Source: Diplocarpon mali (Eukaryota > Ascomycota > Leotiomycetes > Helotiales > Drepanopezizaceae). Taken from it: a stretch of 60,606 nt of DNA. Below the pieces are notes generated by a model. That model was not told the origin of the DNA, made no database searches, and worked only from the letters and a program-made list of their open reading frames with translations. Below are positions 1 to 60,606 of the stretch, one piece after another. Every line of letters starts with the position of its first letter. The first letter of the stretch is position 1. The stretch lies in contig JAENRP010000242.1 in assembly GCA_024741835.1 (NCBI GenBank), positions 1 to 60,606 of the forward strand, given 5' to 3'. The translations under genes were made by a program, and so were the position numbers.

Positions 1-2743
1 TTAAAGATTAATATAGTTCTTATCTTATTTAATATACTTAATAAAACCTATATCTTTTAAAACTTAAGTAATTTATAATCCTTATTTGCAATTTAATAAT
101 ATTAATATATATTCGGCCTTAATACTTATAATAGCTACTAATTTCTACTTCCTACTTCCTTATAATATAGGTCTATTATATAGTATTACTATACTTTTAA
201 ATATACTTTTCCAACCTTTTATATTTGCCTAATTAGAATCGATATATACCTTAAGCTTTACACTTATATATTTCATTAGTTTATATCTTACCTTTTATAT
301 AATTATCGATTAAAGGTACCTTTTAAGTCGCTTGACTATATTCTTATATCGAATTATCAGATCCTTTAGGTTTTGATTAAGTTGCTTAATAATAAAGGCG
401 ATATCTAATCTTATATATACTATAGTATATATAATTGCTCTAATATCCTATTAGTACTTCTTTAGATCTCCTTTCTACTTATTTTTATTAGTAGGCTTTA
501 ACTTATTATACTTTCCTTCAATTAGAATACGCTTTAGCTTAAAGTTAAGAGTATAAGTAGAAAGTCCTATTTAGTCTAGGATCTTTTTAATATACTGCTC
601 TTAATTTAACTAGAGTTCTTAAGTAGAGCGGTTCCTTATAACGCAGATGCTAAGGATCTTATAAATTCCTTTTAAATCCTTAGTATTAAAACATTTCCAA
701 ATAATTATCAAGAATTAATCTAATTAAATAGTTATTTCCGCAGCTATAGTAAAATTATTAATATATAGTAGCAACTTGATTCCACGCTTAATATAAGTAA
801 ATAGATAAGGGTTAGCTAAGCTTTAAATAAATCCTATTTTTACTAAAGTAGAACTATATAAGAGGTTCTAATTATAGGCTAATTGCTTAAGCCTATAGAT
901 ACTGCAAAGTATATAAAGAGAGTAGCTAGCGCGTATAAGAATACCATTAGGTTAGGAAAGAAAAATCCGTTCCTTTATAATCGCTTTAATAAATGCATTT
1001 TTAATATTATACTATTTGCATTTAAGGTCCTTAACAGCTACTATTACTATAAATATATAAAGGGTATTTCTATAAACTATTAGCGCAAATATATCGAAGT
1101 AGTCTTCTCTATACTATTAAAAGAAGCCCTTAGCTATAAGCCTTGCCTTATAATATTCTAAGGTCCTATCTGCATATATCTTAATTATAAAGACCCATTT
1201 TATTAAAACTAGGTTCACATCCTTTAGCGTCAGTTCCTCTATCTATATACTATTTATAATAAGAGAACTTATCTTCTCTTAAATTGCCTTATTCTATACT
1301 ATCCTATTCTTTAGATTATTAATAACTTTATTATATATCTTTAGAAGAGAGATTTTCATTATCCCTTTAGTAGTTAGAAACGTATTATCTTTATCGAAAC
1401 TCTATTAAAGTTCAAGCTTATAGATCCTATATACTATTATAGCTGAAATACGCTTAGACTTGCGTTTATTTAAGTTATCTTTCGATTCTAGGTCTCTATT
1501 CCTTTTTAAAAGCGTAGGTTCGGCTATAGGTTCTATAAGCTTATCATTTAAGGAACCGCTTTCTAATAGTAGAGGCTTATTATTACTTATACCTATTTTA
1601 AGAATATCCTTTACTATAAGTACTTTAATTAAAGGGATAATAATATTAAAGTTATTTTATACTTTAGGCAGTTTGCAGATAAAAGAAATAGTCTATTCGG
1701 CCTTTAAGCGACTAATAGGTTGTCGATCAGTAGGTACACTTAATTTACTTAAGCTAAGAGAAAGGGGTTATTAGTTCGACTTAATAGTATTACTATTAAG
1801 TGGTATACCTTGCGAATCTCTAAGTATATAGAGCTTTAAGGATAGCTTTCCCTTATTTTAAGATTCGTTAAACTCAATTATTAAAAATATAATTACTTAC
1901 CTTAAGTCTAGCGTATATACTATCTATTACTTTATTATCTATTTAATATATTTAATAAATATATACTCTCTACCTTAGTCTATTAGCTTCTTACTTTTTA
2001 TACCTATAGGCTAGGACTTTAGGCTAATATAAGAGTAGTAGACGCTTTTAAAGACGCAGATATAGTCTAAGCTTAATTTCTATCCGAAATATACCTTATA
2101 TAGCAATATTTAAGTACTATTAACTATTAGTCTACTACCTATTCTATTTCGCAAGTATATATCTACTTTAACCGCAAGGTCCTAGAATTCTAATAGTAAG
2201 TTAGTATCTTACAATAGAGTATAATAGTCAGTCTCTACTTACTAGATGCTTCGCTTAGCAATACTATTCTAATAGGAACCTTTATATATTATAGTTAGTT
2301 TATAATAAACTCCTTATTTTACCTATTTATTAAGCTTTGCCCTAATCTCTAATATATTATCAGACCTAATAGCTATTAGCTTTAACTAGGTCTAGCGTTC
2401 TTCTATCACTTTTTAAGTTTCCAGCTTTTCTATAAGCTTAGATTTAGTCCTAGCGCAAATGGTTTATATTTATTAAGTGGAGTTATCTACTATTTAAAAA
2501 AACCAATTATTTCCTTTAATTAAAGTTGTAAATAATCTAATAAATATTAATAGATATTAGCGCTAGTATCAAATCTTTTTATAAACTAAGCTTAGTTCGC
2601 ATCTGATTTCAAAGTTTTATTAGCTTGCAAATTCAGCATATTAGGCGATCCTTTAATACTTAGATCTTCCGTTTTAGGGTCGAGACCTTATATAGGCCCT
2701 TTAATTTCTTTAGCTTTAGATATGCAAATCTTTTATATATTAG
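1..2743 (-). mobile_element. Copia E remnant: integrase and reverse transcriptase, cut by window edge
   Basis: Read on the minus strand this is a Ty1/Copia polyprotein. The integrase core lies at about 1900-2560 (GVYYKLTIVYKGSY, then IAKRSI and FxDLAVKVDIYLRNRIGS, matching the usual Copia GVAER..FW..A..A.YLRNR pattern). The RT lies at about 250-1250 (YYKARLIAKGF, EDYFDIFALIV, NAFIKA, YRLKQLAYN, INNFTIAAEI). The catalytic YVDD box reads Y-I-N-N at 754-765: both aspartates became asparagine by G-to-A change. Gln-to-stop changes are scattered through the frame. The RNase H end and 3' LTR would lie left of base 1; no 5' LTR was found. Dead copy; family assignment is firm, limits are not. Confidence 0.82.
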
Positions 2744-3182
2744 CTAATACCTTAATAGGCTTTCAACTTTTAATAGCTTTAGTAGCCTATTATCAATCGA
2801 TACTTTATTATTAGTAGTTAAAAAGGAATAATAATAGCAGTTCGAGGTTTTGCCGTTTTCCAATTGCAAGCCTAGCTTAGGAGTCGTTTTTAATAAAATT
2901 GCAAGATCTACTTGCGGTCCTAGCTTAAGAGTCGATTTCCTAGAAATAGTAAGATCTACTTGCAGTCCTAGCTTAAGAGTCGATTTCCTAGAAATAGCAA
3001 GATCTACTTGCAGTCTTAGCTTAAAAGTCATTTCTACGAATTTCACTTGCGATCTTAGCTTAAGAGTTGTTATTAGCAAATCTATAGAATCTACTCGCAG
3101 GCCTGGCTTAAGAGTCATTTCTATTAAATTCACTTATAGTCCTAGCTTAAGAGTTATCTTTACGGATATATTATATTCTACC
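2744..3182 (-). pseudogene. Repeat-bearing coding tail, probably the 3' end of Gypsy C pol
   Basis: Both strands are open here because seven palindrome units are built on a multiple-of-three spacing. The minus frame runs from 3133 to 2744 with units such as STLKLGLQVDLTISRK. The piece begins where element A' ends, and on the far side of A' (6122) a Gypsy C chromodomain stops abruptly. The simplest reading is that A' split the Gypsy C pol near its C-terminus and this is the remainder. A Y-N-I-S segment next to the junction resembles the W-Y-N-I-S stretch of such chromodomains. No target duplication around A' supports this, so the link is inference; it could instead be the N-terminal part of Copia E. 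Confidence 0.4.
2862..3154. repeat. Array of seven 23-bp palindromes, 48/48/48/39/48/39 bp apart
   Basis: Copies start at 2862, 2910, 2958, 3006, 3045, 3093 and 3132. Every step is a multiple of three, so 16- and 13-codon units stack without a frameshift. The plus strand is also open across the array (2850-3299), reading units like STCSPSLRVDFLEIAR. The best preserved copy is at 3093. Confidence 0.9.
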
Positions 3183-3432
3183 TATTATAAGAGGGAGCAG
3201 GAACAATATAAGAATAGGCCTAAGGGAAGACCAAAGACAAAGAGGGAGGAAGCACCACAAGCGGGCTCTCCGAAGATAAGAACTAAGACAATTCACTAGT
3301 TAGAGGTAGAATAAGTAATTAGCATTACGCGTTATCTTTAAGTATAATAGTAGTCTTATATATATCCCTTTCTTAATCCTCATCTAATTATATAACCTAT
3401 ATTATAAGATCCTTTACTTCTAGGTCTCTATA
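3183..3432 (-). repeat. LTR of element A' (3' LTR, left)
   Basis: Starts TATTATAAGAGGG and ends GGTCTCTATA. It pairs with 5872-6121 at identical length. The ends fit TG...CA after RIP. Shares a core (AAGAATAGGCCTAAGGGAAG) with the Gypsy A LTRs. Confidence 0.85.
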
Positions 3433-3585
3433 TATGCCTTAATTAACTTAAGTAGCGGCCCTTGCTACTATTAGCGAAGATATAAGACTCTTATAAGTTA
3501 AGAATACTAATCCCTATTTATAAGAATAATAAGTGCAAGTAGAGTTAGTACCCAAAGTTGTAAAGATAGGGAAGAGGAGAGAGGG

Positions 3586-3606
3586 TTTTTTTTTTTTTTT
3601 TTTTTT
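3586..3606. repeat. Poly(T) run of 21
   Basis: Uninterrupted T run followed directly by a palindrome at 3608. The matching place in Gypsy A holds the assembly gap (23506-23550) followed by T's and a palindrome. Confidence 0.95.
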
Positions 3607-3607
3607 A

Positions 3608-3630
3608 ACTCATAGGTCAGGCCCGCGAGT
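3608..3630. repeat. 23-bp palindrome copy
   Basis: ACTCATAGG arm against CCCGCGAGT, one base after the poly-T tract, in non-coding DNA of A'. Confidence 0.85.
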
Positions 3631-3730
3631 GGATTTTAGAGAAATATATAGAGGGAGAGGGGGAAGGGAGGAGGTGCGGTAGTAAACGAATAAAAATGAT
3701 AAAAACTCCTTTTCCTCCTTTCGTAATGCG

Positions 3731-3753
3731 ACTCTTAGGCCGGGCCTATAAGT
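3731..3753. repeat. 23-bp palindrome copy
   Basis: ACTCTTAGGCC, G, then the right arm decayed to CTATAAGT by RIP. Lies in the A' 3' block. Confidence 0.88.
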
Positions 3754-4161
3754 TAAAAGCTCGAAATTGTCAAAGCTATTAAATCGCAATTTTAAAGAAA
3801 ATTCAAAGACAATTTCAAGTAATCTTAAGTATATATACCTTAACTAACTTAAGAGGCGTCCTTGCTAAAGAAAATCCAGGCTTTATATAAAATTCGACTG
3901 ATAATCTAGGAATTTTTTCAATATGATTATATACAATTATTATACTTTTTTAAAATAATAACTCGCTAATTCAACTTAAGGGAAGCTGGATTTAGGTATT
4001 TAGGGTTCGCGTACTAGTTTTTGCCCTTTAGAGCCTATCGATTACCAAATTGAAGGGTGTAACGATTTTCCTAAAGAAGGCCTTTAATTAAGGTTTTTAA
4101 ATATTAGATATAGAGTTTAGAAAACTAGGCTTTAAGTTCCTTGATTTTTAAGGTAGATTTC

Positions 4162-4184
4162 ACTCTTAGGCTAGGCTTATAAGT
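4162..4184. repeat. 23-bp palindrome copy at the gag C-terminal side of A'
   Basis: Occupies the same place as the Gypsy A copy at 36893, so it predates the split of A and A'. Flanked by the matching sequence that follows (TTCTAAAGCCTT). Confidence 0.85.
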
Positions 4185-4199
4185 AAAGGGAATTACAAC

Positions 4200-5700
4200 T
4201 GGATTTCTCTTTGCTTCTTTAGTAACTTCTAAAGCCTTCGAATGTTCTTATACTAGGCTTTTAAGATCTTTAGTAAAGGAGGAAGTAGGCTCTTTTTCCT
4301 TTTCTATTACCTTAATAGTCCTTTTGCTAAGGTCTGATTTTAAGGTAAAGGCCGAGAAGTCTTTGAATTAAGCGTATATTATAAGATTACGCTTATCAAT
4401 TCTAAAATGCTTAATAATCTTATTTCAAAGGCTAGTAGGTAATTTAAGTAAGAAAAGGCATTGTCTTTCAACTTTACTAAGAATCTTTTAATTGATTAAG
4501 GTATTCGACACTTAAGTGAAGGTCCGATAGTAGTTTTTAAGTTCCTTAGGAGTGTAAGTAATAAGAACAAACTCCTTTAAAAAGGCTAGAGTATTGCGAA
4601 TCTGCTATCTATTAAATTCCTTAAATTCAGATTTAAGAGCTTTAATAAGTAGTTCTTAGGACTTGCGAAGCTTCTACTTAAGTAGAGATTTGATAATATC
4701 TTTACTAGATTGGTTATAGTAGTAAAGAAGTCGATTGATCATCTTATTAGGTCTAATGCCGAAATTATAATAAGTCTTCTTATATTATTTAAGGAAATTA
4801 GTAATATTAGCTCTAGTGAAATAAGAAGCGCTAGGGGAACTAAGGAAGGGAAAATGATTAATGATAGCTTTAAAGGCGGCTATTATCACTTTATTTATTT
4901 CGATAAGAGGGGAGCTAGGTCGAATATAGGGCTTAAGGTATTTCGAAGAGTTCTTAGAATCCAAGTCAATCTTAAAGTGATTAAGATAAGCTTAAAAAGA
5001 TTTAGGCAAAGGGTCGGTAGGAGGTTTAAAATTGATATTTTTAGTATTTTTAAGTATTAATATTAAAAAAGTAGGTGCAGTTATCAAAGGGAAAGGTAAA
5101 GAACTTAAGTTATATAAAATTGCATTTTTATATTCCTACTCGCAAGCTTGGCCTAAGAGTAAAAATCCAGCTTCTGCTAAAAGTTTATTTATACTTTGCT
5201 AAGACTTCTTTAATAGGTGCAAAGTAGCAAATAAGGGTACTGCAATTACTAGCAGTAAGAAAAGGTTTATTAAATTAAAGACTAATTTTTAAGATAAAGT
5301 TTCTAAAAAAGATTCATCTTAGCTTTTAAGATAATTCCTATTGGTTTTTAAAATTAGTATATCCTAAGGGTTGTTTTTAAAGTAAAGAATAGAGTTCTAT
5401 CAAGTAAGGGCAGCTAAAGTATCTAATTTAGCTTTTTAAGAAAACTGAAGAGATACTCCTAATTAGAGCTTTCATTTAGTATTATATAAATACTCGAAAC
5501 TGCTATTATTTAAAGTAGCTATTATAGCTAATCAAACTTCTTCGTATTGGAAAGGCTGGAAATCCGATAATCGTACTAATAAGCTGATAATTTAAGCTTT
5601 TTAAATTAAAGGTAGGAAAGGCGGAATAGGGGCCGAAATGGGAAAATCTAAGGTTATTAATAATAGAAAGTGGCAATCGACAGTTCTAAATAACTAAGTG
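4200..5700 (-). pseudogene. Gag remnant of element A'
   Basis: On the minus strand about 4380-4620 reads KELKNYYRTFT, KILSKVERQ, LFLLKLPTSL and NKIIKHF, a Ty3/Gypsy gag (retrotrans-gag) pattern closely matching the Gypsy A gag. Glutamines have become stops. An open plus-strand stretch at 4710-5060 is a shadow. A palindrome at 5138 lies upstream in the same unit. Confidence 0.65.
5138..5160. repeat. 23-bp palindrome copy
   Basis: ACTCGCAAG...CCTAAGAGT. Same place as the Gypsy A copy at 37902 but with the two arm types swapped: CGC type on the left here, CTA type on the right. Confidence 0.85.
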
Positions 5701-5786
5701 ATTGCAAGGTCGATAATAAAAGAATAACAACCGATAGTTATAAATAATTAAATAATTATTGTTTTAAAAGGGGTTTTCAAAGGGTT

Positions 5787-5814
5787 GATCTCTTATTTGC
5801 AAACTAAGAGAATC
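5787..5814. other. Leader hairpin of A'
   Basis: GATCTCTTA, loop-side TTTGCAAA, then TAAGAG-ATC: an inverted repeat about 60 bp inside the 5' LTR on the minus strand. The same hairpin is kept in Gypsy A at 38524-38550. Its position in the leader suits an RNA packaging or dimerisation structure; that role is inferred. Confidence 0.55.
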
Positions 5815-5871
5815 AAAAGGAGAAGTCGTATAAAGACGAAATCTCAAAGGAATTGTCCTTACGTAGGTCAC

Positions 5872-6121
5872 TAATATAAGAGGGAATAGGAATAATATAA
5901 GAATAGGCCTAAGGGAAGACTAAAGATAAAGAGGGAGGAAGCACTATAAGCGGGCTCTCCGAAGATAAGAACTAGGACAATTCACTAGTTAGGGGTAGAA
6001 TAGGTAGTTGGCATTGCGCGCTGTCTCTAAGTACAATAGTAGTCTTATATATACCCCTTTCTTAATCCTCATCCGACCATATGACCTATATCACGAGATC
6101 CTCCACTTCCAGGTCTCTACA
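5872..6121 (-). repeat. LTR of element A' (5' LTR, right)
   Basis: 250 bp, TAATATAAGAGGG to GGTCTCTACA. Less mutated than its partner (more CA/TG remains near 6080-6121). On the minus strand it is followed by GTGACCTACG, a candidate primer binding site shared with Gypsy A. Confidence 0.85.
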
Positions 6122-6330
6122 TTAATTATCGGGATCTTATCTTATTTAGCTAACTTTATAATAGAATTACTTTTACTATATATTAAATGCTAAGATTTAA
6201 TCGACTTCCTATTTTAAATAGGTATTAATAATAAAAGGTTCTACTAGCAGGTTGATCTACTTAAGTAAGGGATTATTAGCGGCTTTCCTTAGTCTATTAG
6301 CGTAAAAGATATTATATATTCGATAAAATA
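6122..6330 (-). pseudogene. Gypsy C chromodomain, truncated
   Basis: Minus frame reads NRLRKAANNPLL, EVDxILAFNI, then YYKVSxIRxDPDN: the C-terminal chromodomain of chromoviruses, which usually continues WYPAxxF. It ends at the A' LTR. In related elements this domain guides insertion into methylated-histone heterochromatin. Confidence 0.6.
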
Positions 6331-6479
6331 AGGGTAGGTTTACTTTATAAGAGTAGTAGATTAAGCTAATAATTTTAAAAGGGCCTATAATAGGGAAGTT
6401 GAGTTTATTAAAAGGTTAGTCTATTTTCTAAGCTCTCTTTATAATATATATTAAGTCTCTTAAGCTAAAGTCGGGTTAG

Positions 6480-7400
6480 CGTCGCTTTTTATTTACTTAT
6501 TTAGATTATCTCTCTTAAGCTACTAGTATAGATTCTTAGGCAAATTAGACTACTTATCGATTCTTTTGGCCTATACTTACGCTTTTTCCATATTTAACTT
6601 CTCCTAAGTATTTAAGGGCTTAGTAGTATAAGTAGTCTAGTCAAAATCCAAGCGGGGTTTATAGCTATAATCGACTATAGAAGGGAAGAGGCCAGTTGAC
6701 TCGTTTAGGCAAGCGGTGCTAGCAGCATCTATAGCAAGAAGTAAGTCGGCCTAATCGTCTTAAAAGTAGTTAATAAAAGGGCGTAGTTATATATTAATTA
6801 TCTAATTAATAGTCTTAATTTATTTATCTATTTAAGTATGCTTAAAGGTCGATAGCTAGAGTTTAACCTACGCTAGCGTTAATAATTCATTTATAAAGTC
6901 GGAGATAAACTAAAGTCCTCGGTCGCTAGTAATAATAAAAGGGCTCCTTTTAAACCTTTAGATGTATTAGTAAAATAAGGAGGCGGCGGTCTGCGCAATA
7001 GCCTTCTTTATTATTAGTAGGCAGATATACCGCTTAAAGAATCGGTCAATTATAATAAATATAGTATCGCAGCTATTGCTAATTAATTTAAGAGTATAGA
7101 AGTCTATAGATAAGTTATCTTATATATATAAAGGGATAGGCAATAGTTTAAGGAATCCTAGCGTTTTATCTTAAGGTTTATATAAATGTTGGCAGTTATA
7201 ATAGTTAGCGATATACCTCTTTACGTTGCAGTAGTATATAGGCTATTAGTAATAGTATTAAAGGAACTATATAGTCTTAATTCTTCTAAGGTAAGTTATT
7301 AACGTACTATTATAGATTTAGTAGAATAGGTAAGTATAGAGATTGTCCAGTTTTTTAAGAACTACTAGCCTTCTATCGTATAAGAGTAATCCGTCCTTTA
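6480..7400 (-). pseudogene. Gypsy C integrase
   Basis: Placed from its position between the chromodomain and RNase H, and from retained integrase-like blocks on the minus strand. Stops at former Gln/Trp codons throughout. I did not locate all three catalytic acids with confidence. Confidence 0.5.
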
Positions 7401-7649
7401 GTAAAGTCTAAGGAGTCTCTTTTTTAATAGCTTTCTTTTGCTTTAATTGCAACAACTTATAGGTTCGGTTAGCATTAAGGACTTCTTCTATTATCTGGAA
7501 ATTATTAATAAAGGAGCGGTTCTTAAGTATCGTAAGGTCGATTAGTGCTATTATAAGACGATCTTAAATAATACTAATTAAGTTAAGAAGCTATCGGGTT
7601 CTCTTAGCTTCTTTTATAGCTTTTTAAGTAAGCGTGAGTTCGTCTTTTT

Positions 7650-8920
7650 ATAATAGTATATCGGCTATTATATTCTCCTTTCTAAAGTAATAGGTAATTT
7701 AATAATTATATCTTAAGAGTATATCTATTTATTAGATTTATCGTTTGTTAAGGAGTTTTTTAATACTAAAGTACTTTAAAGCTTTATAATTGGTAATTAC
7801 TAAAAAGCTTAATATACTTTATAACTCTGCGTCCTATTCCTTTAAAGCTAGTATAATTGCTAATATCTCTTTATTATAGATTTTATAATATAATTCTATA
7901 TTCTATAATCCTTTAAAGAAGAAGACAATAGGGTACTATTATTTATTGCTCTTATCCTTTTAATTAAACACTCCGGCCGCTGCTAGGTCTAAGTAGTCGG
8001 TCTCGATCCTCGTTAGTTAGTGGTTTTTAAAGTATAGTAAGGTAGGCGCGTTTAATAGCCGCTTCTTTAATTATTCGAATGCGTCTTATTATTCCTTAAT
8101 TAGAATGAACGTCAGGCTGGTCTCCTTTATTATTAGCTAGTTAAAGGGGCGCGCAATTCGACTATAAGCGTTGATAAATCTCTAATAGAAGTTATAGAAT
8201 CCTAAGAACAATTGCACTTATTTCTTTATTAATAAGAGGGTTTATTCTTTAATAACCTTAACCTTAGTAGGGTCGACCTATACTCCTTAATTAGTAATGA
8301 TAAATCCTAGGAATCTAATACTAGTGACTTTGAATTCGCACTTTTTAATATCAACTTATAAGCTAGCTTTACTTAATCTATCTAAGACCTATCTAATATA
8401 GCGTTAGTGCTCTTCCTTAGTTTTTAAAAAGATTAGGATATTATTAATATATATAAAGCAAAAGTCGTTTAAGTATTCTATTAGGATAGTATTAATATAC
8501 TATTAAAAGGTAGCTAAGCTATTATATAATTTAAAAGGGAGTATTACTAGTTTAAAAGAGCCGTACCTTATCTTAAAGGCTACTTATATTATAAAGTCAA
8601 GGTTTATTAAAATGTGATAAAACGCGTAGTAGACGTTAAGCTTTATAAAGAGCGTCGCATTCCTAAGTCGGTTGAGGATTTCTATAATTAAAAGGAAGAA
8701 GTACTAGTCTTTTTTAATAAGTCTATTTAATTCTTAATAGTTAATATAAAACCGCAGGCCGCCTTTAGGTTTCTTTATAAATAGGATAGGCGATAAAAAG
8801 GCAGTATTAAATAGTTATATAAATCCCTTTTTTAAATTGTCTATAAGGTATTCTCTCATTTTCTTAAGTTTAAGCTTACTTATTTTATATAAATAGGCGG
8901 TTTTTATTATTAGTAGTAGT
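7650..8920 (-). pseudogene. Gypsy C reverse transcriptase and RNase H
   Basis: Minus strand about 8900 to 8380 gives LKKMREYLIDNLKKGFI, SPILFIKKPKGGLRFYINY, LNRLIKKDxYFLLLI, LFIKLNVYYAFYHI, and FIYINNILIFLKT. This is the Ty3/Gypsy RT order. The YxDD box reads Y-I-N-N (asparagine codons at 8440-8445): both catalytic Asp lost. RNase H follows at about 7650-8050. Confidence 0.78.
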
Positions 8921-9399
8921 CCTTTAAACTTAATCTTATAATTAATTAGTTATAATAGAAGTAGTATATTCGTAGCGCTTTTAAAGAAGTATATAACTAG
9001 GTTATAAAAGAAGGGTAGTAACTTAGCGCATAACTCGTAGGCTTCCTAAGGTCCTAAAGCATTATATTTGTTAAGTACGTTAGGTTCTTCCTCTTCTATT
9101 ATATAAATTAGGGTCCTATCTATCCTTAAGTCTAATTAGCGAACGATAGCTTCCTATCGAATTAGAATATAAAGAGTTTTCCTATTTCTTTTTTCAAAGA
9201 GATAATCTAGTTCTATAAGCGTAATCGACCTAATCTTAGTATTAGTTTAATATAAACTAACTCTAAAGGCTAGCCCTAAGATTGTCGATATATCTATACT
9301 TATCGGTTAAAGGGTATTAATATCAAGTTCCTCTTTTTATTATTTATAATTCATTAAGTGTATATTAAAGTCCTATATTAGTATATTCTTAGACTTAGT

Positions 9400-11700
9400 C
9401 AAAGGGTCTTTAAAAGCTTTCGGCGGTCTAAGGATGCTAGTCTTATTAAGCTATTATTAGTCTCTCCGGTTAGCGTCCTATTAATCTAATTAATAAATAT
9501 TAGGCTAATATAGCTTCTTCCTCTTATAATTAACGATTATATCTTATTTAGCTAGCCACTTGCGACTTAAGATTATATTATACGACCCTAAGTCGGCGGC
9601 TAAAAAGAACTATCCTTTGAAATTGTATTAATCAATTAAAACGTCCATTTATATAACTTATCGAATAGCCTTACTAGGTTATCTATTGAATCCTTATAAA
9701 GGGATCGGTCTTTTAAGGTAGTAAGTCGGTAGCTTTAGCTATATAATTAAAGAGGAGAGTATCTTACGATTAATAATTCCTAAGGCATTAGCCCTATAGT
9801 CTATTAAGGCTATTAGGTCGGTATAGTATCCTCTTTAATAGAGTTAGCATTAGGTTATAAATTGCTATCCTTTAATTAGCTTAAATAGGTCGACCGATTC
9901 CTAGTATCAGTTGCGCTTTAAGAGTAATACTTAAAATCCTAAAGCGATTTATTTCCTAATTCCTTTATATTGTCTATTATCTTAGTGTCATTCTTTAGTT
10001 TATTGCAGCCTTTTTCTACTAATATAATTTTATATTATTTAAGGCAGTCTTAGCTATAGTACCCTTTTTATTTATACTTATAATAAGTATCGTCGGACTT
10101 CAGGGTTCAGTTGTAAAGGGCGCGTTTATCGTCTTTAAGTCCTAAAGGTCTAAGGGTAGTATTCAATTCCTTTTAAAGATAGCTTAAGGCTCGTTTGTAG
10201 CGTATAGGTCCTATCTATTGTAAAGTAGAGGAGGGCTAGTTAGAAGTTTTAGCCTAATATTCGTTTCGATTAAAGCGCTATAGTAAGAGGCGGAGTTATC
10301 GTTTCTCCTTATTTATAAACTATTCGGCTAAGTCTTTAAGGTAGTTGAACTTCCGATTAGAGAGTTGCTTTAGCAAAGACACTTTTACTTTATCTTAAAG
10401 CGCCTTATATTAATTATTAGTCGATTTCCCTAGTTTAAAAGCTAGCCTATAGAAGTCGGCTTAAAAGGCTATAAAAGGGGTATTTCCCTATTTAAGCTTT
10501 ATTTAATTGTCTTTAGCTATTTATCGCTTTATTTCTTTATTAACTCTATAGGCTTTTTATAAGATTTAAAATAGCTATACAGCTATCTCAATTTGCCTAA
10601 TAGATCCTTTTATAAGCCGATCTTAGATTAAGCTTTAAGCGTCTCCTATTATTAAACTAATAGTATATACTAAAGCGACCGATTTATTAAAGAACTTTAT
10701 ATAATTAACCTTTATCTTTTACTATATATTAAAGATCTAGTCCTTAACCTTTATATCTCCTTTACTTAAGAAAGGGTTTAGATCTTTGATCTTTATTAAG
10801 CGGACCTAGCGATTAGGTTTAAAGGTTCGACTCTATCCTCTAAAGTTAAGGGTATTAGAATAAGGTTCCTTTTCGATAGGCTATTTAGGCTAGGCGGTAG
10901 GAGGATCTTTATAAGGATTTTCAAAGAGAGGTCGGCTTTATAAAGTAGAGGTAGCCAGTTAGCTAGCTAAGTTCGTATATCATTATTCTTTTACTAAGTT
11001 CCTTTAATACGCGCTAGTCTCTTGAGTTATTCTAAGCTCTTCTTATAGCTGCGCAATTATAAGTATAGTCACTTCCTTTATTCTTTAAATATAATTATAA
11101 AAACTTTAAACTATCGAATCTTATTATTTAATATATTAATAGTAGTATTCTATTAGGCGTTCCTTTACTATTAATCAATCCTTTTATATAGCAGATCTCT
11201 TGCTTGCTTTAGTTTAAAACCTTAATAATATAAAGAAGTCGTCTCTCTTAGCCTTTATATTAATATAAGAGATAGGTTAGATTAAGGCTTCTTATTTAAA
11301 GGAGGTTAATATATCTTTTATATTATATAAGGTTCGTTTTAAAAAGGGGGCTAGTCGAAGCTCACTAGTAGAATCGGCTGGTATAAGGGATTCGTCGTTC
11401 GTAAGGTTTTAAAGGATATCCTTTTTAATTAAGAGGTTGCTTAACTTAAGAGGTGCTAGCGTTATTATCTTAAGATTGATTTTCCTAAAGTAAAAGGTCC
11501 TCTTATAATGTTTTCGTCCTATTAAAGGCTATAATCGGGAAATGCCTTAACTTATAGATTCTATAATTTCTTTTAAAGTCAGCTAAAAGCTACTAACTAT
11601 TAATAGTTATTCTAGCTAAGTCTATTAGCTCTTCTTTCAATTCTTAAGTTTAAAAAGGGACCGAACGTCGAGGCCGTCCTTTAAGTTGCTTTTATATATC
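9400..11700 (-). pseudogene. Gypsy C gag and protease
   Basis: At about 10020-10075 the minus strand reads YYKYKxKGYYSxDCLK, a CX2CX4HX4C zinc knuckle in which the first two Cys and the His have become Tyr. At about 9780-9830 it reads ALIDYRANALGII, a retroviral-type aspartic protease (usual D-S-G-A-N) with Ser and Gly replaced. The rest of gag is too decayed to delimit. Confidence 0.6.
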
Positions 11701-11899
11701 GTAGGAGTCGGTCGAAAGAAGGGTCTTTAAAAGGGTACTAGTCCTTTACTAAGTATATTATATCGCTTTATAAGGCTAGAGGGAGTATAAGCTTTAAATT
11801 ATATAATAGTAGAAGCAAGGCATAAGTCGATAAAGTCATTAAGATTAAGGCTGCTAAATCGTATAGAATTCAAAGCTAAGGAGTATATATCAAGTAGGA

Positions 11900-12105
11900 A
11901 GCCTTCCTCTTAATATGCTCTCCTTAGCCTACGACTCTTAGAAGTCGATCTTTACTAATAAGTCATATTCTATCTACTAAGGGAAAGGTATAGTAAAGGT
12001 GCGGTATATCTATTATATCAGTCTATTTCGCCTCTATTTATACTACTATCTACTCTAATAGTTCTTATGCTTCTGTCGCGACTATAGTACAACCGTGCCG
12101 TGATA
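11900..12105 (-). repeat. Gypsy C 5' LTR (outer end defined, inner end unclear)
   Basis: The outer end TATCACGGCACGG (minus strand) contrasts with the adjoining Gypsy B homology, which starts at about 12106. A TATAAATAG promoter-like box lies near 12030 on the minus strand. The partner LTR was not found, so the inner limit is a guess. Confidence 0.45.
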
Positions 12106-12999
12106 CCGCGTCCTTAGTATATTAAAAAGAGAGTTATAAAGACTTATAGTTATAGCTACCTCTTTAGCTCTTTATACTCGTTCTCCCTTGCTAGCAGCCT
12201 ATTAAGAAATGTCTACTAGCCTAAAGTCGTCGTCTAGTCTCTACTATAACTATAGAGCCCTTAGTCATTACGCAATAGATTGCCTTAAGTTAAAGAAATA
12301 GGGCGAGTTTATAATAGCTAAAGTTGAGATAGAAAACAACCTACTATTAGGAAACTGCTAAGCTATAGTAAAGACTCTTACTATAATATAAGTTATAATT
12401 TATAAAAAGACTTAGATTTTGATTCCTACCTATTAATAAGTGGCTGCTAGTTCTTAATTCCTATAGAATTAGTTTAAAATGAATCATTTATTAAAATAGT
12501 TACTTATATTAATAGTAGAGCTAATATTTTCGGTATTATTAAAACGTCTCTAGTATACTAGCTCTTTTAAAGACTTAAGGTGAAATTTATTAAACTGCTT
12601 AAACTAATTACCCTTATTAATTATAATAGCCTTAAAGGAGAAACCATTTAATTTACTATCTTACTCACTTTGACTATTAATAGGCGATAGATAAACTTCT
12701 CTTTTTTAATTATAAGCTTAAAAGCAACCGACATCTTAATTAGTAGGAAGTTCCTAAAGTACTATAACCTTAAATAGTCCTATAGAAAAGGGAAGAATAG
12801 TATCTTTTAGCCTAAGGATATGCCTATTATCTCTTACTTTAATCGATATATATTACTCGATCTTTTGCAGCTAATAAAACCTTTAATAGCTTAGTAAGAC
12901 GTCGATTATTAAGCAGCTATAATAGACGCTAAGGACGAAGACCTAAGAATTGCCTAAGCCTAGCTCTTTATACTAATAGGCAATAACGCCTTGAATTCT

Positions 13000-13202
13000 A
13001 CTCTTAGGCCTAGCTTATAAGTGATATTTGCGAACTCGAATTCCACTTTTAGGCCTAGCCTACGAGTGATATCTGCGAACTCAGATTCTACTCCTAGGCC
13101 TAGCCTGCGAGTGATATCTGCGAACTCGAATTCCACTCCTAGGCCTAGCCTATAAGTGATATCTGCGAACTCGAATTTTACTCCTAGGCCTAGCCTGCGA
13201 AT
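13000..13202. repeat. Array of five palindromes at exact 45-bp spacing in Gypsy B linker
   Basis: Copies start at 13000, 13045, 13090, 13135 and 13180. The 15-codon unit reads ISANSNSTPRPSLRV in the pol frame between protease and RT. The minus-strand Gypsy B copy has two units at the same place (58135-58202). Units differ only by transitions typical of RIP. Confidence 0.93.
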
Positions 13203-13903
13203 GGCCTCTTATAAACCTAAGGATAGCAATTTCTTTAAAGATTTAAAAAGAGATCTGAACTATATAAAGAAGGCCTTACTAGAAGTATTAGACCTTTTGA
13301 CCCTTCTTTTAGTAAAAAGGAACGCTCCTTTGAAAACGGCTTATTAAATTAGCTTAATCTCTACCTTAGCAATTAGCGCCCTTTACTACTACTTTATAAT
13401 TAAGGTAAGATAAGCTTTATAAACTTAAGAATTAGTGCTTAAAGAGTTTATATTCGTAAGCTCTATTTACAATTTAAATTAAAAGATCAACTGTTAAGAA
13501 TTAGCTAAGTAAGCTAAAATAAACTCCTTTGGCCTTAGCTTAGCGCTATAAGCTAAGTATAAGAGCAACGACGAGCTAATATCCTGTCTTAGTACGCTAA
13601 ATTTAAGAACTTCTTTAATCGCTAGGCCTTTAATCAGCTATTAGAAACTAAGTTAAGGGTAGATTATAAAATCGAATTAATAGGTAAGAATAACTTAATA
13701 ATTGAACCCTTTTACTACTTTATTAATAAATAGCTCTTAAAGGTTAAGAGCTATATTCTTAAGAACTTATATAAAGGATTTATTAAAGCTTTAAGTTCTC
13801 CTTAGGTAGCCCTAATCCTCTTTATTAAAAAAGCTAATAGCTCCTTACGTTTATATATTAATTATCGGAAACTAAACGCTTTAATAAAGAAAGACCCCTA
13901 TTT

Positions 13904-13908
13904 GATTC
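13904..13908. other. Target site duplication GATTC, left of Gypsy Y
   Basis: GATTC directly before the LTR; its mate is 20256-20260. Removing the element and one copy restores the Gypsy B RT frame. Confidence 0.95.
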
Positions 13909-14132
13909 TGTGACAGATGTCACTATGCGTGGGCCCCAGTACTGGTTCGGCCCGTCTCGGCTCCGCCTAGCGCGCGAGGCCCGCTTTATTCTTATATATA
14001 TACTTCGCTCTTCCACTCCTTTAGAGCTCTATAGTTATTGATTCTAAGTTGATTGCTCTAAAGGTTTTGACTCAGTCATATAATTGCCCTTGTAGACGTG
14101 ACCCTACTTTCTATATACACAGATCGATCATA
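13909..14132 (+). repeat. Gypsy Y 5' LTR
   Basis: 224 bp, TGTGACAGATG to GATCGATCATA. Compared by eye with 20032-20255 it shows 20 differences, all transitions, no indels. Different sites are mutated in each LTR, so RIP hit both after insertion. A TATATATA box lies near 13995. Confidence 0.95.
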
Positions 14133-14260
14133 TTATTAACAACTCTCTTACGCTATCGCCGAAACGATAGTAAACATTCGAAATTAACAGATTCCTTTCT
14201 GCGCCGAGCATACCACTGCCGCAAATAGAAAGAAGGCCTATGCTAGTTTTATACTAAAGA

Positions 14261-15690
14261 ATGGCTCTAACTATAAGACAACCGCCTAAGGGTACTACCT
14301 CCTCCCCTCCTATTAACGAAGATGCCTTTGCGTTTAGTCGATTTAGCAAAATAAGAAGATCCGACGCTCCTCTTTAAAGCCTAGCTGCTTTTGAAAGCTC
14401 TAAGGAAGAAGCTAAAGAACCCCCTTCTTAACTATAGATAAAGAAGCAAACAGCCGCCTCTATTCTAACTCTCGTCGCCACTCTAGCTTTAGCTCCTTAA
14501 GCTAACGATAATCTAACGATAGCTAAGCTCCTCGAACGAATATAGGAGCTTGAACGAGCTTCGGCAAAGCGAGACTCTCAAACTCCTTGCGCGCCGAGCG
14601 CCGCCGCCGCTGCCGCTGCTTCCCCTCTCTCTTCTTCGACGCTATAATAAACTCAAACTCTAATCCCCTTAGTTAAAGAAGATCATTTCCCTTGCTAGCA
14701 AGTACGATTTTCTGCTTTAGCTAGTACTTCTAACCTCTAAGCGTTTATAGCTCCTTCTATAAATAGTAGACGTCCTTATATTAATAAGGTTCCTTACCTA
14801 ATTGAAAAACTCTTAGATGGAAAAGAGTATTAGGCTAAACTATAGGAGTCTAGGATCCTCGATAACCTAAATGATTACCGCGACTACTTCCCTTTAGAAT
14901 GCTCTATTAAGAATTATATTCTTAATTAAACGGAAGGTATCGCGTATAACTATCTTACACTAAAAGTGTAAGACTAATAAGATCCTACCTCTCTTAAGCA
15001 GCTAATCGAGGAACTCGTAGATTTCCTTGCCAATCCTATAGAACGAGATAATACTAAGCTAGACTTCTAAAAGCTTTGCATAAGTTATAAACAGCTGTTT
15101 TAGGAATTCTACCTTAAGTTCAATCGACTTGCTTCTATCGCTAAGATCACCGATAAATACCGCCTTTAAAGCGCCCTTTGCGAAAAAATTATAGCATATA
15201 TTCGTACGCGACTTTACTAGCAATAGGGATGTATGAAAACTCTTAAAGAGTGGGTAGAGGCCATCCAATTAAAAGATACTAGCATCTACGCTAAGGAAAC
15301 CTTATACTCAGCTACCCTCTCCTCTTCGATAGCAACCCCTTTGCGCTATTCCGCTCCTCCCGCTGCTCCAAAGTCCAGTTAAAAAGCTTACCTTCCTTTC
15401 TACCAAGCCCTTAAGGCAAGCTATAACAACTATTACTATAATTAACGCTCTCCCTCGCTAAGGCCTATGCAATACCCTTATAGTAGCTAAGGCGCTTTAG
15501 GCAAGTCGACCCCCCTTGCCTCTTCCTCTAACGTTTAACGCTTCTTATCGCCTTCCCCTTGGATTAATAAGCTTAAGGTTAATTTAAAAAACGTCCTTAA
15601 TAATAAGCTATTGATTGACCTTAACGACTAGCTAAAAACTGATCTAAAGGGAAAAGGAAGGGCCTAGGCAAAGCCTCCTTCCTAGGCCTC
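14261..15690 (+). pseudogene. Gypsy Y gag
   Basis: Starts ATG at 14261 (MALTIRQPPKG). Includes an Ala-rich stretch (PSAAAAAAS, about 14600), then a gag core at about 14980-15300: LKQLIEELVDFLANPIERDN, FYLKFNRLASIAKI, MKTLKEWVEAIQLKD. Interrupted only by stops at former Gln or Trp codons. No zinc knuckle seen. The pol frame overlaps its end one base back, so a -1 frame relation is likely. Confidence 0.8.
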
Positions 15691-18600
15691 CTTAAAGATA
15701 TGCGATACCTTAACCTAATAAAACTCCTTAGTAGCAAAGCTTTGACTACTATAGTTAAGCTTACTAAGAATGGCCTATTCTATAAGGTGTCTGCACTTTT
15801 TAATATAAGAGCTAATGGTTATATATTAATCGATTTTTCCTTAATCAAATCTCTTTCTAAATTTCTATAGCCTATTTTTTACTAACTACCTATCCTATTC
15901 CCTATTAAGGGATATAATAGCATATAGGGAACTATAGTCACTTATTATATATTTTTAAATCTTACAATTGATAATCGTTTGCAATCTTATACTTCTTTTC
16001 TTATTATAAACCTTAGAAACTATAGTATAATCATTAGGCGACGCTAGTTTGAAGAATATTATATGCAAATCGACGTCGCAGGCCGCAAGCTAATTTGGCC
16101 TTCTTCTTATCTACTAACGATCACTTATATAAGAAATACCAAACTAATCGACTTATATTAAGATCTAGTTAATCTTCGACATTAATAAGACACCAAGCGC
16201 TAGGACGCTGCTATAGACTAGCAAATTAGCACCTTACTCCCTGCCTTGCTAGCGACTTGACCAGTTCCAATAGAGTTACGTATTTCCAGTTTGGATAATG
16301 ATTCTTTTATAAAACCTTCCCTTCCTACTTCTTTAATATAGTAAAGATAAGAAACGTCAGACTAAGGAGTTTAAGGCCTTAGTGCGCCTAATAATATAGC
16401 AGCTCCCCCTCTTATAAAGCAAGTAACGTTTAGAGCGTACGATGCCTTTTGCGATCCGAAGCTCGTACGCCCCCTACGTTCCATACTAAGGCCTCTAACC
16501 GATTCCTTCCTATTTGCTATCAAACCGCCTATTGCTGCCAATTCTTATAAGCTATCCCGATTTCAAAGGAAGAAGGCTAAACCTTCTTTACCTTAAGTCA
16601 ACCTGCATCATATGTCGGCTTACGCCTTTTATATAATTGCAAAAAATCGGAAGCAAGTAGAGATCTTTATAACCTCCTTATATAAAATCGACTCGCTGAT
16701 CTACGAGTCTTCCTTTATACTAGATAAAACCAGCAATCGGCATAATCTCCTAAAGAAGTACGAATAAGGTATTATATCTATTGCCTCTCTCTCAGCTAGC
16801 CTCTCGGAGCTAGCCTAGGAACCCCCTATTCCCTAAGTTTATAGTGAATATACTTTAGCTTTTAGTAAAGTCATTAGCAACCAGCTTCCTCCTTATCGCC
16901 TATATAACTATAAGATCGATTTAAAAGAGAATGCTAAAAAGGCCCTAAAGTATTCCCCTTTATATAAAATGTCAATCCTAGAGCTAGAAGCTATTAAAGC
17001 TTACCTTATTAATAACCTTGATAAAGGGTTTATTAAAGCATCATTTGTACCTTATACTACTTCGATCCTATTTGTTAAGAAACCTAACGGCTCCTTATGC
17101 CTTTATATAGATTATTAAGCTTTAAACGCACTAACTTATAAAGATCGATACCCCTTTTTACTAATCGATAAGACCTTAGCCTGTTTCTCTAGTGCTAAGA
17201 TCTTTATAAAGCTTAATATATAATAAGCTTTTCACTATATATATATGGATTTAGATTCCGAAAAGTTGATTATATTTAAAACGCGCTATAGAGTATATAA
17301 GTGCAAAGTACTACCGTTTGGCCTTACTAATAGCCTAGCCATATACTAACGCTATATAAACGACGTCCTCTTCGACTACCTCGATGATTTTTATACTACG
17401 TACCTTAATAATATATTAATCTACTCATCTAACCTACTCAAATATAAGATCTATATTAAAAAAGTGCTCTAACAACTAATTAATGCTAGCCTTTAAGCAG
17501 ATTTAAAGAAATGCGAGTTTAATATTATATATATAAAATATCTCGAATTTATCGTCTTAATAGAAGGGTTAGAGGTAGACCTTGATAAAGTTTCTATTAT
17601 CGCTAATTGGAAATACCCTTTGATAGTCAAAGGTATCCAATTATTCCTCGGTTTTTATAATTTCTATTATTATTTTATTAAGGATTATAGTATAATAGCC
17701 AAGCCCTTAGTAGAACTTACTAAAAATAATATTCCTTTTATCTTTTCCTTTAAATGCGAATACTCTTTCCTTCTTTTATAATAAGCTCTTATCATAGCCC
17801 TAGTGCTATAATACTACTACCAGGAGCTGCCTTATCTTTTAAAGACCGACGCTTCCGATGGAGTTATCGCGTCTATCCTTTTATAATTATATAGAGATAA
17901 CTAGCTCCTAGTCGCTTATTATAGTAAGACTATGGCTCCTGCCGAGCTTAATTATGCCGTTTATAATAAAGAAATGCTAGCGATTATACGCTTCTTTAGA
18001 CACTTTTGCCTTAAGCTCGCAGGATCACCTTATAAGATTAAGGTCTATACTAATTATAAAGTACTAGAGTACTTTATATCTAGTAAAGATCTTAACTCCT
18101 AATAGGCTCGCTAGGCCGAGCTCCTTGCCGATTATAACTTTATTATCTTATACCGACCGGGCTCTTAAAACCCCTTGGCCGACGCCCTGACTAGGCATAT
18201 TAATAAGCTAAATGATTAAAATAGTAGGAAACGCTCCTAGCGCAGTTTGCGCACTTTGCTATAACTAGGATAAATCGACCCCCGACTCTTATCTAAAGAA
18301 CTGCACCCTTTAGGCTAGTATAATAAATATGCTTTAGAAGTCGCAGACCTCTCTCCTACCTTTTGCGTTATAGACCAGGTCCTTAAGGCTAATAGAACCT
18401 CGCTTAGCTTATATGCTCTCCACTTATAAGCTCTGCGCTGCGCGTAAAACTCTTTCTCTTCTTCTTCTTCTTCTCCTACGGACCTTCCGACTCCTAAAGC
18501 CGCTCTAGGACTTAAGCCCCTTTTATTATAAGCGTATAAGTATTCTATAAAAGGAGACCTGCTCCTATATAAGGAACGCCTTATAGTACCTGACGTAGAC

Positions 18601-19990
18601 CACTTACGAACTCTTTTTATTAGAAAAGTATATAATAATATCTTAACCGCATACCCTTCTACGTTAAAGACATATTAGCTGCTATCTAAGTAGTACTACT
18701 AGTATAGCATCTCCTCTTATATAAAGTAGTACTATCGCAACTATTATACCTATTATCGTTTATTAGTCTTATATAATAAGAAGCCAGGACTATTATAACC
18801 TTTCCCGATTCCTACTCGACTATAGGAAAATATTAATATAGATTATATATCTACTAATACTAATAAGCATAATTATAATAACGTTTTTATTATTATAGAC
18901 CGTTTTAGCAAGCAAGCCATTTCTATCCCTTATAATAAAAAGATCGATGTAAGAGAAACCGCTAAATTGTATATTTATTATATTCTTAGGTACTTTAGTA
19001 CTTTTTAAACGATTACTTCTAACTAGGGTCCTTAGTATATCTCTTCTTTTTAAAAATAGCTTAATGCGATTCTTAGTATAAAACTTCAACTATCTATAGC
19101 CGATTACCCTAAAATAGATAGTCAAACCGAAATCTATAATTAATACTTGCAGAAGCGCCTTTGCCTATTCGTCAGCTACTATTAAGACAATTAGTCGGAA
19201 TTCCTCCTTATAATGGACTACGCCTAATTAATATTGCTATACGACTCCTTCAGCGGCCTTACTCCTTTTGAGGTCGTTTACGGCTACACCTCCTATACTA
19301 ACTAGGACTAGAAGCTCAACGTTCCTAATAATAAGCCTCCTTCTGCCAAAATCAACTACAAAGATGCGCTATAATATACCGCGCGCTATTATAAAGCTTA
19401 GAAGCTTGCTACCTCCCACTTATAATACACTTAAGAGCGTAACGCTAAGTAAGCTAACCGATCCCGCTGCCTTATTGATTTTAGTCCTAGAGACTAAGTC
19501 TAGTTAGATATGCGACCTTTCTTAATATAACAACTATTAAAGAAGCTAGACTTCCCTACTAATAGCCCCTTTAATATCGCAGACAAAGTCTTTAGCTTAT
19601 ATAAGCTTTAATTGCCTGACTTTATAAAGGTATATAATATATTCTACCTTTAACGCTTACGCAAGGCTTTAAACGATCCTTTACTAAGGCAAACTACCGA
19701 ACCGCTACTACCAATTAATATTATAGGTAATAATAAGTTCAAAGTTAAAGACCTCCTTACTATATATAAGAAGCAAGGAAAATTGGAATATAGAGCTTTA
19801 TAGCTAAACCGCAATATCGATCTAATATAGTATAATATATCAGACTTTAAGTACGCACCGATTAAGCTATGCGATTTTCATTTAAAGAACCTAGAACTCC
19901 CTAGTCCTTTAAAGAACCTTAATCTATAGCTGAAATCGTACTTTAATAGTATCGACAACTATAACTATTTGGATAATAGTTAGGAAATAG
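15690..19990 (+). pseudogene. Gypsy Y pol: protease, RT, RNase H, integrase, chromodomain
   Basis: Protease at about 15775-15840 reads SALFNIRANGYILID, where the family has FDTGAN: Asp to Asn and Gly to Arg. RT at about 16890-17600: KGFIKASFVPYTTSILFVKK, RYPFLLIDKTLA, LPFGLTNSLA, and the catalytic box Y-L-N-N at 17401-17412 (normally YLDD). RNase H keeps TDASDG near 17844 and ADALTRH near 18180. Integrase: DYIST with the first catalytic Asp at 18841, a second site mutated to TSN near 19018, SQTEIYN near 19120. Tail at about 19620-19960: FYLxRLRKALNDP, YNISDFKYAPIKLCDFH, a chromovirus C-terminus. Non-functional but nearly complete. Confidence 0.9.
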
Positions 19991-20017
19991 ATAAACGCTT
20001 AAGGGCAAGCTTTTTTC

Positions 20018-20031
20018 AAAGGGGGAGGTAA
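20018..20031 (+). other. Polypurine tract of Gypsy Y
   Basis: AAAGGGGGAGGTAA directly before the 3' LTR, the expected plus-strand primer. Confidence 0.85.
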
Positions 20032-20255
20032 TATGACAGATATTACTATACGTAGGCCCTAGTACTGGTTCGGCCTGTCTCAGCTCCGCCTAGCGCGCAA
20101 GGCCCGCTTTATTCTTATATATATACTTCGCTCTTCCACTCCTTCAGAGCTCTATAGTTGTTAATTCTAAGTTGATTGCTCTAAAGGTTTTGACTCGGTC
20201 ATGTGATTGCCCTCGTAGACGTGACCCTGCTTTCTACATACACAGATCGGTCACA
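20032..20255 (+). repeat. Gypsy Y 3' LTR
   Basis: 224 bp, TATGACAGAT (TG to TA by RIP) to GATCGGTCACA, same length as the 5' LTR. Confidence 0.95.
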
Positions 20256-20260
20256 GATTC
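20256..20260. other. Target site duplication GATTC, right of Gypsy Y
   Basis: Mate of 13904-13908; the Gypsy B RT frame resumes immediately after it. Confidence 0.95.
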
Positions 20261-21408
20261 CCTTTATCGATAAGATAATAGCATATATATTAAAAGCTTA
20301 TATCTTTATAAAAATCGATATATAATAAGCCTTTTACTATATTTATATATTAGCTAACGCTAAGGACCTAATTACCTTTTATATGCGTTATAGGACTTAT
20401 AAATATAAGGTTTTACTATTCGGGCTAATAAATAGGCCTACTATCTTTTAAAGGTTTATTAATAATATTCTCCTTAAGCACCTTAACGATTTCTACTCTA
20501 CTTACTTAAATAATATTCTAATCTACTTAGAAAACTCCTTTAATTATAAGACCTATATTAAGAAGATCTTAGGAATCCTTTAACTCTACTGCCTTTAAGT
20601 AAATATTAAGAAAAGCGAGTTTGGGATTATTAAAATTAAGTTCTTAGGATTTATTATTAAAGTTTATAAAATTAAGGTAAACTTTAATAAGATCTTAATT
20701 ATTTAAGAGTAGAAATATACTAAAAATGTACGCAGTATATAAAGCTTCTTAAGGTTTTATAACTTCTATTAAAGGTTTATTTAAAGCTATAGTTATATTT
20801 GCTAACCTTTAATAGCTCTTATAGGAAACGTTCTTTTTAATTTTAATAACGCTTATAAAAAAGCTTAGGAAACTCTGCGCTTAAGCCTTTAAATAACCTT
20901 GATTTTATACTACTATTACCTTTAGAAGTAGATAAGGCTTAAGACCGACGCCTTTAATAGTATAATTATTAGTATACTCTTTTAACTTTAGGAAGACGAT
21001 AACTACTATCTAATTAGGTACTTTTTAAAGACTATAATAGATGCTGAGCTAAATTACCCTATTTATAATAAGGAGCTCCTAGCGATTTTTAAATCGTTTT
21101 ACTAATATAAGGTAGAGCTACTTAAGGCTTAGAAAATAGTATATATATATATAAATTATAAGGCCCTTAAGTACTTTATAATAATTAAGGACTTAATAGC
21201 CTAGTAGGCTCGCTAGGCGGAGTTCTTCGCTAACTTTAACTTCCTTATTATATATTAAATAAGTATAATAAATATATTAGCTAATATACTCTTATATTAA
21301 GACTAAAAGCTAATCCCTTTTAAGGCTAGGAAACGAGCTTTATGCTACTAGCAGCTTTTACCTAACGATAAGCTCTCTATAGAAGTACTTACTATTAAAG
21401 GCGATTCT

Positions 21409-21467
21409 ATTCGCAGGCCTGGCTTATAAGTGACTTTTCTATATACTAATTCCACTCTTAGGCCTAG
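21409..21467. repeat. Palindromes 1 and 2 (left 14 bp) of the RNase H-integrase array
   Basis: Copy 1 is 21409-21431. Copy 2 starts at 21454 and is cut after 14 bp; its last 9 bp are at 42850-42858, giving 23 bp. Copy 3 is 42881-42903. Removing Copia F restores steps of exactly 45 and 45 bp. Confidence 0.92.
21463..21467. other. Target site duplication CCTAG, left of Copia F
   Basis: CCTAG at the centre of a 23-bp palindrome; its mate is 42845-42849. Confidence 0.93.
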
Positions 21468-21714
21468 TGTTGCAGGTATGCCCGTCATATGTTTGTCATA
21501 TGATCTGTCATATGATATATCATACATATAATATGTCATATGACTTGCCATATGACTTAGCGGCTTCGCTAAGAAGCCGGCTTACCTTAAATAGCTCTTA
21601 ATTAGAGAGCTCTTATGAATCAAGATATCTAATATCGTCGTTTGCACCTTATACTTCTTTGTGCCCTCTTTTAGTTTACTATTAAGTTTACTATAAGAGA
21701 ACCTCCTTGCTATA
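21468..21714 (+). repeat. Copia F 5' LTR with TCATATGA repeats and a hairpin
   Basis: 247 bp, TGTTGCAGG to CTTGCTATA. From about 21485 to 21555 it holds several CATATG-centred short palindromes, then a perfect 7-bp stem hairpin CGGCTTC-GCTAA-GAAGCCG at 21561-21579. In the 3' LTR the CATATG units have mostly become TATATA, as RIP predicts (CA and TG both to TA), while the stem is nearly kept. Confidence 0.92.
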
Positions 21715-21855
21715 GGTTATAAGCCCCGTATGCCTATAAATAGCATTCGATAAAATTCTATCGATTAGAGTCTCCCTTACAAACGAAAAGGCTGATCGAT
21801 ATTTTGAGTTTTACTTAACTAACGACGTATAATAGCTTTATTTCAATAATAAAAA

Positions 21856-23070
21856 CAGTGGCTACTCCCCTTCTAGAGCGCTATGCAATAATCCAAGCTT
21901 ACGCAAGATTCGTTACTATAGCTGAATCATTAGGACTAATAGCTGAGATTACCAGCTTAATTGCTAAAAGTACTCTACTGCCTGAATCACCTAATCTTAT
22001 AAGGACTAATATATAGTACCTTAAACTCGAATATAACGATTTATCTCCTCCTCCTCCTTCTCCTCCTTTCGATAACTCTATATATATATATACAAATAAG
22101 ATATTATTATCTTCAGCTGCCTTTAGCCTCCTTAAGTCTTAAAAGCTTAAAGGCGCAAAGGACTATAGCTAGTAGAGGAATAAGGTTTTGAACCTTGCAA
22201 AGTCAAACGCCTTGACTATGTATCTCTATATAAAAGCTAGAATATATGCTCTACTTAAGGTTGACTTATAGGACTGTTCTATCACTCTTAAGGAAAGGGA
22301 CAATTGGGTTAGATAGGAAGCTAAGGAATCTTAGATAAAGCTTACTATTATACTTAATTGCAAACTAGGCCTATTAGCTTATATAAAAGGCGATAAATCT
22401 GCCTTAGATATATAGGAAGCTTTTTAAAAATAGTATAAAGGATCTGGAACAGTTCTTAAATATAACGCTATATAGACCTATATTACTATTAAATATAATG
22501 ACTTCAACTTACTTAAAGCTTATATTATTGCCTTTAGGCTTTTAATTACTAAATTGGAAGCTCTCGACTCTGCCCTTCCCTCTTACTAGCACCCTATTAT
22601 ATTTATTGCTAGCTGTTCTAATAGATGGCCTATTTGGGTAGATTGATAACGCTTTAACCTTCGCTTAGCTATAATAGCTGGACGAAAATCAGAGATCACG
22701 CTTAAAGCTCTTATTAAAGATATTATTAATAAAGCTCGAGCCTTATAGAGTTTAAAAATGAATGGAACTATCTTATATAGTAATAAATCGGCTGGCAAGC
22801 CGCGTTTATCTAATTATAAGAAGTCAGAAAATAAGGGAGGTTTTAAAGACTTAAAGAAGAGTACCTTTAGGAATACTTCTACTTTCCTTAACTCCCCTTA
22901 TCCTTATTGTAAGCAATTAAAGCTATACTATAAGGCAGAAGATTGCTTTGCAATTAATAAATCGAAAAGAGAGGCCTAGGAGAAGGACTTAGGGAAGAAG
23001 TACGTATTCCGTTACCTCAAAGGCAAGGACGATAAGTCCTTACTATTATTATTACTAAAAGGTAAGAAGT
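21856..23070 (+). pseudogene. Copia F gag
   Basis: Reads ATPLLERYAIIQAYARF, LKGAKDYSxxRNKVLNLAKS, LYIKARIYALLKVDL: a fungal Copia gag. A zinc knuckle at about 22899-22950 reads YPYCKQLKLYYKAEDC (family CX2CX4HX4C; first Cys and the His replaced by Tyr). A basic linker follows (KGKKSS), where Gypsy A inserted. The expected start ATG appears as GTG near 21859. Confidence 0.82.
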
Positions 23071-23074
23071 CTTC

Positions 23075-23323
23075 TAATATAAAACAGAGGGGAGACAACA
23101 TAAGAATAGGCCTAAGGGAAGACCCAAAAACAAGAGGAGGAAGCACCATAAGCGGGCTCTCTTAGATAAGATGTTAGGAACAAGTCCTAAGTATGAGGTA
23201 TATTTAGTACTTATAGCGACGCGCGCTATCTCTATATATAGAAGATGGCCCTTTTATCCTCCCACTGTCCTGCGCCGATTATATGATATATATTATAAGA
23301 CCTATCTATCTTAGGTCTTTATA
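23075..23323 (-). repeat. Gypsy A 3' LTR (left)
   Basis: 249 bp, TAATATAAAACAG to GGTCTTTATA; equal length to its partner. Confidence 0.9.
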
Positions 23324-23365
23324 TATATCTTAAATAATAAAAGTAGTAGCCCTTACTACTTTTAG
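23324..23365. repeat. Bracket repeat, LTR-proximal copy
   Basis: TATATCTTAAATAATAAA followed by a GTAGCCCTTACTA-type block. The same 18 bases recur at about 31242-31259, followed by GAGGCGACCTTGCTA. The two copies enclose both accessory frames. Confidence 0.65.
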
Positions 23366-23505
23366 TAAAGAATATAAAACAATCTAGGTTAAGGTAATAG
23401 TATATTAATTATTAGCAAACCTTAAGTGCGATAAAACTAATATATCAAAAGGCCTAAACTAAGGCTATATTATTATTAAAGGTAAAAAAGAAAAAAAGAA
23501 GAGTT

Positions 23506-23550
23506 NNNNNNNNNNNNNNNNNNNNNNNNNNNNNNNNNNNNNNNNNNNNN
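23506..23550. other. Assembly gap (45 N)
   Basis: Run of 45 N between an A/G-rich stretch and a T run. The matching position in A' is a 21-T tract, so the gap probably hides a long homopolymer. Confidence 0.95.
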
Positions 23551-23571
23551 TTTTTTTTCTATATGCTTTTC

Positions 23572-23594
23572 ACCTACGGGCCAGGCCCAGGAGT
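23572..23594. repeat. 23-bp palindrome copy
   Basis: Follows the poly-T/gap, matching the A' copy at 3608. Confidence 0.85.
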
Positions 23595-23996
23595 TAGAAA
23601 ACGAAACTAGCAGAATAAACAAATAAGCTATAGAGTCGTAAAAACAATTAAAAATAGTACTAACTTAAATGTTAATTTCCCTTGGTTCTCTTCAAGGGAT
23701 AAGGAGAACTATCACTAGATAATACTCTCTTTATAAAGCGCCTACTTCTTTTTAATAGTTTACTATTAGTATCGGAAGAGTCCGGTCTTAGTGTTGCAGG
23801 AGCTTTAGTATTTTATATAGATGCTAGTATAGTTTGACGGCTTCTGCTAGCAGAAAGGGAGACTTATATTATAGCATTATTATTATTATCCTCTTTATTA
23901 TTATTATTATCCTTTAAAGAGTCTTCTACTGCGGAGGGGGATAAGGCAGGCAGCTCTTTAAATAATACTTCCTTGCCTTTGCCTTTGTTCAAATTG

Positions 23997-24019
23997 AGTT
24001 ACGGGCCAGGCCTAGGAGT
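23997..24019. repeat. 23-bp palindrome copy in X2
   Basis: Minus-strand reading NTTPRPGP in the X2 frame. Confidence 0.85.
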
Positions 24020-24818
24020 TGTATTAGGAGTTTTAGCATAGGGTTTCTTAGTGCTATATTTCTTAAGAAGAATTATCTTATCAATTATATTATTAGCTTT
24101 AATATTATCTTTAATGCCTTTTGTCTTAGCCTAGGATTTATTACTATATAATTATAGTTCTAGTTATTGCATTAGCTTTTAAGTATTAGCAAAATCTTTA
24201 AAAAGTTCTTACTTATATTTCTTTAGATATATTATTAATTGTGCTATATCCTTTAAGAACAACTCCTTTATAGCTATTACTACTAATAGGTTATTTTATA
24301 ATCTTCTACCTATAAGGGCCTTTGATAATAGACCGCCTTTTGTTATACTAAGGGTTATATAGAACTTTGCAGAAGATTCTCCTACTATACCCTATCTTGC
24401 TATGCTTAGTCTCTTTATATTAAGTGAGTTAATAAGAAAATCTTCTAAGTTGGTGCCGTTCTTAAGTGAATTATTACTAATAACTTCTATATAGTTGTTA
24501 CTAATAGTTAAAAAACCGCCCTTTCTAAGTTCCCGTTCCGAATTGAGATTAATAAATGTACTTTATCTTATAAATACTAAGAATAGAATAGTATCGTTTG
24601 AAACGTATTCTTTTAAAACAATTTTCTCTTTAATATTTAGCTCTTTTCATTATATAGCGTTCTGCGCTAGATTTAATAAGATCTATTAAGAGTTCTTAAG
24701 ACGATAGGATATAAGTATAAATGACTTATAAGACTTTTCCTATATAGTAAATTCTTTAGTCGATTGTTTTATAGCTAGAATCATATAATAGTTAATAGTT
24801 CTATTATTAGGGGAGTTA

Positions 24819-24841
24819 ACCTGCGAGCTAGGCCTAAGAGT
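24819..24841. repeat. 23-bp palindrome copy in X2
   Basis: Minus-strand reading STLRPSSQV in the X2 frame. Confidence 0.88.
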
Positions 24842-26048
24842 CGATTTAATAAATCGCAAATTAGCGTTAATCTTAGTAATAATAACTTTCGAATAGTAGT
24901 TAATACCTATAAACTATATAGGCTTAGGATACGCTACCAACTTGTATAAAGACTTATAATAAGTTAATAGCGCACTAAGATATAGCCTATAGTATATTCT
25001 TAAAGTCTATTGTATTAGGCTATGCGTTATATTATAAAGAAATGCAGAAAGTGGCGAAAGTTTTTTATTAGAATTCCGAAAATGATGCTAATATATTTCT
25101 AATTCCTTCTATACTAATATTAAAAATGAATTCTTTCTATAATAGCTAGAGCTATATATGCGCATAGTGCTTAAAAAGGCATAGCTAAGCAACTTAGGCA
25201 TATTTAAGAAGCCTTTGCTATAGAGCGATATTAAGGTATTATTAATTAGTATAGTCTTATATTAAGCGGGGGTCTAAGCGATATTATAGAATACTTTAAG
25301 GGCCTTAGGTGCTACTTAAAACTTAAAGAAACTTAATAATATATCTTTCTTGACTTAATTGGCTATTCTATTACTAATGGCTATAATTGTATAGTTTCTA
25401 AGGTATAATAAAAACAGTTTTAGATCGAAAGCAGTATAAAATTTATAGATATTAGATAATACCTCTTTGTTAGTAATGCCTATTAATACTAGTCTATAGT
25501 ATAGTATATATTATTGTTTATAAAGGGTATAAAATTTCTTAAAATAGAAGTCTTTAAATATCCCTATTAAGAATTTACTTAGGCGTATCTTTATTTCTAA
25601 TATCACTATAACTTTAAATCTATTACTATATTATAGTATTATCTTAATATTAAAGGGGACTTAATAACATTTTATAAAGATCATTATTATAGTATCTTCT
25701 GGCTTCTCCTTAAGCATATAGTAGTCGCCCTTCGATTTCTTATAGTTGATAAAGAACTATATAATATTATCTGCAGAGAATTCGTTTTATTATAGTTTTA
25801 TAATCTATTTAATAGCCTTTGCCATTCCTTCTTATACTAATAAAACTTCTCTCTAGCCTTCCTTCTTTAAACGTTTTATTATTAACTTATAAAATTTGAG
25901 AATAAACTTTTGTAAGTCCTTAAGAAAAGATTATATAATATCTATGATATCCTTTTTAATATTATTAAAAATTTTTAAGACATTAGTGATAGTGCTCCCT
26001 TCTTTATTTGATAAATCTTCTTTTAAGTCTATAATATTATATACGCTA

Positions 26049-26071
26049 ACCTATAGGCTAGGCCTGCGACT
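26049..26071. repeat. 23-bp palindrome copy in X2
   Basis: Minus-strand reading LSRRPSLxV in the X2 frame. Confidence 0.88.
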
Positions 26072-26234
26072 TAATTTATTTGCTACTAGTGTTTAAGGTA
26101 TTTAAGGCACTTCTAAGGATGGTGATTCAAACTCGTTTAAGTTAGAAGATAGGTGGTCGGGCTAGTGTTCTACTTAAGCTTTAGGTATTATAGGCACCTT
26201 ATACTTAGGGACTTCTTTATCACGTGCTCCTTTT

Positions 26235-26257
26235 ACTTATAGGCCGGGCCTATAAGT
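26235..26257. repeat. 23-bp palindrome copy in X2
   Basis: Minus-strand reading TYRPGLxV in the X2 frame; 186 bp (62 codons) from the previous copy. Confidence 0.88.
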
Positions 26258-27250
26258 CAAGTTGGGCTCGTTTATTAATTTGGCTATAGGTAGTAGTAGC
26301 TTCGCAGCGGCGGGGATAATAAATTCCTATCTTTCTATTTTATTATCAAAGTAGTTTATAGTATACTTAGCAAGATAAATCATCTTTTCTTTTATAATAA
26401 GTAGACTATATTATAATTGTTATAAGCTGAGCGTATCTAGAACTATTTAGTTAAGGAGTGTAAAATTATTATATTAAGCAGGGCTATCTTTTATAGTTTG
26501 AATAGTAGAGTGTATAATAGTACTTAAGAATCTAATAAATCTTCTGCTTTAAATACTATTTCCTTGCAACTTCTTTATGCCTTCTTAGATAGTAAAATGG
26601 TTTAAAACCTATATAGCCCTTACTATAGGTTAGTATGTTTTAAAAATTTTACTAAGCCTTTATAAGGCGTTATTAGCGGTAATATCGGTTATAAAGTAGG
26701 TTTGGAAAAGTATACTATAAGTGCCGTCTATAAATTGCATCAATCTTTTTATATACTTATTTTTCTTATCTTAGTTCTTTTGAAATAAATCAATTAAATT
26801 GGTATATCCTTAATACTCTTATAAAAACTTTTCTTAATTAATACCTTTGCTTTAGAGTTCCTTATTTAAGAAATTATTAAAACTTAAGAATCCTTCCTTA
26901 ATAGTAGAAATTCTATAATTGAGTACCTTAATAGATGAATTTAAGAATACCTGCTATTCTATCTTACCTGATGTTCTATAGGTGCTTACTATATCTTCTA
27001 ATGATCTTAGTGACTTGCTATCCTATAAGAACCCTCCTTCTAATATTAGTTTATTATTAGTAGTACTTAAGGATTTGCTACTTAAGGCAATAACCGATAT
27101 ATTCTTCTTAGGTATGGCCTTTTTACTTATAGTTAATGGTACTATAATGAATTATTTGGCAGAAGGGGTAGTTTTAAATAAAGAGATGATTATTTAAGAA
27201 AGATTAATAATATAGGAGGCTTATATTAGAAAAGATTGATAATAGAAAGA

Positions 27251-27700
27251 TAATAGTAGTAGTGCTAGTATTATAGGTCTGGTAGGGTTGAAAAAAGAAG
27301 TAAAAAAAGTAAAATTGTAGTATAGGAAGAGGCTTATTTATAGAGTTTGGAGTCGCGCTAGTGCATAAAGGAAAAGTAGGTATAAAGAGGCTAGAAGTGG
27401 GAATAAAAGTAGGGTATAACGCATATAAGGACCTACAATTGGTAAATGATAATTATCAAAGGTAAGGACGATATTTTAAAGGTAAGCGTTAGAAAGTTGC
27501 ATATAAAGGGAATAATTAAAGAATAAATTATATAAAGAGTAAAGTAAATAAAGAATATATATAAAATGGAATAATAGATTAAGAATAAAGAGGTATAGGT
27601 ATATAGAAAGTAGATAATCTTAAAAAATTCAACTTCTAATTCGCAATTTCTTTAAATGGTTTTCAAAGGGGGAGGTAGACTCGATTCTTTAAATTAAGTC
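27251..27700. other. Spacer between X1 and X2
   Basis: No frame followed here. Contains a purine-rich stretch (CAAAGGGGGAGGTAG, near 27661) nearly identical to the polypurine tract of Gypsy Y, on the opposite strand to the Gypsy A genes. Confidence 0.5.
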
Positions 27701-27881
27701 GACTCAATTGTTAGTTCTATTATTACTTTAGAGTCTTCTTCTCTTACGTTAGTTCTTATTTCTTAGCGATTTCTTAGCTTTAGGGATCTCTTTTAAAGGA
27801 TCTTCTATTAGTACCCTTAGATTTGGTAACTGAGGTTCATCCGAACTATCTTATAAGCTTAAGCTAGCTAAGTCCAACCTT

Positions 27882-27904
27882 ACTCGCAAGCTAGGCTCGC
27901 GAGT
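27882..27904. repeat. 23-bp palindrome copy in X1 region
   Basis: Minus strand gives TREPSLRV; phase with X1 not followed this far. Confidence 0.85.
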
Positions 27905-28766
27905 TAGTCTTAGCGTTTCTAAGCTTAAGGGTAAAAATAGGGGATTAGTTCCTAAATTAGGGTCTGATACTATGCTAGCATCTCAATTCGTCTCTTTTCC
28001 GAATTTTCTTATAATAATGCCTTTATCAATTAGTATATTAGGCTCTTAGATAGCATTTACTTTATCGCATTATCCCTAAGACTTAAGTTTATAAAGAAGC
28101 GACTTAGTATTTGTAACATTCGTCTAGGCCTTAATAAGGGCATTAAAGAGTTTTTAATTATATTTTATAAAGTGGATTTTCAATTTGTCCTTATTAAAAA
28201 GGAACAACTCCTGTACTTCGATTATAATAAAGGGATCCGTTTAAGAGCGCCGATTAATAATAGCTTTAAAAAGGCTGCCGCAGTTTTTAAGATGAAAAGC
28301 TACTTTAAAAGGAGCAATAGTTCTACTTATATTAATCTATTAAAGTACTAGAGGTTACTTTAGAGTAGAGATTAAAAAGATAAGATTAAAGATTTAAGTC
28401 TTATTTTCTAAGGTATTCTTATTACAAATAGCCATATAATTATTATAAAAGGCTATAAAACCATTAGTTTTATAAAGTTTATCTAAGCGCATTTTAAGAA
28501 GGTGCCCTTATTTTATTATTACTATAATAGGGTTACTATTATTAGTAATAGGCCGTAAGATCTCTTTTTACTTTATTTTTATAGTTATATAAGCTAATTG
28601 AGATTTTGAATTAAGTGCTTAAGAAGTCTATCGACTTGTCTTCTTTATAGATAGAGTGAGTTTTATATCCGATTAAGAGCCGATCTACCTATTAAGGCTT
28701 TTAGAAGCTGGCCCTTATCTGATCAGTAGGATCTAAAAATCTAAAACTTACTTTCTAATAAAATTG

Positions 28767-28789
28767 ACTTGCGGGCCAGGATTGCAAGT
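28767..28789. repeat. 23-bp palindrome copy in X1 region
   Basis: Minus strand gives TCNPGPQV; phase with X1 not followed this far. Confidence 0.82.
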
Positions 28790-30152
28790 GACAATTGGAT
28801 TTTCTTTATTAATAGCACTTGCATCTCTCTTTATTAAAACGACTTAATTGTAAAGACTAAGACTAATTAATTAAAGAGGTTTAGGGTAGGCTATAAGCTA
28901 ATAGGCTCCTCTACTTTTCGCTATTATAGCTAAGAGGTAAAGTTTATAATATATCTAAAGGACTTAATAAATAAGATTGAATATTATATTATAAAGAAAA
29001 TAAGAAGGTATAAAGGTCGCATTATCCATAGGGTAGAAGTAATAAAGGTATATCTCTACTTCTTATCTTATAATAGAGAGGAATGTACTTATAAAAGCTC
29101 TATTATTAGTAGTAAAATTGTCGGTTAGGAAGCGGCATCCGAAGGATTTAGGTATTATAATTGACCCTTCTTCTTCTATTTCCTTTTGCTATTTATTACT
29201 TAATAATATTAAAAAGAAAGAATTATTCTATTTAATTAGCTTTAACGCTTTTAAGGCTTTAGGATCAGCTTTGAATTTTATAGCACTTAAAGATACCTTT
29301 ATTATTAATAGGTTAGATTTGCGTATCCTTAAAGAGATAAAGAATTAATTATTAAGGTAGATTAGAAAAAGATCAATATCTTCTACTATATAGAGAAGTT
29401 CGAGGTATTTAATAGTTTTATTAATATTAAATCCTTTATAATTAAGACTATAGTAAACCGAAAGAGAGCAAATATAAAGGTTGTAAAGTCTTTTCCCTTC
29501 GATTCTTACGCTAGGAAAATACTATTAAAAGCGAGTTTTTATTATAGAAGATACCTAAATATTATATCGTTCTTTAAGCTTAAGATTGAGAATAACCGAT
29601 TGAAGTATATTACTATAATTATAAATGTCTTAATTAATAGATTCCTTTTTATATTCTCTTTCTTGTAAGATAAAATAGTCTCGCTTAGCATTTAAGAGAT
29701 TAGGTTCTTAACTTTTATAATTATTAAAGAATTAAATAATATCTATAAGGGTAAACTCGTCTAGGATAAGCTATTAAATCTATTTAATAGCTCTTCCTAT
29801 TATCTTTAAAGTAGTAGGAATAGGGTCTTCCCTTATATTATCGTTTTTAAAATGGTTGTAAATAGATATAAAGAAGTTAAGAACTAGCTCCTTTAAGTTA
29901 TTAAGGAAGGAGTTTAAGCGAGCGCGCAATCCTTTGGTTTTAAATTGCAAATTAGCTAAGGTAGCTATTAAACGATTTATCCTTTTTAAAGGTTAAGCTA
30001 AAATTGGTTATTTAGCTAAAGGAGAGTCCTTTAAAGATTCTGAAAATTCTAAAGAGGCTATATTAAGCGTTTAAGCAATTTATTTAATAGCGGTTTCTAA
30101 AATTATTTCAACTAAAGGTAGGTTAGGTCTAGTTTTAAAATTCTTACTTTTA

Positions 30153-30175
30153 ACTCTTAGTCTAGGACCGCGAAT
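30153..30175. repeat. 23-bp palindrome copy in X1
   Basis: Minus-strand reading IRGPRLRV within the X1 frame (YNLIRGPRLRVKS). Confidence 0.85.
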
Positions 30176-31241
30176 TAAATTATATAGGTTAGCACTTATT
30201 ATATCTTTAGATTAAGAAGCGAATTTTAAAGCAAGCTTGACTATAAATAACTAATTCCCTTCTTTATTATTAAAGAAATCTCATTTAAATCCTAGTATAA
30301 GAGTCCAGTTCTCTTTTAAAATAAGTAAACTATAAGCAAAAGCGCAGAGCCTTAGTATATTAATAATAGTACTATTAAATAGGGTAATATCTGCAGCTTA
30401 ATTTGATCTTTTTATAGCTTTATTAGCTATTATAAGTATTGCATTAGATAGGCTTATAAATCTGCGAATACGAATTCGATTGCCTTGGAATTTTGCTACT
30501 CCTTTTTAAATAATAAAGAAATTGAGAATCTAAATAGCTTTAGCTATAGGAGTATTTTCCTTAAGAATTTTTAATAATACTCGCCTTCTATTATTAGAAT
30601 TAATATTTGTTAAGAAGCGCAAATAAAATAAGAGTCCTTTCTTATTAGTAGCTGAATTATCCAATTATCGAATAGATTCTTCCCTTTTATCTTAGTCTAT
30701 TTTAAAAGTATTAGCCAAGGTTATATATTAATCTGCGTCGGCTAAGAATTCCTCTTTAGAGATTCCCTTTAATCTTAATTCTTTAATTAAAAAGTTGTTA
30801 AATTAGAGAATTCTAAAGGCTACTTAGGTTAAAAGGTTATTAATAGTATTTGCGTAAGCTAAAAGGAGTTTTTATTACTCTATATCTCCTAAGGCTGCGT
30901 AGGTCGATTTGAAGCTCTCTAATAATGCAATAGCTCTGCTATCTTAAGAGAAGTTTATAACTAGTATTTGTTTATCCCCTATTATAATAGATAAAACCAT
31001 TTATAAGTTCTTTAAAGGTATATTACTTATAAAAGATAGGGAGTATAAATAAGAGAGTTTAATAGGGTATAAGAATTAAAAGGGCATATAAGCTGCAATT
31101 GGTTTATTATATATATATTAAGGAAATTGGCCTTTTATTTATTATTTAAGGAAAGTAATAGGAATACTATAATTAAAGGCTAATATTAAGAATGTAAAAT
31201 AAGTTAGAGTAGGTAAGAATTTAAAGTGATCTTAAAAGATC

Positions 31242-31280
31242 TATATCTTAAATAATAAAGAGGCGACCTTGCTAAAAATG
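31242..31280. repeat. Bracket repeat, pol-proximal copy
   Basis: Shares 18 exact bases (TATATCTTAAATAATAAA) with 23324-23345; continues GAGGCGACCTTGCTAAAA as at 3851-3870 in A'. Confidence 0.65.
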
Positions 31281-31413
31281 TAAAAATAAGGATTAGAGGA
31301 AGGTAGGACAATTAATAAGCTAAGAAATCGTTTGGTATTCCTATTTGCGTTCTTTGGATATTTTAAGAATAATAACTTAAGGTTGCAATTAATTAGGTAT
31401 TTTAATATTCTTT

Positions 31414-31436
31414 ACTTATAGGACCGGCTTATAGGT
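31414..31436. repeat. 23-bp palindrome copy at the pol C-terminal end
   Basis: ACTTATAGGACCGGCTTATAGGT-type, both outer arms RIP-decayed; host frame not certain. Confidence 0.78.
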
Positions 31437-32847
31437 CAAGTTGGAAAAATCTTAGTCTTCGTCTAATGGTTTAAAATTGCTTATATTACTATCGGTTCCT
31501 ACAAAAGATTCGAAGGTTATATTAATTTCTAATTTATCTTTTAAAAGGAATAAGGTCTAGTTGCGTTAATAAAAGCGCTTTAGTCAATTAGCTGCAAAGG
31601 TTCCTTTAATATTAACTCTATTAAGTTCCTAAAGAGAATAGTATCCCTTTTCTTTCTACTTAAATATAACCTTAAACAGGCTAAGCTATTAATAGTTAAG
31701 TTTAATATCTACTAATATATTAATACTTCTTATAATATTATAAACTAGGATAAATCATCTTTTTAAATAGGATAAATCTTAAGTACTTTAAAAGTAGCCT
31801 ACGCTTCCTTAGCTTTTTCCTAATATTATTTCTTTCGTAGGATAATCTTTTCTATATCTATATCTTAAAGCTTAAGTTATTAGCATCTTATTATAAGTAA
31901 ATTGGAACGGTTTTAAATTTGACTATAGTCGAATAATCTTTAAATAGGCTATTAAGATTTAAAAGGGAGCTATACCTCTCTGCTATAGATAAGGAAGAAT
32001 AGTATAACTCTAGTTAATTTATAAATTATCGTTCGATAAGTAAAGAGTATTTTATAAAAGTGTTTTATCTAATCCTTAAATCCTTTGCAAGTAACTTTAA
32101 ATAGACTATTAAGAATATTATAATATCTTCGTTCTACTACTCTATTAGCTTTCGAGTTATACGCTAAGATTTGAACCTACTTAATGCTATATTTTTGCAA
32201 GAAAGCTTTAACCACTCCTTTGTTTTTAAGGCCTCTATTAATAGTTAGTTTGCTAAAAAGTCTATAGCAATAGACTATATCTTCTTAAAGGAACTTTGTA
32301 ATAGATTTAAAGTTAGCAGATCTTAAAGGTCATCCTTTAAGCTATCCTAATAGGTCTTCCTTTGCTAGAATAAAATATATTATCCTATTCTTAATAGTTA
32401 ATACTTATATAATATTAAAGCTGATTTTATAAAAAAGGCCTAATGTTTAGGTTAGGAATAGAGGATTCTCTTTATAATTAGGTTTTTATTTCTAATAGGG
32501 GATATAGCTTTTTACAAAAGCTTTGCAGTCTTTAAAAGAACCTTTTTAAAAGAATTTTCTTAAGAGCCGATAGTAAGTGGACTTAGCCCTTTAGTAGCTT
32601 ATCTCCTTATAAATATTTTAAATAGCCCTAGCTCGCAGTTTATTATTATTTAAATAGAGTTGTATAAGAAATGAGTTATCGCTCCTTTTAAATAACCGCC
32701 TTCCTTATATTAGATAAATCAAAGCTTTAGCTTTAAACTTTTGAAAATCCTTAAGAGAAACTGTCTTTAGTTATCTAAGTATAATTAAAAATTTTACGAT
32801 TTCTTTAAAGTCACTTAAGTAGTTAGGTGATAAAATTCTCTTATTTG

Positions 32848-32870
32848 ACTTGCGGGCTAGGACCGCGAGT
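32848..32870. repeat. 23-bp palindrome copy in integrase, out of the usual phase
   Basis: The integrase frame reads GTRLAVLARKSN across it, one phase off the usual T-x-R-P reading. The only clear phase exception I found. Confidence 0.85.
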
Positions 32871-34814
32871 CGAGTCCCTTTAAGGCAATATATTAATAGA
32901 TAACTAACTTTATTCTCTACCTACTTATTAATATCTATTTTGTTTTCTTTAATTAAATTAAAAGGATAAGGATAAGTTCTTTTTAAAAGGCCATTAATAG
33001 TAGTATTTTTTATTCTTAGAATATATTTGACTTTAAAGTCTATTAGTCTTATTTAAGTAATCCATTTTATTAGTAAGGCTTTTAGTAGGTTATTTGTAGC
33101 TTTATTTAATTGTTCTACTAGCACTTTAGCATTAGTTTTAAGGATAAAGTAAGTGCTATAAAGGTCGCTTCTTATCTTTTTTATCGCTTTTAAAGCGCCT
33201 TTGCATTCCTATTTAATAGTATTATACTTTATTTCCGCTAGATTCTAAAGACCACTTTTAAAGTAAGCTAGATGTCTTTTTTATTAGCTATTAGCTTATT
33301 AAAGGATAGCATCCTATTTGATTAAGCTTGCGTCAACTATTAGTATAATTGGCCTAGCGTTAGCTCTATAGTCTATTTTAATTAGATATAGCGCTTTAAG
33401 TAACGCTTGCTTTAGTTATTTTATAGCCTCTATTTAAGGTTCCTCCTATTGAAACTTAGCCCCTTTCCGAAATAAGGTGTAAATAGGTGCTGCCTTTTTA
33501 GCGAAATCCTTAATTTAAATACAATAGTATACTATAACGCTAATAAATGCGCAAGCTTCTACTATATTATTATACCTTTTCTATTTATCGATTTTAAGTA
33601 CTTTAGCCCTTTAAGGACTTCGGCTATTAGAATTAGTAATAAAACTAATAATTTCCATTAATAGAAGATAGTATTATAACTTCGGACTAACTATTACTTT
33701 TATCCTTTCGAATTATATAAGTACTTAATCTATATTTTAAATATATTCTATTATAAATTGTTATATATTAAAAAGAACTTCTTTATAATTATAGAATGAT
33801 CTTAATCCTTTTACTCTTATATTATCTATATAAGAGAGCGCAATATTAGGTATATAATCTACTAGTATCTTATAAATTACTTAAATAAATTGAGCGATCG
33901 AATTTATAGCCCTTTAAGGTAATCTTATTATTTAAAGTAGCTTAAGAGGGGTTTGAATTGCTATTATATCTCTTAATTTAATATTAAGAATAAATTGGTT
34001 ATATTTAAAGAAGAAGTTAATAAAAGAGCTATAGGTTAATCCTGCGAATTCATTTAAGAACTTATCTATATTTAAAGGAATGTTAGCGTCTTTAATAGTT
34101 ACTTGATTTATCTCTACTACTACTATTATTAGTCTATAAGTTCCTTTCTCTTTCTTAACAATTAGGAACTATTTATTCTTATAAAGGCTATTATAGAACT
34201 TAAAAACACCTTGCTTTAGCTTATCCTTTAATATTTCGATTACCTTTTCTTAAAGAGCTTTAAGGACTCCGAATGTTTTCTCTTACTAGGCTTTATAAGG
34301 TATTATCTTAATTTTAATATAAGGCATGACTTCTTCTTAAATTTAGCTAAGTTTCGTTTAGTCAAAAGCTAAGGCGTCCTTTCGATTTATTAAGGTTTTA
34401 TAAAGTAGTTTGCATTCTTACTCTATTAAGTTGTCTTTAATTTTTAGTATATTAAAACGATCTTTTATTAACCGATATCTAATGGGTTTATTAGAAAATC
34501 TACTTATAATAAACTTATCGAATTTACCACCTAGTTTCGGAGGTCGAAGCTTCTTATCTTATTTAAACCAATTATCCAGTCCTCTAGGCTTTAAGCTATT
34601 AAAGATTCCCTAATCTATTAGTTGTACTTTATCTGCCTTACTTTTATATATAGTTCGAATATTAGCTAGTACTATGCTTTTCTATTTCTTTCCTTTTTTA
34701 CTAAATCTTATAAAATAGTCCGAATTTTCCTTTTTAAAAATAAATAAAAGATTTTCTAAGTTGTTAATTTAAAGTGCGTAAATAGAAATGTTATTAGTAA
34801 TTTTATTATTTTTT

Positions 34815-34837
34815 ACTCGCAGGTCCAGCTTATAAGT
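34815..34837. repeat. 23-bp palindrome copy in pol
   Basis: Minus strand TYKLDLRV; between protease and RT. Confidence 0.83.
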
Positions 34838-34976
34838 GGTTCTTAGGTTTTTTAAAATGATTAGTAAATTATCGAAATTTATAAAATGAACCCTCTTCTT
34901 TATTTTATTTTTCTTTTTTCTTAATTATTAATTTAATAAAACGCTAATTATATCATTTTTTAAAATTCCAGATTTG

Positions 34977-34999
34977 ACTCTTAAGCTAGGACTATAGGT
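34977..34999. repeat. 23-bp palindrome copy in pol
   Basis: Minus strand TYSPSLRV; 162 bp (54 codons) from the previous copy. Confidence 0.83.
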
Positions 35000-36892
35000 T
35001 AAATTACTATTATCTAAAATCGGCAAACTTACCTTCCTTTTGCTATAACTCCTTATTAGGTGCCTTCCTTTACTAGTATTAAGCCTAGTCTTTATACTAG
35101 CTAATTGTTTCTTAAAACCTTATTTTAGAATTCGGCTATATCTCTTGCGATAACTATTTGTCTTTCTAAAGATCGATTTATATTTTAAAGGCTAGCTTTT
35201 ATAAGACTATCTTTAGGATAGTTAAATGTTAGCTAAGATTCTAAAATAAAGGGCATTTTTAAAAGAATGTCATTTGAAGAATTCTCTATTATTAGAAAGT
35301 TAGTATAATTAACGATCCCTTTGACTCTAACCTTTACATTTTTCACCTATTTATTAGAATTGTATTTCGATCTAGAGATAGTCGAATAAATAAGGAGTCG
35401 ATCGCTAATAATTATTAATTAAGCTATTTCTACTACTTTTCTAGTTATTATATTAACTTTTGAACTATAATCGATCAAAGCCTTTGCTTTAACTGATTCT
35501 TCTATAGAATAAATAACTATAGGGCTTTTTATTACAATTGCTAAATAATTTCGATTAATATTTTAAGATATTAAAGCTATTACTATAATATTATAGTACC
35601 TTTAGGTTCCTTTATCTTTTGCAATCTAAAGACATTTGATTAAGGCTAGGTACTTCTTAAAGTTCTTTTGTATTATAATTTCCATTTCCTTATTATTATT
35701 CAAATCTTTAGATATAACTAGGATATGCTTTCCTAGCACTTTATCAAACTGTCTAATTAAATTAAATAAGTCTTTAAACGTAAGGTTTATTTGCTAAGCT
35801 ATGATATTTTCTATAGCTTTCTCTATTGCGATTGAACTAGCGTATTTGTTAACGAATTTTTCCTATTTTAATATTTATCTCTTTTGCTTAAGGTCAGGGG
35901 TCTGCGTAATAACTTTAACTTCTTAATCTTTAAGCTTAAAGCCATCTTTATCTATTATATCCTTGATTAATTCGTCTACTATATTAGCTTTATCCTTATC
36001 TATTGCAGTTTTAGATTATTAAGTGTCTTTTAGCGTTTGGACTTTATATTAAGATTCCTAAGTTGTATATATTGATTTCTAGACTTTAGCTGGTTTTATT
36101 AGTATTAAGGGAGTAGTAAATCTAGAAGGACGCTAAGTATTCTAAGGGTTTTTAAATATAGAAGTAGTATTAATATTAGTAGATACGTTATTATTAACCT
36201 ACTTTAAAATAGAGATTCCTTTGACTTTAATGGCAGTCTAGTTCGAAGTTTGGTTAATAAGCATTCCCTTAGGTAGATTGCTAGCTGGCCTTATATATAT
36301 ATAAGTTGGGACTTTAGAGTTTATTTCGATAATATGCTTTTATTCGGCCAAATCCTTATCTTACTTTATACTATATATTATTATTTGAATAGTCTATAGC
36401 TATAAGTAATTTTGATATTTTTTAATAGGGATAGCCTTTAGCCTAGGATCTCTAATGCAAAGCATCCTATACTTATTAATATATATGACCCTAGTATTAA
36501 TAAAATAATAGAAAAGAGGACATTTATTATAATACTTATATAAAAGGCAGTTGGGTTCTTTATTATTATAAAAGTTGCAAGTTAATCTTCTTCTATTGCT
36601 ATTCCCTTAGTACCTTATAGCATTAATATTAGTAAAGTGCTAGTTAGGATTAATTTCTCCTTCTTTAATTAACTGTTAAGTTCTTATATTAGCTGGTTGT
36701 TTTAAATGATAAGAAGTAGGAGTCTGGTAATAGGAACTATTAGGTTGGCTTATAGTGGCCGAGTTTTGCCTATTACTAAATTAGGGAATATGCTACTTTT
36801 CTTATAAAAGATTATTAATCTTAGTTTCTAAGCTTTAGATTTGGAGTTTTATAAATTGGGTCTTAAGTTCCTTAATTCTAGGGTTGGATCTT

Positions 36893-36915
36893 ACTCCTAA
36901 GTCGGGCCTATAAGT
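36893..36915. repeat. 23-bp palindrome copy in gag C-terminal part
   Basis: Minus-strand reading TYRPDLGVRSNPRIKELK, in frame with a coiled, Gln/Lys-rich segment. Orthologous to 4162 in A'. Confidence 0.87.
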
Positions 36916-38300
36916 GAAAGGTATGACTATTAGGTTCTTCTTTACCTCTTCTATAATTTCTAAAGCCTTTAAGTGTTTTTAAACCAGGCTCTTAAGGTCT
37001 TTAGTATAGGAGGGAGTAGGGGCTTTTTCCTATTCTATAGTATTAATAGTTCTCTTACTAAGATCTGATTTTAAAGCAAAGGCCGAGAATTCCTTAAATA
37101 AAGCGAAGGTTATAGGGTCTTGCTTATTAATCCTAAAATGCTTAATGATCTTGTTTCAAAGGCTAGTGGGTAATCTAAGTAAGAAAAGGCGGCCTCTTTC
37201 AACTTCGCTAAGTATTTTCTAACTAATTAAGGTATTTGATATATAAGTAAAAGTCCGATAGTAGTTCTTAAGTTCCTTAGGAGTATAAGTGATTAAAACA
37301 AATTCCTTTAAGAAAGCTAAGGTATTGCAAATCTGCTATCTATTAAATTCGCAAAATTCAGATTTAAGGGCCTTGATAAAGAGTTCTTATAAACTATAAG
37401 CTTTCTATTTAGGGAGGGATTTGATAATATCTTTACTTATATAATTATAGTAGTAAGGAAGTCGAGAAATCATATCCTCTTATATAATATTAAAATCGTA
37501 ATAAGTTTCCTTATATTACTTAAGGAAATTAGTAATATTGGCGCTTATAAAGTAAAGAGCGCTAGGGGAACTAGGGAGGGGAAAGTGACTAGTAATAGCT
37601 TTAAATGCAGCTATTATTATTTTATACTAATCCTCTGGGTTAATAGAATCTATAAGAGGCAAAGGGGAAGCTTTAATATTGTAAGATTAATTACTAGGAG
37701 GAGTACTTTAAAATTTAAAAGGGCTTAAAGAATGATTAGAATCCGAGTTAATCTTAAAGTAACTAAGATAAGTTTGAAAAGATTCGGATAAAGGGTTAGT
37801 AAAAAGTTTAAAATTGTTATTATTTCTAGTATTTTCTAGTATTAATATTAAAAAAGTAGGTAGCAGTCTTAAGTTATTTAAAGATATCTTTTTATCCTCT
37901 TACTTATAGGCTAGGCCTAGGAGTGGAATTCCGGATTCTATTAAAAGTTTAATCTAAGTTTGCTAAGAGATTTTAAATAAGTGCTAAATAGCTAATAAGA
38001 GCGTTGCGACTAATTGCAATAAGATAAGGTTTACTTAATTAAGGACTAATTTCTAAAATAAGGTTTATATATAAGATTCTTCTTAGCCTTTAGGCCAATT
38101 CCTATTAGTCTTTAGAATAAAGGGGTCTTTAAAGACGATTCTAAGGCAATTTTTAAAGTTCTATTATCTTAAGGCAGCTGAATTATTAGATTCGGATTTC
38201 TAAGGATTCTAAGGAGATACTTCCAATTGGAGTTTGCGCTTGGTATTACTTAAGTATTCGAAACCACTGCTATTTGAAATTGCTATTATAAGGTTCGCTA
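36900..38300 (-). pseudogene. Gypsy A gag
   Basis: Matches the A' gag (4200-5700) block by block, including the minus-strand retrotrans-gag segment near 37130-37300 and a conserved downstream region with the palindrome at 36893. Gln-to-stop changes are throughout. Confidence 0.72.
37902..37924. repeat. 23-bp palindrome copy in gag
   Basis: Minus strand NSTPRPSLxV. Same place as 5138 in A'. Confidence 0.87.
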
Positions 38301-38523
38301 AACTTTTTATATTAGGAAGCCGAAAATTCCGAAAATCTCAAAGTTAAGGAAGAAAATAGGGGTTTTCAAAGTAGAGCCGAAAAGGGAAAATCTGAGGTTA
38401 TTAATAGTTGTTAAACGAAAATCGACAGTTTTAAGTAATTAGGCGATTAAGGATAGAGATATTAATGATTTTTAGAGCTAAATAAAATGCTATAAGTGTT
38501 TCGAAAGGGTTTTTCAAAAGGCC

Positions 38524-38550
38524 GGTCTCTTATTTGCAAATTAAGAGATC
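38524..38550. other. Leader hairpin of Gypsy A
   Basis: GGTCTCTTA-TTTGCAAA-TTAAGAGATC, about 55 bp inside the 5' LTR; conserved with 5787-5814 in A'. Confidence 0.6.
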
Positions 38551-38587
38551 GATAAGGTCGTATAAGGACGGAAATCTTAAGAAATCG

Positions 38588-38604
38588 GTCCCTGCGTAGG
38601 TCAC
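38588..38604 (-). other. Candidate primer binding site of Gypsy A
   Basis: On the minus strand GTGACCTACGCAGGGAC directly follows the 5' LTR; the A' copy has the same start. The priming tRNA was not identified. Confidence 0.45.
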
Positions 38605-38853
38605 TAATATAAAACAGAAGGGAGACAATATAAGAATAGGCCTAAGGGAAGACTTAAAAATAAGAGGAGGAAGCATTACAAGCGGGCTCTCTTAGATAAG
38701 ATATTGGAAACAAGTCCTAAGTATAGGGTATATTTAGTACTTATGGCAATGCGCGCTATCTCTATATATAGAAGATGGCCCTTTTATCCTCCTACCGTCC
38801 TGCGCCGATCATATGATATATATCATAAGACCTATCCATCTCAGGTCTCTACA
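38605..38853 (-). repeat. Gypsy A 5' LTR (right)
   Basis: 249 bp, TAATATAAAACAG to GGTCTCTACA; equal in length to the left LTR. Confidence 0.9.
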
Positions 38854-40400
38854 CTAAGAAGATTCAAAAGGAAGATAAAGAGTTAGATAATAACCTCTTT
38901 AGGTATACTATATTATTACTAACCCTAGGGCCAATTCTCACTTGCGAGCCGGGCCTAGGAGTCAATTCCTCACTAGGAGGCGACTCCTCCCTAGGGCCAA
39001 TTTCCACTTGTAGGCCGGGCCTAGGAGTCAGTTCTTCTACCTTTTGCTTTTTATTAAAATTGAAGAATCGTTAGCTATATAATTAATATAGGTGCTAGTA
39101 AGCATATCTCTAATGATCTCTTTAAGTTCATTTCCTATACTATTTAAGATAATCTACCCTCTTTGAGTATAGTTAATAGATCTATTCAACCTCTTGGCGT
39201 TAGTACTTATAAAGTTAATGCATTTAAATCTAATAGAAAGGTATATATTCTTAAGTTAATTAATACTCTTTATATACCTTAATTACCTATTTGCTTATAC
39301 TTAGGTAGTAAACTTAATAAGATCAAAGGCTTCTATTGAAATAGTAAGCTATTCCTATCTAATAAGAAGGAAATTTGCACTATTGATAATAATATATATA
39401 TTAATAAGGAATAGCCTTCTACAGACTCCTTTAGTTATATAAGTGGATATGCTCTCTTAGCTGCTATTGAGAATGGACCTTTTGATATTAAGCTCTAGCA
39501 CTATCGATTAGGCCACGCTAGCTTATAAACAGTTAGAAAGACCCAATCTACTATTACTAATATATAGATTAAGGAAACAAAATTAAGGAAGATGCGAATC
39601 TGCGCTCTTTACGAGAAAGGCAGACCTCTCTAATACGTTAATAAACGTTTAGCTTACCCTTAACCTATAAAGGCACTTAACGAGCTATATATCGATATGG
39701 TTCATCTAAAGCCAACTAGCCTTAATAGCTATAAATACGCTTTTATCTTCACTTACTTAGCTATAATAGCTAGATAAGAATGGACTTATATAAACAAATC
39801 TAATGCCTTTAAGGCAAATAAGAAAATGATCAGCCTCTTATAAACTTAGTACAATTGTATAATTAAGTAGTAGAGAACTAATAGAGGTAAGGAGTACTCT
39901 CTTATATAGATGCGAATACTTATAGAAAACCTTAGTATAATTTTAGAGGAATCTACTCTATATATGCTAGAATAAGATAGTAGATTGGAACGATTAATTC
40001 ATATACTAATAGAAAAGTTGCGAATAGCTGTAATTGACTAAAATATCCCCTCCTTTCTTTAGCCTTACCTCCTTCTTTTGATGATATATATTATTAATCT
40101 TACTGCTTTTGATATTCTAAGTGGCAAGACTTTATATAAGGTCTTTTAGGACGATATTAAGCTTAATAAGCCTTATACTCCTTTAATTAAGTATCTTAGA
40201 GTACTAGGCTATTGCATTTATATGCTAATTAAGAAAGAAAAGCGAATTTAGAGTAATAAACTCGCTTTAAGAGTAGAGGTAGGTACTCTTATCAGATTTG
40301 ATAGCAAAAGTATCTATTAGATCTATATACTATTATAAATAGGTGAAAAGATTATTCGATCATCTTACGTTCGATTCGATAAAGATGGCCTAATTATAGA
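38854..40400 (+). pseudogene. Copia F protease and integrase
   Basis: After the Gypsy A insertion the frame reads KIQKEDKELDNN, then a palindrome pair, then YIINIGASKHISND near 39077 (protease; family D-T-G-A with Asp to Asn and Thr to Ile), HYRLGHASL near 39500 (GAG-pre-integrase), zinc-binding CALYEKG region, then LNELYIDMVHLKPTSLNSYK near 39680 (integrase core, first Asp kept). Confidence 0.82.
38940..39028. repeat. Palindrome pair in Copia F, 66 bp apart
   Basis: Copies at 38940-38962 and 39006-39028 read TCEPGLGV and TCRPGLGV in the polyprotein frame. Between them half-units (CTCCTCCCTAGGGCC) look like broken copies. Confidence 0.9.
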
Positions 40401-40422
40401 GCCGCAATTAAGGGGTGATTTC

Positions 40423-40541
40423 ACTCCTAGGCCGGGCCTGCGAGTCACTTCTTAAAATAACGATATTTTCACTCCTAGGCTAGGACCGCGAGTTAATACT
40501 GACTCTTACGATAATTCCACTCCTAGGCCGGGACCGCAAGT
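40423..40541. repeat. Array of three palindromes at 48-bp spacing in Copia F
   Basis: Copies at 40423, 40471 and 40519 lie between integrase and RT, reading TPRPGLRV, TPRLGPRV and TPRPGPQV in frame, followed by LPTLRKRGRPPSLK. Best preserved array in the window. Confidence 0.94.
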
Positions 40542-40559
40542 CAATTCTGATTTAGGAGA

Positions 40560-41560
40560 AGCTAATGAAGCTGAGCTTCCAACTTTAAGAAAGAGAGGAA
40601 GACCTCCTAGTTTAAAGAATAAGGCTTACCCTTAGCCTTTCGAGAAGAGAGCTACTCGCTCTACTGCTCTTGGATTCAAAGCTAATAACTCTAATGATAA
40701 AGAAGCCTATTTAGGCGCCTTTTGTATGGCCTTACTCGACTCTTTATACCCAAATGACCTGAAAACAGTCGAATAAGCCCTCTCTTGCGCTAACGCCGAC
40801 AAATAGCGATCTGTGATCAACTTTAAATACAATTCCTTCGCTTATAAGGATATATAGGTAGTAGTAAAACGCTTAAAACTCTCTAAAGACAATAGAGTAC
40901 TTAGATTAAGACTTATCTTTAAAATAAAAAGAGATTAAAATAGGAAAATCTCCTAATAGAAGGTCAGATTTGTTATATAAGGCTATATATAACAATAAGG
41001 TCGAGATTACAACTAAACCTTTGCTAGCGTCTGCAAATCTGCTATTTAAAAGATTGCAATTGCGCTTATAGTTCTTTAAAACTTCAAGCTAGATCAGTTC
41101 GATATTGAGATAGCTTTCCTTAATTCAGAAGCTAACTTTAATATTTATATTAAGTTACCTCTTAAATACAGTTAAGATAAGGTCGTTCTTTTACCTTAAG
41201 ACTACTGTCTTAAGCTTCTTAAGGCCTTATATAGCTTAAAGCAATCTTTACGACTATAGTAAGAAAAGCTACGGTCCGAGCTATAAAAGCTCGATTTTCA
41301 ACCTCTTAATACTAATAATTGCATATATATCAACTGCGCCTCTCAGATTCTTATCGTCACTTATATCGACGACTTCCTTATAATAGTAAAGAAGGGTGAT
41401 ATATATAATAAGTTTAAGAGAGATCTTCGCAACCTTTTCGAAATTATAGGTAATAAACCGGCTAACTACTTCTTAAGAGTACGTATAGTTAGAGATTGAT
41501 AAAATAGAACGATCTCACTTTATTAAGACGCTTATACTAATAAGGTTTTTAAACGTTTTT
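40560..41560 (+). pseudogene. Copia F reverse transcriptase
   Basis: Reads KNALYSLKQSLRL-type RT blocks near 41220 (ALYSLKQSL) and THE catalytic segment VTYIDDFLIIVKKGD with Y-I-D-D intact at 41362-41373. Stops at former Gln/Trp codons still prevent translation. Confidence 0.85.
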
Positions 41561-41879
41561 ATATAATTAATTGTAAGAGCGTACTAATGCCTTTTACTAA
41601 TAGCTATAAAGTTCATATAGTCAAATTTGAAGGCTAAGCCACTCTATAGGAAGTGAAGCTATATTAAGAGATCTATAGTTCTCTATAATACCTTGCGTAC
41701 TATACGCATTAGGATATACTATACTACTACTCTATTCTTAGCAAATTCCTTACTAACCCTTTGCTATAATATATAGTAGCTTTAAAACGAGTTTTACAAT
41801 ACTTATAAAGAACGCGATTCTATTATACTACCTTCGGAAGTAAAAGAACTGACCTAGAGCTTTAGAAATTGCATAACTA

Positions 41880-42335
41880 CTGCGATTCTAACTAGGCAGG
41901 TAATAGAGGAAGTAGAGCCTCCTATTCTAAGGCTCTCTTCTTCCTTAATAATAGCGTAATTACTACCTCCTTTAAGCGATAGACTATTATCGCTCTCTTA
42001 TCTATAGAAGCAGAGTATATCACTATATGCAAATTCATATAAGAAGCCTCTTAGATACGCTAGGTACTTAAGGAAATAGGCTATAATAGCAATAATGCTA
42101 CTAAAGTCGAGATAATCTGCGATAACTAAGGAGCCCTTTATCTTACCGAAAACCCCGAATATTATTAGAGAACGAAGCATATTAATATCAAGTTTTATTA
42201 TATTCGGCAAGAGCTTTGGAAAGGCCATTTGGACCTTTAGTATACTAATACTAAAGATAATGCTGCTAATGGACTTACTAAAAGCTTAAATAGCTCTAAC
42301 TATACCGCCTTTATCAAATTGTTAAATATAAAGGT
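41880..42335 (+). pseudogene. Copia F RNase H
   Basis: Reads SRASYSKALFFLNNSVI, ALLSIEAEYITICKF, ICDNxGALYL, RTKHINIKFYYIRQEL, NAANGLTKSL: the standard Copia RNase H series ending in ADGLTK (Asp to Asn here). Confidence 0.88.
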
Positions 42336-42346
42336 TCTGCACCTCG

Positions 42347-42420
42347 ATTAAGGGGTGATTTTCTTTTTGCACTTCTATTAAGGGGTGATTTTTTTTTACT
42401 CCCAGGCCGGGCCTGCGAGT
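42347..42420 (+). repeat. ATTAAGGGGTGATT repeat pair and palindrome in Copia F 3' region
   Basis: ATTAAGGGGTGATT occurs at 42347-42360 and 42377-42390 (30-bp step) and once more at about 40408-40421, each time close to a palindrome (42398-42420 and 40423). Confidence 0.85.
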
Positions 42421-42589
42421 TGATTTTGACTTTTTAAAGGGTGGATTTCCTACTTTAGAATAGAGCGCGCTAGCGAACTCTACTTTATTTCCTATATCTG
42501 CAGGTTGATTTTTTATGCGAAACTGTAAATTATAACAAAAGTTATAACATTATATTTATTGCTGGCAAGTACCTTTAAAGGTCTTTCCA

Positions 42590-42597
42590 AAGGGGTA
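42590..42597 (+). other. Polypurine tract of Copia F
   Basis: AAAGGGG just before the 3' LTR start at 42598. Confidence 0.7.
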
Positions 42598-42844
42598 TAT
42601 TGCAGGTATGCCTATTATATATTTGTCATATGATCTGTCATATAATATATTATATATATAATATATTATATAACTTGCTATATAACTTAGCGGCTTCGCT
42701 AAGAAGCCCGCTTACCTTAAATAGCTCTTAGTTAAAGAGCTCTTATGAATTAAGACATCTAATATCGTCGTTTGCACCTTATACTTCTTCGTACCCTCTT
42801 CTAGTTTACTATCAAGTTTACTATTAGAGAACCTCCTTGCTATA
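42598..42844 (+). repeat. Copia F 3' LTR
   Basis: 247 bp, TATTGCAGG to CTTGCTATA. More RIP-mutated than the 5' LTR: CATATG units mostly read TATATA here. Confidence 0.92.
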
Positions 42845-42849
42845 CCTAG
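42845..42849. other. Target site duplication CCTAG, right of Copia F
   Basis: Mate of 21463-21467. Confidence 0.93.
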
Positions 42850-42947
42850 TTTATAAGTGGTTTTAACGCAGATCAATTCTACTCTTAAGCCTAGCCTATA
42901 AGTGGCGATTATGCTAATCGCGCTAATAGAAGCACTTATTAACCTAA
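42850..42947 (+). pseudogene. Gypsy B, piece 3: end of array to integrase start
   Basis: 98 bp. Holds the right end of palindrome 2 (42850-42858), palindrome 3 (42881-42903) and VAIMLIALIEALIN. The uninterrupted copy has the same stretch (GCTAATCGCGCTAATA) running straight on into its integrase. Confidence 0.9.
42943..42947. other. Target site duplication CCTAA, left of Copia D
   Basis: Mate is 47940-47944; the empty site in the other Gypsy B copy reads CCTAACGTC. Confidence 0.93.
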
Positions 42948-43246
42948 TGTTGGTACGCAGATTCCTATGCAAGAGGCAAGGTGCCCTCGTTCCTGGGGTC
43001 ATCCTATATAGCTGTACCATATGTAATATAAGGGGTTTCGTATGTATTTCGGATGGCTGTTTAGCCAGAGGACTTCGGAAGGATATCTATATACAGCTAA
43101 GAGGGACTATAAGAGGGAGGATATTTATAAGTATAAAGGTACTATCTTAATTATATAAAGATAGATAGATATTATAATAGATTCTTTTTAATAATAAGTA
43201 CTTAACTATATTTATATAAATATCGATTACTAGTATAAAACCTATA
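42948..43246 (+). repeat. Copia D 5' LTR
   Basis: 299 bp, TGTTGGTACGCAG to ACCTATA. One plus frame stays open over most of it (42902-43150), as in the other LTR copies. Confidence 0.93.
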
Positions 43247-43279
43247 CTAATTAATAGTAGCACCTTTACATTAAATAGC

Positions 43280-44800
43280 AAGGTTATTAAATTAAAGAAT
43301 TCTTTCTTAATTTAAAGAGTACTTGATTATATTTCCAGCTTACCTTAAATACTAACTTAAACGTATAAAGTAATATCAGTTACTATTAGAAGGGAAAAGG
43401 CGAAAGGTACGCGAATCTAGCTAGAGTTATTACTTTAAAGGTAGATACTATCCTCTTCTACTTATGCTCTATTATATATTATAATTAGGGCAAAACCAGA
43501 GTGCAATCGGTATCCTAACTACAATTAGATAATAGTATAATAATATATAAAATATAACTATATTAAACTTCTTTCAGATCCTATTAAAGCGTAGAGCAAT
43601 ATTTAGATAATATTAGGAAATGATTAAGAAGGGACTATTAATGCTACTTAATCTAAGGTAACCTTAGATACTAAGGGACTTTAAAAGGGATATAAGACCT
43701 TAAGAGGATCAACTTAGCGAAGAGGCCCTTAAACTAAAAGACTTATATATAAAGAACTTCCGAAAGATACTATAAGATAGTAAAAGGAGAGGGTTATACC
43801 TTGCTAAGGACTTCTAAGAGGAATTCTAAGATTAGACAATTAGCGATTTTAAATCGCTAGATAAGGACGTTCGATAACGCTTAAGGGACGACCTTTGGTA
43901 CTATAGAGTATATATTCAGCGTAGGAAGGGCGTTTCGATCGGCTAGGCACTTTTTAATATAGTATACTAAGAAGGGAATAAGTAGCTAAAAGATCAGCTA
44001 GAATCATAGACTCAAGAAGTACTAAACTCGGTTATAGTATAATCTCTAAGATATAGAATAAGGTCTACTTTAGAATTTGCCGAATCTATATAAATAAGCG
44101 AGCCATTTGCTTAAAGGGTTACTATAGCTAAATAGGAGATACTACGCTAAGATTCGCTTTAGTAAAGACACCTTAGATATAATAATAATACTTCGTAAGA
44201 TAACCTATATAAAGCAGACACTCTAAGATAAACAACCGAATGATATAACTTTAAAAGAATACTATATTAACCCTAGTTAGAACGAACCCTAGTTATGCAA
44301 TACCTAGAGATCCCGAATCCGATACCGATACCGCCGATCCAACCGAAAGACGGATTATTACTACCCTTTACTATAGGAAGGGGTTTAAGAGCGCTTCTAG
44401 ACCTAAACTAGAGCGATGCTTAACTATCTTAGTATATTATAGAACCTTTGACTTCAGATTAGGCCAAAACCCTTGTAAATCTGAGTAAGATGTATACTAG
44501 GAAGATCTATACTACTCGCAAGGTCAACGACGCTTTAGGTATAAGGAATGGCCTTAGAACTACTTATATCTACGATTTAAGGCTGAAAGACCTGGTGTTG
44601 GTACATTAGGAGAAGGGAGGATAGACAGGCCTATTCGAGTTCCTAGGCTTGGAAAATGAAACCTATATAGTTAATATCGGCGGTAGAATAAAGCACTTTA
44701 AGTCGATAAGCGTACGCCTATTTAAAATCGATAATAAAGAAAACTGCCTAGAGGAAACTAAAGGAATTGAACTTAAGGATCAAACGACTATTGAAAAGGA
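43280..44800 (+). pseudogene. Copia D gag-like part and integrase C-terminus
   Basis: Near 43340-43450 the plus strand reads YYxKGKGERYANLARVITLK, a conserved block of this Copia group. Near 44480-44730 RKIYTTRKVNDALG, LRLKDLVLVH, FEFLGLENETYIVNI, IKHFKSISVRLF looks like an integrase C-terminal SH3-type domain. The integrase core between them is heavily decayed. Confidence 0.65.
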
Positions 44801-44929
44801 GTAGAACGCAACCGACGTTAATAAAGAAGTAAAGTCCTTTCGCTTAGTTAAGCCGCAACTTAATAGCTATAAGCAATCGCTAAGAGTAGAAGTTCCCTTT
44901 ATTAAGTCTATTTCCGGCCTTCCTATAAT

Positions 44930-45930
44930 CGATAATAACTATAATGCTAAGATATAGATATCCTTTAGAGTAAACGATAAGCTATATATAGCTAAATCGG
45001 AGGTATTCCTAATAGAGAAGGAGAATAGGGATTAAGAACTATCGCAGAAGCTATAAGCAGAAGGCAAGATTACTACTCTTAGGCGCCCTTTTTAGCAATC
45101 TTGCCTAAAGGAGTACTAAGGGCTGATAAATAGAGGGGTATTTATACTAATAAATAAAAATGACCCTACTGTAAAAGGCAAGAGGATCTTCAAATCGAGA
45201 ATGGTTAATAAGATAAAGGGGAAGGAAATAGACTACCTATTTAAAAAATCACACCTAGTTATATAGGCCTAGAATAATACTAGCAAGGAGGAAGGTATAA
45301 TCACTCAATTCCTAACTATCTAATAAGCAAGCTAATACCTTTTAGTATCACTTTCGGCATCAATCCGAGAACACTTTAAGGAATAGGGTAAAAAGGGCAT
45401 TCTTAGCCTATAGAATATTATATAAGCATATACCTAGGCAGCTTTAAAGCTACTATGCAATATATTTGTATTTCCCCTATAAGATATCGCTAAGCTATTT
45501 CCTATAGGTATAGTCTTTAAAGTAGTGCTACCGCTCTATAGCATTCCCGAATTAGGAAATCACTAGTTTAGCACCTATTATAAGTACTATCGCAGCAATC
45601 TTAGTATAGCTAACTCAACTTATAACCCTTATCTATTATTAACCTTAAGCACTTCTCCCTTTTTCGGCATAGTAGGAATACAAATAGATAATACTTTAAT
45701 ACTTAGAGAAGCAGACTTCTTGAAAAAGGAGGAGGACGAGATCAAAAGGGTAGGATTCTTTATAAAGCTAATATAATACCTATTAAGCACTGAATCACTA
45801 GCTTTTAATAGGTATATTATTTCCTAAGAAGGGGATATAGTATATATGCGATAAAAGGGCTAAGGCTAAAGGCTGGAACTAATCAATACGTCTTAAGAGG
45901 ACTATAAGCAATAATACCTAGAGTAGAGAG
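44930..45930 (+). pseudogene. Copia D reverse transcriptase
   Basis: Reads GVFILINKNDPTVKGKRIFK, SRMVNKIKGKEIDYL, VLPLYSIPELGNHxFSTYYK, SNLSIANSTYNPYLL, FFGIVGIQIDNTLIL. The group's catalytic QTDD is Q-I-D-N at 45681-45692, so the second Asp is lost. Confidence 0.85.
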
Positions 45931-46076
45931 CAAGGGGAGCTTATTTAGCTACGATCTGCTAGCTAAAAGCTTTCTTCGATTTATTAGCTATAGCCTAACA
46001 CTAGGATCCGATAGGTTAAGATATAGAGAATCTGAATAAGCGACTTAAATAGATCCGAAATAACCCCGAAAGAGGC

Positions 46077-46600
46077 TTGACCTACCTTGCTATCAATTTA
46101 CAGAACGCTAAGCTATTCGCATTTATCAATGGATCTTTTGCTAATAATAAGGATTTAAGCTCGCAGATCGGCTATATTATTATACTAGCTATTAAAGAGG
46201 AAGGAGAATCGCAGTTTACTTTAAAAGGCAATATTCTATACTATAGCTTAACGAAATATAAGAGAGTGACGAGAGCTATACTAGCCTCCGAACTGTACGC
46301 TATAGTAGTAGGTATTGATATGCTAGTTTCTATAGCTACGACGATCGATATAGTGATAGCTAAGCTGAGTCTACCCTACCTCCCTACTATTATATATATA
46401 GATTCCCTCTCCTTATATAAGTATATTATCAAATTAAGCATTACAAAGGAAAAGCGATTAATAATCGATATAATGGCTATTCGACAATCGTATAAGAATA
46501 AGGAGCTTATAAAGATACGTTAGATTAATAGCACTAGCAACCCCGCCGACGCTATAACAAAAGCTAATCCAAATCAGGCCTTTTAGCAACTGGTAGACAC
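46077..46600 (+). pseudogene. Copia D RNase H
   Basis: An open stretch (46077-46523) reads FINGSFANNKDLSSQIGYII, KYKRVTRAILASELYAIVVG, IIYIDSLSLYKYI, TKEKRLIIDIMAIRQSYK; after one stop it continues SNPADAITK. This is the complete Copia RNase H series, with the first acidic residue (D of DASFA) replaced by Asn-Gly. Confidence 0.88.
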
Positions 46601-46689
46601 CAATTCGATAACTGTTAAGAAGGAGGGATAGGTACAAAGGCCTATTAGGGCATAACCAGACCTGAAAAGGTCCTAGATTGACAATATCC

Positions 46690-47640
46690 GATATTTTTAA
46701 TTGCAAGCTATTAGCAATTTTTTTTATTTTTTTTATTTTACTGCAAGATATATTCCTATACTTATTATTATTGCCTTCTTTTATCTTTTCCTTACTTACC
46801 TGCGAGTATTTGCATTTTTATCACTTGAGTAGTACTTGAGAAAGGGGATTATGGCAAAGCAGCAATTATCATATTGCTAAAAACAACGATCTACTAACGA
46901 TTCTACCCCTAACGAGCACCCATCCTAAGCACTGGGATTTCTAGGGCGTAGATCCCTAGCCCCTTAAGGCCCAGAAGCCTTAGCACCCGAAACGCCTCGG
47001 GTAGGTCTTCTGGATTGCATTCGAGCACTATCCAAGTCAGCGATATATATATTAGAGGGGGTCGGCTAACTATCAGGGCACTTGCTAATGATGATATTAT
47101 TAATAGGATGGTATGAGATAAGATCTACTATAGGGTTAATTAACTTAAAAGTAAGAAGGGGAAATCGACCTACTTACAAGAAGTGGGAGTTAGAGTTGAG
47201 AGATTAAGGGAAGAAGGAAGCTCGATATATATGCCTTCTTTAAGGCCCCTCTTTTTCCCTTCTAAAGATCATTATAATTCATAGCTATAGTGGATTACAA
47301 CTCCGGATGACTCTTTAATAAAGAGTCTCGAACCTACTAACGCGCAATCAGATTATAATCGCACTACTATAAGGCTTGAATAAAGACGTTAGACTGCTTC
47401 CATCACTTGAACACCTTTCCTTTCCCTCTTTACTATTTGCCTTTATCTTTGCTATTCTACTTCCTATATACTGTCCTTATTACCTATTATACCTATCTTT
47501 GCTATTAAGCTATTTGTCCTTGCTATTTTATTCTTTATTGCCATTTGATTATTTGCTACCGATCTGCCTCCTTTATGTACCTATTCTGCGTACTTCCTTA
47601 TGCGAGTTGAAAAGGTCTTTTCAAAAGAAAGTACTGCCGG
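46690..47640 (+). other. Copia D 3' non-coding region
   Basis: A T-rich patch at 46715-46740, then a less RIP-like stretch at about 46860-47060. A plus frame is open from 47376 into the LTR (to 47843) and reads as a Leu/Tyr-rich hydrophobic start followed by the LTR frame. I do not consider it a proven gene. Confidence 0.5.
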
Positions 47641-47939
47641 TATTAGTACGCAGATTCTTATACAAAAGGCAAGGTGCCCTTATTCTTAGGGTTATCCTAT
47701 ATAGCTGTACTATATGCAATATAAGGGGTTTTATATGTATTTCGGACGGCTATTCAGCTAGAGGACTTCAGAAGGATATCTATATACGGCTAGGAGGGAC
47801 TATAAGAGGTAGGATATTTATAGGTATAAAGGTACTATCTTAGTTATATAGAGATAGACAGATATTATAATAGATTCTTTTTAATAATAAGTACTTAACT
47901 ATATTCACGTGAATATCGATTACCGGTATAGAACCTATA
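47641..47939 (+). repeat. Copia D 3' LTR
   Basis: 299 bp, TATTAGTACGCAG (TG to TA, G to A) to ACCTATA. Confidence 0.93.
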
Positions 47940-47944
47940 CCTAA
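47940..47944. other. Target site duplication CCTAA, right of Copia D
   Basis: Mate of 42943-42947. Confidence 0.93.
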
Positions 47945-49247
47945 CGTTTAAAGTCAATTATAATATAATAGGCTATTACGCGATCGATAAGGTCATTTAA
48001 GCTAATAAGACCTCCCTTAAGTTATAAAAGTTCTAAGATAAGGCCTAAAACTATAGCCTTAACTACGAACTTAGCTAAGGCAAACTCTTCTTTTAAGGTA
48101 GACTTATAGTGCTATCTTCACCTTTTAAATTGCAAATAGCCTCAATTCGTTATATATATAAGTAACCCTATATTATATACGTAGGAATTGGAAAGACCAG
48201 ACTTTTAATAGAAAGAAAATACTATTAGAAAAGCCTTAGTAATAATATTAGTATATATATTTAAAACTATTATTATTTAAAGATAAAAGCTTAATATAAT
48301 AAAACATTAGGTTTCTTATAACCTTTGCTAATTCTTAAATAAGTATATTAGCATTTAATAATGGATTTTATAAAGCTCTTACTTAACGAACTTAACTACG
48401 ACTTTACACTAGTAATAATAGATTGATTATTAAAGAAGGTAGTATTAATCTTATATTATAAGATAGTTGATATAAAAGGCCTTATAAAGTTGTTTTTAAT
48501 TTATTAGATATGCTATTTTGGAATACTTGACTTAATTCTATTAAATAGAGGCGCTTAATCTGTCTCTTCCTTTTAAAAAGAGCTCTATTAGATACTTAAT
48601 ATAAAAGTCAAGCTAACTATAGCTTATAATCCTAATATTAATAGCTAAATTAAAATTATAAATTAGTACTTAAAATAACGCTTTAAACTATTCTACTTAT
48701 ACTACTAAGACAATTAGAGTTATCTCTTACCTTTAATAGATATTGCTTAATTAACCTTGCCTTACGAATCCTTAAGGCAAATTTCCTCTTTTTAAGTATT
48801 AAACGGCTATAAAGCTCGCTCCTTTTAGAATTTAATTAACCTAGAGCCTTTATAGATAGCAATTAAGCGATTAAATTGTAAAATAGCGCTTTATATAGCT
48901 ATTAAAGCTTAAAAAGTAGTCTAATTCGCTTATTTATCTCTTTAAGTATAATAGATTAAAATGAAATAGCTCGCAGACCTTTACTACTAGCTAGTTGATT
49001 AGACTATTAAAGATAATATACTAATTAGTATTAAAAATTAGAAATTGGACCGGCCGAGCCGAAAGCTCTCTAATAAGTAGTACGGCTTAGTAAAAGTATT
49101 AGAAAAGCTAAGGGAAAGCTAAAAGCTATAATTGCCTAATTCGCTTTATTCGATCTACCTTATATTCTACTCCTACTTATTGCGTAAATATATTCCTAAT
49201 CCCTTATTAGGCTAAGTTTAAAAACCTCTTGCCCTAATTAAAGTACT
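47945..49247 (+). pseudogene. Gypsy B, piece 4: integrase
   Basis: Matches 54900-56190 of the minus-strand copy in inverse orientation throughout (for example LKLxKFxDKAxNYSLNYELS near 48010 and the closing stretch near 49030-49240). It ends where an inverted Copia D end begins. The Gypsy B 3' LTR is not present on this side. Confidence 0.82.
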
Positions 49248-49693
49248 TATAGGTTCTATACCAGTAATCGATATTCACATGAATATAGTTAAGTACTTAT
49301 TGTTAAAAAGAATCTATTATAATATCTGTCTATCTTTATATAACTAAGATAGTACCTTTATACCTATAAATGTCCTCCCTTCTATAGTCCCTCTTAGCTG
49401 TATATAGATATCCTTCCGAAGTCCTCCGGCTGAATAGCCGTTTGAAATATATATAAAACCCCTTATATTATATATAATACAGCTGTGTAAGATGACCCTA
49501 GGAATAAGGGCAGCTTGCCTCTTGCATAGGAATCTGCGTACTAATACCGGTAGTACTCTCTTTTGAAAAGACCTTTTCAACTCGCATAAGGAAGTACGTA
49601 AAATAGGTATATAAAGGAGGTAGATCGGTAGCAAATAATCAAATGGCAATAAAGAATAAAATAGCAAAGATAAATAGCTTAATAGCAAAGGCA
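49248..49693 (-). mobile_element. Inverted 3' end of a Copia D element (LTR plus 3' region)
   Basis: Reverse complement of about 47495-47939, beginning with the LTR end (TATAGGTTC). The rest of this second Copia D copy is missing. With 47495-47939 it forms an inverted repeat of about 445 bp arms around the Gypsy B integrase (1.3 kb). Confidence 0.88.
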
Positions 49694-50154
49694 GGTTGTC
49701 GTGCTATGTTTAGAGGTGGATTCCTAGTGGTAGCAGAAGCTTGTAAAATTCTACTCTAACTGTATATCTGAGCTCCCTTTATAGAAGTGCTCCGTAGCCA
49801 CTTCAAGGGTATATTACATAAGCCAGTCCTCAGAGGCCTCAGCGCCTAAGGCTCCTTATAGCGCAATACACCCCCTAGGTAAGAAGCAGCTCCTAGCTAA
49901 GCTTAGCTATAAATAGCGCCAGATCTAGTATATAAGACTCCTTTATTATACTCCCTAGCTTTTAGAATAATGAAAATTGCTTAATAAAGCTGTAATAAAT
50001 AAAAGAGGGAGCGCGGTTCCAAGTGCTTCCTCTATAGAATGGAAGCTAAATCAGGTGATAAAGGAAAGTCAATAAAGGCAGCGCACCTATAAAAGTACGC
50101 ATTTTCCCCTATAAAGCTTTCCTTCCTTATACTTCTTCAAATAATTACTTTAAA
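49694..50154 (+). repeat. LTR- or leader-like sequence before a Copia gag
   Basis: GC-richer and less RIP-like. Starts TGTCGTGCTATG near 49697, has a TATAAAT box at 49918-49924, and runs into ATG at 50155. No partner copy found, so LTR status is unproven. Confidence 0.35.
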
Positions 50155-51060
50155 ATGGAGAATAGCAATAATAACTTTAAGGAGCGCCCTACTAGGGCTA
50201 CTATTATACGCTTCCTAATTATACTCCCTTACTCCTACTAATAGACTTATAGTAAAGTCGTTATACTTGAACACAGCTTAGAGCTTCTTAGCGCAGCAGA
50301 TAGCAAGATAATAACGCGCCTAAGACATTCGATATAGTGATACCCTTAAGAGGAAGCGCGCCCCCCCCTCTCCCTGCCACCCCCTAGGCTATAGTTCTTC
50401 GAACCCTAGCGGTCCCCTCCGGCGCTCCCTCCTCTTACTATAAGCCGGAGCAAGGGCTAATAAGGGATATACTATATAAGGGGTGCGTTTAAAGCTCGCT
50501 AGCTAGGAAGTCGGCTGGCGTATGCTTCAATAGTATAGTAAGAGTATATTACTTTTATTATGCGAAAGGAGACTACGCGTATTAAGAGCTTTCCGTCAGC
50601 GCCTTAAAGGCGTAGGAAGATTATATATTCTTATTAAAGGAGAACGATAGTAACGCCGTAGTACGTTCTTAAGCTCTCTCTAAGTGGTTTGCTATTAATA
50701 AGCAGTTTAAGGCCTTGCCGCCACTAAGAGGAAGGTAAGAGTAGAGCTTTAGAAGGCGTATTATAAAGAGATAAAGGAGGTAGTATCATTAGAGGGTATA
50801 TTAATCATAAGCTTTCTTATATTATAGCTAATAGCTTCTTAGAACCAGTTGCTTAAGAGCTCCCGCCGCTGACTATAGCACCTCTTAGCCTCGCCGCCCG
50901 CCTCGCAAAGGCTTTTAAGGCTCCTGCCCCTGCGGCTGCTCCTATTATTACTCCCTAGGCTGCTCCTATAGCTATGCCGCCAGAGGAGTCTATTGCTTTT
51001 TAATAGGGACGCGCCCTTATATTATTTGCAAAGCTGCTAAAGGTTCTGATTATTTAAGGG
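50155..51060 (+). pseudogene. Copia-type gag fragment
   Basis: ATG at 50155 opens MENSNNNFKERPTRATIIRF, then RIP-type stops, a Pro/Arg-rich part (about 50340-50440) and a block at 50560-50740 reading ALKAxEDYIFLLKENDSNAV, VRSxALSKWFAINKQFKALP. The C-terminal part is Ala/Pro-rich (near 50870-50970). Looks like a retrotransposon gag with low-complexity tail; family is uncertain. Confidence 0.5.
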
Positions 51061-51149
51061 AGATGGTTTTAAGCCTCCCTATATATTAGTATAAGTAAAA
51101 TTAAACCCTATCTTGCGCTTCCTTCCTACTTGCTATTACAAAGGAGATG

Positions 51150-51780
51150 TGAAAGGATTATAGAGCATTTAAAATGCTAGCTTTTCGATTAGACCTTTTG
51201 CGTTTTAAAGGTTCAAAAGCTTAATAAAGCTCTTGAACTTTTGTTAAGGAAGGTTTTTAATAAGGCCATTAGCGTACATATCCTTAGTAGGAAGATAGGC
51301 CACTTGAAAGCTCCCCTTTTAGTGCTCCTATTATAGCTATATATTATATATATTAATATATTAAAGCTTTATAGAAATCCTTTAAGAGTCTCTTATAATA
51401 AGCCGTATTATCTATTGATTATTGCAAAATATGGACTATAGAGCTTCTACCTTAAGCTCTATTTCCTTAAAGAACCTCTTTAAAGCCATTATCTCCTTTA
51501 CTATATGCGCTACTCCTAGGAGCTCAGCCTCTATAATAGAAGTAGTAACTATAAGTTGCTTTAAAGCTTTTTAAATAATTGCTCCTTTAAATAGGAATAT
51601 AATAAAACTATAAAAGGAGCGCCTTATCTTTGGATCATTTGCAAAAGAAGCATCTGATAATACTATTAGGTTATTTGATCTGCTAAATCGACTATAAGTG
51701 ATTCTTAAGAAGCGTATACTAAAGAGGTAGCATATTATCCAATTGATAGCTTTAAGGTGTTTAAAGCTTGGGTTTATATA
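51150..51780 (-). pseudogene. Copia G copy 1: RT end and RNase H C-terminus
   Basis: Minus strand reads IIEAELLGVAHIVKEIMALK, RFFKEIELKVEAL, IFCNNQ (CDNQ motif mutated), then GSFQVAYLPTKDMYANGLIK and FKSFIKLLNL: the end of a Copia polyprotein. Copy 2 is at 53400-54334. Confidence 0.75.
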
Positions 51781-52379
51781 GAAATGAGATAGCTAGGTAT
51801 GGTACGGTCGGCTGGAGGGCCTTTATTAGGTCGCTCAAGAGGCTTGCAAAAGTAAAGGAAGATGATTAATTGTATTATTATCTAATATATATATGGTAAG
51901 GAGACTTCGGAAAGAAAAGGGAGAGTCTATAACTTAATAGAATCACGTAAAGGGTCTCTAGGATAAGTGGAGACTCTGCCTATTCTATATAATATACCCT
52001 TTAATTAGGCGATACTCTTAGAATCGCTTAACTATATAGATAAAATAAAAGAAAGAATAATAGTTATAAAGAAAAGAGGCTCTATCTTATATGCCGCTCT
52101 TCTAAAGGTCGTTCCTTTTAAAATGAGAAGGGTCGCTATAAGTAATAAGCGTTCTTAGGAATCTTTGCGATTCTATACTAGTGCTCTATTAGGCTTCTTA
52201 TAAAGTATTTCTATTATAAAGGTTATCCTTTCCTTTTTTTAAAAATAACCCTCCTTTATTATTTAAAAATATCGTCTTTATATTAATAATTTTTAAATAT
52301 AAAAGGAACTCCTGCTTATTATGGCCTTAGCTGCCCTTATAAAGTAAGACCCTTAGAGTCCCTATACCCTGCGTCGTAC
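51781..52379. other. Unassigned stretch
   Basis: Mixed RIP-like and purine-rich sequence. A GTCTCTAGGATAAGT block near 51955 resembles one near 54450 in the Gypsy B LTR. I see no gene in it. Confidence 0.4.
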
Positions 52380-53215
52380 TAACTTTGCGCTAGGTCGCTA
52401 GCGCTCCCTCGGGAGCTATAACCCTAGCGCGCTTGTCCTAGCGCCTACTAGGCAATAAGCCGCCACTGCTATCGCCGCCGCCTTTGCCGCCGCCGCCACC
52501 GCTGCCTAAGAGCCCCGCCCCTGCTGCATATTATATACCAGAGCTTATAATAGAATATAATAACGCGTATATGCGCTATATTATACGTAAGAGTACTAGT
52601 AATCTCGATTATTAGTACTTTAATAGTACCTTTAGTGCGCGTTGCGTTTATTATATTATACTAAGCAATAGCTGCTAGTAGGCCAGCGGCCCTCTCCTCG
52701 CCTCTTAAGAGGCTATTATATCGGCTTATGCCTGCGGCGCCTTTAAGGAGGAGGTAGCGCTACTGCTTAATATAGTAAAGGGTGCGCTTTAGAGCTTCTA
52801 TAGTACGTTTTATCGAGTCTCGTTGAGTTCTAGGCTGATTTTAAAAGATAGGAGCGATTAGACCCTAGTGCTAGGAGGGCCCGCCACTCTTGCGAGTAGT
52901 AGTACTGCTGCCTCCTTTGCTCCTGGCATACCGTTCCTATTCGCTCCTAGCCCCTTTGCCGTAGCTGCCGTCGCTCCTGTCCCTGCCACCGCCGCCGCCG
53001 ACCCGTTTGTATCTCCGTTCGTCTCCCCTGCCCCTGTTATCTCCGCTCCCGCCTTCGCCGCCGCCGCACCCCCCGCCTTCGCCCCTGCTATCGCTAGTGT
53101 GTTCGCCAGCGGGCCTCTAGCCGAGGGAGTGCCTTTAGGCCTCTCTCGAAAGGAGATCTGTACAGAGCTTATAGCTATAGCTTTGCAGCTCTTAGCCTTA
53201 GCTAAGAGGATCTAA
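52380..53215 (+). pseudogene. Ala/Pro-rich gag-like fragment
   Basis: GC-rich with GCC repeats near 52470-52500 and 53000-53070. An open frame of 115 codons (52868-53215) encodes PAPVISAPAFAAAAPPAFA and ends LIAIALQLLALAKRI. Long Ala/Pro tracts from GCC/CCC codons with few CA/TG sites would resist RIP, which may be why it stays open. Probably the tail of a gag like that at 50155; not recognised as any known domain. Confidence 0.4.
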
Positions 53216-53399
53216 GAAAGGGTCGCGCCTTATAATAGCAGCTTAGGAATATTACCTATTTTATATTTTTAAAAAAGGAGAGCTTTTATAATACGCTTTA
53301 TAAGAGAAAACAAATGAATGTAATTATAAGAGAGTAAGAGCTTATAAGTATAAGTCTCTTAGTAATAAGTGACTACTTACTAGCAAGTGCGAGTTATTA

Positions 53400-54334
53400 A
53401 ACGATTATTTAAAAGCTCTAAAGGTTTAATAAACGAATAAAGCTCTTAAACTTCTAGCGGTCTAGGTTCTTAATAAGCCTATTTGCGTATATCTCCTTAG
53501 TAAGAAGGTAGATTATTTAAAAGCTTCCTCTCTAATACTCTTAGCAGATCTATATATTATTAATTTCGATATATCAAAGGCTTATTTTAATCTTCTTATT
53601 CTTTATAATAATTAGCCGAATCGTCTATTAATTATTATAATATATATTCAATTTAAAGAGGAAGTCTATGCGAATCTCTTTAAAAAGGCGTTTTATAGCT
53701 ATTATCTCCTTTGCAATAGAAACTATACTATAGAGTTCTGCTTTAGTAGAGGAAAGTGTAATAGTCGCTTAGCAATTCGCTTTTTAAGTAATCGGTCCTT
53801 TAAATAAGAAGAAGACGTATCCTTAAGAGGATCTATAGGTCTTTTAATCATCTTCGAAAGAAGCATCTAAAGACGCGACCAATTAGTATTCCCTAGCCTT
53901 AAAGCTATAGGTAATTCTTAAGAAGCGTATATTATAGAAGTATTAAAGCGTCTAGTCTATAGCTAAGAGGTACTTAAAGCTTAGATTAATTAGAAAGAAA
54001 GACAGTTAGAAGGCTGCGAATGCAACGTCTAGGCGTATTATAATTGCTATATAGAAAATAGAGCCTATTTTCTTTTAATACTCCTTTACCTTTTCTAAAG
54101 AAGCTTGCCCTAAGTTCTTAATAAACTCCTTCTTTAGTAGTAGAGTACTAGGTACTCTTCTTATATCAGCTCCGAACTTTTAAGCGATCTTCTTAATATA
54201 GGTATTATAAACTAAGGAGATCCTCTTTGCTTTCCTATCTTAAATAATCCTTACTTTAAGGAACTAGGAGATATCTCTTATAATAGTAAGATTGTATGCC
54301 CTCTTTAGGTCTTTAATCAAACGAGTCGCCTGAT
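53400..54334 (-). pseudogene. Copia G copy 2: RT end, RNase H, C-terminus
   Basis: Minus strand from 54330: DQTNYLIKDLKRAYNLTI, RDISxFLKVRII, RKAKRISLVYNTYIKKIA, GSIFYIAIIIRLDVAFAAF, then TKAELYSIVSIAKEIIAIKR, LFKEIRIDFLF, and GSFxIIYLLTKEIYANRLIK. More complete than copy 1 but more RIP-mutated. Cut at 54334 by the Gypsy B LTR. Confidence 0.8.
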
Positions 54335-54578
54335 TGTTACGACTTGCTCTGGAGCGTACAAAGGGGCGATAATCGAGTAACGCTAACTATATTACCTCAA
54401 GAGGTACGCTATATAATAGAGAAGAAAAGATAAAGAAGAGAGAGTCTCTAGTAGAGCTCCTCTAGGATAAGTACAGGTGCTTTACTAGCGTATACGTGAT
54501 CTAGCCACCTCGCTACCTTAGCGTACACCTGACTTTGATATATGATATAACTGTATATATAATGCGGCTGTAATACTA
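54335..54578 (-). repeat. Gypsy B 3' LTR
   Basis: TGTTACGACTTGC on the plus strand to TAATACTA, 244 bp, bounded on the gene side by a polypurine tract. No second copy in the window to confirm the limits. Confidence 0.6.
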
Positions 54579-54592
54579 CCCCCCTCCTTTGA
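54579..54592 (-). other. Polypurine tract of Gypsy B
   Basis: Minus strand CAAAGGAGGGGGG directly before the LTR. Confidence 0.75.
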
Positions 54593-54779
54593 AAAACTGC
54601 GCCTGCGCAGTTATATCTATAGGCGTATTATCCTCTAGGTCCCTATAATCGTCAACTCTATTATTATATGACCTAAGCTAGCTTAATAGCACCCTTAGTA
54701 GCCCCTTAGCTTAAGGGTTCTTTAGATGGAAATCTCGAATAGTATGCGGCGCTATTATAGTATTAGAGCATAGGTACTA

Positions 54780-56190
54780 TTCGAGGTCTTCATTAGCTCC
54801 TTTCTACTTAATTTAATATTCGAGCTTCTTAGCTTAAATATAAGATCCAATTATTTCTTCTATCTCTTACTCCTCTTATTCTAGCAGTACTTTAATTAAG
54901 GCAAGAGGTTCCTAAGCTTAGCCTAGCAAAGGGTTAGGAACGTATTTCCGCAGTAAGTAGGAGTAGAATATAGGATAGATCGAATAGAGCGAATTAGGCA
55001 ATTGTAGCTTCTAGCTTTCTCCTAGCTTTTCTAATACTTTTACTAGGCTGTACTACTTATTAAAGAGCTTTTGGCTCAGCCGGTCTAGTTTCCAATTTTT
55101 AATACTAATTAGCATATTATCTCCTATAGTCCAATCAACTAGCTAGCAGTAAAGATCTGCGAGCCATTTTATTTTAGCCTATTATACTTAAAGAGATAAT
55201 TAAGCGAATTAGACTACTTTTTAAGCTTTAGTAGCTATATAAAGCGCTATTTTACGATTTAATCTCTTAGTTGCTATCCGTAGAGGCTCTAGGTTAATTA
55301 AATTCCAAGAGGAGCGAGCTTTATAGCTATTTAATACTTGGAAAGGGGAAATTTGCCCTAGGGATTTATAAAGCAAGGTTAATTAGGCAATATCTATTAA
55401 AGGCAAGAGACGACTCTAATTATCTTAATAGTATAAGTAGAATAGTCTAAGGCGTTATTTTAAGTACTAGTTTATAATCTTAATTTAACTATCGATATTA
55501 GGGTTATAAGCTATAATTAGCTTGACCTTTATACTTAATATTCAATAGAGCTCTTTCTAAAAGGAAGAGACGAATTAGGCGCCTCTATCTAATAGAATTA
55601 AATCAAGTATATTAAAATGGTATATCTAGTGAATTAAAAACAACTTTGCAAGGCCTTTTGCGTCGACCGAATTATAATATAAAACTGAAATAGCCTTCTT
55701 TAATAACCTATTAATAATTATAAAGGTAAAATTATAACCGAGTTTATTAAGCGGAAGCTCTATAAAATCTATTATTAAGTGTTAGTAAGCTCGTTTGGGA
55801 ATTGGCAAGGGTTATAGGAAACCTAGGGTTTTATTATAATAAGCTTTTATTCTTAAATAATAATAATTCTAAATATAAGTGCCGACGTTGCTGCTAAGGC
55901 TTTTCCAATAGTATTTTCTTTCTATTAGAAGCCTTATTTTCCTAATTCTAGCGTATGCGACGCAAGGTTACTTATATATATAATGAATTAGGGCTATTCG
56001 CAATTCGGGAGGTTAGGATAGTATAACAAGTCTACCTTAGAAGAAGAGTTTGCCTTAGCTAAGTTTATAATCGAGGCTATAGCTCTACGCCTTATCTCAG
56101 AACTTCTATAGCTTAAGGGAGGTCTTCTTAGCTTAAATGACTTTATTAATAATATAGTAGCTTGCTATATTATACTCGACCTTAGACGTT
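54780..56190 (-). pseudogene. Gypsy B (minus copy) integrase and C-terminus
   Basis: Inverse match to 47945-49247, including the empty Copia D site (CCTAACGTC near 56180). The stretch from 54600 to 54900, lost from the plus copy, carries the C-terminal end. Confidence 0.75.
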
Positions 56191-56232
56191 AGGTCGGCAG
56201 GTGCCTTTATTAGCGCGATTAGCATAATTGCT

Positions 56233-56255
56233 ACTCGTAGGCCGGGCTTAGGAGT
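56233..56255. repeat. Single palindrome between RNase H and integrase
   Basis: Minus-strand reading STPKPGLRVAIMLIALIK. The plus copy has three units here at 45-bp steps. Confidence 0.93.
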
Positions 56256-56319
56256 AGAATCGCCTTTAGTAGTAAGTACTTCTATAGAGAGCTTATCATT
56301 AGGCAAGAGCTGCTAATAG

Positions 56320-57720
56320 TATAAAGCTCGTTTCCTAGCTTTAAGAGGGGTCAGCTCCTAGTCTTAATAGGAGAGTGTATTAGCTAGCGTATTTGTTATA
56401 CCTATTTGGTATATAATAAAGAAGTTGAAATCAGTAAAGAACTCCGCCTAGTAAGCTTGCTAGGCTATTAAGTCCTTAGTTATTATAAAGTACTTAAGGG
56501 CTTTATGATCTATATATATATATACTATTTTCTAAGCCTTAAGTAGCTCTGCCTTATACTAATAGAACAATTTAAAAATCGCTAGGAGCTCTTTATTATA
56601 AATAAGGTAATTCAGCTCGGCGTTATTTATAGTCTTTAAGAAGTACCTAATTAGATGGTAGTTCTTATCTTCCTAGAGTTAGGAGAGTACGCTGGCGACT
56701 ATGCCGTCGGAGGCGTCGGTCTTAAGCCTTATCTGCTTCTAAGGGTAATAGTAGTATAAAATCGGGGTCGTTTAAAGCCTTAAGCGTAAAGCTTCTTAAG
56801 CTTCCTTATAAGCGTTATTAAAGTTAAAAGGAACGTTTCTTATAAGAGCTATTAAAGGTCGGCAGATATAACTATAGCTTTGAATAAACCTTCGATAGAA
56901 GTTATAAAACCCTAGGAAGCTTTATACGCTGCGTACGTTCTTGGCGTATTTCTACTCTTAAATGACTAAGACCTTATTAAGGTCTACCTTAATTTTATAA
57001 ACTCTAATAATAAACCTTAAGAACTTAGTCTTAATAATCCTAAACTCGCTTTTCTTAATATTTACTTAAAGGCTATAATATTAGAGAATTCCTAAGATCT
57101 TTTTAATATAAATCTTATAGTTAAGGGAGTTTTCTAAATAGATTAGAATATTATTTAGGTAGGTAGAGTAGAGATTGTCGAGGTGCTTAAGGAGAATATT
57201 ATTAATAAACCTTTAAAAGGTAGTAGGCCTATTTATTAGTCCGAATGGCAAAACCTTATATTTATAGGTCTTATAACGCGTACGAAAGGTAGTTAGGTCC
57301 TTAGCGTTAGCTAATATATAAATATAGTAGAAGGCTTATTATATATCGATTTTTATAAAAACATAAGCTTTCGATATGCGTACTATTATCTTATTAATAA
57401 GTGGAATTAGGTAGAGGTCTTTTTTTATTAAGGCGTTCAGTTTCCGATAATCGATATATAGATATAAGGAGCTATTAGCTTTTCTAATAAAAAGGATTAG
57501 GGCTGCTTAAGGGGAAGTCGAAGCTTTGATAAATCCTTTATATAGGTTCTTAAGAATATAGCTCTTAACCTTTAAGAGCTATTTATCGATAAGGCGGTAA
57601 AGGGGTTCGATTATTAAGTTATTCTCGCCTATTAGTTCGATTTTATAATCTACCCTTAGCCTGGTTTCTAATAGCTAATTAAAGGCTTAGCGATTAAAGA
57701 TATTCTTAAACTTAGCGTAT
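56320..57720 (-). pseudogene. Gypsy B (minus copy) RT and RNase H
   Basis: Reads LILFIRKANSSLYLYIDY, KLNALIKKDLYLIPLINKII, YKVLPFGLINRPTTFQRFI, STYLNNILIYLENS. The catalytic box at 57150-57161 is Y-L-N-N, the same double loss as in the plus copy. The KDLYLIP stretch is the empty Gypsy Y site. Confidence 0.85.
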
Positions 57721-58134
57721 TAAGGCGGGAGCTTCTAGTCTATTAGCTTATTGTTACTCTTATACTTGGCTTATAGCGCCGAACTAAGGCTAAGGGAGCT
57801 AATTTCAACTTACTTAGCTAATTCTCGGCGATTGATTTCTTAGTGATTGATTTCTTAATTTAGATTATAAATAAAGCTTATAAATATAAACTCTTTAAGC
57901 GCTAGTTCTTAAGTTTATATAGCTTATTTTACCTTAGTTATAAAGCGGTAGTAAAGGGCACCGATCGCTAAAGCTAAGATTAGGCTGATCTAATAAGCTA
58001 TCTTTAAAGGAGCGTTCCTCTTTATTAAAAGAGGGAGCAAAGGGTCTAGTACTTTTAGCAAGGCCTTCTTTATATAGTTTAGATCTCTTTTTAAGTCTTT
58101 AAAGAAACTGCTATCCTTAAGTTTATAAGAGGCC

Positions 58135-58202
58135 ACTTATAAGCCGGGCTTAGGAATAGAATTCGAGTTTGCAGTTTTCACTCGCAGGCTAGGCCTAGGA
58201 AT
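58135..58202. repeat. Palindrome pair at 45-bp spacing in the Gypsy B linker
   Basis: Copies at 58135 and 58180, read on the minus strand as IPRPSLRV and IPKPGLxV between protease and RT. Five units occupy this place in the plus copy. Confidence 0.92.
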
Positions 58203-58699
58203 AGAATTCGAGTTATTGCTTACTAGCACCGAGAGCTAGGCTTAGGCCATTCTTAGGTCTTTATCCTTAGCGTCTATTATAGCTGCTTAACGATCGATAT
58301 CTTATTAAGCTATTAAGGGTTTTATTAACCGTAAGAGATCGATTAATATACGTTAATTAAAGTAAAGGATAATAAGCATATCCTTAGGCTAAGATATACT
58401 ATTTTTCCTCTTTCCATAGGACTATTTAAGGTTATAGTACTTTAAGAACTTCCTACCGATTAAAACGTCAGTTGCTCCTAAGCTTATAATTAAAAAAGGG
58501 AAGTTTATTTATCGCCTATTAATTATAAGAGTAAGTAAGATAGCAAATCGAATGGTTTCTCCCTTAAGGCTATTATAGCTAGTAAGGGTAATCGGTTTAA
58601 GCAATTTAATAAACTTCACCTTAAGTCTTTAAAAGAGCTAGTATATTAAAGATATCTTAAAAATATTAAAAATATTAGCTCTACTATTAATATAAGTAA

Positions 58700-60100
58700 C
58701 TATTTTAATAAATGATCTATTTTAAGCTAATTTTATAAGAATTAAGAACTAGCAGCCGCTTATTAATAAGTAGGAATCAAAATCTAAGTCTTTTTATAAA
58801 TTATAACCTATACTATAATAGGAGTCTTTACTATAACTTAGCAATTTCCTAATAGTAGGTCGTTTTTTATCTTAACTTTAGCTATTATAAACTCGCCCTA
58901 TTTTTTTAACTTAAGGCAGTCTATTATATAGTAATTAAAGGCTTTACAGTTATAGCAAAGACTAGATAACGGCTTTAGGCTAGCAGACCTTTCTTAATAG
59001 GCCGCTGGCAAAGGGAAACGAGTATAAGGAGCTAGGGAGGTAGCTATAGCTATAGGTCTTTATAATTCCCTTTTTAGTATATTAAGGACGCAGTCCTTTA
59101 AAAAGGAGAATGCGATAGCAAGGGCGACTTATCAAGTGTTATAGGCTTCTTCTTACTTAATATTATAGGCCTCGCGGTCTGTAATAGCTAAGAACTTATT
59201 TAAAGTAGTATAATTATTATTTATTTTATACTTCTTTACTTAAAGGTTATTCTTTAAAGCTAAAGAGACCTTTTTATAAATATTATTAAACTAGCGAGAC
59301 TAATCGATCTTACTAACTATAATAAGGGTAATAAACTTAGATTAGAACTTATTATATAATATTAAACCTATAGTTAATCTATTATATTTAAGCTTAGCAG
59401 ATTAAATATAATTATAATTAAAGAACTTTTGATCTAAGACCTTAAGGATATTAGTAGCATATATAAACTTATTAGTAAAGATAGGATTTATATATTATAA
59501 GATTAGGTTTTAAGCTTTACCTATTATATACTTAAAGTAGGCAGTGATTTAGTCCTCTTTTAAAGTGAAGTTGCTTAAGTACTTTTAAATAAATACCTTT
59601 ATAGCTATCTTTTAAGCGTTATAAGTGATTTCGCCTTAATAGTTGCTAAAATAGGTTTAAAGGTACTTGATTTAATAAGGGTCGATAGCTAGGACTAAAG
59701 GTCGGATAATCGAAAGGTAGTAGTTTAAAGGAAGTAGTAAGTCGGTAGTAAAGGACCGAGTATTCTAAAGGCTAGCATTAAGAGAAGAAGGGGTAATAGT
59801 ATTATTTTAAAAAGCAGCAGCTATAGTAGTACTAATAAGGTTTGCGATTTCGGCCTATTAAGTAGCTAAGAAGAAAGGGGCCGATATAGTAAGGGTAGAT
59901 ATTATTAAAGAGAGCGTATCTTTTTCCTTAACTTCAATTGATAGCAATAGGGTATTTCGAGAATCCACTTATAGGCTAGGCCTAGGAGTAGAATCTGTAT
60001 TAAAGGAGGTTTCTTCTTAAGTAGGCTTAGGAGAAGGAATATCTCTAGGACTAGGGTTAGTAGTAAGGCCTAGAGAACTGGTAGCAGTAAGGCCTAGTAG
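58700..60100 (-). pseudogene. Gypsy B (minus copy) gag and protease
   Basis: Zinc knuckle near 58930-58970 reads CYNCKAFNYYIIDC (Cys mostly kept, His to Tyr). The gag N-terminal part near 59830-60000 reads STPRPSLxVDSRNTLLLSIE, with an in-frame palindrome, then DTLSLIISTLTISAPFF. This half is missing left of 12106 in the plus copy. Confidence 0.72.
59967..59989. repeat. 23-bp palindrome copy in Gypsy B gag
   Basis: Minus-strand reading STPRPSLxVDSRN, in frame with gag. Confidence 0.9.
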
Positions 60101-60140
60101 TAGAGGTGCGGTTAACCTTTCACTTCTCTTAAGTAGTATA

Positions 60141-60606
60141 AGATTAGAGGTTATAAGTATTAACTCTCTTTATATTATCTGATTTAGTCTAAAGGGACCT
60201 AATGCTAAATAGTAACCTATTTAAAAAGGGAAAGATTAATATAGGCAGAGCTATATATATTCTTAAAGCCTTTTAATAGAGTATATATTAAGGTATTATA
60301 GGTTTATAGATCTTAAGAAAGAAGGTTTTACTTTAGGATTACGTCTCTTTACTAATTAGGAGTTATAATTGTGAAATATGAGGGCTGGCCGATATGGTAA
60401 AGAGAGTATAAGGTAGTATTGAGTAGTAAGTAATAGTAGTAGTTGAAGAACTTGGAGACTTAAGAGGCTTGATTCCTAACTACAGGAGTAAAGCAATCTA
60501 TATATACAAAATATCTTGAGCTTCTAGAACCTTCTAGTATATTGGAGTTATACTAGATTATAAATCAATATAGGTATACGTAATGCAATACGTAATCCTT
60601 TGATTT
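60141..60606. other. Unassigned right end, partly free of RIP signature
   Basis: From about 60480 CA and TG dinucleotides reappear (AGCAATC, ACAAAAT, ATCAAT). A short direct repeat, ATACGTAATGC and ATACGTAATCC, lies near 60575-60598. No gene or LTR partner seen; may be the edge of the degraded block. Confidence 0.4.

Follow-up and report, generated by a model that had tools for sequence, protein, structure and literature searches.

Location of the motif copies

The window (the whole stretch of 60,606 nucleotides that was analyzed) carries copies of a short palindromic motif on both strands. Three elements carry it at fixed positions, namely E2, which is of the Gypsy type, E3, which is of the Copia type, and E1, an unclassified repeat without known domains. 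Further motif contexts (E4, E5, and E6) are unclassified. The copies in the window are located as follows.

2864..3154, + strand: E6 array of 48- and 87-bp tandem units with the motif, readings open on both strands
2958-2980, 3093-3115 and 3132-3154, + strand: E6 copies that pass the cut-off
3608..3753, strand unspecified: two single motif copies (3608-3630, 3731-3753) in an unclassified element
4162..4184, - strand: site E4_12; over 4 copies, forward stops are fewest in phase 0
5138..5160, - strand: site E4_11; over 4 copies, stops are fewest in phase 1
13000..13202, + strand: E2 (Gypsy) site 0a in the protease-like/RT linker; five 45-bp units, motif starts at 13000, 13045, 13090, 13135 and 13180
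21409..21431, - strand: copy grouped with E2 site 1a by its flanks
23572..23594, - strand: E1 site 8, past the end of the second ORF, adjoining a run of N
23997..24019, - strand: E1 ORF2 site 6; TPGPGPRL or TPGPGPQL in intact homologues
24819..24841, - strand: E1 ORF2 site 5; three of the four homologues have TPGPGSRV, P0002 being without it
26049..26071, - strand: E1 ORF2 site 1c; homologues have SRGPGPRV or TRGPGPRV
26235..26257, - strand: E1 ORF2 site 1b; homologues have TRGPGPRV
27882..27904, - strand: E1 ORF1 site 4
28768..28790, - strand: E1 ORF1 site 9, found by its flanks, below the cut-off
34815..34837, + strand: single motif copy in an unclassified element
36893..36915, - strand: site E4_12
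37902..37924, - strand: site E4_11
38940..39028, + strand: E3 (Copia) site 2, a pair of copies with a spacing of 66 bp; in locus L024 it lies 5' of RVT_2 and shares its frame
40423..40541, + strand: E3 (Copia) site 0b, a run of three units of 48 bp; in L024 it lies 5' of RVT_2 and shares its frame
42398..42420, + strand: E3 (Copia) site 7; in L024 downstream of RVT_2 and off its frame, probably non-coding
42881..42903, - strand: copy grouped with E2 site 1a by its flanks
56233..56255, - strand: E2 (Gypsy) site 1a in the RNase H/integrase linker
58135..58202, - strand: E2 (Gypsy) site 0a, two 45-bp units
59967..59989, - strand: E2 (Gypsy) site 10, upstream of 0a; phase 0 has locally the fewest stops

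Carrier elements

Within E2 some motif positions precede RVT_1 and others fall in the interval from RVT_1 to rve, and within E3 the motif lies upstream of RVT_2 and approximately 830 bp downstream of it. E1 (approximately 22.3–31.3 kb in the window) comprises two paralogous ORFs that have two motif positions in common. Intact homologues of E1 gave no Pfam match and ten native E1 pieces gave only two, both under the curated cut-off, and a fold prediction of an E1 homologue (four sequences) was unusable (pLDDT 30). A protein search with the E6 array returned no match at E 0.01. The three carriers are unrelated elements, in which the motif occupies non-homologous positions, and this bears out an earlier reading of the sequence alone, according to which the copies sit in unrelated elements, and speaks against one shared domain. 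That reading had counted at least four lineages, all of them retrotransposons. Three unrelated carriers are found, but a fourth is not proved, as E4–E6 are unclassified; the assignment to retrotransposons is not shown for E1, whose intact homologues are without Pfam match.

Copy number in the window and in the genome

At no more than three mismatches, ACTCNNAGGCCNGGCCTNNGAGT matches 25 places in the window, where 0.01 are expected (100 shuffles). A transition-tolerant rule recognizes 33 window copies, with no match in any of five first-order Markov shuffles, and the extra copy at 28768-28790 is recognized by its flanks alone. The 43 window copies of the sequence-only reading were not reproduced, the count being dependent on the cut-off. 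By the transition-tolerant rule the stretches 5160-13000, 13202-21409 and 42903-56233 are without a copy, as is 27904-34815 except for the flank-found one. TRF identified tandem units of 45 and 48 bp in the window; other motif-to-motif spacings are 54, 66, and 87 bp.

The family is present genome-wide and above chance, as had been proposed. Judged by homologous proteins, the host is the apple-blotch pathogen Diplocarpon coronariae or stands close to it. In the assembly of 49.4 Mb (49,369,952 bases, 676 contigs), exact searches found 333 copies of the RIP-type form and 55 of ACTCNNGGGCCNGGCCCNNGAGT (reversed control 0 in both cases), and 5,605 copies were found at up to three mismatches (reversed control 40), the matches listed falling on many contigs. 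For each of the totals 333, 55, and 5,605, as well as 118 and 649 below, individual places are known for approximately 50 (the matches listed). Exact matches to the less mutated form numbered 0 in a prokaryote contig collection and 0 in a viral one.

The motif sequence and its RIP history

The less mutated copies read ACTC-SYGGKCC-N-GGMCCRS-GAGT, which writes the peptide T(R/P)GPGPRV. The original form was initially presumed to be ACTCSCAGGCCNGGCCTGSGAGT, but that sequence occurs at only 3 places and was abandoned. The AGGCC core is largely a RIP product. Arms with a T at base 6 have an A at base 7 in 185 of 195 cases, the outcome expected from a TpG to TpA change, as opposed to 59 of 117 arms with a C at base 6, and intact homologues have a glycine codon (GGN) where the core as first described reads AGG. 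The base 6/7 dependence, the GGN codons, and the less mutated exact copies together rule out the earlier suggestion that the core, lacking CpA/TpG, is resistant to RIP.

Boundary of the dyad and apparent constraint on the DNA

The unit was initially taken to be 23 bp, but the dyad symmetry extends over at least 27 bp, YN-ACTC-SYGGKCC-N-GGMCCRS-GAGT-NR. Exact-core copies with a pyrimidine at -2 together with a purine at +2 number 649, and an exact-core search for a purine at -2 on either strand found none. The same holds for 156/156 relaxed copies, and a pyrimidine is found at -3 on each side in 18 of 21 distinct sites. In phase 0, -2 and +2 are codon positions 2 and 1, so that a single peptide rule fails to explain the symmetry.

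Phase 0 is favored at most coding sites, where the palindromic unit lies in frame within ORFs: E1 sites 9, 4, 1b, 5, and 6 (1c by spacing), E2 sites 10, 0a, and 1a, E3 sites 0b and 2, E4_12, and E6. Some sites appear non-coding or in another phase, for which stop counts are weak evidence: E1_8 lies past the ORF end, E3_7 is off the RVT_2 frame, and E4_11 and E5 weakly favor phase 1. No stop-free frame of at least 180 residues overlaps the motif in the window or in L005–L024, loci that were picked for the exact RIP-type copy listed there. A pattern admitting all synonymous codons matches 118 places, and all 50 of the matches listed use the palindromic bases (T3, A21, Y6/R18, and K9/M15). Among the 21 distinct sites T3 is retained in all and A21 in 18; as exceptions, base 21 is G at E1 sites 1c, 5, and 8, base 22 is C at E1 site 6, base 2 is G at E1 site 1c, and base 14 is C at E5. 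As the copies share ancestry, the counts of 649, 156, and 50 do not represent independent events.

Across 12 sites, transversions in the motif reach 0.35 of the level in the 150-bp flanks (0.0126 compared to 0.0359; one-sided P 0.007), a modest deficit that the three E2 sites alone do not show. Within-site scoring covered 129 copies, with 7 dropped for more than five transversions (4/6 at E3_7, 3/8 at E2_0a_last). Of the within-site transversions, 20/27 fall at the five positions that are also variable between sites; excluded from this count are E3_7, where an A-run causes register errors, and E2_1a_first, which is a duplicate, and single-unit E2_0a copies may still be counted twice in it. Before these further exclusions, 22/35 fell at the five positions. 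The sequence comparisons support, but do not prove, that the constraint acts on the DNA and apparently not on the protein, and likewise that the motif behaves as conserved double-stranded DNA and not as a peptide or a hairpin.

A putative recognition site and its alternatives

Our best explanation, to which we give a probability of roughly 0.4, is that the dyad is a recognition site for a putative dimeric factor, common to unrelated elements. A sequence-specific protein would bind the DNA as a dimer, with each arm serving one of its subunits as a half-site. The site may have been gained by transfer from element to element and multiplied locally through duplication into tandem units (of 45, 48, and more bp), and we propose that sites were kept and multiplied because binding helps the elements. 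The benefit would most plausibly be escape from host silencing, by analogy with the VANC motifs of VANDAL transposons in Arabidopsis. Coding copies would be placed in inter-domain linkers, where a Pro/Gly-rich stretch is tolerated. The binding protein, the benefit, and the route of spread are what we infer. Against a recognition site, no binding protein was found; E1, one of the carriers and one with unexplained proteins, gave neither a Pfam match nor a usable fold, and an ordinary transcription factor would be expected to have half-sites shorter than 11–13 bp. The tight conservation could also stem from recent spread or gene conversion. In a more specific version, which we consider somewhat less probable, a 27-bp operator that works in trans would have been traded among Gypsy, Copia, and an undescribed two-gene element, or reached by each through convergence, to recruit one putative dimeric factor.

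The main rival, a tentative but serious one, is a selfish palindrome of 27 bp, acting like the Rickettsia palindromic elements (RPE), that inserts as DNA or cDNA, is tolerated in proteins, and is multiplied by host transposons. The symmetric unit is a multiple of three, its 27 bp equaling nine codons and thus being frame-neutral, and the arm asymmetry occurs in both orientations relative to the coding strand. The linkers that hold the E2 coding copies vary in length among related proteins, and the Gypsy relatives P0013, P0020, and P0022 (61–64% identity over approximately two-thirds of the query) do not have the copy carried by the RNase H-integrase linker of E2. A peptide scan of 126 proteins found matches in D. 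coronariae proteins, both query proteins, and P0013, and one unlike match in P0044. In another linker, P0013 has TREPGPRV after the same conserved stretch that the E2 array precedes; this point is weak, as the match is to the peptide alone, and in one BLASTP alignment TREPGPRV is instead aligned to the E2 array. Since its relative P0055 has the Pro-rich SDPEPSPTR there and no nine-residue length difference, the P0013 peptide may reflect local evolution. Also against a selfish palindrome, empty sites within families were found in 0/100 site-by-copy rows (at loci chosen for the motif at one site), motif sites persist in E1 copies that differ by up to approximately 27% (RIP included), and 18 of 20 fetched 3.3-kb integrase loci are without a copy. 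No mobilizing enzyme was seen and no target-site duplication is visible, Y at -2 vs. R at +2 excluding a direct repeat that spans both.

Selection on the peptide, with T(R/P)GPGPRV as a useful linker or processing site and the palindrome as a by-product of Gly/Pro codons, is improbable. Most coding sites share phase 0, the inter-domain positions fit a processing site, and three E1 sites have a synonymous G at base 21; however, the palindromic third-position bases in 50/50 of the matches listed, the constrained -2 and +2 bases, the location of E1_8 past the ORF, and the other phase favored by E4_11 and E5 argue against it. The all-codon pattern disfavors peptide-only conservation despite the base exceptions at E1 sites and E5.

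A conserved hairpin in RNA or single-stranded DNA (for dimerization, pausing, or a fold-back intermediate) is very improbable. The fully symmetric form of the E1 type does fold at -17.5 kcal/mol, but three commoner forms reach only -6.4 to -11.0 kcal/mol, and an Rfam scan of the window gave no match. Among the 50 matches listed, pair 5/19 is C-C or G-G in 47 and pairing at 9/15 is possible in 31, and these mismatched pairs disfavor conservation of a hairpin.

Least probable of all is one ancestral domain inherited or captured by all families, for although the paralogous ORFs of E1 have their two motif positions in common, the 21 distinct sites (mutated as they are) have no strong common flank sequence beyond approximately 6 bp and lie at non-homologous places of the Gypsy and Copia polyproteins and past an ORF.

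Thousands of copies of one short motif in unrelated jumping genes suggest either a binding site that the elements share or a mobile insert of unusually small size. A recognition site would parallel, in a fungus, the anti-silencing motifs of plants and could help show how one factor is exploited by unrelated transposons in a RIP-marked genome. With a selfish palindrome, the origin of short in-frame protein inserts would become testable, and it would be, to our knowledge, the first nuclear one inside transposon coding DNA. The 27-bp boundary and the less mutated sequence permit a clean experiment under either reading. A literature search, with most subscription journals outside it, found no description of such a motif.

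Comparison with known systems

RPE are approximately 100–150 bp in length and typically form a stable hairpin. The motif described here resembles them as palindromic DNA in frame inside ORFs. Unlike RPE and the coding palindromes of Methanocaldococcus, which are bacterial or archaeal and lie in assorted housekeeping genes, it is found in fungal transposable elements as a dyad of at least 27 bp and has positions that do not pair, pair 5/19 being mismatched in nearly all matches listed, although the symmetric E1-type form does fold. The available part of one report describes in-frame palindromic DNA in ORFs for the RPE of Rickettsia/Wolbachia and for Methanocaldococcus, typically in non-structured segments, and discusses overlapping ORFs on the opposite strand for such coding palindromes (PMC2996958). 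The same part describes PARCEL, dyad-symmetric repeat coding DNA in tandem arrays, which in some taxa is found in mobile elements (PMC2996958). PARCEL encodes a 25-residue amphipathic domain, whereas the motif here encodes 8 Pro/Gly-rich residues, is often single, and has tandem units of 15–16 residues.

Yeast mitochondrial GC clusters and similar organelle palindromes are, in the accessible sections of their description, short palindromic mobile DNA in a fungus (PMC4478555). GC clusters are mitochondrial, whereas the motif here is listed on many contigs of the 49.4-Mb assembly. The VANC motif of the Arabidopsis VANDAL transposons was gained by tandem duplication in the elements, and the VANC6 motif is present also in a non-VANDAL element, according to the sections available (PMC5735166). 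Like VANC as described there, the motif here is a short one common to unrelated elements (Gypsy E2, Copia E3, and E1). VANC is 8–9 bp, is written without dyad symmetry, has a known binding protein, and lies mainly in non-coding DNA, whereas the motif described here lies mostly in coding DNA.

Copy Number of the Palindrome

The palindromic repeat family put forward in the sequence-only reading is real and far above chance. At three or fewer mismatches, 25 copies were found in the window against 0.01 expected, and a transition-tolerant rule yielded 33 window copies and none in five shuffles. The excess extends across the 676 contigs (49.37 Mb) of the source genome, with 333 exact copies of the RIP-type form, which has the mutated AGGCC core (control 0), and 5,605 palindrome copies at up to three mismatches against 40 in the control. 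A less mutated form had zero exact matches in prokaryote and viral collections, and literature searches aimed at palindromes in fungi or Diplocarpon listed no account of this palindrome family.

Carrier Elements

Relaxed matches in the window and 20 other loci (154 in total) were grouped by their flanks into 16 clusters, two of which mix several sites and another two of which are single matches; most clusters correspond to one fixed position within one element family. E2 is a Gypsy element with a polyprotein piece 89% identical to two Diplocarpon coronariae proteins, and in three loci (L006, L012, and L016) coordinate arithmetic places its sites 0a and 1a upstream of rve, in the same frame. 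E3 is a Copia element; in locus L024, the sites upstream of RVT_2 are 0b and 2, both in its frame, and site 7 lies downstream and out of frame. Like E3 site 7, 12 of the 50 listed places of ACTCNNGGGCCNGGCCCNNGAGT are situated 802–838 bp past an RVT_2 match.

The E1 repeat, whose length is at least about 9 kb, has seven motif sites and two paralogous ORFs (28% identity across 632 residues). With stops read as X, an E1 ORF gave four protein matches, all from D. coronariae, the only species in which the protein search found E1 homologues. By the E1 and E2 protein matches, the host belongs to D. coronariae or a closely allied fungus. The proposed spread through unrelated elements holds for E2, E3, and E1, with the reservation that the intact E1 homologues P0003 and P0005 have no Pfam domain above cut-off; E4, E5, and E6 are further contexts of the motif. 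Motif presence is probably family-specific, since 18 of 20 integrase loci (each 3.3 kb or less) lack a copy. In D. coronariae assemblies, repeats make up about 34%, mostly Copia and Ty3, according to a published study (PMC11527701).

Integrase-core matches at C102:133297, C200:6203, and C498:6053 of the source genome have uninterrupted frames of 964–1024 residues; most other such matches differ. At the E1 3' end, an N run follows one fixed point in 7/7 copies seen to reach it.

Features of E1 and E6 (L numbers are other genome loci)
Window 22321–31260, reverse strand: E1, repeated (also L005, L008, L011, L018, L020, L021), RIP-mutated, ORFs in tandem
Window 23506–23550: N run at E1 3' end
L005 7707–7725: N run at E1 3' end
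L008 1–190: N run at E1 3' end
L011 7668–7700: N run at E1 3' end
L018 7685–7733: N run at E1 3' end
L020 7668–7794: N run at E1 3' end
L021 2310–2364: N run at E1 3' end
Window 2747–3296, both strands open (153 and 129 residues): E6 array, each reading repetitive

Dyad Length and Base Pattern

All 21 distinct sites have a pyrimidine at position -2 and a purine at +2, outside the 23-mer; position -3 is a pyrimidine in 18/21, on each side, and -5 and -6 lean toward purine. Genome-wide, 649 exact-core copies combine Y at -2 with R at +2; on both strands, the number of copies with R at -2 is zero. Because this pair is constrained, the dyad spans at least 27 bp; the symmetry of the reported 23-bp palindrome stands, its length does not. 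T3 is present in 21/21 distinct sites and A21 in 18/21, with G at base 21 in E1 sites 1c, 5, and 8; single-site departures occur at bases 2, 14, and 22.

An all-codon search, allowing every synonymous codon of the motif peptide, gave 118 genome places. The 50 copies listed vary at base 5 (C/G), base 6 (C/T), and base 9 (G/T), with the remaining arm invariant, in a pattern that pre-set the non-synonymous bases and left codon third positions as the free test. Palindromic bases are used in 50/50 of these copies, which are drawn from few site families and are not 50 independent events. E1 site 8 is situated past the ORF end, stops are fewest in phase 1 at E4 site 11 and E5 (4 copies each), and at E3 site 7 no forward phase is distinct, the lowest stop count falling in a reverse phase (5 copies). 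C-C or G-G occurs at pair 5/19 in 47/50 listed copies, and arms are often unable to pair. The palindromic codon choice, the sites that appear to be non-coding or in another phase, and the poorly pairing arms point to a putative dimer recognizing double-stranded DNA, and away from a peptide or a hairpin as the conserved feature.

RIP History of the Core

Intact D. coronariae proteins read TRGPGPRV, SRGPGPRV, TPGPGSRV, or TPGPGP(R/Q)L at motif sites, and Gly-Pro-Gly requires the codons GGN-CCN-GGN, not AGG. The sequence ACTCNNGGGCCNGGCCCNNGAGT has 55 exact genome copies (control 0). Among 312 arms, A occurs at base 7 in 185 of the 195 with T at base 6 and in 59 of the 117 with C there, a bias attributable to the dinucleotide preference of RIP. 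The assertion that RIP cannot erase the core is therefore not supported, as the core is itself largely RIP residue.

Constraint and Site Occupancy

The comparison of occupied with empty insertion sites, proposed earlier, found no empty site within element families: flank-anchored alignment of 15 sites gave 0/100 empty site-by-copy rows (one duplicate removed). Seven of the 100 rows scored under the motif cut-off yet are plainly motif; the register shortened two rows at E3 site 7 and one at E1 site 5, and for one row (E3 site 7, window) it was unusable and the copy was taken from the transition-tolerant scan. Loci were selected for one site each, so the remaining sites are the fairer sample. 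Motif transversions were at 0.35 of the flank level (P 0.007), with no deficit in the E2 sites by themselves; 20 of 27 retained transversions are at positions also variable between sites.

The Gypsy relatives P0013, P0020, and P0022 have no motif at site 1a, which counts against fixity. In the PR-RT linker, a conserved stretch is followed by TREPGPRV in P0013 and preceded by the array in E2. One BLASTP alignment instead pairs this TREPGPRV with the E2 array, and a comparable Pro-rich stretch in P0055 lacks the motif, so the P0013 evidence is weak; linker length varies too much for sizing an insert. E2 site 0a holds one to five scoring 45-bp units per copy, and unit number there (L006 3158; L014 3095; L007 3021; L017 6906–7018; window 13000–13202) is a possible strain marker.

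Interpretation

The best fit, to which we give a probability of roughly 40%, is a site recognized by a dimeric protein and common to elements that are unrelated, its copy number raised by tandem duplication. The protein would recognize the dyad in unrelated elements, and tandem duplication would multiply the site within them, as the one to five units of E2 site 0a illustrate. A tiny selfish palindrome is an only slightly less probable reading, favored by a length of 27 bp, which is frame-neutral; its mode of action would resemble that of the palindromic coding elements considered in the PARCEL paper (PMC2996958). For the shared recognition site, the Arabidopsis VANC motifs provide an example of site sharing among elements, and resemble the present palindrome in being common to unrelated elements (PMC5735166).
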